Assembly: GCA_020284085.1 (NCBI GenBank)
Contig: JACEVL010000466.1
Location: 1 to 64,000 of the forward strand
Length of the DNA stretch: 64,000 nt
Reading direction: 5' to 3'
Origin: Aporrectodea caliginosa
Taxonomy: Eukaryota; Annelida; Clitellata; Crassiclitellata; Lumbricidae
The notes under the pieces were generated by a model that saw only the letters and a program-made list of their open reading frames with translations, was not told where the DNA came from and ran no database searches. This document shows positions 1 to 64,000 of this stretch, in pieces (position 1 is the stretch's first letter; each line of letters opens with the position of its first letter). A program made the position numbers and the translations under genes.

Positions 1-960
1 TTTGAGAGTTCAAAAACGAAACGCATCAAAAGGCAACTAAAAACGATTTTACTAAGTCACTTCTCCAATAATTGTTATCAAACAAACTTGATTATTGTTT
101 CACAACTTGTGTTCAATGTGTCCACCACCAGTATCCAAACATGTTCTGAGTATTTTGTCAAGTTTTGATGTCTTTGTTGATGGGCTCCAGAGGTTAATCT
201 TCCCACATCAACTTCAATGCGACCTTCAATTCTCTTATCGTTTTTGGCTTTGGTCGCAGATTGGGGTATTTCTCCAGTGTAGCCCCCCTTACGTGTTTAT
301 CCATTTGTTCGAGTGCGGACAGATTTCGGCCTTCCGCTGCCTTTACGACGTTCCAGAGCCGATCCCCTTTCATCAATGCAGCGGCATATTTTTTAACGTT
401 AGGCCTACTCAGCTTCCACTGTTATCAGGTCAAACGGCGATTAGTGCTTTAGCTCAAAGACCCTGCTCATGAAGTGTCTGCATACGAATTTTGTCTGTCA
501 TTGACACCTTGCCCATTTTGATATTTTAGAAACATTTCAATTTCATTTTATCAATAAAAAATTATTAATCTGAAAAATTCTTTATTTACCAACTTGATCG
601 TCTTCTTGCTAAATGACGTCACAGTGATGTGCAGCTACGCTGGTACCCCGTTTCTTTTCTAAATAATATGTATCTGGCAATATCAAGTTTGTTTGTTAAC
701 AATTATTTGAGAAGTGACTTAGTAAAATCGTTTTTTGTTGCTTTTTGTTTTCTTACGTTTTTGAACCATCAAAAATCAGTGGGTGGACTCACTAAAAGTG
801 ATATAACTTTTGTTCTGTTTGAAATATTTTGATGAAATTTGGCCAATATACGTAGATTTGAATTACCTTTAAGCATGTAAAACGTGATTTAAAAATTCTC
901 ACTTTTGGCAGAAATATTAGCAAAAATGCGTAGGGGTTCCTTTTTTTGGCCCACCCTGTA
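1..960 (-). mobile_element. Mariner-type (Tc1/mariner) transposon, internally deleted relic
   Basis: The right end is ggcccaccctgta at 948-960, the usual mariner terminus next to TA. The left end lies outside the window. Bases ~14-95 are the reverse complement of ~680-765, so the terminal inverted repeats are long, about 280 bp if symmetrical. Between them, on the minus strand, are pieces of a transposase. An N-terminal helix begins near 516 (MTDKIRMQTLHEQGL). A helix-turn-helix and linker follow (KICRCIDERGS, then KGSGRPKS) near 300-395. A C-terminal piece (TIRELKVALKLMWEDLP) lies near 195-230. The DDD/DDE catalytic core between HTH and C-terminus is missing, and stops and frameshifts are present. 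It cannot encode an active enzyme. A TAGGCCTA insertion sits at 400-407 inside the HTH region. Confidence 0.75.
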
Positions 961-2059
961 GTCTCCGGGGGAGAGAATATTTCATCCCCCGTCGAAATAA
1001 ACTCTCCCCCGGGGGAGACTTTATTTCAACACAAGATAGCCTACATTAACATCATATTTATTGCATTGTTTTGCTAACTGATGTAATATATTCGTTTGTA
1101 ATGACAGTTAACATCATATGGACTAGCTCAGAGAGCGCTTTTGAGTAGAAATTTTGAAGAAGCGCTATATTAATGTTCAGGTACATTACACTTAGGCTAT
1201 TATTATAGATCACCAATCAACTTCATTTTAGCTTCCTTGGTTTAACAAAAGCTTGAGTGTTTGGAATAAGATTCCTCTCTTCATCCAACAGGCGGCCAAT
1301 CTTTAATGGTTTAAAAAATGTTATGCATTCACTTGGTATATGATATCATTAAGACTCATTATTAATTAGCCTTATTAATTACTGCTAATCTGCTGGTTAA
1401 GTTGTCCTTTTCCCTTCTGTTTGTCTCTTCGGTTAATGGTTTCATATTAGTTGCATATTTTAACCGTTTTTTATACTGTTAAGATAACCCTCGGGCTACC
1501 AAGGGGAGGGGGTGGTTGCCACCCCCCTATGTTTTTATGCAATTTTTTTTTCAATTTGTGGAATATAACTTGTGCAATTTAGGTAGCTGTAGCAGATTCA
1601 TTGGCGCACATTTTGAGGTAAACATCATGGTGGTAGCCCACGCCATTCAAAAGTTATACCCGATATACCCGAGGCACCAGGGGGGTGGATACCACCCCCC
1701 TAGATTTTTGACTATATCTTATCTGTCATTTAATATTAAGAGACACAAATTATACCATTCTATAGAGGGAATGTGGGGCTACATTTGCATACTTAAATGT
1801 TTGTCTTTTGATATCCGGAAGTGGTCAAAATAAATAATAATACCCGTAACATGCGTGAAAAATGGCTGAATGGGAGGACCCCCCTTGGTTTTTTGTCTGT
1901 AGCGTATTCAGTTTTCTTTCCAGGAGAGAAACAAATATACCATTCTTTAGACGGAATGTAGGGCTTCATTTACATACTTACATGTTTGTCTTTTGAAAAC
2001 CGGAAGTGATCAAAATAAATAATAATACGCGTAATCTGTGTGAAAATGGCTGAATGCAG

Positions 2060-2355
2060 CATTGTATTGTATTGTATTGTATTGTAATGTATCCATAAAT
2101 TTATAAAGCGCCTCTCACAGTGAACACCAATCAGAGGCGCTCCCAGTGCGAAAGACTCCGAGCGAAAAGAGTGGTCTTAAGAAAACGAAACGATGAACCT
2201 GGCCCACCAGAAAGCATCAGAGAACGGGTTGATGAAGGGATTTGGTTCCATAGTGAAGGGCCAATGAAGGCAAAAGCTCGAGATTTAGCGATAGTAGTCC
2301 TCGCTCGATAATTATCTTGGATACATTGGATAATTATCGGTGCCTTTGTATTCGG
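2060..2355 (-). mobile_element. L2-like LINE 3' end inserted in the piggyBac MITE
   Basis: On the minus strand the ORF ending near 2131 has the conserved C-terminus of L2/CR1 reverse transcriptases: AFAFIGPSLWNQIP, then FRFLKTTLFARSL. It is followed by the 'gcgcctctga...gagaggcgctttataaat' tail and a (CAATA)n repeat at 2060-2090. This is a 5'-truncated copy. The same tail recurs at ~43650, 49780, 60070, 60580 and 63000. Confidence 0.7.
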
Positions 2356-2437
2356 TGCCTTTGTACATGTATGCATGCATACATGTACATGTATATATGT
2401 ATGGATGCATATTTATATGTATATAAACATGTGTAGG

Positions 2438-2735
2438 CAGTGGGGTAACTAGGGGTCCGTGCGCCCGGGGGCAAAATTGTCCAACTCGAAAAAATTTTTA
2501 TGACCTTTTTTTTTTACTTTTTTCGTCTTTTATTGTCACAAATCGCCTCTTTTATTGTCAGAAACCCTCATTTTGCGCCCCCCCGTGGTGTCTATTTCTT
2601 AAATTTGTCAATTTTTCGGTTAAAAAACCCTAAACTTTGTCTATTTTCTTACAAAACATTGGGAAAACTCTCATTTTGCGCCCCCGAACTTCGCCCGTGG
2701 GCGGCCGCCCCCTGACCCCCCTCGTTACGCCACTG
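2438..2735. mobile_element. hAT MITE with exact 8-bp TSD
   Basis: The element begins CAGTGGGGTAACTAGGGG and ends CCCTCGTTACGCCACTG. It is flanked by the perfect 8-bp direct repeat TGTGTAGG at 2430-2437 and 2736-2743. The CAGTGG...CCACTG ends and 8-bp TSD are diagnostic of hAT. The interior is G/C-rich near both ends and has no coding capacity. It sits inside the TTAA element at 1488-3061. Confidence 0.88.
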
Positions 2736-5311
2736 TGTGTAGGTATGTATTTTTGTATCTTGGATACACATATCAGTTTCAAAACACACATAATCATATA
2801 TTTGTTTATCCAAAAAGTACAAAATGTACGCAATAATATAAAATATCGCTAATTATCGGTGCCTTTGTTAAAAATGATGTAATTTCGAGTTGCATTCACA
2901 TAATGTATAACTAAATATACCATTCTGTACAGAATTAAATGCTGAATCCATTGGTATATTACAATAAATTTTATGTGAAACCAAACCCAAAATCCAGGGG
3001 GGTGGTAACCACCCCCTTCCTTGGTAGTCCACGTCACAAAAAAAGCTTGGTAGCCCGAGGGTTAATTATTAGCAAATTTGACACTGTAAGCAGGATTTTC
3101 ATCCTTGTTGGGCCTTCATTGCCACCTCACTCACCTGCTTGATAAATGGAAGTTATATAATCGGTAACTTCATCCATCAGCAAAGTCTGCATTGCTGACA
3201 CAGAATGAAACAGATTTCTCTCATAGACGACGTTCCTCATCTTTAGAATATTCTACTGCATGATCCTCTTCATTTTTGGTAACGTAATTAAGCAAAGCTT
3301 CATGTGCACTCAGACTTATCCATGAAAATAATTTTGAAATGTTTCACTAAGTAGTACTTATTAATGCAATACCCAATAGATATAGGCCTACTAACTAATA
3401 TTGAATCCTTTAAGTTCATCAAAGCCTATGCAATAAAATAAACTTGAGCTACGAATAATTAATTTATGGTGGTCTGCCTTTTATAGTCAACCAATCAACT
3501 TTGTTCTAGCTTTTATTACCCCCGTGTGCAAAATTACATTCTAAGCCGAATAATTCCGTGGATCAACAAATGCCTAGGCCCTATAGTAGGCTTAATCTCA
3601 AGACTAGACTGTAGGCCTACTTCATGAACTACAATGCTTTATTTTTTTGCTTATTGGCCTATCGATACTAAAATAATAGGTTTGGTTTAGCTGCGATTAT
3701 TTAATGGGTAGTCCTATTGCCAATAATTTCGTGAATGCCTAATCTTTATTCATGCCAGAAAAGCAAGGGCAAGCTCATATCCGAAAGCCAGTAGCCTACT
3801 TCATTTGCAATCACTGGTTATGACTTTCCTGTTCTATAGGTAATAACCTGACACCAGCAAACAATAATAAGCAAACATTAGGCTAACCAGATGAATCACA
3901 GAAAATCAAGCGCAAAGTCTTATCAGTTGACTGATACCAGTTGAAGGGTAGGCCTAATCCGCATCATTAATCGCATAGAAGCCAGTGCTAGCTCGTCTTA
4001 GGAAACCAGTACAGTTATAATTACTCGCAGCCTTTGTTTCAGACTAGTATATAGCTAATAAGCTGGCCCGATACATCTGACGCTAATTATATTGAACGAC
4101 TAATATCCAACACAATTTCAGTGGTAGGTCTAACCTTAGAAGAATCACTTTGAACTTTGAAGCTAATTAGCTCTAGTTGGCATAATGAATAAGTATCATT
4201 AGTGACTGGTAATGCTCAGAATCTTTTCAGCAAACAGTGCCAACTAGCACCAGTTAAAGTCTACTTGTTGGGTGAGCTATTTTCTTAGTTATAGCCTATA
4301 ACAGTGTGTTATCTCTCCACTGCGTTTTAATTACATAAGCGCGTCCGACATCCTATTTACATGATGCATTTACTACTATAAAACATTTATTTCACAATTT
4401 TCGCATTTAATTCCATAGCTGTTTCGTGTCCAATTCAACTAATAAACTTGAAAGTAATTTATTTCAGAAATGCACACATTAAATCCTATTTTAAATAATA
4501 GAGAAAAGCAAATGAAGACAGACGGGCGAATTTAGTGAGGGGAGACTTTGTATCGTAGATAGGGGAGATTCTATTTCAATGGGGAGACTTTGTTCCGATA
4601 CAAAGTCTCCGGGGGAGACTCTGTTACGGTAAGGGGGCGACTCTGTTTCGGGGGAGACTTTATATCGTGACACCGGCTAGCGCAAATGCCCTAGCTGTTA
4701 CCAAGTTTTTTGAGTGATCGTGTCACAACAAAATCACCTTGAGAGTTGAGACGATGAACGTAGCCCTCGTCTGGATTGGAGAGAGGAACAGGGTGTAACA
4801 AGTGAAGAAAGGTATGCAGGAGAACAGTTAGTGTAGATTCTGTACATTAGAAGACAGATTTTGAAACTGATGCGAGCTTGTATGGGAAGCCAGTGTAGTT
4901 CACGGAGGGTCGGTGTGACTTGATCCCGAGGATTTAGGTTCTTGATAAGCGTAATGAAGAACAGCTGTAAGAGGTTGAAGGGTAGATGCAGGAAGACCAC
5001 AAAGGACTGAGTTGCAGTAGTCAATTCTAGAAATGACAAGGGCCTGTACTAGGGTACGAACACATTTTTCGTTAAGACTTTTCTTGACTTGCCGAATGCG
5101 TCTGAGATGGAAAAAACAGGATTTGGTTATAGAGGAGATATGAGTTTTCATAGACAGCGAGTTATCAAGGAGGACACCAAGGTCTCGGACAACATCAGCT
5201 GGTTTGATGGAGCAATCTGGGCTAAGATTGAGTACAGTGTGGAATAATAATATTGTGAGTTAGGTAACGGGTTGCGGTAAAACCAGATAAGATCTGTCTT
5301 GGAGGCATTAA

Positions 5312-7047
5312 CACTAGAAGCACCAAAGGGGTCAATCTGACCCCTTTTGGTTTTTAGCGGAACGCACCTCCGCCCCAGATATAGCCAGAGTCCTGTAATT
5401 TCATGACTTTTCCTAACTTCGTAGGGTATACCCTCTGCCAAAATTTGAACTCGGAGGGATTCACAATTTCTGAGATTTTTGCTGTTCTACCTTTAAGCAC
5501 CAAGGGGTCAATCTGACCCCTGTATCAGTACTTGCATATCAGGCTTACGCATTTCTTGTTTTTTATTCAATAATAATATATATCAAAGCTAATTACGTAA
5601 TAAATGTGAGAAGAGAGGAGATCTGGTGAGGGGAGAGGAGATCGATTCTGGTGAGAGGATAGGATCAGATCTGGTGAGAGAAGAGGAGATTTGGCGAGAG
5701 GAGAGGCGATCTGATGAAAGGAAAGAAGATATGGTCAGAGGAGAGAAGATCAGATAAGAGGATAGAAGATCTGGTGAGAGGATAGGAGATCTGTCGAGAG
5801 GAGATGAGGTCTGGTGAGAGAAGAGGAGATCAGGTGAGAGGATAGGAGATCTGGCGAGAGAATTAGAGATCTGGCGAGAGGAGAGGATATTTGGCGATGG
5901 GAAAGAAGATCTGGGGAGAAAAGATGATATCTGGTGAGAGGATAGGAGATATGATGAGAGGATAGGCGAGCTGGTGAGAGACAAGTAGATCTGGTCAGAC
6001 GAGAGATCTGGCCAGAGGATGGTAGATCTGGCGAGAGGAGAGGAGATCAAATGAGAGGATAGGAGACCTGTCGAGAAGGATGAGTTGATGAGAGGAGCGG
6101 AGATCTGGTTAGAGGAAAGGAGATCTTGTGAGAGGAGACCTGGTGAGAGAAAAGAACAGATCTGGTAAGAGAAGAGGATATCTGGTGAGAGAAGAGGATA
6201 TCTGGTGAGAGGAGAGGATATCTAGTGGGATAAAGAAGATGTGGTCAGAGGAGAGATCTAGTGAAAGGATAGGAGATCAGGTGAGAGGGTGGTATATATC
6301 TGGCGAGAGGAGATCAAGTGAGAAGATAGGCGATCTGGCGAGAAGAAGGATGACTTGGTGAGAGGATATCTGGTGAGAGGAGAGGAAATCTGGTGAGAGG
6401 AGAGGAGATCTGGTGAGAGCAGAGCAGATCTGGGTGAGAGGAGAGAGATCTGTTGAGAGAAGACGATATTTGGAAAGAGGAAAGGAGATCTGGTGAGAGG
6501 AAGGAATATCTGGTCAGAGGAGAGGAGACCTGGTCATAGGATAGGAGATCTGGTGATAAGATAGGAGAGTTACTGGTGAAAGGAGAGGAGATCTGATGAG
6601 AAGATAGAAGATCTGGCGAGAGGAGAGAAGATCTGGTGAGAGGAGATCTGGTGAGAGGATAAGTGATTGGTGAGAAGATAGGGTCAGGTCTGGTGAGAGG
6701 ATAAGAAATTTGGTGAGAGGATAGGAGATTTGGCGAGAAGATAGGGTGAGATCTGGTGAGAGGATAGGAAATTTGGTGAGAGGATAGGAGATCTGGTGAG
6801 TGGATAGTAGATTTAGTGAGAGCGGAGGAGATCTGGCGAGAGGAGAGGAGATCTGGTGAGAGGAGAGGATCTCCTATTATTCCATTCCAACTTACTGATT
6901 ACACTTGTTTATGCTCATGTAATTTATGTTAATAAAGTTGATAGTCAATTTCATTGAATTTGCAATTGACTTTCATTATAAATTATTTGAGGTCAAAATA
7001 ACCCCCTTGGTGCTTCTAGGAAGTTCGATTTCTCGGTGCTTTTAGTG
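5312..7047. mobile_element. piggyBac-like non-autonomous element carrying a satellite
   Basis: It is flanked by TTAA at 5308-5311 and 7048-7051, with complementary ends CACTAGAAGCACC / GGTGCTTTTAGTG. Just inside the left end is the palindrome GGGGTCAATCTGACCCC (5328-5344). A second, inner copy of the end (aagcaccaaggggtcaatctgacccc) lies at ~5495-5520, and the right end is doubled as well (~7000-7047). So one TTAA element may have inserted into, or duplicated, the end of another. No transposase is visible. Most of the interior is the GA-rich tandem repeat annotated separately. Confidence 0.78.
5612..6868. repeat. GA-rich ~20-bp tandem repeat (gagaggagatctggt)
   Basis: About 1.25 kb of diverged copies of a unit like gagaggagaggagatctggt, period roughly 20 bp. 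It has strong strand asymmetry (purine-rich on +). The long minus-strand open frame across it is low-complexity Ser/Leu/Pro/Ile and is not a gene. It is confined to the interior of the piggyBac-like element. Confidence 0.85.
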
Positions 7048-7829
7048 TTAAGTTTAAGACGCATGGATGAACACCATGATTGGATTTCAGTGAAACAAGT
7101 TATTAAGCGAAACATTGCTATCATAGTCTTTGGCGGCAAGTTTAATATAGAGTTGTGTGTCGTCAGCAAAAAGGTGTATAAGGATGCCGTGTTTGAAGGC
7201 AATGTCAACAATGTTAGAAGTATAGAGGATGAACAAGAGGGGGCCAAGTATAGAACCTTGAGGTGCACCAAAGAGGATATTGAAGTACCTAGCAGTGTTA
7301 GAACCAAGGCGCACAGAGTATGATCGGTTTGTCAAGAAATTAGCAATCCAGAGAAGAGCAGAGGCCATAATGCCAAATTGAGATTCAAGCACTTGAATAA
7401 GAATGGAGTGGTCAACACAATCAAAGGCAGAGCTGAAATATAGTAACAGAAGGGCAGTAATGAAACCAGAGTCAAGTGCCATGATTATAATTATCATTAT
7501 AAACTTTAAGGACAGCAGTTTCAGTGGAGTGGAGGCGGCGGAAACCAGACTGAACAAGAGGTAGCAAGGAGTTGGATTCAATGTAGTTAGAAAGCTGACG
7601 GTGGACGGCACGCTCAACAAGTTTGGAGATGAAAGATAGGTTAGAGATTGGGCGGTAATTACCAGGATCGGAAGGGTCAAGGCCTGATTTTTTTATGCGA
7701 GGACGGATAATGGCACGCTTGTGGGAAGCAGGTAAGGTAGAAGTGAGTGATAAGTGAGCAGTTTATGAGTAGGATCAAAATGGGGGCAAAAATATGTCGA
7801 AGGGATTTAATAATCCAGACTGGGCAGGA

Positions 7830-9207
7830 ATCAAGCTCACATTGCTTGGAGGAGGCATCAATCCCTCCCTCCTAGGCTGGGGCGACTAGATCGAGTTCTG
7901 CGCTCGTCTGCTCGGCTCATTTGGCGAATCTTCAAATTTGGCTCTGTCTCCGCGCGATGTGTTGAACTATCTCTGCCTGTGGCCCAACGGATCTCATACC
8001 GGAATCCTGCTGTTGCTTAACCCTCAGGCTACCAAGCTTTTTTGTGACATGGACTACCAAGGGGGGGGTTACCACCCCCCTGGATTTTGGGTCTCGTTTG
8101 AGATATCATATCTTCTAATATATCATTCGATTCATCATTCATTTCTGAACAAAATGATGTATTTAGTTTTAAAATGTATCAATGCACCTCGAAATTATGC
8201 AATTTATAGCATGAACACCCGTCCGTTCCATAGAACTTGTACTTGTTCGATAAAAATTAAGATGTTGTGTGCTCTGAAAAAAACACTGAATCAAAGAATA
8301 GTTTGTAATGTAATAAAGGCTAAATTGCAACAACACAAAATAGTTCAAAGTCTGCAATACGAAATTATTATGTCAATGTTCCCAGTTAATAAAATACATC
8401 TTCAAATATGCTGATGATTGCTATCTTCTGATCTTGGCTTCAAATATCTCCACCACGAATGCAGAATTAGATCACATTAGTGCCTGGGCTCGCAAATGTA
8501 CCGGTAATCTCCACCTAAACCATTCTAAATCTAACGAAATTAATTTGTCCAGACCAAATGTGAATCTTGAACAAGGTCCTCCAATTATACGTGGCATAAA
8601 AAGGGTCACATCCCTGAATATATTGGGTATCGAGATTTCCGCAAAGTTCGGTTTTTCCTCCCATATCCAAAGGATTTGTGTACGGGCCAAGCAATCTCTC
8701 CACGCCCATCGTATTTTAATCTCGCATGGGCTCTTGGGAGTCAGACTTTATGATGTAGTCCGGTCCACCACTGTCAACCGAATGCTTTATTGTTCCCAAG
8801 TGTGGTGGGGCTTTGCCAGCAAACAGGAACGTGACTCTCTAAGTGCTGTGGTCCGCAAGCTGGTACGCTTTGACTTCCTACCCAAATCTTTCCCTACTTT
8901 TGAGGAACTCTGTAAAAAAGCCGACCAAGACCTTTTTAGAAATATCTTAAATAATCCTGGACATTATCCTTCATTACCTACTACCCCTGCCCTATATACT
9001 GGTCACGATCTGCACCCACGCTCACATAACCGTGTTCTTTCTAGATTTGATTCCCTCACCAGGCGCGGTTTCCTGGCTAGGATGTTGTACAGCTAGGCCA
9101 TAGTGTTTTTAGTTTACTATTAACTAACTTTTCGTTACTATTTGATAACTTTGTATAACTTTGTATGTACAGCGCCGTGCGTTTTGCCAGCGTTTAATAA
9201 AGAACAC

Positions 9208-9252
<45 letters not shown>

Positions 9253-9256
9253 ATCT
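7830..9256 (+). mobile_element. Non-LTR retrotransposon (Jockey/CR1 group), 3' part with (CTTA)n tail
   Basis: The plus-strand reverse transcriptase C-terminal half starts at the active-site box KYADDCYLL (8402-8428). It continues without a break through KSNEINLSRP, LNILGIEISAKFGFSSHIQRI, TTVNRMLYCSQVWWGF and PKSFPTFEELCKKADQDLF to RRGFLARMLYS, stop at 9096. A short 3' UTR with aataaagaacac and a (ctta)n tail follow to ~9256. Upstream (7850-8016) is degraded RT sequence. A TTAA-type element start interrupts it immediately before YADD. The copy at 9400-11580 on the other strand belongs to the same family. Confidence 0.8.
8021..8401. mobile_element. piggyBac-like MITE fragment inside the LINE, before YADD
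   Basis: TTAA at 8017-8020 is followed by CCCTCAGGCTACCAAGC, then the G/C palindrome ggggggggttaccacccccc at ~8061-8080. The next ~130 bp match the right half of the 1488/31446/61838 family in inverted order. The expected complementary end is not seen. The LINE resumes at ~8402 with aaatatgctgatgat, so the far end is deleted or decayed. The long plus-strand frame 7938-8414 runs through this chimera and is not a gene. Confidence 0.5.
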
Positions 9257-9399
9257 AACTTCTTTAGCTGCTGACAAACGCTTACGCAGAAAAATCGGTT
9301 TACTTTGTGAAAATTCCCGAACATTTTCACATATTTTAATTTCTTTTGAACACTTCCGGTCATCAAAAACAAATTAATCAGTATGAAAAAATAGCACTC

Positions 9400-11580
9400 T
9401 AATAAGTAAGTACGTGCTTTATTGAACCGCCTGCAAACGCACTGCGGGAACATCAGATTAAATCACAAAAATCACAAATGTCAAAAATATCATAAAATAC
9501 AATAAAACAGACATCTATGCATATATGAGATTAAGATAATAGTAAAAAGAAAGATCAGCAATAAAATCAATAAAATAACATACGCGTAATAAAACCACAT
9601 CGGGTTAATGCGTCAGCATGTGGGATCTCACGGTTATGTAAACGAGGACGGAGAGAGTACTTAACATTCTTTATAGGAGGCAGTAGACCATTTAGAACAT
9701 GACTAGGGTTGTGAAGCACAGATGAGAAAAGAGAAGAGTCAGCACGGCGACAGAGGTCATCAAACATTTTCTGGTCGGCAGGCAAAAACTTAAGTCGTAC
9801 CATTTTGCGTATAATTGCATTAATACGCGCGCGCTGACCAGCATTGGCAAAGCCGTACCAAGCAGGGGAAGCATACAGGAGGCGAGCCAGCGAGGTTGCC
9901 CGAACTACATAAAAAAAAGGCGCATCCCCGAGAGACCATGGGCAATAAGGATGCGCATCGCATAGAGCGATTGGCTAGCCTTAATACAGATTCGGTCAAT
10001 ATGGGGGTCAAAACTAAGTCTATCAGAAATGGTTACCCCTAGAATAACAGACTCAGAAACCCTACAAATACCAGGTATAGGGAGAGGGAGATCAAGTAAT
10101 TTAGACCGCGGGCGCCTAAATACCATCTCTTTGGATTTATTGTTATTCAATTTAAGATTACAAGTTAGTGCCCAATTGGCAACATTTTGAAGTTCAGAGG
10201 AAGTGGAGGTAATAGCAGATGCTGGAATGAGAATATAGCTATCATCAGCGTATTTAACCCTCAGAGGATAACCTATAAAAAAATCACACATTGGATAACC
10301 TGGGGTGAATTTTTCACCCCTCACTATTTGAGGCATGTGATATAAAATTAAACCATGTTCGATCAACAATGGTAATTGTACCAAGTTCAACATAAAACTG
10401 CAAAACTAGGAAACGTAACTAAAGTCAATTATCAGCACAATCATCGAGTCTACATTCGGATATCAGTTTAGCAGCATTAGCAGCAGATAACCGTCGATAC
10501 ATCTTTCACACAAATTAACAATAAAAATGGCCACGGTATGACGTCAGTCACGTGACCATTCATCCAAAATAAATAAGACAAAATATATGGAATTAAGCAA
10601 AAGTCATCTATGAACAGATACACAAAGGCGCACGGCATAACTCCAAAGCTGTAAAAAAATTCAGCGCAAATACTGACAGTGGGGTGAAAAATTCACCCCA
10701 GGTTAGCCTCTGAGGGTTAAGCAACCTATTACTGCGATGCACAGGTTTCAAGCCTGAAATAGCTACCACAAAGTCAGAAGGTCCGAGACCAGAGCCCTGT
10801 ATAATGCTAGCATTTATCCGACAAAAGGCTGAGACTTGGCCGAGAAATTTAGTACAATGCTGACGGTTTTTCAATAGGGATAAGATCCAATTATACAGAA
10901 AGTCAGGTATTGGCAATAGAGCAAGTTGTTCAGCTAGGTAAGAGTGCCTAACCGTGTCAAAGGCACGTGAAAAGTCTAGCGAGATAAGACGAACATAGGG
11001 TTCATCGTGTAACATCTCAAGAATTCCGTGGGTGAGAGCAATGATGGCGGAAGTAGTGGAGCCAGAGGGCCGAAAGGCGTATTGGTCACTAAGGGTAGAA
11101 TTTATTTCGGGATCAGTGAAGATTGGGTAAAAGTAACTTCTCACAACAATTTTCTCCAACATGCGGCATAGCACCGGAGTAATAGAAATGGGTCTAAAGT
11201 CAGCCTCATTTTGAGGGCGCAGGTTTTAGGGACTGGCGTAATACAGCTAGAGCGCCACTGGGGCGGCGTGTAAGAGGAAGCCAGGGAGCAGTTAAAAAGA
11301 TATGTAACCGGGGCAGAGAGGAGATGAGCCATCGTGGATAGGAACCAAGAAGGGATGCCATCAGGGCCAACTGAGGACCCACGGACCGATTCCAATCCTC
11401 TGAACACATAATATTCATCAATATTAACAGGTAGCTCAACATTAGCAGTTAGCTTAAGCAATGGCACAATATAATCAAGATCAGTAGAAACAACTTGATA
11501 ATGTCGGTTTAACGACTCGCACGTTACACCTCCAAACACCGCTGGACTAACTACATCATCACCCTAATGAGCCAGCTCTC
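9400..11580 (-). mobile_element. Non-LTR retrotransposon (Jockey/CR1 group), minus-strand copy
   Basis: On the minus strand: a pre-RT region with SVGPDGIPSWFLSTMAHLL and PPQWRSSCITPVPK (11540-11210), then RPISITPVLCRMLEKIVV, DQYAFRPSGSTTSAIIALTH, LISLDFSRAFDTVRHS (first catalytic Asp) and IIQGSGLGPSDFVVA. After the MITE it resumes with KYADDSYILIP (second catalytic box, ~10236-10260), NNNKSKEMVF and SVILGVTISDRLSFDPHI, ending RCGFITRMLFY near 9567. The tail includes aataaagcacgtacttactta at ~9405. Several frameshifts are visible (near 9900 and 11180). It faces the LINE at 7830-9256 tail to tail, with ~150 bp between them. Confidence 0.82.
10258..10716. mobile_element. piggyBac-like MITE in the LINE RT, before YADD
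   Basis: 459 bp flanked by TTAA at 10254-10257 and 10717-10720, with complementary ends CCCTCAGAGGATAACCT / AGGTTAGCCTCTGAGGG. The subterminal palindromes are ggggtgaatttttcacccc (~10302-10320) and ggggtgaaaaattcacccc (~10681-10699). No ORF of its own. Removing it restores the LINE at the codons of LLKYADD. Confidence 0.85.
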
Positions 11581-11984
11581 TAATTTTCTGGACACTTCTT
11601 TTTCTAGTAGCCTATTATATAAATGTCAAAATAGCAATTTTTAAAATGTGATTGTTAGCGGTAATTTGTATAAGCCTAAATATCACTTTTGCTATATTAA
11701 AATGTATTCGCTAGGGGACAGGATATACGTTCTAAAACTTCAGCCTAGTGTTCAGCGTAGCGAAACACTTTAATCGTCGCCATTTTGTGCTGTTTCAGTT
11801 TACCCCGATTATGGAGAAATTCGACTTTGTTGCCAAATCAGGTTAGATTCTATTATAATCCTATGCGTATAATTTAGTGGATAAACACATTTAAGGTTAT
11901 CCCGTAGTTTAAGTTGGTAAATTATTTGAATGTCTTCAATGCCGTACTTCATGTTGATAAGTAAGCATTCTAACTATGTCCATG
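11581..11984. other. Intergenic stretch without recognisable feature
   Basis: AT-rich, no convincing ORF or repeat structure. It contains one TAGCCTA at 11608. The block ccgtagtttaagttggtaaattattt at ~11910 recurs at ~12165, 12405, 12720 and 61500. It may be an end of a further repeat family. Confidence 0.4.
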
Positions 11985-12910
11985 ATAACTATCATCAATC
12001 CCGCTTCCATTCCATAGAAAAATATTTTTAATCAATCCAGCTTCCATTTCGTGAAAAAAATGGTCCAACTTCTATTTAAGCAACAAATTTTTTTTCATCA
12101 ATGGAACTTTTATTTAAGCAAAGAACTATTCTCAGGGGTCCAGCTTCTAGGTAAACCCGTAGTTTAGGTTGGTAAATTATTTTATATCATCAAATTAAAA
12201 TGGAAGCTGGATTGATTACAGAAATTGTTTCCCTAGATGGAAGTGGGATAGATGAAACCATTTATGTGTTCAAATAGACGTTGGATTGATGGAAATAATG
12301 TTTACCGTAAATAGAAGCTAGATCGATGAAACTAAGTTTTTCACACAATAAAAGTTGGATTGGTTAAAATTATTGTTTCCGTAAGTAGAAGCTGGGTAAA
12401 CCCGTAGTGTAGGTTGCTAAATTATTTGATATTGTCATTCTAAAATGGAAGCTGGATTAATGCAAAATTGTTTCCCTAAAAAAGTGGGATTAATGAAAAC
12501 ATTCCTGTGTTTAATTAGAATCTGGATTGATCGAAATAATTTTCCTGGTAAAAAGAAGCTTGATGGATGAAACTAAGTTTGGTTTTCGAATCAATAGAAG
12601 ATTGACTTATGAAAATAATTGTTTCCATAATTAGAAGCTGGATCCATGAGAATATTTCTTCACTTAAATAAAATCCATTGATGACAAATATTTCTATCGT
12701 TAAATAGAAGATCGGGTAAACCGTATTTACGTTGCTAAATTATTCTAATGTCTTCAATGCCGTACTTGATTTTGGTAAGTAAGCAGTATACCTATGTGCA
12801 TTATAACTATCATCAATCCAACTTCCATTTCATCAAGAAATTTGTTCATCGATCTAACTTTCATTTAATTGGAAAAAAATACTTTTATCAATCAAACTTC
12901 CATTTAGTGT
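11985..12910. repeat. ~40-bp minisatellite (ggaagctggattgatgaaaa) array, both orientations
   Basis: Diverged units of the form tttcatcaatccagcttctattta (or its complement) repeat about every 40 bp. The array switches orientation, with 'atcaatccagcttcc' at ~12000-12120 and 12800-12905 and 'ggaagctggattgat' at ~12190-12700. Blocks of ggtaaacccgtagtttaggttg interrupt it. The same unit fills the middle of the foldback elements at 15236, 34902, 42849 and 60221. It also occurs at 33600-34030, 56990-57190, 61610-61830 and 62795-62935. Confidence 0.8.
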
Positions 12911-13360
12911 AAGTGTTTTAAGTGGAGCTGCAGTTTTAAGTGGAGCTGCAGTGTTTTTCCGCTATATATTAGAAAATACCATCCACCTTAGCCGCCTGCC
13001 TGACTCTCTGGATTTTGACCCCGCCTATCGATTTTGTTTTGATTGGGTGCCTGTGAATAAGCTGGTTCCTGCGACTTCGCTTTTGTGGGCACTGTAGAAG
13101 TTTCGAGTTTATGTTTGATGGTCAAATAGAGGTGCATTAGTTGACTCTATGATATTTTAAAATCATTACATATAGATGTGCTGCAGAACTCTGTTGGATC
13201 TCACAAATTGATTAAAATTCTAGACAGTCTGAGCATGAAACCTTAACAAATGTATTACAACAATGTGAACCTTAACAAATGTATAACAAAAAATGACTTT
13301 TGACAATGATATGTAGCAATTTGAAAAATATTGCCACCGTGTGGCAATAATAAGTTGTTG

Positions 13361-13907
13361 CCGGTGTCACAAAGTAAAGTATCCCCATTCATGAGTATCC
13401 CCCTTTAGAAGCGAAATGGAGTATTCGGTTTAATTTGCACTTTTGTCGGTTTCTAAGTCTATTCAGTCGTACTGTTTGGATTTATTTTACACATCACATT
13501 TGTAAGTTGCGTATCTTTAGTTTGTAAGTCGACCTGAATTCAATTTACTTCGTTTTTGGTAATTTGGACTGGATTTTCGCCGAGGCTATTGTGATGCGCA
13601 TACCGATGGGACATAAGTGAGCGGGCACAGTTAGGGTGAAATTCAATTCAGTGTCATGATCAGAAACCCAAAACAATTATACTATGCTATCAATGCAAAA
13701 GAGTGGATGGAAACTCCACCAAAAGCAGCAGATAAGTCAATAGGAATAAATGCTGTCATGATACTCTTATCCCCAGTGCACAAGATGTCAATAATAGTAG
13801 AATGGTTTATCCCCCCGGATACTCTCAACCGGTTTATTCCATCCGGGGGATAAATTCATACATCCCCCTGATAGTCCTAGAACGGATACTCCATTTCGTG
13901 ATACCGG
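13361..13907. mobile_element. CCGGTGTC-type MITE
   Basis: The ends are ccggtgtcacaaagtaaagtatcccc and its imperfect complement, ggatactccatttcgtgataccgg. Just inside are tatcccc...ggggata palindromes. It is closely related to 50862-51202, which shares the inner blocks ggtttatccccccggatactc and ccggtttattccatccgggg. Compared with that copy it carries an extra ~185 bp (13611-13796), a LINE RT relic. No clear target duplication could be fixed. Confidence 0.68.
13611..13796 (-). mobile_element. LINE reverse transcriptase relic
   Basis: The minus-strand translation gives PIDLSAAFGGVSIHSFALIA, matching the RT block DLSAAFDTVDH of CR1/L2 LINEs. A near-identical ~180-bp segment recurs at 14599-14780, and a diverged one at 19680-19990, so a relic was copied along with its surroundings. 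The plus-strand open frame at 13656-13853 is a shadow. Confidence 0.55.
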
Positions 13908-14027
13908 CATTAAGCCAACCCTGTTTGCAGTAAAGCTGGTGTGTTTTAACAGATTTCAGTTACTACACGTATGTCAATGATGTAACATTTAAAACTAAAA
14001 TATTAGTTAATAATTATAATAATACAC

Positions 14028-14034
<7 letters not shown>

Positions 14035-14073
<39 letters not shown>
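14035..14073. repeat. (AAT)n microsatellite
   Basis: About 13 consecutive aat/taa units. It probably is the tail of a retroposed copy, as similar tails end the SINE at 14276 and occur at 19825 and 40063. Confidence 0.9.
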
Positions 14074-14275
14074 GCAGCATGATCACAGGGGACCCACGAG
14101 AAACTTCTTTCCTTTTTCAGCGAATATCATTAACAATACAACGCTTCAAATCCATCGCATTTCGGGGCACCTTCACCGGCCAGGACAACGAGGAGTAGGG
14201 TCATCTCCAGACAACCCCTCGACAATGAGTAATATTCAAGTCCCTGAGGGATCATGTTTACCCTGGGGGCATAAA

Positions 14276-14565
14276 AAAATAATAATATATTCTTTATTAA
14301 TGCAAACTGACAATTACGCAGTCCTGATGATTACAATTCAGTATATGAACGGATGATCACAACTTCACAAGTTAACACAAAAGTCGAATTTAGCTATATT
14401 CGGCAGCTATGCAAGGCGCCCATCACGTCCTACATATAATTTTACCAATGCACCATCTCGCCAATGATAGGCTGAGTGGACCTTTGGGAGGGTGCGGGAA
14501 GCGATCCCGCTTCCTACTGCTCTTCACGCCAGCGATGTTACCACTATACTGTGTGGCAATTTAAA
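14276..14565 (-). mobile_element. tRNA-derived SINE
   Basis: Read on the minus strand, a tRNA-like head lies at ~14565-14495. It has an A-box-like tatagtggtaaca and a B-box-like gggatcgcttccc. About 200 bp of body follow, and then a tail aataaagaatatattattattttt at ~14300-14276. The head resembles an Asp/Glu/Gly-type tRNA but is too diverged for a functional tRNA. Confidence 0.5.
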
Positions 14566-14589
14566 TACCACTTGTTTTAGGAAAGCCTC

Positions 14590-14800
14590 AGTAGAAAGTG
14601 ACATAAGTGAATGGGCACAGTTAGGGTGAAATTCAATTCAGTGTCATGATCAGAAACCCAAAACAATTATACTATGCTATCAATGCAAAGAGTGGATGGA
14701 AACTCCACCAAAAGCAGAAGATAAGCCAATATGAATAAATGCTGTCATGATACTCTTATCCCCAGTGCACAAGATGTCATTAGGAGCAAGAAGAGCATAT
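14590..14800 (-). mobile_element. LINE reverse transcriptase relic (duplicate of 13611-13796)
   Basis: Nearly the same sequence as 13611-13790, including the DLSAAF-like block on the minus strand. It continues into aagatgtcattaggagcaag, which recurs near 19950. Not coding. Confidence 0.55.
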
Positions 14801-15049
14801 TCTGTTGAATAAAACTTATGGCATGCAGACTGAAATGAGGATTCGTGAATTAGTGGATAAGTTCATAGTTGAGAGGATCTGTAATTAGACAGGTGTTAGA
14901 TATTTCCATTGCCAATCACTATGAGAAAATTGATAAGAAGACATTATTGGTCAGCTAAAACTTTATTCAAGTAGCAAAATGACCAGACTTTGCAGCGCTC
15001 TGACATGGAAAATGCAAGAAAAATTGTATACCTGAAAAATATTTCATTT

Positions 15050-15960
15050 TTTTTGAACAGCTGCACATTCTTCTTCTTATTCTTCAGTGTTCTGCTTTTA
15101 ATGTAATGAGGTAACGAGTAGTAAGAAGTAATTAGGCGATGCCGTTATTCTCTATTCCTTTATTTCTTTATAATTATAATCCTTGTCCGTCATCCAGTCC
15201 AACATCATATTTCTTGGTCTGTCAGGTGGTTGCTTGGTAACCGGGCAATTCGTCGCCGGACAATTCGTCGCGGACAATTCATCGCGGACAATTCGTCGCG
15301 GACAATTCGTCGCGGACAATTGGCGTTGAAAAGAATAATAATTCGCTGGATTGATGAAAATAATTCTTTGCCTAAATGGAAGCTGGATTGACGAAAATAA
15401 TTGCGTAGATGGAAGCTGGATTGACTAAAATAGTTTCTCGCGAACCATAAGTGGGATTGATGAAAAGAATTCTTGCTAAATAGAAATGGGATTGATTAAA
15501 ACATTTTTATGTTAAATAGAACCTGGATTGATCGAAATAATTTTTCCCGAAATAGAAGCTGGATGGATGAAACTAAGTTTTCGATTCAATAGAAGCTGGA
15601 TTGATGAAAATAATTGTTTCCGTAATTAGAAGCTGGATCCATGAGAATATTTCTTTGCTTAAATAAAGTTCCATTGATGAAAAATATTACAGAAAAGAAT
15701 AATTCGCGACGAACTGTCCGCGACGAATTGTTCGCGACGAATTGTCCGGCGACGAATTGCCCTAGAACCGGTTGCTTCCCTTAAATTCTTACTTCAAGCA
15801 CTATTTTCAGGATCAATTTGCCACTTAGTGTTTGGCCAATCCACGGAATCCAGTTCATTGTCTCCTCTTTAATGTGTTGACCATTGAACTCTCCTCTTGC
15901 ACCAGTTGCAACATCTTCTCGTTTGTTTTATAGTCGCTGCCTGATGAACGTGTCATGTTT
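15050..15960 (-). mobile_element. RTE-like LINE 3' end, split by a foldback element
   Basis: Minus-strand relic homologous to 20450-21070 and to 46261-46527. It shows the C-terminal ORF2 block with WIGHSL, LLKTVLEGRI, RPRxMMLDWM and a 3' part containing the complement of 'cagtgttctgc'. The foldback element at 15236-15769 interrupts it, whereas the duplicate at 20.8 kb is uninterrupted. It lies directly 5' of zinc-finger copy 1, in the same place as in copy 2, so it was part of the duplicated segment. Confidence 0.65.
15236..15769. mobile_element. Foldback (TU-like) element, 'gacaattcgtcgcg' terminal arrays
   Basis: 534 bp. The terminal sequences GGTAACCGGGCAATTCGTCG and (complement of the right end) GGTTCTAGGGCAATTCGTCG are flanked by the 8-bp direct repeat GGTTGCTT (15228-15235, 15770-15777). 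The ends consist of several tandem copies of a 14-bp unit gacaattcgtcgcg. The middle is ~8 units of the ~40-bp minisatellite. The empty site is visible in the duplicate at ~20795-20815 (ggtggtctcttccctt). The layout matches sea urchin TU foldback elements (short direct repeats in the outer inverted repeat, ~8-bp TSD). Homology to TU itself is not shown. Confidence 0.75.
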
Positions 15961-16364
15961 TTTCTCTGTGAATAATTTGCTATCTTACTCGAAAAGAACT
16001 GATACTGATACATGAAACATGAACTCTTCTTGTAAGCATCTGAACGGTGAACTTAAATGGAGTAATGAGTAATGTTTGAAAGAGAACACTGCTGGTGTTG
16101 GAAAGTCTATGACAACAGCAATTACAGAAACCTTTTACAGAGGCAATTGCTTTGAACCGCATACCAAAACTCATCCTTGTGAATAGTCATATACAGATCT
16201 CGACTTTGTCTAGAATCTTGTGATGGGGGAAGTGGATACAAATTATTTAAAACACAAATGTTAATTATTTCAGAAACTATATACTGAAGACGATAAGCCC
16301 ACAGCTCGTCAAAGAACCGATACTGGAGAAGAACATTGAAATCAACAATTAAGTGTGTATCCCG

Positions 16365-17968
16365 ATGGAGAATACGAAACCCCATACAAGCGAAAAACCA
16401 TACTGGTGCCAGTTATGTAAGAAATCGTTTAATGACGCTGGTAATCTGAAAAAGCACATGAGAACTCATACTGTCAAAAAATCACACAGATGCCAATTAT
16501 GTCAGAAATCTTTTACTAACGTTGGTCATCTCAAAACGCACATGAGGATCCATACTGGTGAAAAACCATACAGGTGCCAGTTATGTCAGAAATCATTTAA
16601 TCGAGGTGATAATCTGAAAACGCACATGAGAATCCATACTGGTGAAAAACCACACAGGTGCCATTTATGTCAGAAATCATTTAATGAAGGTGGTCATCTG
16701 AAAAGGCACATGAGAACTCATTCTGGTGATAAACCATACAGATGCCAGTTATGTAAGAAATCATTTAATGACGGTGGTAATCTGAAAAAGCACATGAGAA
16801 ACCATACCGGTGAACAACCATGCAGGTGCCAGATATGTCAGAAAACATTTAATCAAGGTTGTAATCTGAAAACACACATAAGAACCCATACTGGTGAAAA
16901 GCCATACAGGTGCCAGTTATGTCGGAAAGCATATACTCACAGTGTGAGTCTGAAAAAGCACACTTGAGAACCCATACTGGTGAAAAACCATACAGGTGCC
17001 ATTTCTGTCAGAAATCATTTATTGAAGGTGGTAATCTGAAAACGCACATGAGAACCCATACTGGCGAAAAACCATACAAGTGCCAGCTATGTAAGAAATC
17101 ATTTAATCAGGGTGGTCATCTGAAAAAGCACATGAGAACCCATACTGGTGGAAAACCATACAGGTGCCATTTATGTAAGAAATCATTTAATGATGGTGGT
17201 AATCTGAAAATGCACATGGGAACCCATACTGGCGAAAAACCATACAGGTGCCAATTATGTCAGAAATCATTTAAACACGGTTCTCATGTGAAAAGGCACA
17301 TGAGAACCCATACTGGCGAAAAACCATACAGTTGTAAGCTATGTCAGAAATCTTTTACTGAAGGTTGTAATCTGAAAGTGCACATGAGAACCCATACTGG
17401 TGAAAAATCATACAGATGCCAGTTATGTCAGAAAACATTTATTGGAGGAGAGACCTTGACGGTGCATATGAGAACCCACACAGAAGTCAAACCATACATA
17501 TGTGATTGTTGTAATAAAGGATTCACAGATATTGTACATCTAAAGAGTCACAGAAGCACTCATGTAACTGAGAAGAAACCTTATACCAATAGTAGTTCTT
17601 CAGCGAAACAGTTTAAACTTCATGCAGGAACACCGAAACAGGATCTTAAAATAGGACGTGAAGTAATTGCTAACCTGTCTGATCATTTCACCAGATTTAG
17701 TAGTCCAGGCGTTCTTGTTGAAGAAATTGATCGTTACTCAACGAACTTACATCCGGCTTCTAGTGGAATTGAGGCTCCTTTTCCGAAAATTAAAGATGGA
17801 GAATGCATGTATATTAGCAAATTAAAATCTCCTATGAATACAAAAGAGACGAAATCTTTTGGATGTGGTATTTGTGACGAAATGATTGATAGAGAGAAGG
17901 AATTTCTGGAGCATTGTTCTGGCCATCGATTTTCACCACCTGACGACTTATGTGCTGACTTGTGCTGA
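16365..17968 (+). pseudogene. C2H2 zinc-finger protein, copy 1, one frameshift
   Basis: Fourteen tandem C2H2 fingers with TGEKPY linkers and a C-terminal tail. A likely nuclear DNA-binding factor; target unknown. The ATG at 16365 (MENTKPHTSEKPYWC) aligns with the start of copy 2 and is preferred to upstream GTG. Fingers 1-6 read in one frame. In finger 7 the text cacacttgagaac replaces cacatgagaac (+2 bp near 16962), giving a stop, and fingers 8-14 continue in another frame to the TGA at 17966. After the fingers: a Ser-rich stretch, then IANLS, then a divergent lone finger (FGCGICDEM, then FLEHCSGH) and the end HRFSPPDDLCADLC. ttatttcag at ~16265, followed by a half-finger reading (RQRTDTGE), may be a splice acceptor of a decayed 5' exon. 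Without RNA data a sequencing error at 16962 cannot be excluded. Confidence 0.8.
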
Positions 17969-18159
17969 ATTATGATTCCACGTAACTGCAGTTGAAAACA
18001 TTTGGAATTGGAGATTTATGGTGAAAAGATGAGCACTATGGAAGTGCAGGATACCTACATTATATACGAAAAGTTACTTTGTAGCAGTTTCATTTCAGAA
18101 TACTTAGACAGTAGGCATTCTGATGTAGAGAATCCAAAGGTTACTCCTTATGGGCACCA

Positions 18160-18830
18160 CATATCTACAGCGGACGTCCTTTTGGAGGTGTTGGTTTCCT
18201 TTGGCGTAAATGCCTTTCTAAGTTTATTTATGTAATTAATGGTGATGATAATGGTAGATGTTTATGCATTTCGCTTGATAGAATTAGCAGTTCCCCTCTT
18301 AAATTAATTAATGTTTACTTTCCATGTCAGTCCAGTAATTCTGATTACACTGTTGAGCTATGCAACTGTCTGGGCTACATTGAAAACATAATACTTCCCT
18401 TAGGAAATGTTATTCTTTTGGTGATCTGAATTTCTCTTGTACAGCTGACAGTGTCGGTTTTCTGCAGAGCAAGAATGTTTTTGATTGATTTTCCATTGCG
18501 CATTGTGATGATTTTTTGTTGTGACCCCTATGCAGCTACTTATGTTAGCGATAGCCGTAACGCAGCATCTTTTATTGATCATTACTTTATTTCTAATTCC
18601 ATTCGGCTTTACAATGATCGAAATCGTTAATATTGACTGCGAGGCAAACCTAAATGATCACAGACCTGTCATGGCCCTCTTCGATTTATCTAATCACTTG
18701 CATTCCACACATCAGAGGAAGCCAAGTAGAAGACGCTATCCTCAACGATTTTCGTGGCGATGGGATAAGGCCTACTTACCGGGGTATTATGAAGCTAGTT
18801 GAATTCAGTTATCGGCTGTATCTGGTTTAA
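18160..18830 (+). mobile_element. LINE endonuclease-domain relic
   Basis: The plus strand reads as an APE-type endonuclease of a Jockey/CR1-like LINE across frames: RPFGGVGFLWRK (~18174), LKLINVYFPCQSSNSDY, NVILLGDLNFS, then SFIDHYFISNSIRLYNDRN (~18570) and DCEANLNDHRPVMALFDLS (~18640), the last carrying the conserved D-H pair. Several frameshifts. It begins inside the former 3' UTR of zinc-finger copy 1, since the matching region of copy 2 (24150-24230) lacks it. Confidence 0.7.
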
Positions 18831-19084
18831 ATCAAAGGCATGTGGCGAAAACTGTTCAAATACGCATCAAAATTGCAAAAATATTGAAAGCGTTTATAAT
18901 TTGTTGGTCATGTCACTGTATAACGCGTCCCTTAAATCAGTTGTTAGACTTCCATCGCGCTCGTTGAAGCCTGGAATGATGAACTTGATCGTCTTAAGGA
19001 TAACTCCATTAATTTTTTTTGTATGATATGTGGACATCAGCTGGTCGGCCACTGAACGGCGAGTTGCATCACATTAAATGTTCA

Positions 19085-19177
19085 ACTAAAATGTCAAAAT
19101 TATATTCCATATGGAACAAGTTTGCGAAGCAAAAAACGTAGGGGGTGGTAATCACCCCCCTTTTGGTAGCCCGAGGG
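19085..19177. mobile_element. Right end of a CCCTCGGGCTACC piggyBac-like MITE
   Basis: aattatattccatatgg...cgtagggggtggtaatcacccccc...ttggtagcccgaggg followed by TTAA (19178-19181). It matches the ends at 62710-62787 and 31446-31540. The left part is missing. Confidence 0.7.
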
Positions 19178-19199
19178 TTAATTATTATTGGAGCTCCTG

Positions 19200-20060
19200 T
19201 AGATTGGACTTGGTGATGCCAGAAAGAACTGAGTTACAGTAATCTATACATATAATATGACACCTAATTTTGAGCAAATCATGAATGTGCATGTGTGACA
19301 ATTTAAGATACCACTAATATATTTGATAAAAGACATAAAAGAGTTAACATGCCAGTGCCACCCAGGCTATAAGCAGCATCACCAACAGAACACTTCCAGT
19401 TTGAAACATTTACATTGTTCAGAATTTTTCAGCTTTAGTGTATTGCCCAGCAGCAGATATTAAAATTTAATGATGTTAAAGAGAAGCTTATTGGCCACCA
19501 TAAAATGCTTGTCTCCTCAAAGGCAGTGGACAACTTGTCATCTGCTTATAAATGTTACCCTAGTGAATGACTGCCAAGTTTTGTACCTAGCGGTGTGGCA
19601 TGCATTAAGACCACAAGAGAGCAGCCCTGAGGGACATCCTGTTTTAGAAAAGCCTTAGTTGAAAATGGCATATAACTATACCGAGTATAAGTGCACGGGC
19701 ATATAGTTAGGGTGAAAACCAATTCAGTGTCATGATCAGAAAGCCCAAAACATTGCTGCTATCAATGCAAAAGAGTGAATAGACACACCACCAAACGCAG
19801 CAGATAAGTCAGTGGGAACATAATAATAATAATAAGAATAATCTTTTCTTTATTGAAGCGCCTGAGAAATGCACTGTGCTGTACATTTACATGTTATGCA
19901 AATTAAATCTTAACTACTAACAGAACAGACAGCCTGCAATACAGTGCATAAGATGTCATTAGGAGCAAGAGGAGCCTATTCTGTTGAATAAAACTTATGG
20001 TATGCAGACTGAAATGATGATTCGTGAATTAGTTTAAATGGATCTCTAATTAGACAGCTG
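19200..20060 (-). mobile_element. CR1-like LINE RT relics with an (AAT)n-tailed insertion
   Basis: On the minus strand around 19640-19540 the pieces DVPQGCSLVVL and ADDKLSTAFEE correspond to RT blocks PQGS and YADD. 19680-19800 repeats the DLSAAF-like block seen at 13611 and 14590. At ~19822-19940 an (aat)n plus 'ttctttattgaagcgcctgag' segment is inserted, similar to 40063-40135. All heavily decayed. Confidence 0.55.
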
Positions 20061-20449
20061 AACATATGTGTAACATATTTCAATTCCAATTTCCAGATGC
20101 ATTGTGTGAATTGCCGGGGATTGGTGTTAAACCCGCTACCCCTCGTCTTTCTTAGTACCCCATTGTTAAGTCTTCATTGGACACCCAAACTCCACATGAA
20201 TCAAAGTCTGACACACCACAGTCATACTGTCCAGACAACATGCCTATCAGTGTGAGAAAATGAGTAAGAAGACATTACTAGTCTAACAGCTAAAACTTTA
20301 TTCGTCTTTCCAAAGCAGAAATTGAAAAGTGCTGTGCTCGAACATAAACTAGTAGCACAACTGTGGAATCACAATTTGGAGTAGTAAAATGACCAAACTT
20401 TGCACTGCCCTGACATGGAATATGTTACAAAAATTGCAAACCTGAAAAA

Positions 20450-21070
20450 GTGTTCATCTTTTTTCTGAAACAGCTACACATTATTCTTATTAGTCTTTCA
20501 GTGTTCTGCCCTTAGGCAGATATAGGAATGAAGCTAAGCCATTCGTCTCTATTTTCCATATTCCGTTTTTCTTTATATCCTTGCAGCATTTAATTGAGTG
20601 GTAACAGCTTTTCAACTTCTCTCGAAATTCTTTGCTTGCGTTCCCACTGCTAACCATACAGTGACTCCCTGGTAACACCTGTGTTCCAATAAAACTCTTC
20701 TTCCAGTTCACACTGCTCACACAGACCACTTTAACCGCTGTATCTGTTTCTTTAATCCATCATCCAGTCCAACATCATATGTCTTGGGCTTGCAGGTGGT
20801 CTCTTCCCTTAAATTCTTCCTTCAAGCACTGTCTTCAGGAGCGAATTTCCACATAGTGAGTGGCCAATCCAGTTCATTGTCTCCTCTTGAATGTGTTGAC
20901 CATTGACCTCTTGCACCGGTTGCAACACCTTCTCGTTTGTTTTTTAGTCGCTTCTGTTGATCTTGTCCAGTTTTCTCCATAGCCACATTTCAAAAGCCTC
21001 TAGGTTCTGCATTTCCAATATTGGCCATGTCTCCACTCATGAATAATCTAGTGCTTTGCACTCGTCTTTG
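20450..21070 (-). mobile_element. RTE-like LINE 3' part upstream of zinc-finger copy 2
   Basis: Minus-strand relic. Translation near 20905-20780 gives MNWIGHSLCGNSLLKTVLEG and RHMMLDWMMD, and near 21000 a piece of the preceding RT C-terminus. It is the counterpart of 15050-15960 and the same family as the 46235-52930 LINE. The 20490-20729 frame is a by-product. It marks the upstream part of the segmental duplication. Confidence 0.65.
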
Positions 21071-21479
21071 GAATATAGCGCTTTCGAAATTTGGAGATTA
21101 AGAATACGACATCTATATAATAATCCATATAGTGTGACACTCCACATGAGGCTTAATACCATTATTTGTTTATATCGAGACCCAGACCATCGTTTAGCTT
21201 TTCTACTTTTGGAAACTGCTATGAAGATTTGAGATGGCGTGATTTAAAATTGGTTTGATTATATTTGTCTATTCATGGAATGGTGTATTTCTAAGTACAG
21301 GCGTTTGATACAGATCTGTAACATTAAGGGTTTAAGTAAGACAATTATTTTAGTAGATAATTACTTAAAGAATTCCTGGAAATGTGCCCTGCCATTATTG
21401 CTAACTTGTCACTCAACGACGAATCGTAATCATCGTAATCGTAAACTACATTTTTGGAAACCCCTACTCTAAAGACTAA

Positions 21480-21890
21480 AGCTAAGCTCAAAGCACCAGC
21501 TTATTCACAGAGGTATTGTTCAGAGATCCATGTCCAGTGGCGGTCCGAGTCCGATTCTCAAAGAGTCCAGGGACAGCCAGATCAACTGTTGTGGCGAGTT
21601 TCGTTGAGGACGAGAAAGCTTGGAAGGCAAAGGATCGGATGGTTAAGGGTATGATTTCTTGAAGAGGCGAGACTGGGGGGCGTGAGAGAGTGAAATATGG
21701 GGCGAACGGGTAGACCAGGATGGCTTGATGGTGAAGAGTTCGCAAGGGTTCTTTGGCTGGTAGTATTGCATTGAATTGTAAGTGAGCGACAAGACTTTGA
21801 AGTGGATGCGCTCAAGGATTTTCAGCCAATGTAGTGATTTAAGAACGGGAGTGATATTGTGATGGCTTGGTGTATTTGGTGATGCTTGAG
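21480..21890 (-). mobile_element. LINE (L2/CR1-like) ORF2 C-terminal relic
   Basis: Minus-strand pieces across two frames read ITPVLKSLHWL, ERIHFKVLSLTYNSMQYYQP and then a Ser/Pro-rich stretch with AVPGLFENR. This is the order seen at the C-terminus of L2/CR1 reverse transcriptases (TPxLxxLHWLPxxxRIxFKxxxLxY). Frameshifts are present. Confidence 0.6.
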
Positions 21891-22039
21891 TGCATATGAA
21901 TAAACAGGCATTCCGCTGTATTGAGCTGCAATGAAATTATGTTCTATAAACATGTTAAATATTGACGTTTTACTGTTATTTTTAGCAAATGTATGAAAAT
22001 AATGGGCAACATTCTTTCAGAGCTTATACATCTGATTAA

Positions 22040-22265
22040 TAATATTAGAGTGGATTTGTTTTACCACAACTTTCGCTATAGTTAACTATTATATCTTCAA
22101 AGGCTTTCACCTTAATAATATTACAGTGGATTTCTTCTACCAAACTTTGTTATAGTCAACTATTAGGCCTATATCTTCAAAGGCTTTCACCTTAATAATA
22201 TTATGTACAGTGGATATATTCTACCCCAACTTTCGCTATTGTCAACTATTATATCTTCACTAAAT
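22040..22265. repeat. ~75-bp tandem repeat, three copies
   Basis: Three successive copies of a unit running from 'gtggattt...ctaccacaactttcgctatagt' to 'aactattatatcttcaaaggctttcaccttaataatatta'. The second copy differs from the others by a 6-bp AGGCCT insertion (22164-22171 filled, 22090 and 22250 empty). The next junction has a 4-bp insertion making TATGTA at 22202-22207. It lies 5' of zinc-finger copy 2. Confidence 0.8.
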
Positions 22266-22722
22266 TTATCCCGAATAATAACATAAAGTTGTGCTATTAT
22301 ACAACGTCAGTATTTCGTCATGAAGTTTCTTCTGTGTGAATAATTTCTTATTTTACTCGAAAAGAACTACCATATTGATACATGGAACATGAACTCTTCT
22401 TGTAAGCATCTGAAAGGAAAACTGAAAATAAAGTAATCGGTAATGTGTGAAACTGCTTGTGTTAGAAAGGCTATAAGAGCAAAAATTGCAGAAACCTTTT
22501 GATTGCTTTGAACGGCATACCAAAATCCATCCTTGTCAAATGATCATATATGATCCCGACTAAAATTTTGTGATGGGGGAAGCACATACGAATCACGTAA
22601 AACATAAACAGTTGTTATTTATTTCAGAAACTGTATGCTCAAGGTGATCATCTCACAGCTCATCAAAGAACCGATACTGGAGAAATATTGAAATTAACAA
22701 TTAAGTGATCATTGGTATCCTG

Positions 22723-23995
22723 ATGGCGAATTCGAAAATCCATATGGGAGAAAAACCATACAGGTGCCATTTATGTCAGAAATCATTTGATCGAAATTAT
22801 AATCTGAGAATGCACATAAAGATCCATAGGCCTACTGGCGAAAAACCATACAGATGCCAATTATGTCAGAGGTCATTTAATCAATGTCAAACTCTGAAAA
22901 CGCACATGAGAATCCATACGGGTGAGAAACCATACAGGTGCCATTTATGTCAGAGGTCATTTAATCGATGTCAAACTCTGAAAACGCACATGAGAATCCA
23001 TACTGGCGAAAAACCATACAGATGCCAATTATGTCAGAGGTCTTTTAATCGATGTCAAACTCTGAAAACGCACATGAGAATCCATACGGGTGAAAAGCCA
23101 TACAGGTGCCATTTATGTCAGAAATCATTTAATTCAGGTGGTCATCTGAAAACGCACATGAGAACTCATACTGGTTAAAACCATACACGTGCCAGTTATG
23201 TCAGAAATCATTTAATCAGGGTGTTACTCTGAAAACGCACATGAAAATCCATACTGGCGAAAAACCGTACAGGTGCCATTTATGTCAGAAATCATTTAAT
23301 CAAGTTTGTCATTCGAAAAGGCACATGAGAACCCATACTGGTGAAAAACCTTTCAGGTGCCGGTTATGTCAGAAATCATTTAATCAAGGTTATCATCTGA
23401 AAACGCACATGAAAATCCATACTTGCGAAAAACCACACAGCTGCCATTTATGTCAGAAATCATTTATTCGAGGAGAGACCTTGACGGTGCATATGAGAAC
23501 CCACACAGGAGTTAAACCATACATAGCCTATGTGAGGCTTGTAATAAAGGATTCACAGATATTGGAAATCTAAAGAGACACAGAAGAACTCACGCTACTG
23601 AGAAGCAACACAAGCGCAATAAACCTTACACCAAGAGCAGTTCTTCAGCCAAGCAGTTTAAACTCCATGAAACAGGAAGTGAAGTAATTGCTAACCTGTC
23701 TGAATATTTCATCACGTTTAATAGTCCAGGCGTTATTGATAAACCAAATGAACGTTTCTCAAAGAACATGTATCCGGATTGTGGTGGAATTGCAGGTCCA
23801 TTACCGAAACTTAGAGATGGAGACTATCTGTATATTAGCAAATTCAAATCTCCTATGAATAGAAAGGCGTCTTTGTCAAATTCTTTTGGATGTTGTATAT
23901 GTGACGTTATGCTTGAAACAGAGAAAGAATTTCTAGAGCATTGTTTTAGCCATCGATTTTCTCCACCTGATGACTTAGTTGCTGGCCTCTGCTGA
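22723..23995 (+). pseudogene. C2H2 zinc-finger protein, copy 2, disrupted
   Basis: Paralogue of copy 1 with ten fingers plus the shared tail. The ATG at 22723 starts MANSKIHMGEKPYRC. Fingers 1-5 are in frame. After MRTHTG at 23173 a 1-bp loss with a G-to-T change (ggttaaaacc for ggtgaaaaacc) gives a stop. Fingers 6-9 read in a second frame. In finger 10 the text catacatagcctatgtgag replaces catacatatgtgag, a 5-bp TAGCCTA insertion (23524-23530) that shifts frame again. The tail (SFGCCICDVM, then FLEHCFSHRFSPPDDLVAGLC) is intact to the TGA at 23993. Between fingers 1 and 2 an in-frame AGGCCT insertion adds Arg-Pro to the TGEKPY linker (22827-22834). Fingers 2-4 are nearly identical, a sign of recent finger duplication. 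Probably non-functional. Confidence 0.85.
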
Positions 23996-25170
23996 ATTAT
24001 GGTTCCATATAGTTACAGTTGAGAAACATTTGGGATTTAGATATTTACAATGGAAAGATGCTATGGAATTGCAGGATACCTACATATAATTTATACGAAT
24101 AGTTACTTTGTGCGACTTTCATTTCAGAATACTTAGACAACAGGCATTTTGGTACATGATTTATAGAATCCAGAGGTTCCTCCTTATGGGTACCAAATAT
24201 CTAAGGTGTTGCCTTTTCTCACATAATTGTAAGACTGCAGAATTTCTGGATGCCATCAAAATGAAATTTTATGCTATAGTTACTAAAGATGCAGTAAAGT
24301 CTTTCACTCTGGATTCCGCTACTTTACAACTTTATTGTTAAATATCAAATTTAGCTGCACAAATACTTCTGCTGGAGTGTAGATATTTAACCGAGCGGTT
24401 AGCTGTACATCATTTTGTGACACTATTTTAGACTATTGATATTTGTTGATTATTAAGTAATATTAGATTAATTTACATATTCTGCATATATTAAGTGTTA
24501 GACGTTATTCTTGGTCATTACGAAAGATTAATCTGTAATCAAGATTGTTATATATCCTGAATATGTTGTATGTTGTTGTCTTTAATAATTTTTATGTAAT
24601 ATTTAATTCTGTTCTTAACCTCTATATAAAGAAATTACACATGCTAAAAGTTTACAAAATGAAATATATTTATTTAATACGCTGGCATTTTATAATTCCA
24701 ATTGCTATTGCTCATCTATGTTCAACTGGATTATATCGTTGTTTCGAATCTAACGTAAACAACCTTACTGTACATGTGGATTAGTTTAAGAGTAAAGCTT
24801 TAATTGCAAAATGACACATAGGCTATAGCGTACATGGTTACCTAATGAAATCGCATTGAGTTTACGATCCTGATGCTACGCATAGTCCTACATGTAATTA
24901 TCTTTCAGCATGTAAGAACTTACTCCATCTTATCTCAAGGTCTTCGATTCTCCTCATTGTCTTCCATTCCTGGTCGCACATTTCTCCTCGTATTCCAAGC
25001 CCCACACTTTCAACGTCACTATTCTTATGCCTTTATAAGCGCTACTATAGCGAAATCGTTAGGCTTTCCAGGTTGAATTGCGGTGTTTCTAACACGTCTT
25101 AGGAAAAGTTAAAACCTTTGCTATGCTTTATTCCAATCCTCTAACCATGTAATGGATGAAATATGAGACA
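23996..25170. other. 3' flank of zinc-finger copy 2, no further gene seen
   Basis: 24000-24230 matches the 3' flank of copy 1 (17969-18160), so it is the shared 3' UTR. Beyond that the sequence is AT-rich with no convincing ORF. 24890-25080 has a weak resemblance to a LINE C-terminus but cannot be supported. One TAGGCTA at 24819. Confidence 0.5.
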
Positions 25171-25195
25171 CAACGATGGCTGCATGCATTTTTAC

Positions 25196-25325
25196 GCATA
25201 GTATGTATGTAGCGTTTGTTTGTATGTATAAAGCATATGCACATATATGTATATGTATGTATGCAAGGTATGATGCACATACGCATGCATTACATGTATG
25301 CATGCATATATATATGCATGCATGC

Positions 25326-25356
<31 letters not shown>

Positions 25357-25370
25357 CGCATTCGGTTACC
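25196..25370. repeat. Degenerate (ATGT)n / (ATGC)n microsatellite
   Basis: Runs of tatgtatgtatg and tgcatgcatg. The Tyr/His/Met-rich frames on either strand are artefacts of this repeat. Confidence 0.85.
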
Positions 25371-25429
25371 TTTTGCATGATAATATATATATAAGTATGT
25401 GTATGGACTCATCATCAATATATGATGAC

Positions 25430-26390
25430 TGATCGAAATTATTACGCACTATAACCACCTTATGACCTGGTTATGTATCGATACTGTATGAATGCCCCCA
25501 ACGATGTATGCCTATGTATCATATGTATGCATACTAAGTTTAAGATGTGCATAACGATTACGCCGGTGACTCATCGATCGATACTACGAGAATATTCCCA
25601 ACTATTACGCTCATAACTCGACGGGTGAGGCGCTTGAGATTCCTATGCGATAAACTATTTCTATATCTATCCATTTCTGATAATCGCTTAGTTCGGTCCA
25701 ACAGCTAGCCAATTTCTTTTCATGGCGTTTAGTTTTAATATTCCTAAACGGACCTGTATAGTTAGAATCGTACTCCCACGGAGTCATTTCAGACCAGAAA
25801 TAATAAGTAGTTTTCCACGCTTCGTGGAGAAGAAATACTTTACGATCGGTTCCGAAAGAATCGCCCGATTTATTTAGTAAATGTCCTATTCGCGTGACCA
25901 TTAAATCGGCTCCGTACGTACCGCGTTTCAAAACTTTAAATTTCCATCCGAATACCGTACATATAGCGTTATTCACTTCGTTCGCTATTTCGTATAAAGT
26001 TTTCCCATTAGTATGCGTGTAATCGTAATCGTAACAACAGTTCGCCGTAAGAAACATGTTTACTTTTATTTATAGAAGATATTTCTTTAAGCTCTTTTCT
26101 TTCGAGAATTCAATTTTCGTATTCATTTTTTAAGTAGTCTGTTGCGTATACGAGGAATTCGTTTTTTCACACGAGCTTATAATAGACCAACAACCTATAG
26201 ACTCGCGGTATTACCCTAACTATTACGCTCATAACTCGGCGCGCGATGTTATTCGAGGATTGCCTCTCAACGCCCACGCTTTATTAACTCATACGATCGA
26301 TACCGCGGGATTGTCCCTAACGATTACGCCTATGACTCAACGGTGGGCAGCGCGTTGAGAGATCTTTTCGAAACCTTGGGGAGATTTTCC
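25430..26390. repeat. Dispersed ~45-bp repeats around the orphan ORF
   Basis: Copies of a block like cgatcgatac(t/c)...attgtccctaac(t/g)attacgc(t/c)(t/c)atgactc(a/g)(a/g)cg occur at ~25480 (weak), ~25570-25625, ~26200-26245 and ~26300-26345, on both sides of the ORF at 25611-26057. This block is not seen elsewhere in the window. Confidence 0.55.
25611..26057 (-). CDS. Orphan intronless ORF, 148 aa, function unknown
   Basis: An uninterrupted ATG-to-stop frame of 148 codons. I do not recognise the family. The predicted protein is hydrophilic, rich in Trp and Tyr (W at about residues 38, 81, 87, 93, 119, 128) with Lys/Arg patches (KTKRHEKK near 107-114), and has no signal peptide, transmembrane segment or zinc-ligand pattern. 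A TATA-like ctataaataaaag lies ~20 bp upstream of the ATG on the minus strand. It occupies a stretch whose composition and repeats differ from the neighbours and that contains no recognisable transposon ends. It could be a single-exon host gene, one exon of a gene, or a remnant of an integrated foreign element. None of these can be decided here. Confidence 0.4.
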   Translation of the reverse strand: MFLTANCCYDYDYTHTNGKTLYEIANEVNNAICTVFGWKFKVLKRGTYGADLMVTRIGHLLNKSGDSFGTDRKVFLLHEAWKTTYYFWSEMTPWEYDSNYTGPFRNIKTKRHEKKLASCWTELSDYQKWIDIEIVYRIGISSASPVEL

Positions 26391-26639
26391 GATAGTATCC
26401 TATTGATGAGAGTTAGTGGCGGCGCGTAGGTGGGGCAAGGTTGGTAACGTTTGCTAGTCGCGTTAGTCATAGCGAGAACTTGGGTATTGAAGAAATGTGG
26501 TTTCTTATAGGTTCAATTTGTAATAATAACCAATAGTTTGGGTGGTTATAACAAATTGAAAGAATCGGTTGGGTGGTTGTTCTAACCGCCGATTATTTAC
26601 ACTACTTACAAGTAAGAATGCGTGAAAATTTTAAACTGA

Positions 26640-27690
26640 ATCCGAGCAGTTAGAGGAAGCCAATGAAGGTCTTCAGTCATGAGAAGTCGAAATATGGGAG
26701 GAAACGAGGTAGGCGGGCAATCAAACGAGCAGCAGCATTAAGTACTGATTGGAGTGGAGCCAGACGGAGTTTTGGTAGGCCAATAAGTAATGAGTTACAG
26801 TAGTCAATGCGTGAACAGACAAAGGCATGAACCATGGCAGAAAAAATCGGCGAGGGGACAGATTGTCGAATGGCACGTAGACGCCGCAAGTGATAAAAAC
26901 TGGACCGAGAGAGATTAGAGATATGTGTAGAAAGAAAGAGTACTGTCAAGAGTAACACCCAGGTTACGGACATTTGTCGAGAAAGTAAACTGAGGGAACT
27001 GCTTGGCAAAGCAAATCGTAATCAAGTTTAATTAGCTGTTGGCGAGTGCCAAGCCAGATCAATTGAGTATTGGAAGAGTTGAGTGAAAGACGATTAGAGG
27101 ACATCCAACAATTGAGATCAGCAGAAGAGAGATTCAATAGATTGGAAAAGAGCAAGTTGGTGAGAAGAGGGGCCATGAACAAAGGCCTGGACATCATCAG
27201 CATAGAGGTGACCAGAGGCCGAGTGTTTAGCAAAGAGAAGAGGAATATCGGCTGTAAACAAGATATAAAGAAGTGGACCCAGCACAGATCCTTGAGGGAC
27301 TCCAACTTTAACAGGTACCCATGAGGTGCGAGATTCTCCTGGAATAACCATTTGGGTACGATCAGTAAGATAAGAGCGAAACCAAAAGAAGAGGAAGGCC
27401 ACTAAGACCAAAGGAAATTTCAAAGGCGATGTAATAGAATATCATGATCTACTATATCAAATGCTGAAGATGCATCAAAAAGTGCTAAGAGAGTAACATG
27501 GGATTTATCCATAGCAGAATAGATGTCAGAGAGAAGAGAGAGAAGAGCAGTTTCAGTTGAGTGGTGAGCTCTGAAGCCAGATTGTCTGGGCGGTAGAAGG
27601 CCTGACTGCTCAAGGTAAGGAAAAAGTTGCAGAGATAGTTTGTGATAGTTTCTTCAAGTTTGAACGGCAGTGGCGAAGTCACAAAATAAT
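26640..27690 (-). mobile_element. CR1-like LINE, RT domain relic
   Basis: The minus strand, over several frames, carries a degraded ETALLSLLSD block near 27550, then SYLTDRTQMVIPG, VPQGSVLGPLLYILFTADIP and GHLYADDVQAF (catalytic Asp pair at ~27200). Further on are WLGTRQQLIKLD, SRSSFYHLRRLRAIRQSV, HAFVCSRIDYCNSLLIGLP and LNAAARLIARLP. Frameshifts split it into at least four pieces. The same family is present in the opposite orientation at 63110-64000 and as a relic at 59640-60110. Confidence 0.82.
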
Positions 27691-27812
27691 ATTATTATCA
27701 GGGAGACTTTTCAAAGACCATTATAGGTTAAGGAATCTTATGTCATATGAAAAGAGCCGAAACACACATGTCACACGCAAACATAATTTGGTCATTGATG
27801 TGAATAAGCTCT

Positions 27813-30648
27813 TTACTTTTTAATAATATGAAGCTTTCGTAGAAGAAATCTGCGAATGATGTTTTCAAACGGACGATTAGTTGTTTTCTGAGCAGCAAAT
27901 TCAGTCATTGCTTCTGAATACGGAAGCTTGCAGTCGATATAACATCTGACTTTCAAATATTTTACAAGAAAATGTCTTCCAAGAACATAGTGGCATCTAA
28001 TGGCTGGACGGTTCATAAGATCATTATCACCAAAGGTAAAGCACATTTCGTTGAAAAACACGTGTTCGAAAGTTGAATTTTCCGCAAATTTGCGAATGTC
28101 ATAATTCAGCGGTGATAAATAATAACAGAGTGTGTGAAATCCAAGCAACGACTGTACGTCTCTATCGAAAAAAGAGTCAAAAGGTGGCAACAACAAAACT
28201 TTCGTATAAGCAAACATCTTAAAATCGTTCTCTATTTCAGACTCACGAAGAATTCGCTCGCATAAGCGCAAAACTGTATCGTATTGGCGACACTTGTAAA
28301 GGTACAAAGCACGATAGCAATCTACTGTGTTGCACTGAATATCAAAGTCATTGCGAATCACACTGTAGAATGATTTCATATTTTCTAAAGCATATTCCAT
28401 CAACGAATCAATTACTGTTTCTTTTATTATCATCGGACTCACACTTGAAGTCTCGGTCTCCGTAAACGCATCTGTTCTGCGATAAACGAGCTGTCTACCT
28501 GAATCCTTCGATGGAATTTGTTTCTTCTGTCTTAAAGCCTTCAGATATTCGTCCATAGAAAATGCTGAATCTGGTAAATTATGACCAAAATCTAAACGCG
28601 TATATTTTCTTTCGGTGGATAGTAAGATTAAATAGTGAGCAAAAACCTCTGGTGAAAGACACAGATCAAGATAAAGCCGCCCACCAATGTAATGGATATT
28701 ACTGTCAGTAATCTTCTTGTGAAGCACACACATTCCAACGATTCTTGCGACATCGTCAATAAACAACAAACAACCTGCATTCAGAGTTTCCTTTTCATTT
28801 TGAGGAGTCTGATCTACGAGAACTGCCGAACAGAAGCGTATTGCTGTTCGGAATTCTGACTTGACAAAATGAAGAGCAGCCAGATAGGCCAAAGCTGCAG
28901 GAGCAATGCCGTTCGATTTAGAATCATCATATTTTAAGGCTTTGATGAGAAACTCTTTTGACAAGAGATACAGTAGTTGAAATTCTGAAGGGCTATTTGA
29001 TCCAGTTAAATGTTTCATGAGACCCTGAGCACGCAGGTATTGAAACCAACTATTTTGTTGTTTAAACGTTTTCGGAAAGTTATGATGCTGTGACCTTATT
29101 TTAGGGTGCATCAACATAGCTTCGACAAGTTCGACAAAGAGACTGCTCTCCCAAGATATCTCTCCGTAATATAAACCATGTACAGCATGCAAACTATACA
29201 GTACAATGGCAAAGTACCTGAAACACAAGATCTTCTCTAATGTTGGAAGGCATGTCATTCTACTCGCTTTTTTTGATCATATCTTGGTTCCTGTTCTAGT
29301 TTTAAACACTCGCGCAATCCTGAATAATAACCGTCTTTAATTGTACAACGAGCAGCCTTATTAGAATTTGAGAAACTTACAGAAAGCATATAATCCAAAG
29401 TTTTTAATTCAAACTCTTTCCGACATTGAAGGAGAAGCAGCAAACAATCCACGAAGTCTGGTATTCCTTTACTTGTATTCAAGTCTTCAAATTGTGTCCG
29501 AGTGATTGGCAGTATGTAATTTTCCACAAACCAAAGAGAAAGATTGCCAGAGTTGCGGAATTCATTTAGTCGTCCTTTTGGTCTGGTGAAGTATTGCGGA
29601 GTTCAATGGCTCATTAAATAGATTTGCTTCAGGAATAAAATAGTTCGGCCAGTATTTCCTCTTCAGCCATTCTGAAAGCTTTTGCAACAATTCACAGCAA
29701 ATAGCGATAACAGAAGAGGAATTCCACCATTCCGGAGGCATCTTTTCACAAGTCCATAACATCAACGTCTTTAAACGATACGGACAGAGAACCTCATCCT
29801 CCTTTGGACAATCATTCTGTATCAATTCCTTCTTTACAAAGAATCTCAGCAAATGATAGACAATCTGTTGGATTTGAGTCCAACTCTGAAGTAAAATTAA
29901 CTCCGCGATTGAAAATGACAATCTCCACTGAACGATGTTGAGAATAAACCACATGATAACCATTTTGTACTACTTTGGAGATTGTGTCCATTGTCGGCCA
30001 TCCGTATTTCCTTTGTCGAGTAGGCCATTTTTTGGCTTCTATAGGCCACTGAGGGCAAAATAAGGCTTTGACTGCATCATATCCCAAAGATATGTTTGAA
30101 TCTATTTGAGATTTCGTTGCTGGACCACAAACAATGTTTGGCACCGCGACTTTATTCGATGCTTGATAGAAATAAAGAGAAAAATAGGGTAAATCATGAG
30201 CCAAATCTAGCCACATGTATTCACCTGAATGAACTGTATGGTTAAATTCGTACTTTTTGCATTTCCAGTTATAGTTCATTTCACCCAAATGTCGTAATCG
30301 AACAAAACCTGGATACTGTTGGTAGGGTTCAATCTTGAACAGCGTAATCTTATCGGATAGGCCACTCACATCACTGGGCAACACTGGAAAGTCGCCAGTG
30401 AAGGCAAGGCACTCAATGCTGCATACTAAATCATCAAAGTCGCCGATGCATGTATTCAGCGGTAGAATATAGAACTCCTTAGTGCTGCCACACGAAATCG
30501 AATACTGTATTGGTGCAGGCAACAGTGACATGCATACGTCATGCATGCAATCAGAAACAGTAGAAAACGATGTTGGAAGTAATTGGCATGTGCTAACGAT
30601 GAACACAGAAGCCATTTCTTCAATCGATTTAACCGCATGGTCCGTCAT
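27813..30648 (-). pseudogene. Mab-21/cGAS-like nucleotidyltransferase (cGLR-type), three frameshifts
   Basis: A ~940-codon minus-strand coding region in four overlapping frames: 30648-29812, 29963-29562, 29527-29255 and 29258-27813. The first carries CGSTKEFYILP (residues 53-63) and GDFDDLV (69-75), the GS...E and D-x-D pattern of nucleotidyltransferases. Then come IEPYQQYPGFVRLRHLGEM, CPQWPIEAKKWPTRQRKYGW and LSFSIAELILLQSWTQIQQI, the layout of Mab-21 domain proteins related to cGAS. A long helical C-terminal part follows. This family makes cyclic-dinucleotide-type signals in innate immunity in some members; activity here is not shown. Breaks: near 29930, near 29585 (one extra base), and at a run of seven A's at 29267-29273. 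The homopolymer break could be an assembly error. ttttcaattatag sits directly before the ATG at 30648 and looks like a splice acceptor, suggesting an upstream non-coding exon. Confidence 0.62.
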
Positions 30649-30701
30649 CTATAATTGAAAAGACATAATTCCCCGCTGGTATAACCATCATCGTCGTCAT
30701 T

Positions 30702-30746
30702 ATTATTATATCACCTTGATCGCGATGATCAAGGTGATATAATAAT
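30702..30746. repeat. Perfect 20-bp inverted repeat (hairpin)
   Basis: Arms attattatatcaccttgatc (30702-30721) and its exact complement (30727-30746), loop gcgat. It lies ~55 bp upstream of the first ATG of the Mab-21-like gene. Confidence 0.85.
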
Positions 30747-31445
30747 TATTGTCATACTCATCTTCATCATCGTCACCGTTATTATCATCATAAAAGTAAT
30801 CATAATCGTCGTAAGCATTATCAGAAGTAGAAGTGCATTTAATGCTAGTTATCACCCAAAGCGAGTTGTAGGCCTAACAACCACCTTCCTCATTCACATT
30901 TCGGACAATCTTGTTCAGAATACAACCTAGGTTTGCCTTCAGTTATCCCAAAAATCACAGTCATCGGTGTTGGTAGGTAACTTTTACTAAAATATACAAT
31001 TACGAACCCAGGTAATTAAAATTTATTTAAACATAATTATTATCCGAAGCAATCTCTACTGGTCAACGCCTGTCACTAGAAAGATCTAAGACATTTGAAA
31101 ACTTAATAATTATGTTGGCATCCAGTTGAGCAAAGCAACTAATGGAGACATAGAAGTAGATTAAGTTCGTGCATTGGAAGTCATTGATGTAATAATTCAG
31201 AGACTTCTATGTCGACCAATCTTCATCTGAGGCCAGTAAATGGCAAATAAATGTGTTAATTCACACTAAACATTGGATGTCGCTGTTGAAATGAGAGACA
31301 AGCTGTGGCAACACATCTACATTTTCAACAGCATCTTACTCCGTTCTGGAACATTTTAAAATTTTCTTTAAAAGTGCTTATTTACAACAGTTGACTACTC
31401 ATCCCTGCAAAGACACAGTGAGGTCCTTACAGCGCCCTATATTAA

Positions 31446-32411
31446 CCCTCGGGCTACCAAGGGGGGGGGTGGTTGCCACCCCCCTAAGTTTTTATGCATA
31501 AAATTTGTTTTCATATGGAATATAATTTTTGCAATTTAGATAGCTGTAGCAGATTCATTGGCGCACATTTTGAGGTAAACATCATGTTGGTAGCCCACGC
31601 CATTCAAACGTTATACCCGATATACCCGAGGCACCAGGAGGGGGGTGGATACCACCCCTAGTTTTTCGACTGTAACTTATTGACTATTCTTTCTATAAGA
31701 GAAACAAATATACCATTCTTTAGAGGGAATGTAGGGCTTCATTTGCATACTTAAACGTTTGTCTTTTGAAAACCGAAAGTGATCAAAATAAATAATAATA
31801 CCCGTAGTATGCGTGAAAAATGGCTGAATGGAAGGACTCCCCTTAGTTTTTTGTCTGTAGCGTATTCAGTTTTCTTCCCAGAAGAGAAACAAATATACCA
31901 TTCTTTAGAGGAAATGTAGGGCTTCATTCGAATACTTACATGTTTGTCTTTTGAAAACCGTAAGTGATCAAAATAAATAATAATACGCGTAATCTGTGTG
32001 AAAATGGCTGAATACAGCTTCACAATGTAAAACCGATATATATGTATGGATATATATGTATGGATGTATATTTACACGTATATAAACATGTGTAGGGATG
32101 TATTTGTGTATCTTGGATACATAGATCAGTTTCAAAACACACATAATCTTATTTTTTTTCCAAAAAGTTTTTAAAATGTACGAAATAATATAAAATATCG
32201 CTAATTATCGGTTCCTTTGTTAAAAATGCTGTAATTTCGAGGTGCAATCACATAATGTACAACTAAATATATCATTCTGTGCAGAAATGAATGCTGAATC
32301 CAATGCTATATTACAAGTTATGATATGTGAAACCAAACACGAAATCAAGGGGGGGTGGTAACCACCCCACTTGGTAGTCAGTGTTACAAAAAAAGCTTGG
32401 TAGCCCGAGGG
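31446..32411. mobile_element. piggyBac-like MITE, CCCTCGGGCTACC family
   Basis: 966 bp flanked by TTAA at 31442-31445 and 32412-32415, with complementary ends ccctcgggctaccaag / cttggtagcccgaggg and subterminal G/C palindromes. Internally a ~190-bp segment ('accattctttagagg...aataataatac(c/g)cgta') is present twice in tandem (~31620-31840 and ~31850-32020). No coding capacity. This is the cleanest copy of the family in the window. Confidence 0.85.
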
Positions 32412-32415
32412 TTAA

Positions 32416-33203
32416 GTGTCTTGTTACATAACTGTTTGGAGATGCCGTTCCTTTGAGTGAATAAGAGGGAGACAGGAGAGAGGTAGTAGTAGAGAGGGAG
32501 AGGAAGTGAGACGCTCCTTTGGTCGTATGTGTAGACGGGTATGAGAGTCAGCTAGACGGGTATGAGAGTCAGCTAGATAATTTTACACTGTGAGAATGAG
32601 AGCAAAACCAATGATACTACTGGAGCAGCTGTCATACCAGTTATTTTCACTTGTAACTGTACTAAGTGAAGTTCGCACGATAATGTCCGATCGCTCCATG
32701 CTCAGAGACACTCCACATGCACCGCCACAGGAAATTTTGATGTCGACTATTCGAGAGAGATAAATTCACTCCATAACGTTCGTCGCATTGAGTTAACTCT
32801 TATAATGCTCTACTGTAAGATAAAACTGATCGCTAAACCGAAGAAACTGTCTTTCTATTCGATCGATCAGGGCGGGTTGCTTGACTTTTACGAAAGACGA
32901 CTTCCACCTTCTACTGCTATAACCCCAAATGATCCCTCTTCACGGACTTTGGACTTACGGCGGCAATACTCAATCAACTGAACAGACGACTCTTTCGCAG
33001 TCCGTTAAAATTCAATCCATCCAGTCACGGCTCATCACATCGCTTCTGCATAGTACCGAAGCATTAAATATGCCTGAATCCTGACCAAATAGTGGGGTCT
33101 GAGAGCTGCCAATGTTATCAAAATATTTCATATCTGCATGGTAACCAATGCGTCTCTTTGGTTCCTGATAGTCAGTACTTGGGTATAGGAGTCCAAAAAG
33201 CCC
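32416..33203. other. Unannotated intergenic stretch
   Basis: No ORF with recognisable content. Purine-rich at 32460-32520 and a 22-bp tandem duplication at ~32535-32575 (gacgggtatgagagtcagcta). Confidence 0.4.
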
Positions 33204-34233
33204 GGGACGCATATTACGAAAGTACACACGGAAATTCATCCAAGGGAATCTTTCAACCAATCAGAAGTCGCCATTTCAGTAATAGTATTCACTGCGTGAT
33301 GAATATTCATTACGGCTATGCGCGCTGCTTAAATCGATAAACAGTAGCCTAAACTTCAGTTCGTAATAATATTTTGAACTTAAATTGTTAAATTGCAAAA
33401 TGACAGATTACATTAAAGAATTGCCTGCAGATTACACATAATTTTATAGGTTATCGAAATCCACTGGCGACTACTCCGACGTGGAAAGTAATAATTTAAA
33501 AGCGATCGTTCATGCTAGTCTCCGTAGACCTGCTATGGATGACAAGTAATCCGTGATATGGAAGCGTTATTTCGCGTTTATTAGGCCCTATAGGTAAAAG
33601 TGTTTATCCAACGATAATTTTTTCATCAATCCAGCTTCTATTTAATGAGTAATAATTTTTCATAAATCCCACTTCTATTTAAGCAAAAATCATTGGTAGG
33701 CCTACTTGTTTTTTATTAACCCCCAATTTTTATTCTATTTAATAATTATTTTCCATCAAACCAACTTCTACTTTGACAAGAATCCTTTTAATCAATCCAG
33801 CTTCTATTTAAGCAGAAATTATTTGTCATCGAAAAAACTTCTATTTAATTATGAATTATTTTTCATCAATCCAACTTCTATTTAAGCAAGATTATTTGCA
33901 TCAGTCCCACTTCTATTTAAGCGACAATTATTTTCGTCAATCCAACTTCTAGTTTAGCAGGAATTATTTTCATCAACCCAACTTCTATTTAAGGAAGAAT
34001 TCTTTATATCAACCCAACTTCTATAGGCCTATAAGCCACGTGAATTGCCTAAGGGTCGAAGGTGACTCTACCGTGTGCACGTGATCCTTCGCACTATCTT
34101 ACGTCTGGCTAGACCGCTAGCGGCTAGAGACAGATGCTGCATGAATATTCATTAGGCAAATTCACGCTCATCGTCTGATTGGTTGCGAGACTCCCTTGGA
34201 TCAATTTCCATGTGTACTTTCGTAATATGGGCC
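33204..34233. mobile_element. TIR element ('catattacgaaagtacaca') with minisatellite core
   Basis: The left end gggacgcatattacgaaagtacacacggaaattcatccaaggga... is the imperfect complement of the right end ...tcccttggatcaatttccatgtgtactttcgtaatatgggccc over ~65 bp. Both inverted repeats also share ccaatcaga and gaatattcat. The core (33600-34030) is the ~40-bp minisatellite also found in the foldback elements. No clear TSD, superfamily unknown. Confidence 0.65.
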
Positions 34234-34329
34234 CGTGACACATGCAGCTTTTCACGGCCTTCTAGCGGACATAATATGGCAACCATTTTGCAAAATCACT
34301 GACCGAAGCACATATTGATCAATATCTCA

Positions 34330-34582
34330 GTTTCTAGTTCACTTAGAATCCAGATCATGGTGTCTAAACATAGGCCTACATTTTTAGAGGCAAGGTTTCC
34401 AATAGAACTAATTGCAAACACTTATCCTGCTGTGTACAAGGAATTTCCGCGTGGCAACTACACAGTATACAGTACAGAAGTCCAAGCCCTTGAACAGAAC
34501 AACGCCGGTGTTAAGGATGATGTGGGTGCTTTAGGCCTCTCACAGAACCCACAGAAAACTGGACAAAAGCAGTATAACACAT
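34330..34582 (+). pseudogene. Decayed ORF of unknown family, interrupted by a TIR element
   Basis: The plus frame reads FLEARFPIELIANTYPAVYK, then GNYTVYSTEVQALEQNNAGV and KTGQKQYNTFRLL. It then runs into a TIR element starting at 34583. Past the far end of that element, 35737 continues SVNERLVTQWRSINDQIKRN in a plausible continuation, then stops. So the element probably landed in a coding or formerly coding region of which 35737-36300 is the remainder. I do not recognise the family. Confidence 0.35.
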
Positions 34583-35733
34583 TTCGCCTCCTGAGAATTA
34601 CAATGCTCTATCATGATTTTTTTCGAAAATTGAGTTTGGTATCAATTTCGTCAGTGTAACGTTTGCTCTATCATTGGACAAAAAGACTCAGAGGTATAAG
34701 CAGCCGTTTCATAGATATAAGGCAATATTTAAATGCTCTATCTTATGAAGCTGTATCTTTTCTAAACCTAGTTGGTATTATATTGCTGTATCATGATTAG
34801 CAACCAATCAGAAAGCTGCTTTCGTAATGTTACAGCAAAAGTTTACTGAATAGTTATAACTGGTAAAATGCTCTATCATGCATGATAGAGCAATATAATA
34901 CGGTGTCACGACAACACGTCGAACGACATTTCGTCTACGACACTTCGTCGAGCGACATTTCGTCGAACGACATTTCGTCTACAAAGTTATTTGATATTGT
35001 CACTTTAAAATGGAAGCTGGAATGATGAAAAACTGTTTCCCTAAATGGAAGTGGGATTGATGAAAACATTCCTGTGTTTAAATAGAAGGTGAATTGATCG
35101 AAATAATTTTTACCGTAAATAGAAGCTGGAAATCAACCTAGATGCATGGATGAAAATAGGTCTCCATTCAACAGAAGCTGGATTGATGAAAATAATCTTG
35201 TCAGTAATTAGAAGCTGGATTCCCGAGAATATATAGCACGTTTTAGCGAACCTATAAGAAAGCGGCCTCTGTTGATTAGCCGTAATGGATACAGATACAC
35301 TAGTTGACGAAATGTCGTTATACGAAGTGTCGTAGACGAAGTGTCGTTATACGAAATGTCGTTCGACGAGTTGTCGCGGAACCATATAATACTCATGCAT
35401 ACAGGACGCGGTTTAGGATACATTGCTTTATGTTTAACATAAGTTAGAGCATTATTACAACTACGCCTACGTCAACTTTGTCCGTTGGAAATCATAGCTG
35501 TATCACGCATTTTTGATTTTTTTGTCATTTTCGATATTTTTACTCTTGTTTATCAAAGTAACAGTTTCTTTTTCAAAATAAGTCACTAACAGGTACGTAA
35601 AAATGATAATATTATCATCCAAAACAATCCAGTTTAGAATTCTTGGCCTAAAAAAGCGACCAAACTTTGAAGTCGTTTTTCTCGGTTTTCGTCCAAATAT
35701 ATGATAGAGCATTATAATTCTCAGGAGGCAAAA
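34583..35733. mobile_element. TIR element ('cctcctgagaatta...atgctctatcat') with nested foldback element
   Basis: The left end tcgcctcctgagaattacaatgctctatcatga and the right end tcatatatgatagagcattataattctcaggaggcaa (read from the other side) form TIRs of ~32 bp. Short repeats of tgctctatcat recur inside near 34665, 34735, 34785 and 34870. The foldback element at 34902-35383 is inserted in it. No transposase is seen. Confidence 0.65.
34902..35383. mobile_element. Foldback (TU-like) element, 'gacatttcgtc' arrays, 9-bp TSD
   Basis: 482 bp between exact 9-bp repeats ATATAATAC (34893-34901 and 35384-35392). The outer inverted repeats are arrays of ~13-14-bp units (cgacatttcgtcta and variants), and the core is the ~40-bp minisatellite. 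The right half shares the block gcggcctctgttgattagccgtaatgg with 42940-42985 and 61280-61315. Confidence 0.82.
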
Positions 35734-35736
35734 ATT

Positions 35737-36335
35737 CTGTCAACGAACGTCTTGTTACCCAATGGCGATCTATCAATGACCAAATCAAACGAAATAAATT
35801 TCCCTCTCTTCAGTCATCCCCCTGTACGGAACAAAGCAACAGTTGTCATGTGTGAAAAGTGACGGTTCACTATTCTCCAAGTTGTTTATCTCCTGTCTGA
35901 TATGTTTAGGAGTCCTGGACGAATTCTTTGCACCTGAGAATCAGGCATACCAACCATCACTCTCGAATATGGAACCAAGTCAGACATTGTGACCTGCGTA
36001 GAAGAGTTAGTTCCTACTTCAAAAGATGATGCAATCGCAGATATCTAGCGCTTTAGTAGCAGCGATTGTTATGAGTCTGTGCCGAAGTGTCAGATGAAGA
36101 GCTAAACTTTTCCCAACATCGAGGAAGCTGGGAGCATAACGGTTCGAGTTCTGCCTCAACATATTGATAACGATGAGATTTATCCACAACTACCCGACCG
36201 GAACCCGGATGACAGGTAGGTCGCTAAACGACGAGGAAGAAGATGTTGCTGCTGCTGATAAATTATGCTCGATGGAAGATATCGACCGAAAATAACCTCT
36301 CTGACGCATGAGATATTGCTTACGATTAACAGAAC
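35737..36335. other. Possible remnant coding region, no intact ORF
   Basis: Plus-strand pieces such as NERLVTQWRSINDQIKRNKF, TITLEYGTKSDIVTCVEELV and SITVRVLPQHIDNDEIYPQL read in changing frames with stops between. They may be the downstream part of the relic at 34330. Family not recognised. Confidence 0.3.
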
Positions 36336-36343
36336 CATCTGAG

Positions 36344-37554
36344 CAGGGGTGTAGCTATCTTTTCATGAGCCCGTGTGCAGCGGGTCCCGCATGGGCCCCT
36401 GTTTGGCCCTGTAAGGCCTGTAGTCTTGTGTTCTTACGATCAAGATTACCAAAACAAAACAATGACATTGATATGTAACCATGCAATACAACTCACAGAA
36501 TCAACACGAATGCTGCAAGAATGAGACAGATAGGCCTAAATTACAATGTTATAAGAGGCAGTGATGTCTCAATTGAATTTAACACGTATCACGTTGCATG
36601 CTTATTCACTTACTGTACTAGTAGGTACCTACTTAAAACAATGACATGGCATTATAGTTTTCTTTCTAGCCTTTTGTTCAGCAAAAATGTCATTCATCTT
36701 CGCAACGTCAATCATCATTGCACGCTCATTCTCAACAGATAGCAGTGTAAGATCAGAAAGCCTTAATTTCTTGTGACATTGTGCTTCTCAGATAGTTTTT
36801 GATGATTTTCAATTTTGAAAACGAGCTTTCGCATGATGCAACTCACAGAATTGTCAAAAACCCATGTAGGCCTATGCTGCACAAACGTCACCAAAACTTT
36901 TAACAATAGGCTATTTCCCGAAAGTGCAAAATAGAGGCAAATACAGGATTTTTCCCTGGACCCTGACCCACTCCCTGCTCAATTTGGCGTCTCTCTAATT
37001 TCGGTGTGAGAGCTGAAACTGGAGATTTTTGGCAATTTCCTTGATTCTGTTTCAAACTGCTGAATGCTGATGTAATTTAGGTTTTAGCAAATCTTGAAGA
37101 CAATTTAATGCATAGGGCTTCATACAGAATGGTTCAAACCTCAACAGACAACAGTCAACAGTATTCTAATAGGCCTAATTTGATGCATAGCGACGTAAGA
37201 TTTACATTTAACTGATTCACTTAAGGGCCTATATTCTCAACTTAAAACTGTATTACTAACATTCTTTACAATCGTTTACACATAGGCCCTACTAACGTCA
37301 TCTTGCAATGTGACCGTCGTGACTCAAGATGAAAAAACAATGTAAAAGGCGTTCATTAGGCAGTATGGTGGCTGGCAGGCTTCAGTAAAATAAGGAGGTA
37401 ATGCAAGTGTGTTCACAACAACTACATATGTCACCACCAAATAAGCAGGAATATGAATTAGGCTAGATTAATAATTGCATTATCTCTGTGGTCCCCTGGA
37501 GGTCTTGGGCCCGTGTGCCTTGCACAACCTGCACACATGATAGCTACGCCACTG
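36344..37554 (-). mobile_element. hAT deletion derivative with transposase C-terminus, exact 8-bp TSD
   Basis: 1211 bp. The ends are CAGGGGTGTAGCTATC... and ...GATAGCTACGCCACTG, flanked by exact 8-bp repeats CATCTGAG (36336-36343, 37555-37562). On the minus strand around 36860-36655, frames with small shifts read RKLVFKI, then ENHQKLSEKHNVT, then VENERAMMIDVAKMNDIFAE. This order is typical of the hAT C-terminal dimerisation region (FSKLKxIKxxLRSTMxQxRL). The rest of the transposase is missing. Four TAGGCCTA/TAGGCTA motifs are inside. Confidence 0.82.
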
Positions 37555-37925
37555 CATCTGAGTCGGAAGAGGCCAAAGACCTCTGGATAATACTGTAGGC
37601 CTATATGAGCCCATGGAACACGCAAGAGGGTGATCTGGTTTCTGCTTCCTATCATATCCAAATCAAGATAGGAAGAAGAAACGAGGTTCAGTAATAAAGC
37701 AGGTGTTTATGTATAAGGTGTTACTCTAAGACCGTTTCCAACGGTTCTGAAAGGTTTCAATGGTTCATGTTCATTAGGCTACAGGGTAGCGGTTTCCAAA
37801 CTTCTCTTCATAGTGTAGTAAATATTGCTTCGTAAATTGGCATCCAAATATTTGCGGATTTACGTACAGTGTTTAGAAAAAGCATATTTAGAGCATTAAA
37901 CGGAAACAACTGGTCGTTGTTTTCT

Positions 37926-37938
37926 GTATATATATATA

Positions 37939-37990
<52 letters not shown>
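37926..37990. repeat. (AT)n microsatellite
   Basis: About 60 bp of nearly pure AT dinucleotide. The flanks 37560-38890 contain no ORF or element end that I can support, only several TAGGCCTA motifs (37596, 38329, 38814). Confidence 0.9.
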
Positions 37991-37991
<1 letters not shown>

Positions 37992-38896
37992 CTACAGGCA
38001 GCTAGTTATATCCCAATCATAGTCAAATGTTGTTTCTAAAAAAAGTTTCTCGAAAAAATTTGGCCACGTTTTTGTCAGAGCTTCACGACCGACAGTTTGG
38101 AAAAAACTAGTCTAGGCCCTCTAGAGCATAGGTCTACAGTAAAATGCATAAGCTTCAATAGCCTCGATAGAACTCTCTACGTTTGCTAAAACTGTAACTG
38201 CAGTTAAGGTTTATCTACTTAGATATATTTATATTCTGTTGTCAATCGTCATACTAAAACCTAAAATTGCCGGTTTAAGGTTTATCTTCTTAGATATTAT
38301 TTATATTCTGTCGTCATACAAGACAGTATAGGCCTACAATAGTTTCTAGAACCTCATTAAAGTTTTACCCTTTTATAAACGCACACTTTTCCTTGGTTTT
38401 TAAGTGAGCTTTATCAATTATTGCGTCGTCGATACTCCTCAGTTTGAATGATAGCAACACAGTTGTTTCTTTCTGCTTACCTTTCTTGTGAGTCGTAGAA
38501 AATCCAAATGTTCGTTTCTGCTGTTCACTGTTATTTCCGATCTAGGACAATGGAGGCTACACATTCTTCGCCCTTGTTTGCGTCATCATCCAGGATTGTG
38601 GCCTACACTGATTGGCATCAATTTTTAGCCAAAACTGTTAGGCTCATCGCAACAATTAAACATCCTTGTAGTGTATTAGTACTGCCTACGCATGCACGTT
38701 TGGCATCAGAAGTTGGGCGATAATTATTGATGGGCTGGGTCATCAGATAGTCTTCCAAAAATTGCAATAAATTTAAGTCAATATTGGCATTTCTATACGA
38801 TAACAAACTATTATAGGCCTACATACCAAATATTTAGACAACTATTATAGACTACGTAGCCAGTAGTCGAATTAGTATTATAGCAGTTGCACCAAA

Positions 38897-39235
38897 CAAA
38901 GACAGACAGCCAGAAGGACAAATAGATAGGCACGCAGGCAGGCAGACAGGCAGGTAGACAGCCAAACAAAGAGCAGGCAGGCACTGCCAGGCAGACAGAC
39001 GAAGAGACAGGCAGGCAGATACGCAGAAAGACAGACAGGCAAACATACAGGTAGGCAAACAGACAACGAGACAGGCAGCCAGCCATACAGATAAACAGAC
39101 AGACAGGCAGGTAGGCAGACAGACAAACAGGCAGACAGACAATCAGACATGCATGCACATAGGTAGACAGATATACTGGCGGACAGACAAGCAGGCAGAA
39201 AAGCAAGCAGGCAGACAGACAAAAAGACCGACAAA
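38897..39235. repeat. (CAGA/CAGG)n degenerate tetranucleotide array
   Basis: ~340 bp of cagacaggcaggcagaca-type repeats. The Cys/Leu/Ser/Val-rich open frames on the minus strand come from this repeat and are not genes. Confidence 0.92.
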
Positions 39236-39239
39236 GCCA

Positions 39240-40060
39240 GAGATGAATACGGATGGAGGGGTGAGCGAGGAGAAGGAGAGACGGGAAGCGAGGGGAGTGA
39301 CCTGAAGGGGGGATCGAGTTATTGGCAGTGGCCGGTTTAACTTTATGTAGTCTCATAAACAGAGTCTCCGCAGGACTGAAATAACGTCTCCCTCAGTTCC
39401 TTTCACAAATTTCATGTCATTGTTGTAACATAGGCTATGGTTTTACTAGCTCAAAGCAGTAGGCCTATATGGTTCTTGATGGGTAGGTCTACCTGAAATG
39501 CGTTTCATAAAAGTCCAGACACATCATACCGCGCATTGGCAACGTTTAAAATTCGTTAAAGGAAATCATTTGCTCTATCCAGTCTTTAACGACATCTAGG
39601 TAAGGTCTGTTAACGTCGACTTTACCTTACCTGACAGAAAATTTGTGGCGAATGAAGTTAAGTGAACAGAACCAGTTTACGGTGTTTAACGACATCTTGG
39701 GGCCGTTGACGTCACCCCTCTCCTATTTCAAGGCTTGAAAATATTATGTACATTTTACACTGTTCTTTCAGAAAAAAAATTACACGCATTAAGTGACTTG
39801 ACAGCAGGGTTGAGATGTCTATGTAGAGAATAACATTTATTTTCCATGTTTCAGAGGCATCTCGCCTTTGACGTCGACCTTACTTTACTTGACAACATTT
39901 ATACAGAAGCACATTTTTATCTATGTAAATTCAAACGAGAAATGCTTTTCAGTTAAGCCGATATTTTTCAAAAGTGTATCAAATTCTCATAAATTGCGTT
40001 TTAAATAATTATAGCGCCAATGCCAACCCAGCGTGAATATTATATGATATATAATTTATA
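39240..40060. other. Intergenic, weak internal repeats only
   Basis: Phrases like tttaacgacatct and gttgacgtc recur four times between 39590 and 40220 (e.g. 39583, 39688, 39870, 40170), but no ends or ORF can be defined. Confidence 0.35.
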
Positions 40061-40062
40061 AT

Positions 40063-40140
40063 AATAATAATAATATTCTTTATTGAAACAGTCCGGTTAA
40101 CAAATCGCAAACGGTTACAGTGTACAGTACGAGTAGTGGC
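40063..40140 (-). mobile_element. Retroposon 3' end with (AAT)n tail
   Basis: (aat)n then attctttattgaaacagtccggttaacaaatcgc...gttacagtgtacagtac. It parallels the tail at 19822-19940 and, less closely, the SINE tail at 14276-14300. Beyond it, 40141-41190 contains only microsatellite bits (gaaggaag, gaagaagaa, ataga) and no supportable gene. Confidence 0.5.
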
Positions 40141-41189
40141 GGAGTTAACTATAGATTGGATGGATGGATCAAGAGTTTAACGACAGATTTTGACAACAAG
40201 GGCCATTGCCGTCGACAGAAATAATTTATGTTGGCATAATCTCTATCGTCGAGCTCTCTCTTTGCTCACATAGTCATAACTTCCATGAATAGAATGGCAA
40301 ATGGCAAACGGCAAACGAAGAGGACCGTTGTTCCAAGGAGTCTGGAGTATATGCTGGTTGCCACGACAACCAAATGGCGGATCTCCAATGGGAGAGATGC
40401 TGACAAAGAGAAACATAGATCTGGAGACTACACAGAACAATACAGAGACAGATAGATAGAAGTACGGAGAGGCATAGAGCTAATGGAAGAGACTCAACGC
40501 AGTGGATACGGCGGTTAAATGAAAGGTCTACTTTTAAATTCAATTAAAAACAGCTTTTGTTTCTCTGCTGGTGCTCGACTGATGCATGGCCACTCCTCAT
40601 GAGCAGCAGCTGCACGGTGCATTGAAGGAAGGAAGGAAGGGTATGGAAGAAAGGTTCTGAAAGCATCCACGGATGGAAATGGTATAGGTTACACATTGAG
40701 TCGTCTTTGGTTGGTGGATGGAACATTTGAAGAAGAAGAAGAAATGATCAAGTAGACTGCTTCTTAGCGCCACTGGTCTACATTTCCAAGGAAATGTCAT
40801 GTATAAAAAACTTCCAGTCTTCCATATTCTATGCATGTCTGTGTATATTTATATGCATACAGTATAATTTATGCACATTTAAACACACAACAATCTCTAT
40901 CTATATATATATAGACTATATATGATGTTGGTGTGTATAGACTACACCCTAAATAGCATATTAAATCTCATAGATTGTCAAGTAATACCTAACGCGCACT
41001 GTAATAATTCTCACGTCGTGAACAACACAAACACACACACATTAAAATTGATTTAAATGCATGTTTAGCCAATTCTATGACTCTGTTGCCCTTTCAATTC
41101 TGGCCTAATATTTGTTTTTTGTTTAGACTTTAGAAAATATAATAGCCATTTCTTGATTCCGAGACAATTTGACCAGTTTCTTGACTCAC

Positions 41190-41257
41190 TTTGAGGACCG
41201 GCAACTGAAGGCTCGCGAACCGGCACCGGTTCGCGGACCACTTTGAGAAGCACTGTT
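41190..41257. mobile_element. Solitary hAT terminus
   Basis: ggctcgcgaaccggcaccggttcgcggaccactttgagaagcactg ends in the hAT terminus (complement CAGTGCTTCTCAAAGTGG). The sequence contains the cgaaccgg/ccggttcg palindrome. No partner end was found in the window. Confidence 0.5.
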
Positions 41258-41513
41258 CTAGAATATAGAAAATACATGATTCCGTGATACACGTTTTGTA
41301 AATATGCCATTACTAATATGTAGCTGGTCAAGTCACCTGACTCTCTTGCTGAGTATATGTTTTACTCTAAACTGAAAGCTGCCTCCGCCATCTTGTATTG
41401 GTCTATGGTTGAGAATGTTTAGTTTTATAGGGCTTCAAAGTTGCGACTCCAGGGCAAGCAAACCAGTAGAATTTCCTGGACATTATGAAACGGATTGTCT
41501 GAGCCGTAGTTAA

Positions 41514-41850
41514 CCTTCGGAGGCCGAAGCTCCGAATCAGGACACGGGAGGCCGAAGTGGGGTAGTTTTCTACCCCAAAGAAATATGTAATATCTCAGCT
41601 CACAGGTAAGCTACTATGACAAATGAGGTGTCGATTCTGATATTTCCAAGGTCAAGGAATCGAACTATCGCATTGGGAATAGTGTGGGAATAGTACTTTT
41701 CAAGATGGCGGCCAATATGGCCGCCGAAACACAAAAAATGTGTATATCTAAGCTCATACATAAGCTACAATGACAAATAAAGTATCCATTGTAATAGTTT
41801 CAAGGTCAGGGAATCGAACTATCGCATTGGCAAAAAAAAAAGGGGTTGGG
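41514..41850. mobile_element. piggyBac-like element truncated by the assembly gap, with ~170-bp tandem repeat
   Basis: TTAA at 41510-41513 is followed by ccttcggaggccgaag and the palindrome ggggtagttttctacccc (~41561-41578), the same layout as the other TTAA families. Inside, a ~170-bp unit ('atatct(c/a)a(g/a)ctca...tcgaactatcgcattgg') is present twice in tandem, and the second copy runs to the edge of the N gap. Confidence 0.55.
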
Positions 41851-42350
41851 NNNNNNNNNNNNNNNNNNNNNNNNNNNNNNNNNNNNNNNNNNNNNNNNNN
41901 NNNNNNNNNNNNNNNNNNNNNNNNNNNNNNNNNNNNNNNNNNNNNNNNNNNNNNNNNNNNNNNNNNNNNNNNNNNNNNNNNNNNNNNNNNNNNNNNNNNN
42001 NNNNNNNNNNNNNNNNNNNNNNNNNNNNNNNNNNNNNNNNNNNNNNNNNNNNNNNNNNNNNNNNNNNNNNNNNNNNNNNNNNNNNNNNNNNNNNNNNNNN
42101 NNNNNNNNNNNNNNNNNNNNNNNNNNNNNNNNNNNNNNNNNNNNNNNNNNNNNNNNNNNNNNNNNNNNNNNNNNNNNNNNNNNNNNNNNNNNNNNNNNNN
42201 NNNNNNNNNNNNNNNNNNNNNNNNNNNNNNNNNNNNNNNNNNNNNNNNNNNNNNNNNNNNNNNNNNNNNNNNNNNNNNNNNNNNNNNNNNNNNNNNNNNN
42301 NNNNNNNNNNNNNNNNNNNNNNNNNNNNNNNNNNNNNNNNNNNNNNNNNN
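41851..42350. other. Assembly gap (500 N)
   Basis: Exactly 500 N, a usual placeholder size. The flanks (41830-41850 and 42351-42530) contain many homopolymer runs (aaaaaaaaaa, ggggg, cccc) and look like low-quality read ends, so indels there should not be interpreted. Confidence 0.95.
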
Positions 42351-42848
42351 GGGCCAAAAAACCCGGAAATTAATTTAAAGCCCCTGATTGAGGGTTTACG
42401 CAGCTAACGGGGGGTTGAGAACCCATGGGGGGAAAATTTCCGAAGTTTAAAAACCCTCATTTTTCTTTGGTTATTCGAATGTAAAATTCCTTTTTGGGGA
42501 ATCATTTATTTAGGGGGTCGTTAAACCCTCGATAATGCAATTTCTTTGTATTCACCTTTAATACGCTTTCGATCAATATTATTAATTCTACAGTCGCGTT
42601 TTATGGCTAGAATTATGAGAGTTGCAATATGCAAAAAAATTATCTAGGAATATTCTTCCTAGTTCCCGCGTCGACATAGTGCTGTACATGTTTCCGACTA
42701 AGCCGAGTAGGCCTACACGGCAAGTTTCTGTGTATTTGCGAGGTCTTATGGGTTGCTATAAATAGGCTCCAGAGTCGCTATATATAGGCCTACCTCTTTG
42801 TTACCCGGTGTCATGACTGCCATGGCTCAATCTAGATCCTTTGCCTGT
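42351..42848. other. Gap-adjacent sequence, no feature seen
   Basis: No supportable gene. TAGGCCTA at 42708 and 42785. Confidence 0.4.
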
Positions 42849-43277
42849 GGTTCCGCGACAACTCGTCTACCGACATTTCGTCTAACGACATTTCGTCTAC
42901 GACAATAATTCGTCTAACGACATTTCGTCTACAAGTGTATCTGTATCGATTACGGCTAATCAACAGAGGCCGCCTTCTTATAGTTTCGCTAAAACGTGCT
43001 ATATATTCTCAGGAATCCAGCTTCTAACTACTGACAAGATTATTTTCATCGATCCAGCTTCTATTGAATGGAAACCTATTTTCATCCATGTATCCATGTT
43101 GATTTCCAGGTTCTATTTATGGGGAAAATTATTTCGATCAATCCAGCTTCTATTTCAACACAGGAATGTTTTCATCAATCCAACTTCCATTTAGAGAAAC
43201 AGTTTTTTTCATCAATCCAGCTTCTATTTCAAAGTGACAATATCAAATAACTTAGTAGACGAAATGTCGTTCGACTG

Positions 43278-43508
43278 TTTTACGTAGGGCCAGGTGAGGG
43301 GCAAAACGCCCCTTTTTGAAGCACTCTGTATTTTATTATTTTTTAATGTAATCTTTTGGGGCATTTTATCGGACATAATTTTACTTTACTTGGGACATTC
43401 AGTACAAGGTCTTAGGCCTACAATAATTTCATGCTGAAAATGTTGTTACTCACGTTGTAATTGAGCAAAACCCGTTAAAGGGGGCGTTTTGCCCCACTCT
43501 ACCTTACT
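43278..43508. mobile_element. Small MITE with 'gtggggcaaaacgcccc' ends
   Basis: The left end gtagggccaggtgaggggcaaaacgcccc and the right end ggggcgttttgccccactctaccttac are complementary. 231 bp, no coding capacity. Such ggtagagtggggcaaaac termini are common in animal MITEs. The superfamily is not assigned. A TAGGCCTA lies inside at 43413. Confidence 0.6.
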
Positions 43509-43621
43509 TCTATTAGATATTATATGATAAAATATAATCAGTTGTTTGTCCGTGTTTTGCCTATCAATTTAAATATATCTTAAGTAGAAACTGAAATTGA
43601 AATTCACCAGTAGCCTAACTG

Positions 43622-43765
43622 TTATTGTATTGTATTTGATCATTTATAAAGCGCTTCTCATAGCATAAGCCTTTCAGAAAGGCTCCCAGTGTTAAGCTGC
43701 TTAATATTTACACTAAGAATTAGCTTAACATGACTAGGCTAAGTATTTATCAGCGGGGCTGTGTT
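43622..43765 (-). mobile_element. L2-like LINE/SINE 3' tail
   Basis: tattgtattgtatttgatcatttataaagcgcttctcatagc...gaaaggctcccagtgttaag is the complement of the common L2 tail (cf. 2090-2150). Only the tail is present. From here to 44520 I see no supportable feature. Confidence 0.55.
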
Positions 43766-44519
43766 TTTGCAGATTCATATTACGAGATGTCATCGTGAAG
43801 CATATAAAGTTACCTTGGCTTTTCATGGCTGGTACAGACCAGTCAATCTCTTCTTGCGCACAGAATACCAGTGAGTTTGCATGATAGATGCATTGCTGGT
43901 TTATTTATGCATAGGCTACATTTGCAACGCATGTGCGTTCGTGGAAAAATCACCTCTATTTTTATGCTCCCAGCTTCAAAATTTTGGAGTCAGGGATGCA
44001 CACTATAGGAATGATTGATCACAGGCCTATGTGGAGAAAGTTTTCTTCCTGTGAGGCCTGGCCCTAACCAACCCTCAAGTTGTCCGCCATATCAAAATTC
44101 CACGGAAGACAACAAGTTCACGTGACAGGCTTTAGCCAATAACGCGACGGGCGTGAATGCAGTACTGGGGTTCCGCTAACGCCCGGGGCGTGAACGGATC
44201 CACTACGTTTTATTAAACCTAAAATTTCTCAGAAGGCTCCAGTTTATTATAAGCAGAGCTACTCTATAAAAATTGTAGTCGAAGTGAGGTTCGTGTAGGA
44301 CTTTAAATAAGAATAGAACTTATTGGCCTAACGAGATGGCCTATAATTATCAAGACTTTGTGTGACAAATCATTGTTTTTTTTTACTACTGTATAGCGCA
44401 TTAGAAGTTCAATAGATTTAATACTTTTAATTTTTTGGACTATTTATATAAGAAAAACAATTTAACATGACTCCGAAGGAAGAGGATTTGGTCCATACGA
44501 TATTAACAGATCCTGCGTT

Positions 44520-44775
44520 AAGACAAGAATGCCTAGGACAACTTAGAAGATCTTGCACTATAATAAAGGCAAGCAGTTACTGCTCCGATGAGATCGTGGG
44601 TTAGGATTAATGCAAGTATAGACTCAATATCAGCCTTAAAGAGGATGTAGAGATGAGTCCAAGAACAGAACCCCGAGGAGAGCAAAAAGAGCAGGAAGGG
44701 AGCGAGATGAGTGAAAAATGGCAGAGGACTAGAGGTAGAGCGCTCCGAAAGATAGGAAGTCATCCAGAGGAGTAG
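44520..44775 (-). mobile_element. CR1-like LINE RT relic
   Basis: Minus-strand frames read WMTSYLSERST, then SRGSVLGLIS (the PQGSVLG block) and FKADIES. This corresponds to the same RT region as VPQGSVLGPLLYILFTADIP at 27250. Frameshifted. Confidence 0.55.
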
Positions 44776-46691
44776 ACACTTTTTATTAGGCCTACATTAT
44801 GAATTACGGTTCATTTCCTACTTTTATATCTCCAATTTTTGTGAAATTGTGACTGAGATTTTATAAAATAGTTTAACTCTAATAACACATGCAGATTCTG
44901 TCGATCAGTTCTCAAGCAACTTTCTTATGCGATGATCATGATTTTGATTTGAAGCAGTATTTTAAATTACTCAATAGCCTACAGCTTTCGAGAACGGTTT
45001 TTGTCCTAAAACAAGGTTGTAGAAGTCCGCACATGTCATTCTATAAATTGTCTTCACAACATGTCGTTAGACGAAATGTCGGTAGACGAGTTGTCGCGGA
45101 ACCCATTGTACATGTATGCATGCATACATGTACATGTATATATGTATGGATGCATATTTATACGTATATAAACATGTGTGGGTATGTATTTGTGTATCTT
45201 TTATACACAGATCAGTTTCAAAACACACATAATCGTATATTTGTTTAACCAAAATGTACGCAATAATATAAAATATCGCTAATTATCGGTTCCTTTGTTA
45301 AAAATGATGTAATTTCGAGGTGCATTCACACAATGTACAACTAAATATACCATTCTGTACAGAATTGCATGCTGAATCCATTGGTGTATTACAAGAAATG
45401 ACATGTGAAACCAAACCCGAAATCCAGGGGGGTGGTAACCACCAGGGCTTCTCATTTGAGGCGATCGATCGATCGATCTCCTTGGTCGATCGTCTAGCAA
45501 AGGTCTGGTGGATCGGTAAATCGATCGCGCAAATCGAGCGCGATCGATTTACTCCAAGAGGAAACTGCAGCCATTATTTTATTTACCTAATAAATAATTT
45601 ACATTACTTTAATTTTTGCTTACTTGCGGAGGCGGTGAATGCGTTCGGAACGCAGCTTTTCGTGACCTAATGACTGCTCACTGCTGAGTGATCGCTCCAA
45701 TTTCGTACAGTAGGCTATGATTGGTCAGAACAACACGGTGGACGCCTTCCGCGTAACGTCATTTTGTGAGTAACTGTTGGTAACGTTACTAATTTCGGAA
45801 ATTATTGAAAGCAACAATGGCGGCGACGGTGCCGAAGTGGAATAATTATGTACAGTTTAGCACGCTTCTGTCATGGAAATTAGGTGACTCGTTCGATGTG
45901 GATGTAGTCGAGATAGCCAAGTAGGCAGTAGTAGCATGTTAAAACTTATTAGGCCTACAACTATGAATGATGTGGGACCAGACCTGCCGAGAGGAAAGCA
46001 GGGGTTCAAAAACCCAGGAGCCCGGCGACTGGGCCCAGCAATCAAGTTATGAAAAATATTATAATCAGTTATACAAAGTTTATGATTTATGCTTTTAAAA
46101 TATAATATTACGGACACTTGACTAATAGTTGCATATATAAATATAATTTTGTAGTGTTGTACCCGCACTATTATTATTTGAGTTTTTTTTTAATTTTCTC
46201 ATATAGTCTAAGGACAGTTAGGGGCCCGTGACTGCTCTGCCTTCTTCTTCTTCTTCTTCTTTAAGTTCTCTGCCCTTCGGCAGGTTTCAACTTCCAATGA
46301 CGCCACTCTTCTCTGTGCTGTGCCTTTTCCTTTAATTTGCTGTATCCGTCGGCCATCCACCCCAGCATCATCTGCCTTGGTTTTCCCCTCCCTCTTTTCC
46401 CTTCCATTCTCCCTTCTATGATTTCTTTAAGAAGGGAGTCTCCTCGTAGTACGTGTTGCACCCAGTTCTTCTGTCTTTCTCTTATTGTTGTTATTAGCGA
46501 TCGTTTTTCATCAACCATTTGTAGCACCTCGTCATTCGTTAAGGCCGTAGCCAGGATTTTGTTTCGGGGGTGTTTACTCGTTCACGAACAAGCCTGACAA
46601 GCAACCAAGTCAACCGTCTATATGGGTTTTGGAGGAGCGTTGTGAGCTCTCAAACAGGTCTGGATTAACATTTTGTAGGCCTGGTTCCAAA

Positions 46692-47772
46692 ATTGTTGTA
46701 GACCCAGTGGCGTAGCCAGTTATTTTTTCATGGGGGGCAGTGGGGTGGCAGCTTAAAATTATGGGGTGGCTACCGACGCCTACCGTTGGCAATTAAACGT
46801 GTCTCTATCATTTCATTCTGAAGCTGTGGACTGTAGTACTTTGCATTTCCTGGCAGATCCGTTAACTTCGCTGCAATTACAGGATTATATCGAGCTAATA
46901 GATGCAGTGTCTCAAGAAAGTTTCCTCTGTTGTGGCTTCCTTTTTCTTCACAATGTCCACGCTGTGCTATGTCCTGTATGGCGGCCAGGAGTAAAACTTC
47001 GCCAAGACATTTTATGTACAAGCGGTTTTCGGCGACCTGTCTCACGTAGGCTTCACTGACCATTTGAGCTACAGATGTTCCCTTCTTAGCCATAGTTTTA
47101 TAAGCTGCACAGGATGTCATTGCAATAACGTGGATATCAGATTTCACATGTGATATAAAACCGCCATCGCTGTAAGTAGCTTTCTTCCAGTTCTTGTAGC
47201 CAACTGTTGTGAAAACTGAGTCTTGAGTGCTATGCGCTGGTGAAGGAAAATGTCGACAAGCGAAACAGAACGCTGCATCACTTCCAACAGAGTACTCAAG
47301 CCATGAATACGAAGAGAACCATGCACCTTGAAATGAACGTGGAACGCGAGACTGCATTGTTCTTGGATACAGTGACAGGGAGGGCTGTATAGGCCCATCA
47401 GCTGGGTTACGTGAAATATCCATGGGTCCTTCAACCTCTTTTACTAGTCTGTTTGAACTGTTGAGTCTGTTTCCAGCAATGTCAGCTGCTGAAGCACTTG
47501 TAGAGGCAGAATGTGTCGATGTTAAAATAATCCGGCCTTCCTGAGTGTCATCGAAAACTGTAATTTTTATGTCGTCAGTGTCATGTTCCATTATTATTAC
47601 ATCTTGTGGAACATCATCAAACATGTTCTCTCGGCTGTGATCACGGTCTTCGTCAGATTGTTGAATATTAACTTCAATAGGTATTGCAGTTATATTCCTT
47701 TCAGACTCAGTTTCTTCTATAATTCGTGGCCGAGAAGCCGGTGGTTGCGTTCCAGAAGAAGCCGAACGCTTA
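46692..47772 (-). pseudogene. hAT transposase N-terminal half with TTF-type zinc finger (ZMYM1-like)
   Basis: An open minus-strand frame of ~325 codons from ~47772 (KRSASSGTQPPASRPRIIEE, preceded by an acceptor-like aattaag) to 46795. It contains RSFQGAWFSSYSWLEYSV, DAAFCFACRHFPS, GYKNWKKA and HVKSDIHVIAM, the TTF-type zinc finger (Cys/Cys...His) that opens many hAT/ZMYM1-like transposases. After LLAAIQDIAQRGH, LARYNPVIAAKL and YYSPQLQNEMIETRLI the frame ends abruptly at ~46795. There it meets tggggtggcagc... and the hAT terminus cagtggcgtagccag (46691-46705). The DDE/RNase H-like core and dimerisation region are missing. Probably an internal deletion product whose N-terminal exon stayed open. 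Confidence 0.68.
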
Positions 47773-48177
47773 ATTGTTACGAGTTACAAAGTAATCCATT
47801 CTATTCTCTCTACTAAATGAACCAAAGCAATTGATTATATAGATAAACTACAAAGACAAATAAGATGTTTTTATTCTCAATTTCTCAGAAATATTAAATT
47901 TCACTCTCACTTTCAAAAGCACAACCAAAGGCCATTAAACACATGCAATAAAACGTGTGTACGCACATATTAATGACGTAGGGTATATAGCCATAGACTA
48001 TGTATTTTTAGATTTTGGATGTATTGGACATAATACGCATGCAAGCCTCACTAGCTTAGCTGTCCATCTATAGTGGCCTGTCCCACTTTCCCATCACCCA
48101 CCGTATATGGGCGCCCGCAGGAATTTTTGCAGGGGGGGGCAAAACCATGTGGCACAAAAATCATTTTGGAAGGCATA

Positions 48178-48325
48178 TATACATACATACATACATGCAT
48201 ACTTACATACATACATACATACATAAATACATGCATACTTGCATACATACATACACACATACATACATACATACATACATACATGCATACATAGTTACAT
48301 ACATACATCATATATACATACATAA
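48178..48325. repeat. (ATAC)n microsatellite
   Basis: atacatacatac array with occasional atgc and acac variants. The Tyr/Ile/His/Thr-rich frames here are artefacts. Confidence 0.92.
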
Positions 48326-48446
48326 TTTGCGTACATTCTATTCGATTGTGGTCTTCTTAAGTCAGGTCGGGAGCACCTTTAAAAGGCATTATATCGATGA
48401 GCACTTACACTTGCAATTAGTCATCCTGCGCAACCTACTTAAGGAT

Positions 48447-48618
48447 CCTGAGTGGCCGAGTGGGTTGGTGCCCGCTCGTCACGCCGACGCCCCGGGTTCG
48501 CTTCCCGGTCGGGTCGGTTTATCAGAGATTAATTTCTCGGATCTTTGCTGCGGGTGGCTCGGTCGCATTATAAACGTGGAGTACAATACAACACACAATA
48601 CAACACATCACAATACAA
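48447..48618 (+). mobile_element. tRNA-derived SINE
   Basis: The tRNA-like head has an A box (tggccgagtggg, ~48453) and a B box (gggttcgcttccc, ~48494), followed by a short body (gagattaatttctcgg...) and an (acaat)n tail at ~48580-48618. The head resembles a Ser/Leu-type tRNA (long variable region), but no full cloverleaf is formed. Confidence 0.65.
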
Positions 48619-48619
48619 C

Positions 48620-48885
48620 TGGGGCGCGGTGGTTTAGGGGTATGTTCGGTGCCTTGCAACCAGAGGGTTGCGGGTTCGAATCCACCTCAAAAAGTCGCCG
48701 CGTAGGGACCCTGGGCAAGTCCTTCACTCACAATTGCTCATGCGCTTCGGCGTGAAACTCCGATTCAGCGTTCGCGCAGTAGTCGGGAGCGCCTCTGAAT
48801 GGGAAATCTGGTAGGGGCGCTATAACAAGTGTTCAAATACAATACAATACAATACAATACAATACAATGCAATACAATACATAGT
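48620..48885 (+). mobile_element. tRNA-derived SINE with L2-like tail
   Basis: The head ggggcgcggtggtttaggggta (A box tggtttagggg) with B box gggttcgaatccacc at ~48670 is followed by a body. The 3' end is gggagcgcctctgaatgggaaatctggtaggggcgctataa, sharing the gaggcgc...gcgct tail of the L2 LINEs, and an (aatac)n tail to 48885 follows. A tRNA head plus LINE-derived 3' end implies mobilisation by the L2 machinery. Confidence 0.72.
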
Positions 48886-49559
48886 CAGTTGCCGGCTCTA
48901 TAACAGAGCACCTTTGAACCACCAAAGAGGCTCTAAACGTGACTGTAGGCTCGTTGCAACTATTGATTCACTTAGATAGGTCCCTGCCTTACTGTCCATC
49001 TCCAATTAGGCTACGTTTTGACCTAGGCCACTGAAATTAATTTCTTCACGTTCTACCGAGGTACAATCGAGTGATTGTCTGGAAATTTGAATTCTTTTAC
49101 TGAATTTTTGACACAAATTCGTTAGACAGAGAACAAAGGGTTACTTTCTCTATAAGACTAAACCGAAGGAAAATTTACTCTCTTCTGTAACTAAACTTAG
49201 TTATGAATATAGATAACTGTAAAGTACGTTATTCAGAATAATATTGTCACTCACCATTTACAAAAGGTAGTCGAAATATAACCTACTTGTAATATAACAA
49301 AGCTAGCATGTCCGCATGATGTCCACAAAGTATGTCTATAAAGCTGCTATGTTGAGACCTGCGGCCAGAATTGATGACTTTCAGCAATCTCAGTTAAATA
49401 GTACTTTTTAAAGTAAATGTCTCAGGTATGGTGAACAGCCTATTCTTCCAGTACCACGGTACAGGATGACTAAGTACTACGGTTCTACTTGCATGCTGTA
49501 TTCGGCCCAGTGTAGTCATTATGATCCATTCATGGAGATGCAAATAGAACTCTGCGCCC

Positions 49560-49830
49560 CTTTCCAAAGTCTCAGAAGTCACAACAGCCACCAGCCACTA
49601 ATAGCCAACAGACACGTCTATCGCCACCCTCATTTGTCCTATCCTATCAGCACATTGATGCCACCTTTCGGCCTTCCCCCAACTCTGCGGCCTAAGCTAA
49701 TGTCTGGGGTCTCATCCTCGGCTACTCGTTCCCTGAAGTCGTTTCTCTTTCCTCTGGGCTTCTGCACTGACAGCGCCTCTTAATAGTCCAAACTACGAGA
49801 GGCGCTTTAGAGATGTCCAGATACGATTCG
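49560..49830 (+). mobile_element. L2-like LINE 3' end
   Basis: The plus frame ends TRSLKSFLFPLGFCTDSAS, then taatagtccaaactacgagaggcgctttagagatgtccagatacgattcgat, the L2 tail. The preceding ~180 bp are decayed. 48886-49560 has no supportable gene. A G-run (ggggcggggggggggggg) at 50031-50050 may be inaccurate. Confidence 0.6.
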
Positions 49831-50683
49831 ATTGAAGTGTCAAAATATCAAGCTGGATTTCACCCACAAATGTGTGTGCCATTGATGTCTCATATATACA
49901 TGTGTAATTTTGTATAATTATGTCTATATGTATCTATATAGGCATACGTTCAAATGTTCTCTTTGCAAGCAGCTTAAATACTCATGCCTTTGTTCTCTCA
50001 ATCGCCCTTCCAACGCAACCGGGGGGCAACGGGGGCGGGGGGGGGGGGGGGCAACCCTACACGGACGAAACATCGAATACACCCGTAATTAACTTCGCTA
50101 GCCATGTGTCAGCGGTGTCAAACCACCCGTCACTATAGACATGCTATAATAAATCAATGCCATGCTGTTTAACTGATGATCCGGAGTCTTTACCTCAGTG
50201 TACAATTTGTATAAGTCACCAATAAAGCAACGAAATGTCAGAATAACCTATTTCAAATATTTAAAATTACTAATATTCTTAATTTTACATACATTGATTC
50301 AAAATCCAGGGGGGCAAGGCCCCTCCTGTCCCACTTTCCCATCACCCACCGTATAAGAAGTGGTATACCATATAGGAAGTTGTATAAAAATAAAATAAGT
50401 CAGAAATTATATAACATTCTTTATCACTCGTGCAGGGATTGGGGGGCAGCTGGGGTGGCAGCCCTTTCATTTGGGGGGCAGCTGCCCCCTTGCCCCCCCA
50501 AAATTGTATGGTAGGCCCCAAATACATGTTCAACCAAACGTTTTGACTAAATTTAAATGATAGAATAGATATTTATTAATTTAAAACTGTTTGCCACATG
50601 CTTTCAAAATAGAGAAACTGTCAGCAATATCCTGAAAATCTACTGGCTATGTAATTTCACAATGTTCACAAGTGTTAAATTAG

Positions 50684-50861
50684 TTATATATCTGGTCCCA
50701 TCGTAGATCTTAAATCATTTTTGATACGCTTTAGTTGACTGAAAGATCTTTCACCGCTGCAGTTAAAAACAGGACGTGAAAGTATATATAACAAGGCCGC
50801 ATTAAGGCTAGTGCAGGCCCGGATGCTGTGATTCAGAGGTCGAAGTGGGAAATAAGAGGTG
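50684..50861 (-). pseudogene. hAT transposase C-terminal dimerisation fragment
   Basis: The minus-strand piece reads SLNAALLYILSRPVFNCSGE and then RSFSQLKRIKNDLRSTMGPD. It matches the hAT C-terminal dimerisation motif (P...SGERSFSxLKxIKxxLRSTM). The frame continues into the CCGGTGTC MITE at 50862, which interrupts it. On this strand it lies upstream of the N-terminal fragment at 46692-47772, so the two cannot be one collinear gene. They come from different copies or a rearranged one. Confidence 0.7.
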
Positions 50862-51202
50862 CCGGTGTCCCAAAAATAGAGTATCCCCATACATGAGTAT
50901 CCCCCTTAGCGAAATGGAGTATTCGGTTTAGTTTGCATTTTTGGCGGTTTCTATAGGTGTATTGAGTCGTACTGTTTGAATTTATTGTACACATAAAATA
51001 TTTTAAGTTGCGTATCTTTAGTTTGTACGTCGACCTGAAATTAATTTACTTCGTTTTTGGTGATTTTTACTGGATTTTCGTCTTGGCTATCGTGATGCGT
51101 ATGACGATGGGGATAGAATGGTTTATCCCCCCGGATACTCTAAACCGGTTTATTCCATCCGGGGATATGCTTTAGGCGGGATAGAATATCTCGGGACACC
51201 GG
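50862..51202. mobile_element. CCGGTGTC-type MITE
   Basis: 341 bp with ends ccggtgtcccaaaaatagagtatcccc and gatagaatatctcgggacaccgg. The core matches 13361-13907 without the LINE insertion. It lies inside the hAT transposase relic. Confidence 0.75.
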
Positions 51203-52904
51203 TGTGGGCGTGGCGAGGTATTTTTGGGAGTCACGGCAATAAGATAATATTGAAAAATATGAAACTGTTTTAAACACGCGCCCGTGCGCTCGCGCTCATA
51301 CACGCACGCATTCAAGGACTTTAGACTGAATTCCATTCCATTGCCCTGAGAAGACTCTGGCCTATAAGCAAAGTTAGAGATACACAGACAGAGAGACAGG
51401 GAGAGAGGAGAGAGATACGCAGAGATAATTTTATTATGGTATCAATCAATCAAATTCGTTTATTTGAATTTTATTGATTGTCCTGGCGCCACCGCTCACA
51501 CAAGTTTTGGCGCCACTGTTGTCCTGGCTCATAGATGCGTGTAAACTGTTCTAGTAGAGCAATTTACTGTTGAGGTACACTGTATACTATAGTCGCGGTT
51601 TTTGTAAGTAGATTAAAGTGTTCACAGAAGCCAATTAAGCTGGTGTTGAGCATGCTCCAAATACGCTATAGGCTGCTATAGCGCGTCAAAATCTGTGTAT
51701 GATCATGATTTGGCTTATCTTCATTGCCAAGAAAGTTACAGAAACATGTTTAGGTCTAGGCCTACCTGTTTCAGGTTTCGTCCTTGCCATTTTCTCAAAC
51801 ATTCAAATAATCGGACCGCAGCTGGAAGATGGGTGTTTCTTTCCCATTGCATAACGATATTAAGCTTACTTCAGAAAAAGTCAAATCCGAAAGACACTTA
51901 TTGAGAATCGCAATTTCTTAAATAGGCCTATGTGATATGCCGACTGCACTAGAAATTTGATCGGCCTGTAGTATATAAACTCGTGGAGCTTGACAGCGTG
52001 AACGTTTGTTAATTTGATGAAGGATATGTTTTAGCCTGCTGCCTGCCTGATGCTAGTGTGCATGTGTTTTGTATGGGGGGATGACTCTGGTAGGCTACAC
52101 TTCGGAACTGTTAGCCTACATCGGAGAGTGAGTCATACCAATCGTCCATGCCATGTCAATGTTGTTTGTCTCTGTAGTCTGTACACCTCTGGCTCCTCTA
52201 TACTTGCACACGTTAAGATAGACAGAACAGCATTTTCGCTAGATTTAACATGAAAAAATTTCTTCACTTCCGAAAATGTGGGCCCCGTCAACAATGTAAC
52301 AACAAAGCACTGTAGAGCTGCATCATCTAAGTTCACATGAGTGCTCTTTGTTCTTACACCGTATATGTTAGTAAATGCAATATTTATATTATACATATTT
52401 AATTTCGGGGGGTGTTTAAACACCCAAAACACCCCCTAAATACGGCCTTGTCATTCGTTATATGCTCAGTCCAGCTCATCTTCTCCATCCTTCTCCAGAT
52501 CCACATCTCAAAAGCTTCTAATTTCTTAAACTCTTCTTTCCTGATGGTCCAGGTCTCTGACCCATATAGTGCAACACTCCAGACCAGTGTTTTGACCAGT
52601 CTTTTCTTTAGGCTTTTATTTAGCCCTCCTCTCAACAATTCTCCTCTTTTCGTGAATGCATCTTTTCCCAGTGCTATTCTTCGTTTCACATCGCTTTGAC
52701 ACCTTGCATCTGTTGTTATCATGCTTCCCAAGTAACAAAAGCTCTTAACCTGTTCCACCTCCTCATCGTTGATTCTTATTTTCTCTGTTACCTCCCCCTC
52801 CTCTCGGCTTATCCTCATACTCTTTGTCTTTCCAATGTTGATTTTCATGTTGTATGTCTTTGAGGTCATAGGGTACCGGAATTTCTGTCGGCAGCCCTGT
52901 GTGG

Positions 52905-53085
52905 GACGGATGACATGCAACGGCGCTCGTTTTCGGTTGCTGGCCCTAGGACTGGAATGAGCTCCCCGCTGCGCTCCGCCTAGTGAATAGAGTTCACACG
53001 GTCACACCATTATTCTTTCGTAATTTAACTTATTTAGCCGTGGCTTCTGCGTCGATCACCTTGAAAGGGCGCAATAAGAAATCTA
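52905..53085 (+). mobile_element. L2-like LINE C-terminal relic
   Basis: Plus-strand pieces read RRSFSVAGPRTGM, PAALRRLVNRVHTVT and TPLFFRNL, the usual end of L2/CR1 ORF2 (RSFSVAGPxxWNxLP, then FxxxLKTxLF). Frameshifted. It is cut by the piggyBac element at 53091. Confidence 0.5.
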
Positions 53086-53090
53086 ATTAA

Positions 53091-54117
53091 CCCTAAATGG
53101 TTCCTTGGGGTGCAATCTGCACCCCAATTGCACCCCATGGCCGTTTCTATGGCTACTCACGTGTTATTATTAAAAATTCAGCAGTTATCTTCTAGGACAT
53201 TGTAAGTGTACCATTTTTTCCTATAGTCATGCATAAAACGATTAAAAAAGAGTTGACGTCAATTTTTGCCAGCACAGGTTCATCGGGGGTGCAATTTGCA
53301 CCCCAAACTATGACGTTGATATGATAAACAAATTCAGGTAATTGGTGCTAATTACTGCAATAATTTGTTATGTTATTATATTTTAGAACACTTACTGATA
53401 TTAGTTTGACATTTTTAGAAGTCAGCCATTATGTTTTGCTTACATTTCAAGTAGTAGAAAATAAATAACACATTGGCTAGGTATTCCACAGCTGAAGCTC
53501 TTCGACTGATTATGGAAGAGGATACAGAAGTTGATGAAGACAGTGTAGCTGAAGGTGATGCCGATGATAGTGAAGATGGAGATTATTTGCCTGAAGTTGG
53601 CACTGCCTCTGATAACGAAGATCATGTGTCCGAAGAATTCGACGAATCAGAAGATGTCAGTGCGTCTGACGAAGAGCAGGTAAATGAACCATCTACTACA
53701 CGGAATACAAGAGGAAGAGGTCGTGTAAGAGCTGGTACTGCAAGAGGAATTACAAGAGGTACACGTGGAGCAGGAACTGAGATACCAGCTAAAGCGAAGA
53801 GGACACAGGGACGTTGTCATCTGTGCCCGAGCGAGTTTGACAGGAAGACGCGCAAATTCTGCGATAAGTGCTGTAGGCCTGCTTGTCCGGCACACTATGT
53901 CAATATATCAAATGTACTGTGTGACAAATGTATGTAACTGATTTAGATATGTCATTTGGAGAAAACATTGAACAGTATGTTTATAATTATAGAATACATG
54001 GTATTCGATTACCGGTAGACAGAGCGTATCCTTGATTTATATTCTCAAACAAATAGGGGGTGCAGTTTGCACCCCAAGGACCTGGAACGTAACTTTCTGA
54101 CATGGACCCATTGAGGG
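53091..54117 (+). mobile_element. piggyBac element, internally deleted, still encoding N-terminus plus CRD
   Basis: 1027 bp flanked by TTAA (53087-53090, 54118-54121). The ends are ccctaaatgg / ccattgaggg, with palindromes ggggtgcaatctgcacccc at ~53108 and ggggtgcagtttgcacccc at ~54057. Unlike the MITEs it carries a fused coding sequence (53473-53937) made of the two ends of a piggyBac transposase. Confidence 0.82.
53473..53937 (+). pseudogene. piggyBac transposase N-terminal acidic region fused to C-terminal cysteine-rich domain
   Basis: 154 codons. Residues 1-14 (ARYSTAEALRLI) and the Asp/Glu/Ser-rich stretch to ~75 resemble the N-terminus of piggyBac transposases. Residues ~78-105 are Arg/Gly-rich. 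Residues ~110-154 form a Cys/His-rich, RING-like module (GRCHLCPSE, then FCDKCCRPACPAHY and VLCDKCM), matching the piggyBac C-terminal CRD that binds transposon ends. The central DDBD and the catalytic Asp residues are missing without loss of frame. The expected ATG is TTG at 53473; the next in-frame ATG is at 53512. The product, if made, would be a nuclear DNA-binding fragment without transposase activity. Whether it is expressed is unknown. Confidence 0.7.
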
Positions 54118-54414
54118 TTAATAATACTGTCAATAGTAATAATAACGGAACTGAACTGAGATAGGCCTACTAAATTAGTAGGCCTACTATATAATATGCA
54201 GATATACGAATACGATACACAAATTACGCTGTAGGCCTGCACAAAAGCTCTCGAGGTCAATCGCGCACCGATCGCCTACACAATCCAGCGCGATCGATTT
54301 TCAGATCGCCTTCTATTTTCAAATGAGAAGCTCTGGTAACCATTACCCCTTGGTAGTCCGTGTCACAAAAAGCTTGGTAGCCCTAGGGTTAATCTATATA
54401 GTGTGTGACTGAAC

Positions 54415-54476
54415 TCAGTATATATATATACATGTATATATATACATGTATATATATATATATATACTATATATAG
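54415..54476. repeat. (TA)n microsatellite
   Basis: tatatatatacatg-type repeats just after the TTAA element end at 54392. Confidence 0.88.
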
Positions 54477-54566
54477 TGGACTTCTTAAGGAAAGTATTCA
54501 CACTTCCAAAGGGGAAGGTTTCCTTCCCCACATTCCGAAATGGATTTACGGCCCTATCGACTGATG

Positions 54567-56420
54567 CTAGTGTTACTTCAGTTATGGTTTTTCAGTTACA
54601 GTTATAGTTATCTAATTTAAGAATTTTCAGTTAAAGTTATAGTTACAGTTAACTTAAATCAGATTTTTCAGTTTCAGTTATATTTTTTTTAATTTTTCAG
54701 TTACAGCATCAGTTATTTTTTCCACAAGTCACGACTAATGACACAGTGACCACAAGTATTCTGAACAGTTACCAGAAATATTTAGGCAGCAAATCAATGC
54801 GATTTAACGTATTGTCGGTTTACTTTAAGGAAAACACTGGAACTACTTCCAGATTAACCCTCCGAGGACTGAACTTTTTGTAGTCATTCTAGTACTATGA
54901 GGGGGGTCTAGCAGACCCCTAGGTCTATTGTACTGTTTTGCATTGACTATCCAATTTTTTAATTGTTGTAACTTAAAATTAAAACAAGGAGACACTGCAG
55001 ACACTTGTATATGTGTAACATAACAATAAAACTAATTACAAATACTCGGGTATGCGAAGTATTCACATACATGTGAATTTATCAGTTATGTAGCCTATCA
55101 TTTTCAGTGGTACATTGTAGATAAACAAAACATGTAACAATGTAGTTTCATATATATCGCGTCTTAGCAGTAGCATATTATTCGGACAGAGTGATAAGTG
55201 CTATATAGATGTCCTTTTGGTCGTAATTACCTACAGTGCTGGTCAGCCTACTGGTCATTTTCCGTGGCACAATTGCAACAGCGACGAGACATCTTTACTC
55301 GTGAGTGTTCGCCACATACGTACTTTTCACAGCCATCGCAAAGTTGCTTGCTTTTACGCTTTCTCTTCGCTGGACACACATAGCAACAGCCTCTTCCAGC
55401 AATTGATCGCATTCCACGGACAATGGGTTGCACTTGTGACACATTGTAACCCATCATTTTCAGCTAGCGAAAATCTACGTCTAGAAGTCATTATCTAAGT
55501 TTGTTTACGTATATCCTTCACGAAATAATACTGTAATGCTTATACTTTATCAAAAATAACACCAAATCATTTGCTGCACATTGCAACCGCATGTGTTTTT
55601 AGCCTTATTTCTGGGTTATGTTGTTTACATGCCGTTTCCATGGTAACCATTATGAGAAACCAATTGCATTTTTATTACTTTAGCGCATTACTGGGCGAGC
55701 AACAAAGTCATAAAATATCACAACCAAACTCAATCGGATACTGAGTGAAATACTAAAAAAACCGGCCCGGGGTCTACTAGACACCCCTCATAGGCGTACG
55801 AGGGTTAACACTTGCTCTGTTCCGACAATTAGCGTGCCACACTTGAGGTTTCCAAAGTCCTTGCCAGCAATGGTATGAACTCAACATCGACTTTTGTTGT
55901 CTGCGGCTTCGTAAAACAAAATGTTCCCACACGCCACTTTCTACTTTTCGACCACTACTTGGCTTACACATTATTCTCGTAGTCGTGGATTGTTTTACGA
56001 ATTTACGATTTAGCGCCAGCGACAGCACAATTAAAGGAAAAGGAACCGGAAGTGAAACGAACATAGAAAACTGAAAAGGAACAAGAAGTGAAACTAGCAT
56101 AGAAAACTGAAAAGGAACCACAAGTGAAACTAGCATGGAAATTGGAAAACTGAAAAGAAACCAGAAGTGAAATGAGTATAGAAAACTGACTGTAGACTAG
56201 AGTAGGATTACCATTCAAAAAGTAAGTAAGAAAAACACTCACGTTTTATTTTTCAGTTAACTTTTGTAATTTTTCAGTTATACAGTTTTCGTTCTTCAGT
56301 TACTATTACAGTTTCAGTTATTCAGTATTTTTCAGTTTCAATTATAGTTACAGTTAACCGCAAGACATTTTTCAGTTATTTTGCTATTTCAGTTACAGTT
56401 AATAGAAATAGGCCTAACAC
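54567..56420. mobile_element. CAGTTA-rich repeat element interrupted by a piggyBac element
   Basis: Both ends consist of degenerate cagttacagttatagtta repeats (54578-54720 and 56250-56403). They are bounded by tagtgttacttcag on the left and, read in complement on the right, agtgttaggcctatttc. A 36-bp minisatellite (gaaactagcatagaaaactgaaaaggaaccacaagt) lies at ~56036-56180. The element type is unknown. The right boundary contains a TAGGCCTA (56409) where the left has plain TA. Confidence 0.5.
54858..55804 (-). mobile_element. piggyBac element, internally deleted, with CRD remnant
   Basis: 947 bp flanked by TTAA (54854-54857, 55805-55808). The ends are ccctccgagg / cgtacgaggg, with palindromes ggggtctagcagacccc (~54903) and ggggtctactagacacccc (~55770). 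On the minus strand an N-terminal start MTSRRRFSLAEN (from 55495) is followed, after a frame change, by GRGCCYVCPAKRKRKSK, QLCDGCEKYVCGEHSR and CCNCATEN to 55248. This is a cysteine-rich CRD like that at 53800-53937. The catalytic core is absent. Confidence 0.75.
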
Positions 56421-56479
56421 TGATTGATGCTTAGTCGTTAGACAGCGGGAGCATAATAAATACAGAAAATAATATTATT

Positions 56480-56542
56480 AATACCCTAGAACCCCGTAGC
56501 TGACCATTGGCCTAATGGTCAGCTTCGGGGTTCTAGGGTATT
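56480..56542. repeat. 29-bp inverted repeat (strong hairpin)
   Basis: The left arm begins aataccctagaaccccg and ends tgaccatt (56480-56508). The right arm 56514-56542 is its complement with one mismatch (gtagc/gcttc), loop ggcct. No ORF. It could be a minimal foldback element or the meeting point of two element ends. Confidence 0.85.
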
Positions 56543-56819
56543 AGGTAGACCTTACTTCCATTACCTCAAGATTTTAGTTCAGTTTTGTGGTTGATCTGTT
56601 GCAGAGAATTCATTCAAGAGAGAAACCATTTCGTTGCGACATCTGAGGACGAGAATTTCGATAACCAGGGAACCTTACACGTCACCGTCTCACTCACACG
56701 TCAATCAAACCATACGCATGTGCAGTCTGCCTCAAGGCGTTGCCTGGCTAATTCACATACGCACAAGTGCACTCACAAACGAAGAGGAACAGTCAGAATA
56801 AGCTGAGAGAAGAAAACTG

Positions 56820-57190
56820 GATCAATCAATCGATAAATCAATCACTCAGTCAATAAATCCAAGCAACCAATCAATAAATCGATCAATCTTCTAATTCATT
56901 CATACAGTCATTCATTTCGTCAGCAAGCCATACAAGTGAATCAATCAATAAATCAATATAAGCCAATTTATCAATCACTTTAGATCGATGAAAAGAATTT
57001 TTTAAATAGAACTCGGATTGATGTAAAGAATGTTTGCTTTAATAGAAGTTGGATTAATGTGAAGAATTCTTGCTAAAAAAAGTTGGATTGATCAAAAGAA
57101 TTCTTGCTCAAATAGAATTCTTCCTTAAATGGAAGTTGGACTGATGAAAAAATACTTGCTGAACTAGAAGTTAGATTGATGAAGCCAACA
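56820..57190. repeat. (AATC)n-like stretch followed by the ~40-bp minisatellite
   Basis: 56820-56975 is degenerate aatcaatcaataaatc. 56990-57190 holds about five units of the gaattcttgctaaatagaagttggattgatgaa minisatellite. 57195-57600 after it is the 3' flank of zinc-finger copy 3, with no other feature seen. Confidence 0.7.
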
Positions 57191-57601
57191 TCGAGAAGCG
57201 ATTTTTGTCGTGAACCTTTTGTCAGTGAACCATTATTTGTCAGCTAACCATTTGTCGAGGAATAGTCAGAAAGGAGTACTTTACTGCGGCAATGGACACT
57301 AATATAAGATTTCATGTTGATCTTCAGCAAATTTGCATTGTTTTACAGTGACTCAATGAACAGGGTCAAGTAGTTTTACACTTTATTAACACCATGCAAG
57401 CACAAATAGGGAGTACCTTGTCAATACCCTACACCACAATGTTTGATGACCAACTATTTTATAATTAAAATGATAATCATTAACAATTTGTCTGTCTGTA
57501 TCCTGGAACTGCAACAGCACATCTTATTTACATAAAATCACAATAATTAAGTGTCTCAATCTTTCCTCAATCGTTAACTACATTGTGTTGAGGATTACAA
57601 A

Positions 57602-59230
57602 TCAGCACAGGCCAATAAATAAGTCATCTGGTGGAGAAAAGCGATGGCTAGAACAATGCTCTAGAAATGTCTTCTCAAATTCAAGCATTTCACCACATAT
57701 ACAACATCCAAACGATTTTTCCAGGAACGGTTTTGCATCCTCATGTGATTTGATTGTGTTAATACAAAGACATTCGCTGAGAATAATGTTTGCAAGAGGA
57801 CACGGAATTTCATTACAACCAGGATGCATGTTCACTGACAAACGTTCTTTTGGTTTATAAATGACGCGTGTACTACTTAATGTTATGAATCGAACAGATA
57901 GGTTAGCAATTGATTCACTTTTCATTTCAAGATCCTGTGGCTGTGTTCCATCACGGAGTTTAAACTCCTTTGCTGAAGAACTGCTTTTGGCATAAGATTT
58001 ATTGCGTGGCTGTTGCTTCTCATTCATGTGAGATCTTCTGTGACTCTTTAGACTACCAAGTTGTGTGAATCCTTTATTACAAACGTCACATATATACGGT
58101 TTTTCTCCTGTATGAGTTCTTATATGACTCTCTCGAGACTTGACTACTGCAAATGATTTCTGACATAAATGGCACTTGTATGGTTTCTCTCCAGTATGGG
58201 TTCTCATGTGTGTTTTCAGGTTACTGCCTTTGACAAATGATTTCTGACATAACTGGCATTTGTACGGTTTTTCTCCTGTATGAGTTCTTATGTGCGTTTT
58301 CAGAGTACCAACTTCATTAAATGATTTCTGACATAAATGGCAAGTGTATGGTTTCTCTCCAGTATGGGTTCTCATGTGTGTTTTAAAAGAACCACTGCGA
58401 GTAAATGATTTCTGACATAACTGACACTTGTATGGTTTCTCACCTGTATGAGTTCTTATGTGCATTCTCAGATGACCATCATCAGTAAATGATTTCTGAC
58501 ATAAATGGCATGTGCACTTGTATGGTTTCTCTCCAGTATGGGTTCTCATGTGCGTTTTCAGATGACCACCTTCAGTAAATGATTTCTGGCATAACTGGCA
58601 CTTGTATGGTTTCTCTCCAGTATGGGTTCTCATGTGTGCTTTAAGAGAACAGCCAAGAGTAAATGATTTCTGGCATAAATGGCACTTGTATGGTTTCTCT
58701 CCAGTATGGGTTCTCATGTGTGCTTTAAGAGAACAGCCAAGAGTAAATGATTTCTGACATATATGACACTTGTATGGTTTCTCTCCAGTATGGGTTCTCA
58801 TGTGTGTTTTCAGATAACCACTCTCAGTAAATGATTTCTTACACAAATGGACCTGGCACTTATGTGGTTTTTCACCAGTATGGATTCTCATGTGTCTTTT
58901 CAGGTTACTGCCTCTGACAAAGGATTTCTGACATAAATTGCACTTGTATGGTTTCTCTCCAGTATGGGTTTTCATATGCACCATCAACCTACCTAATTTG
59001 GTAAATGATTTCCCACATGACGGACATGTGCACTGTTGCTCTAGTGTACGTTTTCTCACAGGTGCTGTCAGAATTTCATCTTGAGCATATGATTTCTGAA
59101 GTAATTGATGTTTCTGTGGTTTTTCGGCAGAATTATCTTTTATGGGCTTTTGTAAATCACCAGAATGCGCAAATAATTCTTCATATAATTTGGATTTGCG
59201 TGGCGTTTCTTCAGTATGAGTAGAATCCAT
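57602..59230 (-). CDS. C2H2 zinc-finger protein, copy 3, intact
   Basis: 542 codons from ATG at 59230 (context aaaATGG, favourable A at -3) to TGA at 57602. N-terminal ~65 residues without a recognised domain (no KRAB, SCAN or BTB), then 12 tandem C2H2 fingers (~residues 68-410) with TGEKPYKC linkers. After these come a Ser-rich linker with SSSSAKEFKL, IANLS at ~450 and a C-terminal lone finger (FGCCICGEM, then FLEHCSSH) with the end HRFSPPDDLFIGLC. Fingers 3 (KCQVHLCKK) and 7 (KCTCHLCQK) have a 6-bp in-frame insertion between the two cysteines, giving C-x4-C, which C2H2 fingers tolerate. A nuclear sequence-specific DNA-binding protein is expected; target and effect unknown. It shares the tail with copies 1 and 2 and is the only intact copy. 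The finger array is a single exon. An upstream non-coding exon is possible but not seen. Confidence 0.9.
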   Translation of the reverse strand: MDSTHTEETPRKSKLYEELFAHSGDLQKPIKDNSAEKPQKHQLLQKSYAQDEILTAPVRKRTLEQQCTCPSCGKSFTKLGRLMVHMKTHTGEKPYKCNLCQKSFVRGSNLKRHMRIHTGEKPHKCQVHLCKKSFTESGYLKTHMRTHTGEKPYKCHICQKSFTLGCSLKAHMRTHTGEKPYKCHLCQKSFTLGCSLKAHMRTHTGEKPYKCQLCQKSFTEGGHLKTHMRTHTGEKPYKCTCHLCQKSFTDDGHLRMHIRTHTGEKPYKCQLCQKSFTRSGSFKTHMRTHTGEKPYTCHLCQKSFNEVGTLKTHIRTHTGEKPYKCQLCQKSFVKGSNLKTHMRTHTGEKPYKCHLCQKSFAVVKSRESHIRTHTGEKPYICDVCNKGFTQLGSLKSHRRSHMNEKQQPRNKSYAKSSSSAKEFKLRDGTQPQDLEMKSESIANLSVRFITLSSTRVIYKPKERLSVNMHPGCNEIPCPLANIILSECLCINTIKSHEDAKPFLEKSFGCCICGEMLEFEKTFLEHCSSHRFSPPDDLFIGLC

Positions 59231-59639
59231 TTTAAATCATATGCATCTATAGATATTCTCTGCTTTGGTTTATTCGCATGTTTCATTTGTCAATAACAGT
59301 TCTTTTTGGAAAAAGGAACAAAATTAGTCACACAGAAAAAAATCTTTCATGATAAATATTGAAGCAATCCAATGTCTGCAGTTTCTGTAGAATAACTCTT
59401 GCGCTATTAATCAGCAGCAATGTAAACTGATGAAGAAATAATCAACGACAATAAAGCCACAGATAAATATATCCACTCTACTGCTTTTGATGAAGATTAA
59501 TGAGATGATATTGGCATATCATATAACTGCATTCAGAAGTCTTCAAGTATATGTTCAAGCACCTATAAAATGAAGAAAGGCAATAGCTGAGTAATAGTTT
59601 GCTTTAAGACATAAAAGAATTATTTAATTATGTTCACAA

Positions 59640-60115
59640 CTGAAGGATAGGTACTTAACGCAGCTGCTCGTTTTCTCGCCCTCCTTCCTCGTTTGTTCCA
59701 TATCTCGACTTTTATCACTGAACACCTTCATTGGCTTCCCTTAACTGCTCGGATTCAGTTTAAAAATTCTCTTTCTTAGGTGTATAAGGATTTTGGGTCT
59801 AGCTTCAAGCAACCTCTGTGATCTTATCAGCCTATCTCAGCTACCTCTGGACGTCCTCTCCACTCTTTCAACCATCATGACCTTCTATAGTTCCTCGGTC
59901 TCGGATTGCCACAGCACAGCATCATGCCTATGCTGCTGTTGGCCATTTGCTTACCTTCCTGCTATAACCCATGCTTTGATCTTATCTGTGGGAACTATTG
60001 TTTCTCCTCGTTCTCTTAAGACTTTTCTTTTTCGAGGGCCCTTCGTACTGGAAGCGCCTCTGATTAGGTTGTACTGTGAGAGGCGCTTTATACGTCCTTA
60101 TATTATAGAATAGAA
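59640..60115 (+). mobile_element. CR1/L2-like LINE 3' end relic
   Basis: Plus-strand pieces read AAARFLALLPRLFH, TEHLHWLPLTARIQF, YQPISATSGRP and LKTFLFRGPFVLEAPLIRL, with stops between. The gaggcgctttatacgtcc tail and (agaat)n follow. Closest to the LINE at 63110-64000. 59231-59640 has no supportable feature beyond the 5' flank of zinc-finger copy 3. Confidence 0.65.
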
Positions 60116-60220
60116 CTGACTAGAATAGAATGTATTAATGGCAGGCATAGTTTCAGTATTTCAGTTCCCAATATTTGTTAAATCATTGCCTTGCTGAAAT
60201 CTCACTAGCCAGGTTATAAG

Positions 60221-61400
60221 GGTGTCACCGACTGTCACGACAATTCGTCTACGACATTTCGTCTACGACAATTCGTCTACGACATTTCGTCTACGACACT
60301 TCGTCTATGACACTTCGTCTCTACAGTCATTTCGTCTACCCACATTTCGTCTACAAAGTTATTTGATATTGTCACTTTAAAATGGAAGCTGGATTGATGA
60401 AAAACTGTTTCCCTAAATGGAAGTGGGATTGATGAAAACATTCCAGTGTTGAAATAGAAGCTGGATTGATCGAAGTAATTTTCCCCCCAAAATAGCAGCT
60501 GGAAACCAAGCTGGATTGATGATTGGATGAAACTAAGTTCATTCATTCATTCATTCCGGATATTTATATCGCGCCTCTTCAAGAAACCTACTCAGAGGCG
60601 CTCCCAGCCCAGCCACGGCCAAACAGAAAGGACTTTAACAGATGGTAGAAAGCAGGCAAATCATTCCGGGGCAGCAAGCGTAACATAAGCGACAGCCCAT
60701 TCCAAGTGGAGGGGCCAACAACCGAAAAGGCTTGACGCTGTCTGGTCGAGGAGCGGCCCCGAGGGACCAATAGCTCCCCCTTAGTCGAAGAGGGCAGAGC
60801 TCGACGAGAGGCTAAGTCGGAAACCGGGCGACAGAGATCAGATAAGTAGGACGGAGCACTACCAGTGAGACACCGCCAGACAAGTGCTGCTATCCTATAG
60901 GATATGCGTTGCGAGGCAGGAAGCCAGTGCAATACATCACGCATGTAGGCAGAAACTGGGGCATATTTGGGGATACGACCAATAAGCCGAGCAGCAGAAC
61001 GAAGGACCCGGTCAAGACGCCCTATTAAGCCAGATGGGTGACCAGCAAGAACCGAGCAACAATGATCAATTCTGCTGGTGACAAAGGCGTGGACAAGTAC
61101 CACAGCAGCATCATGGGAGAGGGACCTCAGGACAACACGCAACTGACGGAGCTGGTAGTAACAGCTTCGTGTGATCAGGTTAACATTCAATAGAAGCTGG
61201 ATTGATGAAAGTAATCTTTTCAATAATTAGAAGCTGGATTCCTGATAATATTTAGCACGTTTTAGCGAAACTATAAGAAAGCGGCCTCTGTTGATCAGCC
61301 GTAGCCTAATGGATACATATACACTTGTAGACGAAATGTCGGTACCCGGTAGACGAAGTGTCGTAGACGAAAAAGTCTGTAGACGAGTTGTCGCGGAACC
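60221..61400. mobile_element. Foldback (TU-like) element with 9-bp TSD and a nested L2
   Basis: The ends GGTGTCACCGACTGTCACGAC and (complement of right) GGTTCCGCGACAACTCGTCT are flanked by GGTTATAAG (60212-60220) and AGTTATAAG (61401-61409), one mismatch. Arrays of cgacatttcgtcta / tagacgaaatgtcg units lie at both ends and the minisatellite core at 60360-60537 and 61186-61250. The core is split by an L2 LINE. Block 61280-61315 is shared with the other foldback elements and carries TAGCCTA at 61302 where they have TA. Confidence 0.8.
60538..61186 (-). mobile_element. L2-like LINE, 5'-truncated, ORF still open
   Basis: The minus-strand open frame of ~210 codons (ending at 60588) is the ORF2 C-terminus: SCYYQLRQLRVVLRSL, ALVHAFVTSRIDHCCSVLAG, LHWLPASQRISYRIAALVW, AFSVVGPSTWNGLSL and FYHLLKSFLFGRGWAG. 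It is followed by ctctgagtaggtttcttgaagaggcgcgatataaat and (gaat)n. There are no stops or frameshifts in the retained part, so it is a recent insertion. It lies in the minisatellite core of the foldback element. Confidence 0.85.
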
Positions 61401-61609
61401 AGTTATAAGTGATCGATTCGTAACATGAAACTGCATCTAACGACACCCATTGACTTTATTGTCTGAAGGACTTTCGGTAAAACCATAGTTTACGTTACTA
61501 AATTTCATTCATGCAATTTGTATTTTATCAAAGAAATATTCTAATCCAATTCATTGAACAAATTTTCATCCATCCGACTTCTTAAAAAACTGTAGTTTTC
61601 CATTGCCAA

Positions 61610-61830
61610 ATAATTTTTATATGGTCAAATTAAAATGGAAGCTGGATTGATAAAATAATTGTTTGCCCCATGAAAGTTGGATTGATTAAACTAATTCTTT
61701 CTTAAATAGAAGCTGGATTCCATAAATAGAAGCTGGATTGATCAAACTAAATTTTTGCCTCAATAGAAGCTCAATTGATTAAAAAAATTGCATTCGTAAA
61801 TACAATTTGGTTTGGTGAGCAAAATTCTTT
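61610..61830. repeat. ~40-bp minisatellite array
   Basis: About five units of atagaagctggattgatcaaactaattttt. Preceded by ggtaaaaccatagtttacgttactaaa at ~61478, as in the 11985-12910 array. Confidence 0.75.
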
Positions 61831-61837
61831 GGTTTAA

Positions 61838-62787
61838 CCCTAGGGCTACCAAGCTTTTTGTGACATCGGCTACCAATGGGGGGGGTTACCACCCCTGGAT
61901 TTCGTGTTTGGTTTCACATATCATAACTTGTAATATAGCAATGGATTTAGCATTCATTTCTGCACAGAATGGTATATTTAGTTGTACATTATGTGAATGC
62001 ACCTCGAAATTACATCACTTTTAACAACGGAACCCATTAATTAGCAATATTTTTTATTATTGCGTACATTTTGCACCTTTTGGATAAACATTACATATAT
62101 AAGATTATGTGTGTTTTGAAACTAATCTATGTATAAAAGATACACACAATCATCCCTACACATGTTTATATAGTATAAATGTACATCCATACATATATAT
62201 CCATACATATATATCTGTTTACGTTGTAATGCTGTATTCAGCCATTATCACACAGATTACGCGTATTATTATTTATTTTGATCACTTTCGGTATTCAAAA
62301 GACAAAGTGTAGGTTTGCAAATGAAGCCATACATTTCCTCTAAAGAATGGTATCTTTGTTTCTCTTCCAAGAAGACAAATGAATACGCTACAAAAAACTA
62401 AGGGGGAGTGCTTCCATTCAGCCATTTTTCACGCATATTACGCGTATTATTATTTATTTTGATCACTTCCGGTTTTCATAAGACAAAGATGTAGATATGC
62501 AAATGAAGCCCTGCATTCCCTCTAAAGAATGGTATAATTGTTTCTCTTTATGAAGAATAGTCAATAAGCTATAGTCGAAAAACAAAAAGGCGGGGGTGTT
62601 TTCCACCCCCTCTGGTGCCTCGGGTACATCAGGTATAACGTTTGAATGGTGTGGGCTACCACCATGCTGTGTACCTCAAAATGTGCGCCAATGAATCTGG
62701 TACAGCTACCTAAAACGCGAAAATTATATTCCATATGGGAAAAAAATTATGCATAAAAACGTAAGGGGAGTGGTGGTAACCCGAGGG
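61838..62787. mobile_element. piggyBac-like MITE, CCCTCGGGCTACC family
   Basis: 950 bp flanked by TTAA (61834-61837, 62788-62791), ends ccctagggctaccaagc and ggtggtaacccgaggg. It is in the opposite orientation to 31446-32411 and collinear with it when reversed, including the duplicated ~190-bp internal segment. Palindrome ggggggttaccacccc at ~61880. No coding capacity. Confidence 0.85.
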
Positions 62788-62794
62788 TTAATAC

Positions 62795-62935
62795 AAGGAG
62801 TGATGAAAAATAATTTTTTTTACTTAATTTGAAGTTGGATTGATAAAAAGTAACTTTTTTCAAATAGAAGCTGGATTTGTTGCTTAAATGTAAGCTGGAT
62901 TGATGACAGTTATCATGGACATTGGCAGATTGCCT
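62795..62935. repeat. ~40-bp minisatellite array
   Basis: Units of aagttggattgataaaaagtaacttttttcaaatagaagctgg, directly following the TTAA element. Confidence 0.7.
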
Positions 62936-62969
62936 ACTTACCAACATAAAGTTTCCCCCGGGTTTTCGT

Positions 62970-63045
62970 GCTACAGGCACTTCTGAATAGTTATTCTGAG
63001 AGAGGCGCTATGTAAATCTTTAGATACAATACAATAAAGTACGGC
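62970..63045 (+). mobile_element. L2-like 3' tail
   Basis: ttcgtgctacaggcacttctgaatagttattctgagagaggcgctatgtaaatctttagatacaatacaataaag. Tail only. Confidence 0.6.
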
Positions 63046-63109
63046 AATGAAGACATTAAAATAATTTCGCAACGCATACTACGGTTATCGTTATAACGCT
63101 GTTGCGTTA

Positions 63110-64000
63110 TCTGGCTTGGCACTCGCCAACAGCTAATTAAACTTGATTACGATTTGCTTGCCAATAAGTTCCCTCAGTTTACTTTCTCGACAAATGTCCG
63201 TAACCTGGGTGTTACTCTTGACAGTACTCTTTCTTTCTCTGCACATATCTCTAATCTCTCTCGGTCCAGTTTTTATCACTTGCGGCGTCTACGTGCCATT
63301 CGACGATCTGTCACCTCGCCGATTTTTTCTTCCTTGGTTCATGCCTTTGTCTGTTCACGCATTGACTATTGTAACTCGTTACCAAAATTTCGTCTGGCTC
63401 CACTCTAATCAGTACTTAATGCTGCTGCTCGTTTGATTGCTCGCCTTCCTCGTTTCTCCCATATTTCGACTTTCATGACTGAAGACCTTCATTGGCTTCC
63501 TTTAACTGCTCGGATTCAGTTTAAAATTCTCTTTCTTATATACGTGTAAAACGGTTTTAGGTCAAGCTTCAAGCTACCTCTGTGATCTTATGAGACGGCC
63601 TATCTCAGCTACCTCTGGACGTCCTATCCGCTCTTTAGACCATCATGACCTTCAAGTTCCTCGGTCTCGGACTGCCATAGCACAGCATCGTGCCTATGCC
63701 TCTGTTGGACCTTTGCTGTGGAATGACCTTCCTGCTATACAGTGGCGGCGCCAGACAATTTTTTTAACCAGGGCATGACCAGGGCTATCATACAAGTAAC
63801 CAGTGCAGAGGCAATTTATGCCCCAAATAGATTCTCTGCAGGGCAAAAAATTCTGGCAGGGCAACGACCAGGGCAAAGGCTTTTTACCAGGGCATTTGCC
63901 CTTGCTTGCCTTGGTGTAGTGCCGCCACTGCTGCCTATAACTCGTGCTGTGATGTTATCTGGGAGCACTACTGTTTCTGCTCGTTCTCTTAAGACTTTTC
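63110..64000 (+). mobile_element. CR1-like LINE ORF2 C-terminal part, running off the window
   Basis: Plus-strand frames: LANKFPQFTFSTNVRNLGVT, SRSSFYHLRRLRAIRRSVTS, VHAFVCSRIDYCNSL, then EDLHWLPLTARIQFKI, RPISATSGRPIRSLDHHDL and AIAQHRAYASVGPLLWNDLP. Frameshifts near 63395 and 63545. Same family as 26640-27690 on the other strand. It is interrupted by a hAT MITE at 63740-63930. Confidence 0.82.
63740..63930. mobile_element. hAT MITE in the LINE
   Basis: 191 bp with ends CAGTGGCGGCGCCAGAC and GTAGTGCCGCCACTG. The flanks are CTGCTATA on the left and CTGCCTATA on the right, an 8-bp TSD with one extra C on the right side. The interior has four copies of accagggca(t/a). Removing it restores the LINE text ccttcctgctataactcgtgctg. 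Confidence 0.82.

Follow-up and report, generated by a model that had tools for sequence, protein, structure and literature searches.

TA-flanked GGCC motifs in the Aporrectodea caliginosa genome as probable excision footprints of pogo-type transposons

The 64-kb stretch of Aporrectodea caliginosa DNA analysed here (the window) contains the octamer TAGGCCTA 27 times, where 0.6–1.2 copies are expected from Markov models of orders 0 to 3, and the question that arises is what accounts for this excess. An order-4 model gives an expectation of 4.5, but at that order the model already contains part of the motif. The related 7-mers TAGCCTA (n = 11) and TAGGCTA (n = 12) together occur 23 times against 5–6 expected, and the control palindromes TACCGGTA, TAGCGCTA and TACGCGTA are found two, zero and five times, respectively; four of these five TACGCGTA sites look like copies of one repeat. 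A first-pass annotation had reported 27 octamers and 23 7-mers against its own expectations of about 0.8 and 8, with 16 of the 27 octamers at 30.8–46.0 kb. Our recount agrees with both numbers, finds all 13 positions quoted there, and places 16 of the 27 between 30,869 and 45,950 (Table 1).

Table 1. Putative excision footprints and the probable transposon remnant in the window
Feature	Position	Strand	Remark
TAGGCCTA	400..407	.	4-nt footprint GGCC flanked by TAs
TAGGCCTA	3383..3390	.	
TAGGCCTA	3612..3619	.	
TAGGCCTA	3949..3956	.	
TAGGCCTA	22164..22171	.	6-bp insertion at TA vs adjoining tandem copy
TAGGCCTA	22827..22834	.	6-bp insertion at TA, zinc-finger linker
TAGGCCTA	30869..30876	.	
TAGGCCTA	33697..33704	.	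sole alignment across motif unusably poor
TAGGCCTA	34024..34031	.	
TAGGCCTA	34371..34378	.	
TAGGCCTA	36531..36538	.	
TAGGCCTA	36867..36874	.	
TAGGCCTA	37170..37177	.	
TAGGCCTA	37596..37603	.	
TAGGCCTA	38329..38336	.	
TAGGCCTA	38814..38821	.	
TAGGCCTA	39460..39467	.	
TAGGCCTA	42708..42715	.	
TAGGCCTA	42785..42792	.	
TAGGCCTA	43413..43420	.	within probable decayed pogo-type element
TAGGCCTA	44787..44794	.	
TAGGCCTA	45950..45957	.	
TAGGCCTA	51757..51764	.	
TAGGCCTA	51923..51930	.	
TAGGCCTA	54162..54169	.	
TAGGCCTA	54179..54186	.	
TAGGCCTA	56409..56416	.	
TAGCCTA	1037..1043	.	3-nt footprint
TAGCCTA	3792..3798	.	
TAGCCTA	4292..4298	.	
TAGCCTA	11608..11614	.	
TAGCCTA	23524..23530	.	5-bp insertion at TA, zinc-finger array
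TAGCCTA	33345..33351	.	aligns as 5-bp insertion vs L129 (empty site = TG)
TAGCCTA	43611..43617	.	
TAGCCTA	44975..44981	.	
TAGCCTA	52112..52118	.	
TAGCCTA	55091..55097	.	
TAGCCTA	61302..61308	.	5-bp insertion at TA vs two paralogs
TAGGCTA	1193..1199	.	3-nt footprint
TAGGCTA	3879..3885	.	
TAGGCTA	24819..24825	.	
TAGGCTA	36907..36913	.	
TAGGCTA	37459..37465	.	
TAGGCTA	37775..37781	.	
TAGGCTA	39431..39437	.	
TAGGCTA	43735..43741	.	
TAGGCTA	43912..43918	.	
TAGGCTA	45711..45717	.	
TAGGCTA	49007..49013	.	
TAGGCTA	52091..52097	.	
TAGGCCCTA	3575..3583	.	5-nt footprint
TAGGCCCTA	33582..33590	.	
TAGGCCCTA	37283..37291	.	
Probable decayed non-autonomous pogo-type element	43287..43504	.	218 bp; TA both sides, GGG left, CCT right

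Alignments across the motif are available within the window for five of 50 sites, and in four of the five the motif is an insertion at TA. At 22827, none of 28 aligned zinc-finger units carries the motif and 23 of the 28 show a single clean 6-bp gap, while the 6 bp at 22164 are inserted relative to one paralog, the neighbouring tandem copy. The 5-bp insertion at 23524 is seen in the two best of 13 alignments, and that at 61302 against two paralogs. All four had been described as exact insertions of these lengths, and all four align as such. At the fifth site, 33697, the lone alignment is 64% identical, shows neither gap nor motif, and its quality is insufficient for any conclusion. Among 133 gaps screened more widely, four more resemble the same insertion, each against one weaker paralog, at 33345, L148:505, L137:6880 (a 7-bp gap) and L148:5629 (a copy differing by one base). 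At the four usable window sites the TA-flanked motif is thus derived by insertion at a single TA, as is characteristic of pogo and Tc1/mariner footprints.

The excess extends to the source genome (1.098 Gb), where 292,633 copies of TAGGCCTA and 336,624 of TAGGCTA and TAGCCTA together correspond to about 36–42 and 4.5–5.5 times the Markov expectation, respectively, and the number of scars can be estimated at about 600,000. The reversed pattern occurs 7,583 times, but is a poor control because it contains CpG. In an unselected sample of 20 stretches of 10 kb (195 kb in total), TAGGCCTA is found 41 times against 1.4 expected, and its z-score tops those of all 8-mers that are not simple repeats. 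Among the controls in this sample, TACCGGTA (6 against 1.0 expected), TACGCGTA (5 against 1.0) and TACATGTA (20 against 5.9) are raised, and AAGGCCTT (2 against 2.8), ATGGCCAT (6 against 3.6) and TTGGCCAA (4 against 3.3) are not enriched. In a larger set of 321 kb, to which selected transposon loci and a TAA array taken for its seven TAGGCTA also belong, the excess of some other TA palindromes is 3- to 11-fold, compared with 47-fold for TAGGCCTA. Some counts over L121–L128 include overlapping loci and are excluded from the totals. The samples place the motif far above control palindromes, though some of these are raised too. The perfect palindrome of TAGGCCTA, which contains the StuI and HaeIII sites, would suit a word under selection or maintenance (a HIP1-like palindrome or a protein-binding site, for example), or an artefact of assembly, for instance at a ligation junction. 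Such an origin is hardly credible, since it is contradicted at four sites, a coding zinc-finger array among them, where the motif is a precise insert and paralogs have the two flanking sequences directly joined, and the lack of enrichment of AAGGCCTT, ATGGCCAT and TTGGCCAA also argues against it.

The bases between the TAs form a sharp set, with clear enrichment of TA-GGCC-TA, TA-GGC/GCC-TA and TA-GGGCC/GGCCC-TA. In the 321 kb, observed over expected counts (order 3) are 102/2.2 for GGCC, 90/17.8 for GGC and GCC, and 14/0.8 for GGGCC and GGCCC, whereas GC (43/49) and GG with CC (103/81; 103/97 at order 2) are not or hardly raised, and GGACC/GGTCC stand at 2/0.8. The unselected 195 kb give 41/1.4, 43/13.2 and 10/0.55 for the three enriched classes, 32/30.4 for GC, and 62/64.6 for GG with CC. 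TAGCTA and TAGGTA show no clear enrichment in the window, the 195-kb stretches or the 321 kb; TTGGCCTA is unexpectedly frequent in the last set (21 against about 7). The hexamer might be a tiny mobile unit of its own, or be added by another enzyme, for example through untemplated G addition at TA breaks, and apart from the probable decayed element a complete element with convincing TA-GG inverted repeats was not found in the window. From untemplated addition one would also expect TAGCTA, TAGGTA and a graded series of products, none of which is observed, and elements of known type in this genome already predict the sequence, with no new enzyme required. Both ideas, already raised in the first-pass annotation, gained no positive evidence in this analysis and are highly improbable.

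The 8-mers and 7-mers have a common target preference: as the base flanking the TA on its outer side, C is favoured and G is not. In the window and the unselected stretches, the outer base is C at 48 of 136 8-mer and 46 of 132 7-mer positions, against about 25 expected in each case (background about 0.19), and G at 10 in each class, against about 22 and 21. A GTAC context is found at 8 of 68 sites (2.1 expected), and TTAA sites are avoided (1 against 6.5). In the unselected stretches alone the bias is weaker, with C at 23 of 82 (p = 0.02) and G at 9 of 82 positions (p = 0.13).

Candidate sources are present among the pogo-type elements of the genome, for which 150 matches to the Pfam DDE_1 profile were scored among 349 candidates, a lower bound. 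Five of 11 DDE_1 loci taken whole have TA-flanked GGG...CCC ends, four of them firm (L157, L158, L159 and L186, from an unrestricted scan for TA-flanked inverted repeats) and one weaker (L185, 12/14, from a scan restricted to GG ends). Five others (L156, L160, L161, L163 and L164) have no readable ends, and in L162 the ends look like GAGG but a TA flanks just one of them. The exact expected end recurs in 15 of 20 end stretches from ten further copies of three families, and in a sixteenth (L182). At the five loci with readable ends, TA duplication and terminal inverted repeats, as in the pogo superfamily, are both present. All five element proteins contain DDE_1, accompanied by HTH_psq in three and HTH_Tnp_Tc5 in one, so that the transposase with a psq/CENP-B/Tc5-type domain that defines the superfamily is found; a domain search detected no such DNA-binding domain in the L158 protein. 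The outer bases of 26 readable element flanks are C 13, A 6, T 5 and G 2 (one-sided p = 3e-4 for C and 0.17 for G; without L185, C 12/24, p = 5e-4). Scars and elements hence share both the inner bases and the target preference, the latter being weaker in the unselected stretches.

The motifs are probably excision footprints of these pogo-type transposons (Tc1/mariner superfamily, DDE_1) with GGG...CCC ends; from sequence comparison we infer that the elements made the scars, and likewise the overhang length and repair steps proposed below. The TA-targeting element starting with GG and ending with CC that had been predicted from the motif is matched by families of the form TA|GGG...CCC|TA with the same flank bias. 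The idea of one unseen transposon holds for the targeting of TA, but in place of a single element there are several families with terminal GGG, and the window itself holds what is probably a decayed relative. The two ends of this element share the inner arm GGGGCAAAACGCCCC, which resembles the L159 family; their outermost 11–13 bases align poorly.

Four pairs resembling whole TA-GG...CC-TA inverted-repeat elements in the window all start at motif copies and look like chance. For Tc1/mariner (PF01498; 150 matches scored among 263 candidates), the ends are CAGGGTGTC or TAGGGTGTC (L150, L151) and TAGGGTGAC (L149), not GG. These three loci, with ends CAGGG or TAGGG, also insert at TA here; L152 shows TACA..., and L154 has no readable ends. 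TACAGTA, a possible footprint of CAG ends, is not raised in the unselected stretches (25 against 33 expected). A high-copy repeat with an internal TA is exemplified by GCGAGAGGTA / CCGAGTTCGAG. IMG/VR contigs with two motifs amount to at least 120 loci; among seven inspected, L036, L078 and L087 are tandem repeats, L033 and L085 are alike, and L080 and L089 are motif clusters.

Tc1 of C. elegans leaves the footprints TACATA/TATGTA, which like the present scars are TA-flanked and of Tc1/mariner type. The proposed Tc1-like form stands as far as the duplicated TA is concerned; Tc1 retains one end, whereas here the single-end products TAGGTA/TACCTA are not clearly enriched and both ends contribute. 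Minos, whose ends are not known to be palindromic, also leaves a 4-nt footprint between TAs, but GGCC is here explained by two ends rather than one. Some PIF/Harbinger members, including mPing, have terminal GGCC, but duplicate 3 bp (TWA), unlike the 2-bp TA duplication and TTAA avoidance seen here. As for Passer, Sleeping Beauty and ZB, the similarities comprise the TA target and its duplication, DDE_1, and a few terminal bases left between TAs; the differences are that G's and C's of both ends are kept here, as G(n)C(m), and the estimated number of scars. Passer, a family of pogo type, is reported to insert at TA within AAGTACTT, with footprints of 0–4 bp left behind (PMC9976928), and the GTAC preference found here is as described there. 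For Sleeping Beauty and mariner, 3' overhangs of 3 nt have been reported (PMC7827188).

In the mechanism that we propose, a GGG...CCC element would insert at TA, preferring a TA that follows G or precedes C (GTAC being best), and the TA would be duplicated. On excision, the transposase would leave each flank with a short 3' overhang made of terminal G's, and end joining would trim and fill from both sides, because G overhangs cannot pair together. The empty site would then be a duplicated TA enclosing G's of one end and C's of the other, mostly as GGCC, often as GGC or GCC, and sometimes as GGGCC or GGCCC. An overhang of 3 nt (GGG) would fit the product set better than one of 2 nt, and also allows TAGGGTA, which is barely raised (24 against 17–19 in the 321 kb). 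Because the terminal GGG is common to several families, one identical scar could result from a great number of transpositions by distinct elements. If GGG ends were trimmed independently, the genome should contain about 1,760 copies of TAGGGCCCTA, the end-to-end GGG joint; the observed 529 (about 270 by Markov chance, 1,150 for the reversed control) count against that model. The rarity of this joint favours an undiscovered element with GGC...GCC ends, cut with 3-nt 3' overhangs, for which GGCC would arise through GC/GC pairing, GGC or GCC through complete overlap around a central mismatch, and GGCCC or GGGCC through an overlap of 1 nt. Of all possible overhangs from 1 to 5 nt, just two account for the five enriched products through plain annealing: GGC, which gives 6 products in total, and the less economical GGG, with 15. 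We nevertheless regard this element as unlikely: about 288 kb contain a sole TA-flanked pair starting GGC, and a weak one (L147:8111–9263, 15/20 bases), the sample yielded no recognisable repeat family with its start at TAGGC, and no pogo or mariner locus with readable ends starts with GGC. Furthermore, TAGGGCTA lies outside the predictions for GGC and yet is somewhat raised (9 against 3.4–3.8 in the 321 kb), and the right flank bias is already present in the GGG pogo families. The real element ends favour the GGG overhang over the GGC overhang. Two pairs starting GGG occur in the same sample (L134:2459–4334 and L130:3823–5097). A repeat with a possible boundary at TAGGC resembles, by eye, a tRNA-derived SINE, and the words that bear on GGG versus GGC overhangs are TAGGGCTA, TAGGGTA and TAGGCGCCTA.

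The elements might also have been excised in bulk by a host-tamed transposase or by programmed removal, and the scars be host-made, as would be favoured by their very large number; for the elements, the 150 scored DDE_1 matches are a lower bound. The DDE_1 matches fall in groups with identical scores and long open frames, which together with the identical ends in copies of three families suggests that the elements themselves are, or recently were, active. Forms with one mismatch to the motif are in excess (98 against 52, with control palindromes at 0.8 to 1.3 times expectation), which suggests that the scars are old and inherited and speaks against bulk excision by the host; this origin appears quite improbable.

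The motifs would thus be a known kind of scar, here at extraordinary abundance. Among the papers listed in literature searches, judged by title and with subscription papers mostly beyond reach, none deals with TAGGCCTA as a footprint, and in passages of PMC7650587 it appears once, within a primer. More tentatively, a whole assemblage of pogo elements with GGG ends, or a domesticated descendant, might have been excised about 600,000 times in this lineage, leaving the genome as a dense, dateable log of hops and the scars as a main source of 5–7 bp insertions, including those in coding zinc-finger arrays. The activity of DNA transposons is normally counted from surviving copies. If the motifs are indeed excision footprints, a single octamer would allow vanished copies to be counted and dated, natural events in the hundreds of thousands would reveal target preference and the outcomes of repair, and one particular class of 5–7 bp indels would be predictable in the genes of this lineage.

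A direct count in the window bore out the abundance claimed in the first-pass annotation, with 27 copies of the octamer TAGGCCTA (GGCC between two TAs), 11 of TAGCCTA and 12 of TAGGCTA. For the octamer, Markov models of order 0 to 3 predict 0.6 to 1.2 copies, and order 4, which takes up part of the motif itself, predicts 4.5. On a TA-G(a)C(b)-TA ladder, the observed and expected numbers in the window are 27 and 0.6 for (2,2), 23 and 5.2 for (1,2)/(2,1), and 3 and 0.25 for (2,3)/(3,2); TAGCTA shows no excess there (6 and 11), and TAGGTA/TACCTA no standout excess (28 and 25). An alignment spanning the motif within the window was available for 5 of the 50 8-mer and 7-mer sites. At 22164, 22827, 23524 and 61302, the proposed exact insertions of 6 or 5 bp at TA were confirmed; at 33697, the alignment across the motif is 64% identical and too poor for use. 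The polarity of insertion is firm at 22827, where none of 28 aligned zinc-finger units contains the motif and 23 have a single clean 6-bp gap. Among 133 small gaps between repeats in the window and the fetched loci, four more resemble motif insertion, each judged against a single paralog, one with a base difference and one as a 7-bp gap; no sequence in the other TA-duplication rows of this screen was seen again at a separate site.

The check proposed earlier, that the enrichment should extend beyond the window, came out positively in twenty unselected 10-kb stretches at fixed places on contigs C1–C20, which hold 41 octamers (1.4 expected), 43 of the 7-mers (13.2) and 10 of the 9-mers TA-GGGCC/GGCCC-TA (0.55). 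In the same stretches, TAGCTA (32 for 30) and TAGGTA (62 for 65) show no excess, the control words AAGGCCTT, ATGGCCAT and TTGGCCAA have ordinary counts, and the additional TA palindromes TACCGGTA (6 for 1.0), TACGCGTA (5 for 1.0) and TACATGTA (20 for 5.9) are elevated. In a 321-kb set, which takes in transposon loci and a TAA array (L155) picked for its TAGGCTA copies, the ratio for other elevated TA palindromes reaches ~11, against 47 for TAGGCCTA; the unselected stretches, which contain neither, agree with this picture. In the window and sample together, TACCGGTA is over-represented ~5-fold, TACGCGTA ~11-fold and TTGGCCTA ~3-fold (21 against ~7).

In the window and stretches combined, the base outside the TA is C at 48 and G at 10 of 136 octamer flanks, and C at 46 and G at 10 of 132 7-mer flanks (~25 C and 21–22 G expected for each), with GTAC, ATAC and GTAA preferred as target sites and TTAA, CTAA and CTAG disfavoured. 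For octamers, the window alone shows a strong bias (C 25, G 1 of 54); it is less marked when the stretches are taken by themselves (82 flanks: C 23, p = 0.02; G 9, p = 0.13). Because the preference is common to both forms, it points to a single insertion machinery.

A Pfam DDE_1 search of the genome yielded 349 candidates, of which 150 were scored; long open frames are common among these hits, and many fall into groups of identical score, taken as near-identical copies. Eleven pogo-type loci, drawn from the best-scoring hits, were fetched with flanks, and further end types may therefore exist. The predicted TA-flanked GG...CC element was found at four of the eleven by a scan without prescribed ends, all four with GGG; weaker ends (L185) appeared only when the scan was restricted to GG. 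L162 has a GAGGAGAGC end with TA at one side only, and inverted-end scans of L156, L160, L161, L163 and L164 found no ends. In ten further copies of the L157, L158 and L159 families, 15 of 20 end stretches have GGG following TA as expected, and their flanking sequences differ; one end is mutated (L178), and four did not show the expected end, of which L182 was later recovered. All five proteins examined have DDE_1, three a psq-type helix-turn-helix and one a Tc5-type domain. Of 26 readable element flanks, 13 have C as the outer base, 6 have A, 5 T and 2 G (one-sided p of 3e-4 for the C count and 0.17 for the G count; C at 12 of 24 without L185), and the direction agrees with that of the putative scar flanks.

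Coordinates and ends of features in the window, the genome and IMG/VR contigs
Location	Feature	Remarks
Window 16353-17968	C2H2 zinc-finger array	
Window 22705-23550	C2H2 zinc-finger array with two putative scars	insertions of 6 bp (a linker gains two residues) and of 5 bp
Window 27813-30648	Two open frames, minus strand	one with a Mab-21 match below the Pfam cut-off, the second with many homologues with Mab-21 domains PF03281/PF20266; perhaps a gene, or a pseudogene, for a cGAS-like receptor
Window 41851-42350	Run of N, 500 bases	presumably an assembly gap
Window 43287-43504	Probable decayed element, 218 bp, TA-flanked	L159-like arm GGGGCAAAACGCCCC; outermost bases of the two ends align poorly
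Window 57602-59230	C2H2 zinc-finger array	
L157	Inverted, TA-flanked ends GGGTCAAC	end-unprescribed scan
L158	Inverted, TA-flanked ends GGGGAGACTTGGCACC	end-unprescribed scan
L159	Inverted, TA-flanked ends GGGTRGAGTGGGGCAAAA	end-unprescribed scan
L186	Inverted, TA-flanked ends GGGWGAAGGCATA	end-unprescribed scan
L185	Ends GGGCAAAG	12/14 bases
L186:865-3447	Pogo-type transposase	C-terminal PHD-finger match slightly below Pfam cut-off
G000:C311:211282-211783	Convergent HTH_Tnp_Tc3_2 pair	such pairs, 70 bp apart, occur at several places in the genome
G000:C84:3516809-3517310	Convergent HTH_Tnp_Tc3_2 pair	
G000:C89:817867-818368	Convergent HTH_Tnp_Tc3_2 pair	
G000:C1:56550-56800 (L155)	TAA array	seven TAGGCTA, all in the same orientation; slippage may have multiplied a single putative scar
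L089:4561-4793 (IMG/VR contig)	Seven TAGGCCTA	inside 233 bases
L080 (IMG/VR contig)	Eight TAGGCCTA	loose cluster

Sleeping Beauty and mariner are described as producing 3' overhangs of 3 nt (PMC7827188). Passer, a pogo element of fish, is reported to insert at TA within AAGTACTT and to leave footprints of 0–4 bp (PMC9976928). With GGG overhangs, the flanks would join with an overlap of 0 to 3 bases and a single switch from the G's of one flank to the C's of the other; the product would be G(a)C(b), where neither a nor b exceeds 3 and a+b lies between 3 and 6 inclusive. This would admit GGC/GCC, GGCC, GGGC/GCCC, GGGCC/GGCCC, GGG/CCC and GGGCCC, and would forbid GC, GG and CC, which a 2-nt GG overhang would permit; as the GGG model forbids, these three show no clear excess between TAs. 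In the 321-kb set, GGGC/GCCC is in modest excess (9 against 3.4–3.8) and GGG/CCC barely so (24 against 17–19). The GGGCCC form is scarce: the genome has 529 copies where a Markov model expects ~270, fewer than a reversed control gives (1,150) and fewer than the ~1,760 that independent end trimming would produce. When plain annealing of all possible overhangs was considered, GGC and GGG stood out, and an undiscovered element with GGC overhangs would fit the product set more neatly, but no convincing example of a GGC-ended element was seen. Because the real elements carry GGG, we infer a 3-nt GGG overhang in preference to GGC, and read the motifs as probable pogo excision footprints.

The 1.098-Gb genome, in which the window lies on contig C465, contains 292,633 copies of TAGGCCTA, 168,115 of TAGGCTA and 168,509 of its complement, where ~7,000–8,000 octamers and 61,000–74,000 7-mers are expected. 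The excess is thus ~285,000 octamers and 262,000–276,000 7-mers, and extrapolation adds ~45,000–53,000 9-mers. One-mismatch neighbours of the octamer number 98 (52 expected) beside 68 intact copies in the window and stretches; for three control palindromes, such neighbours amount to 0.8–1.3 times the expected number. The putative scars therefore seem to decay, and part of them would not be recent. Summed over the three forms, we estimate ~600,000 putative scars in the genome.
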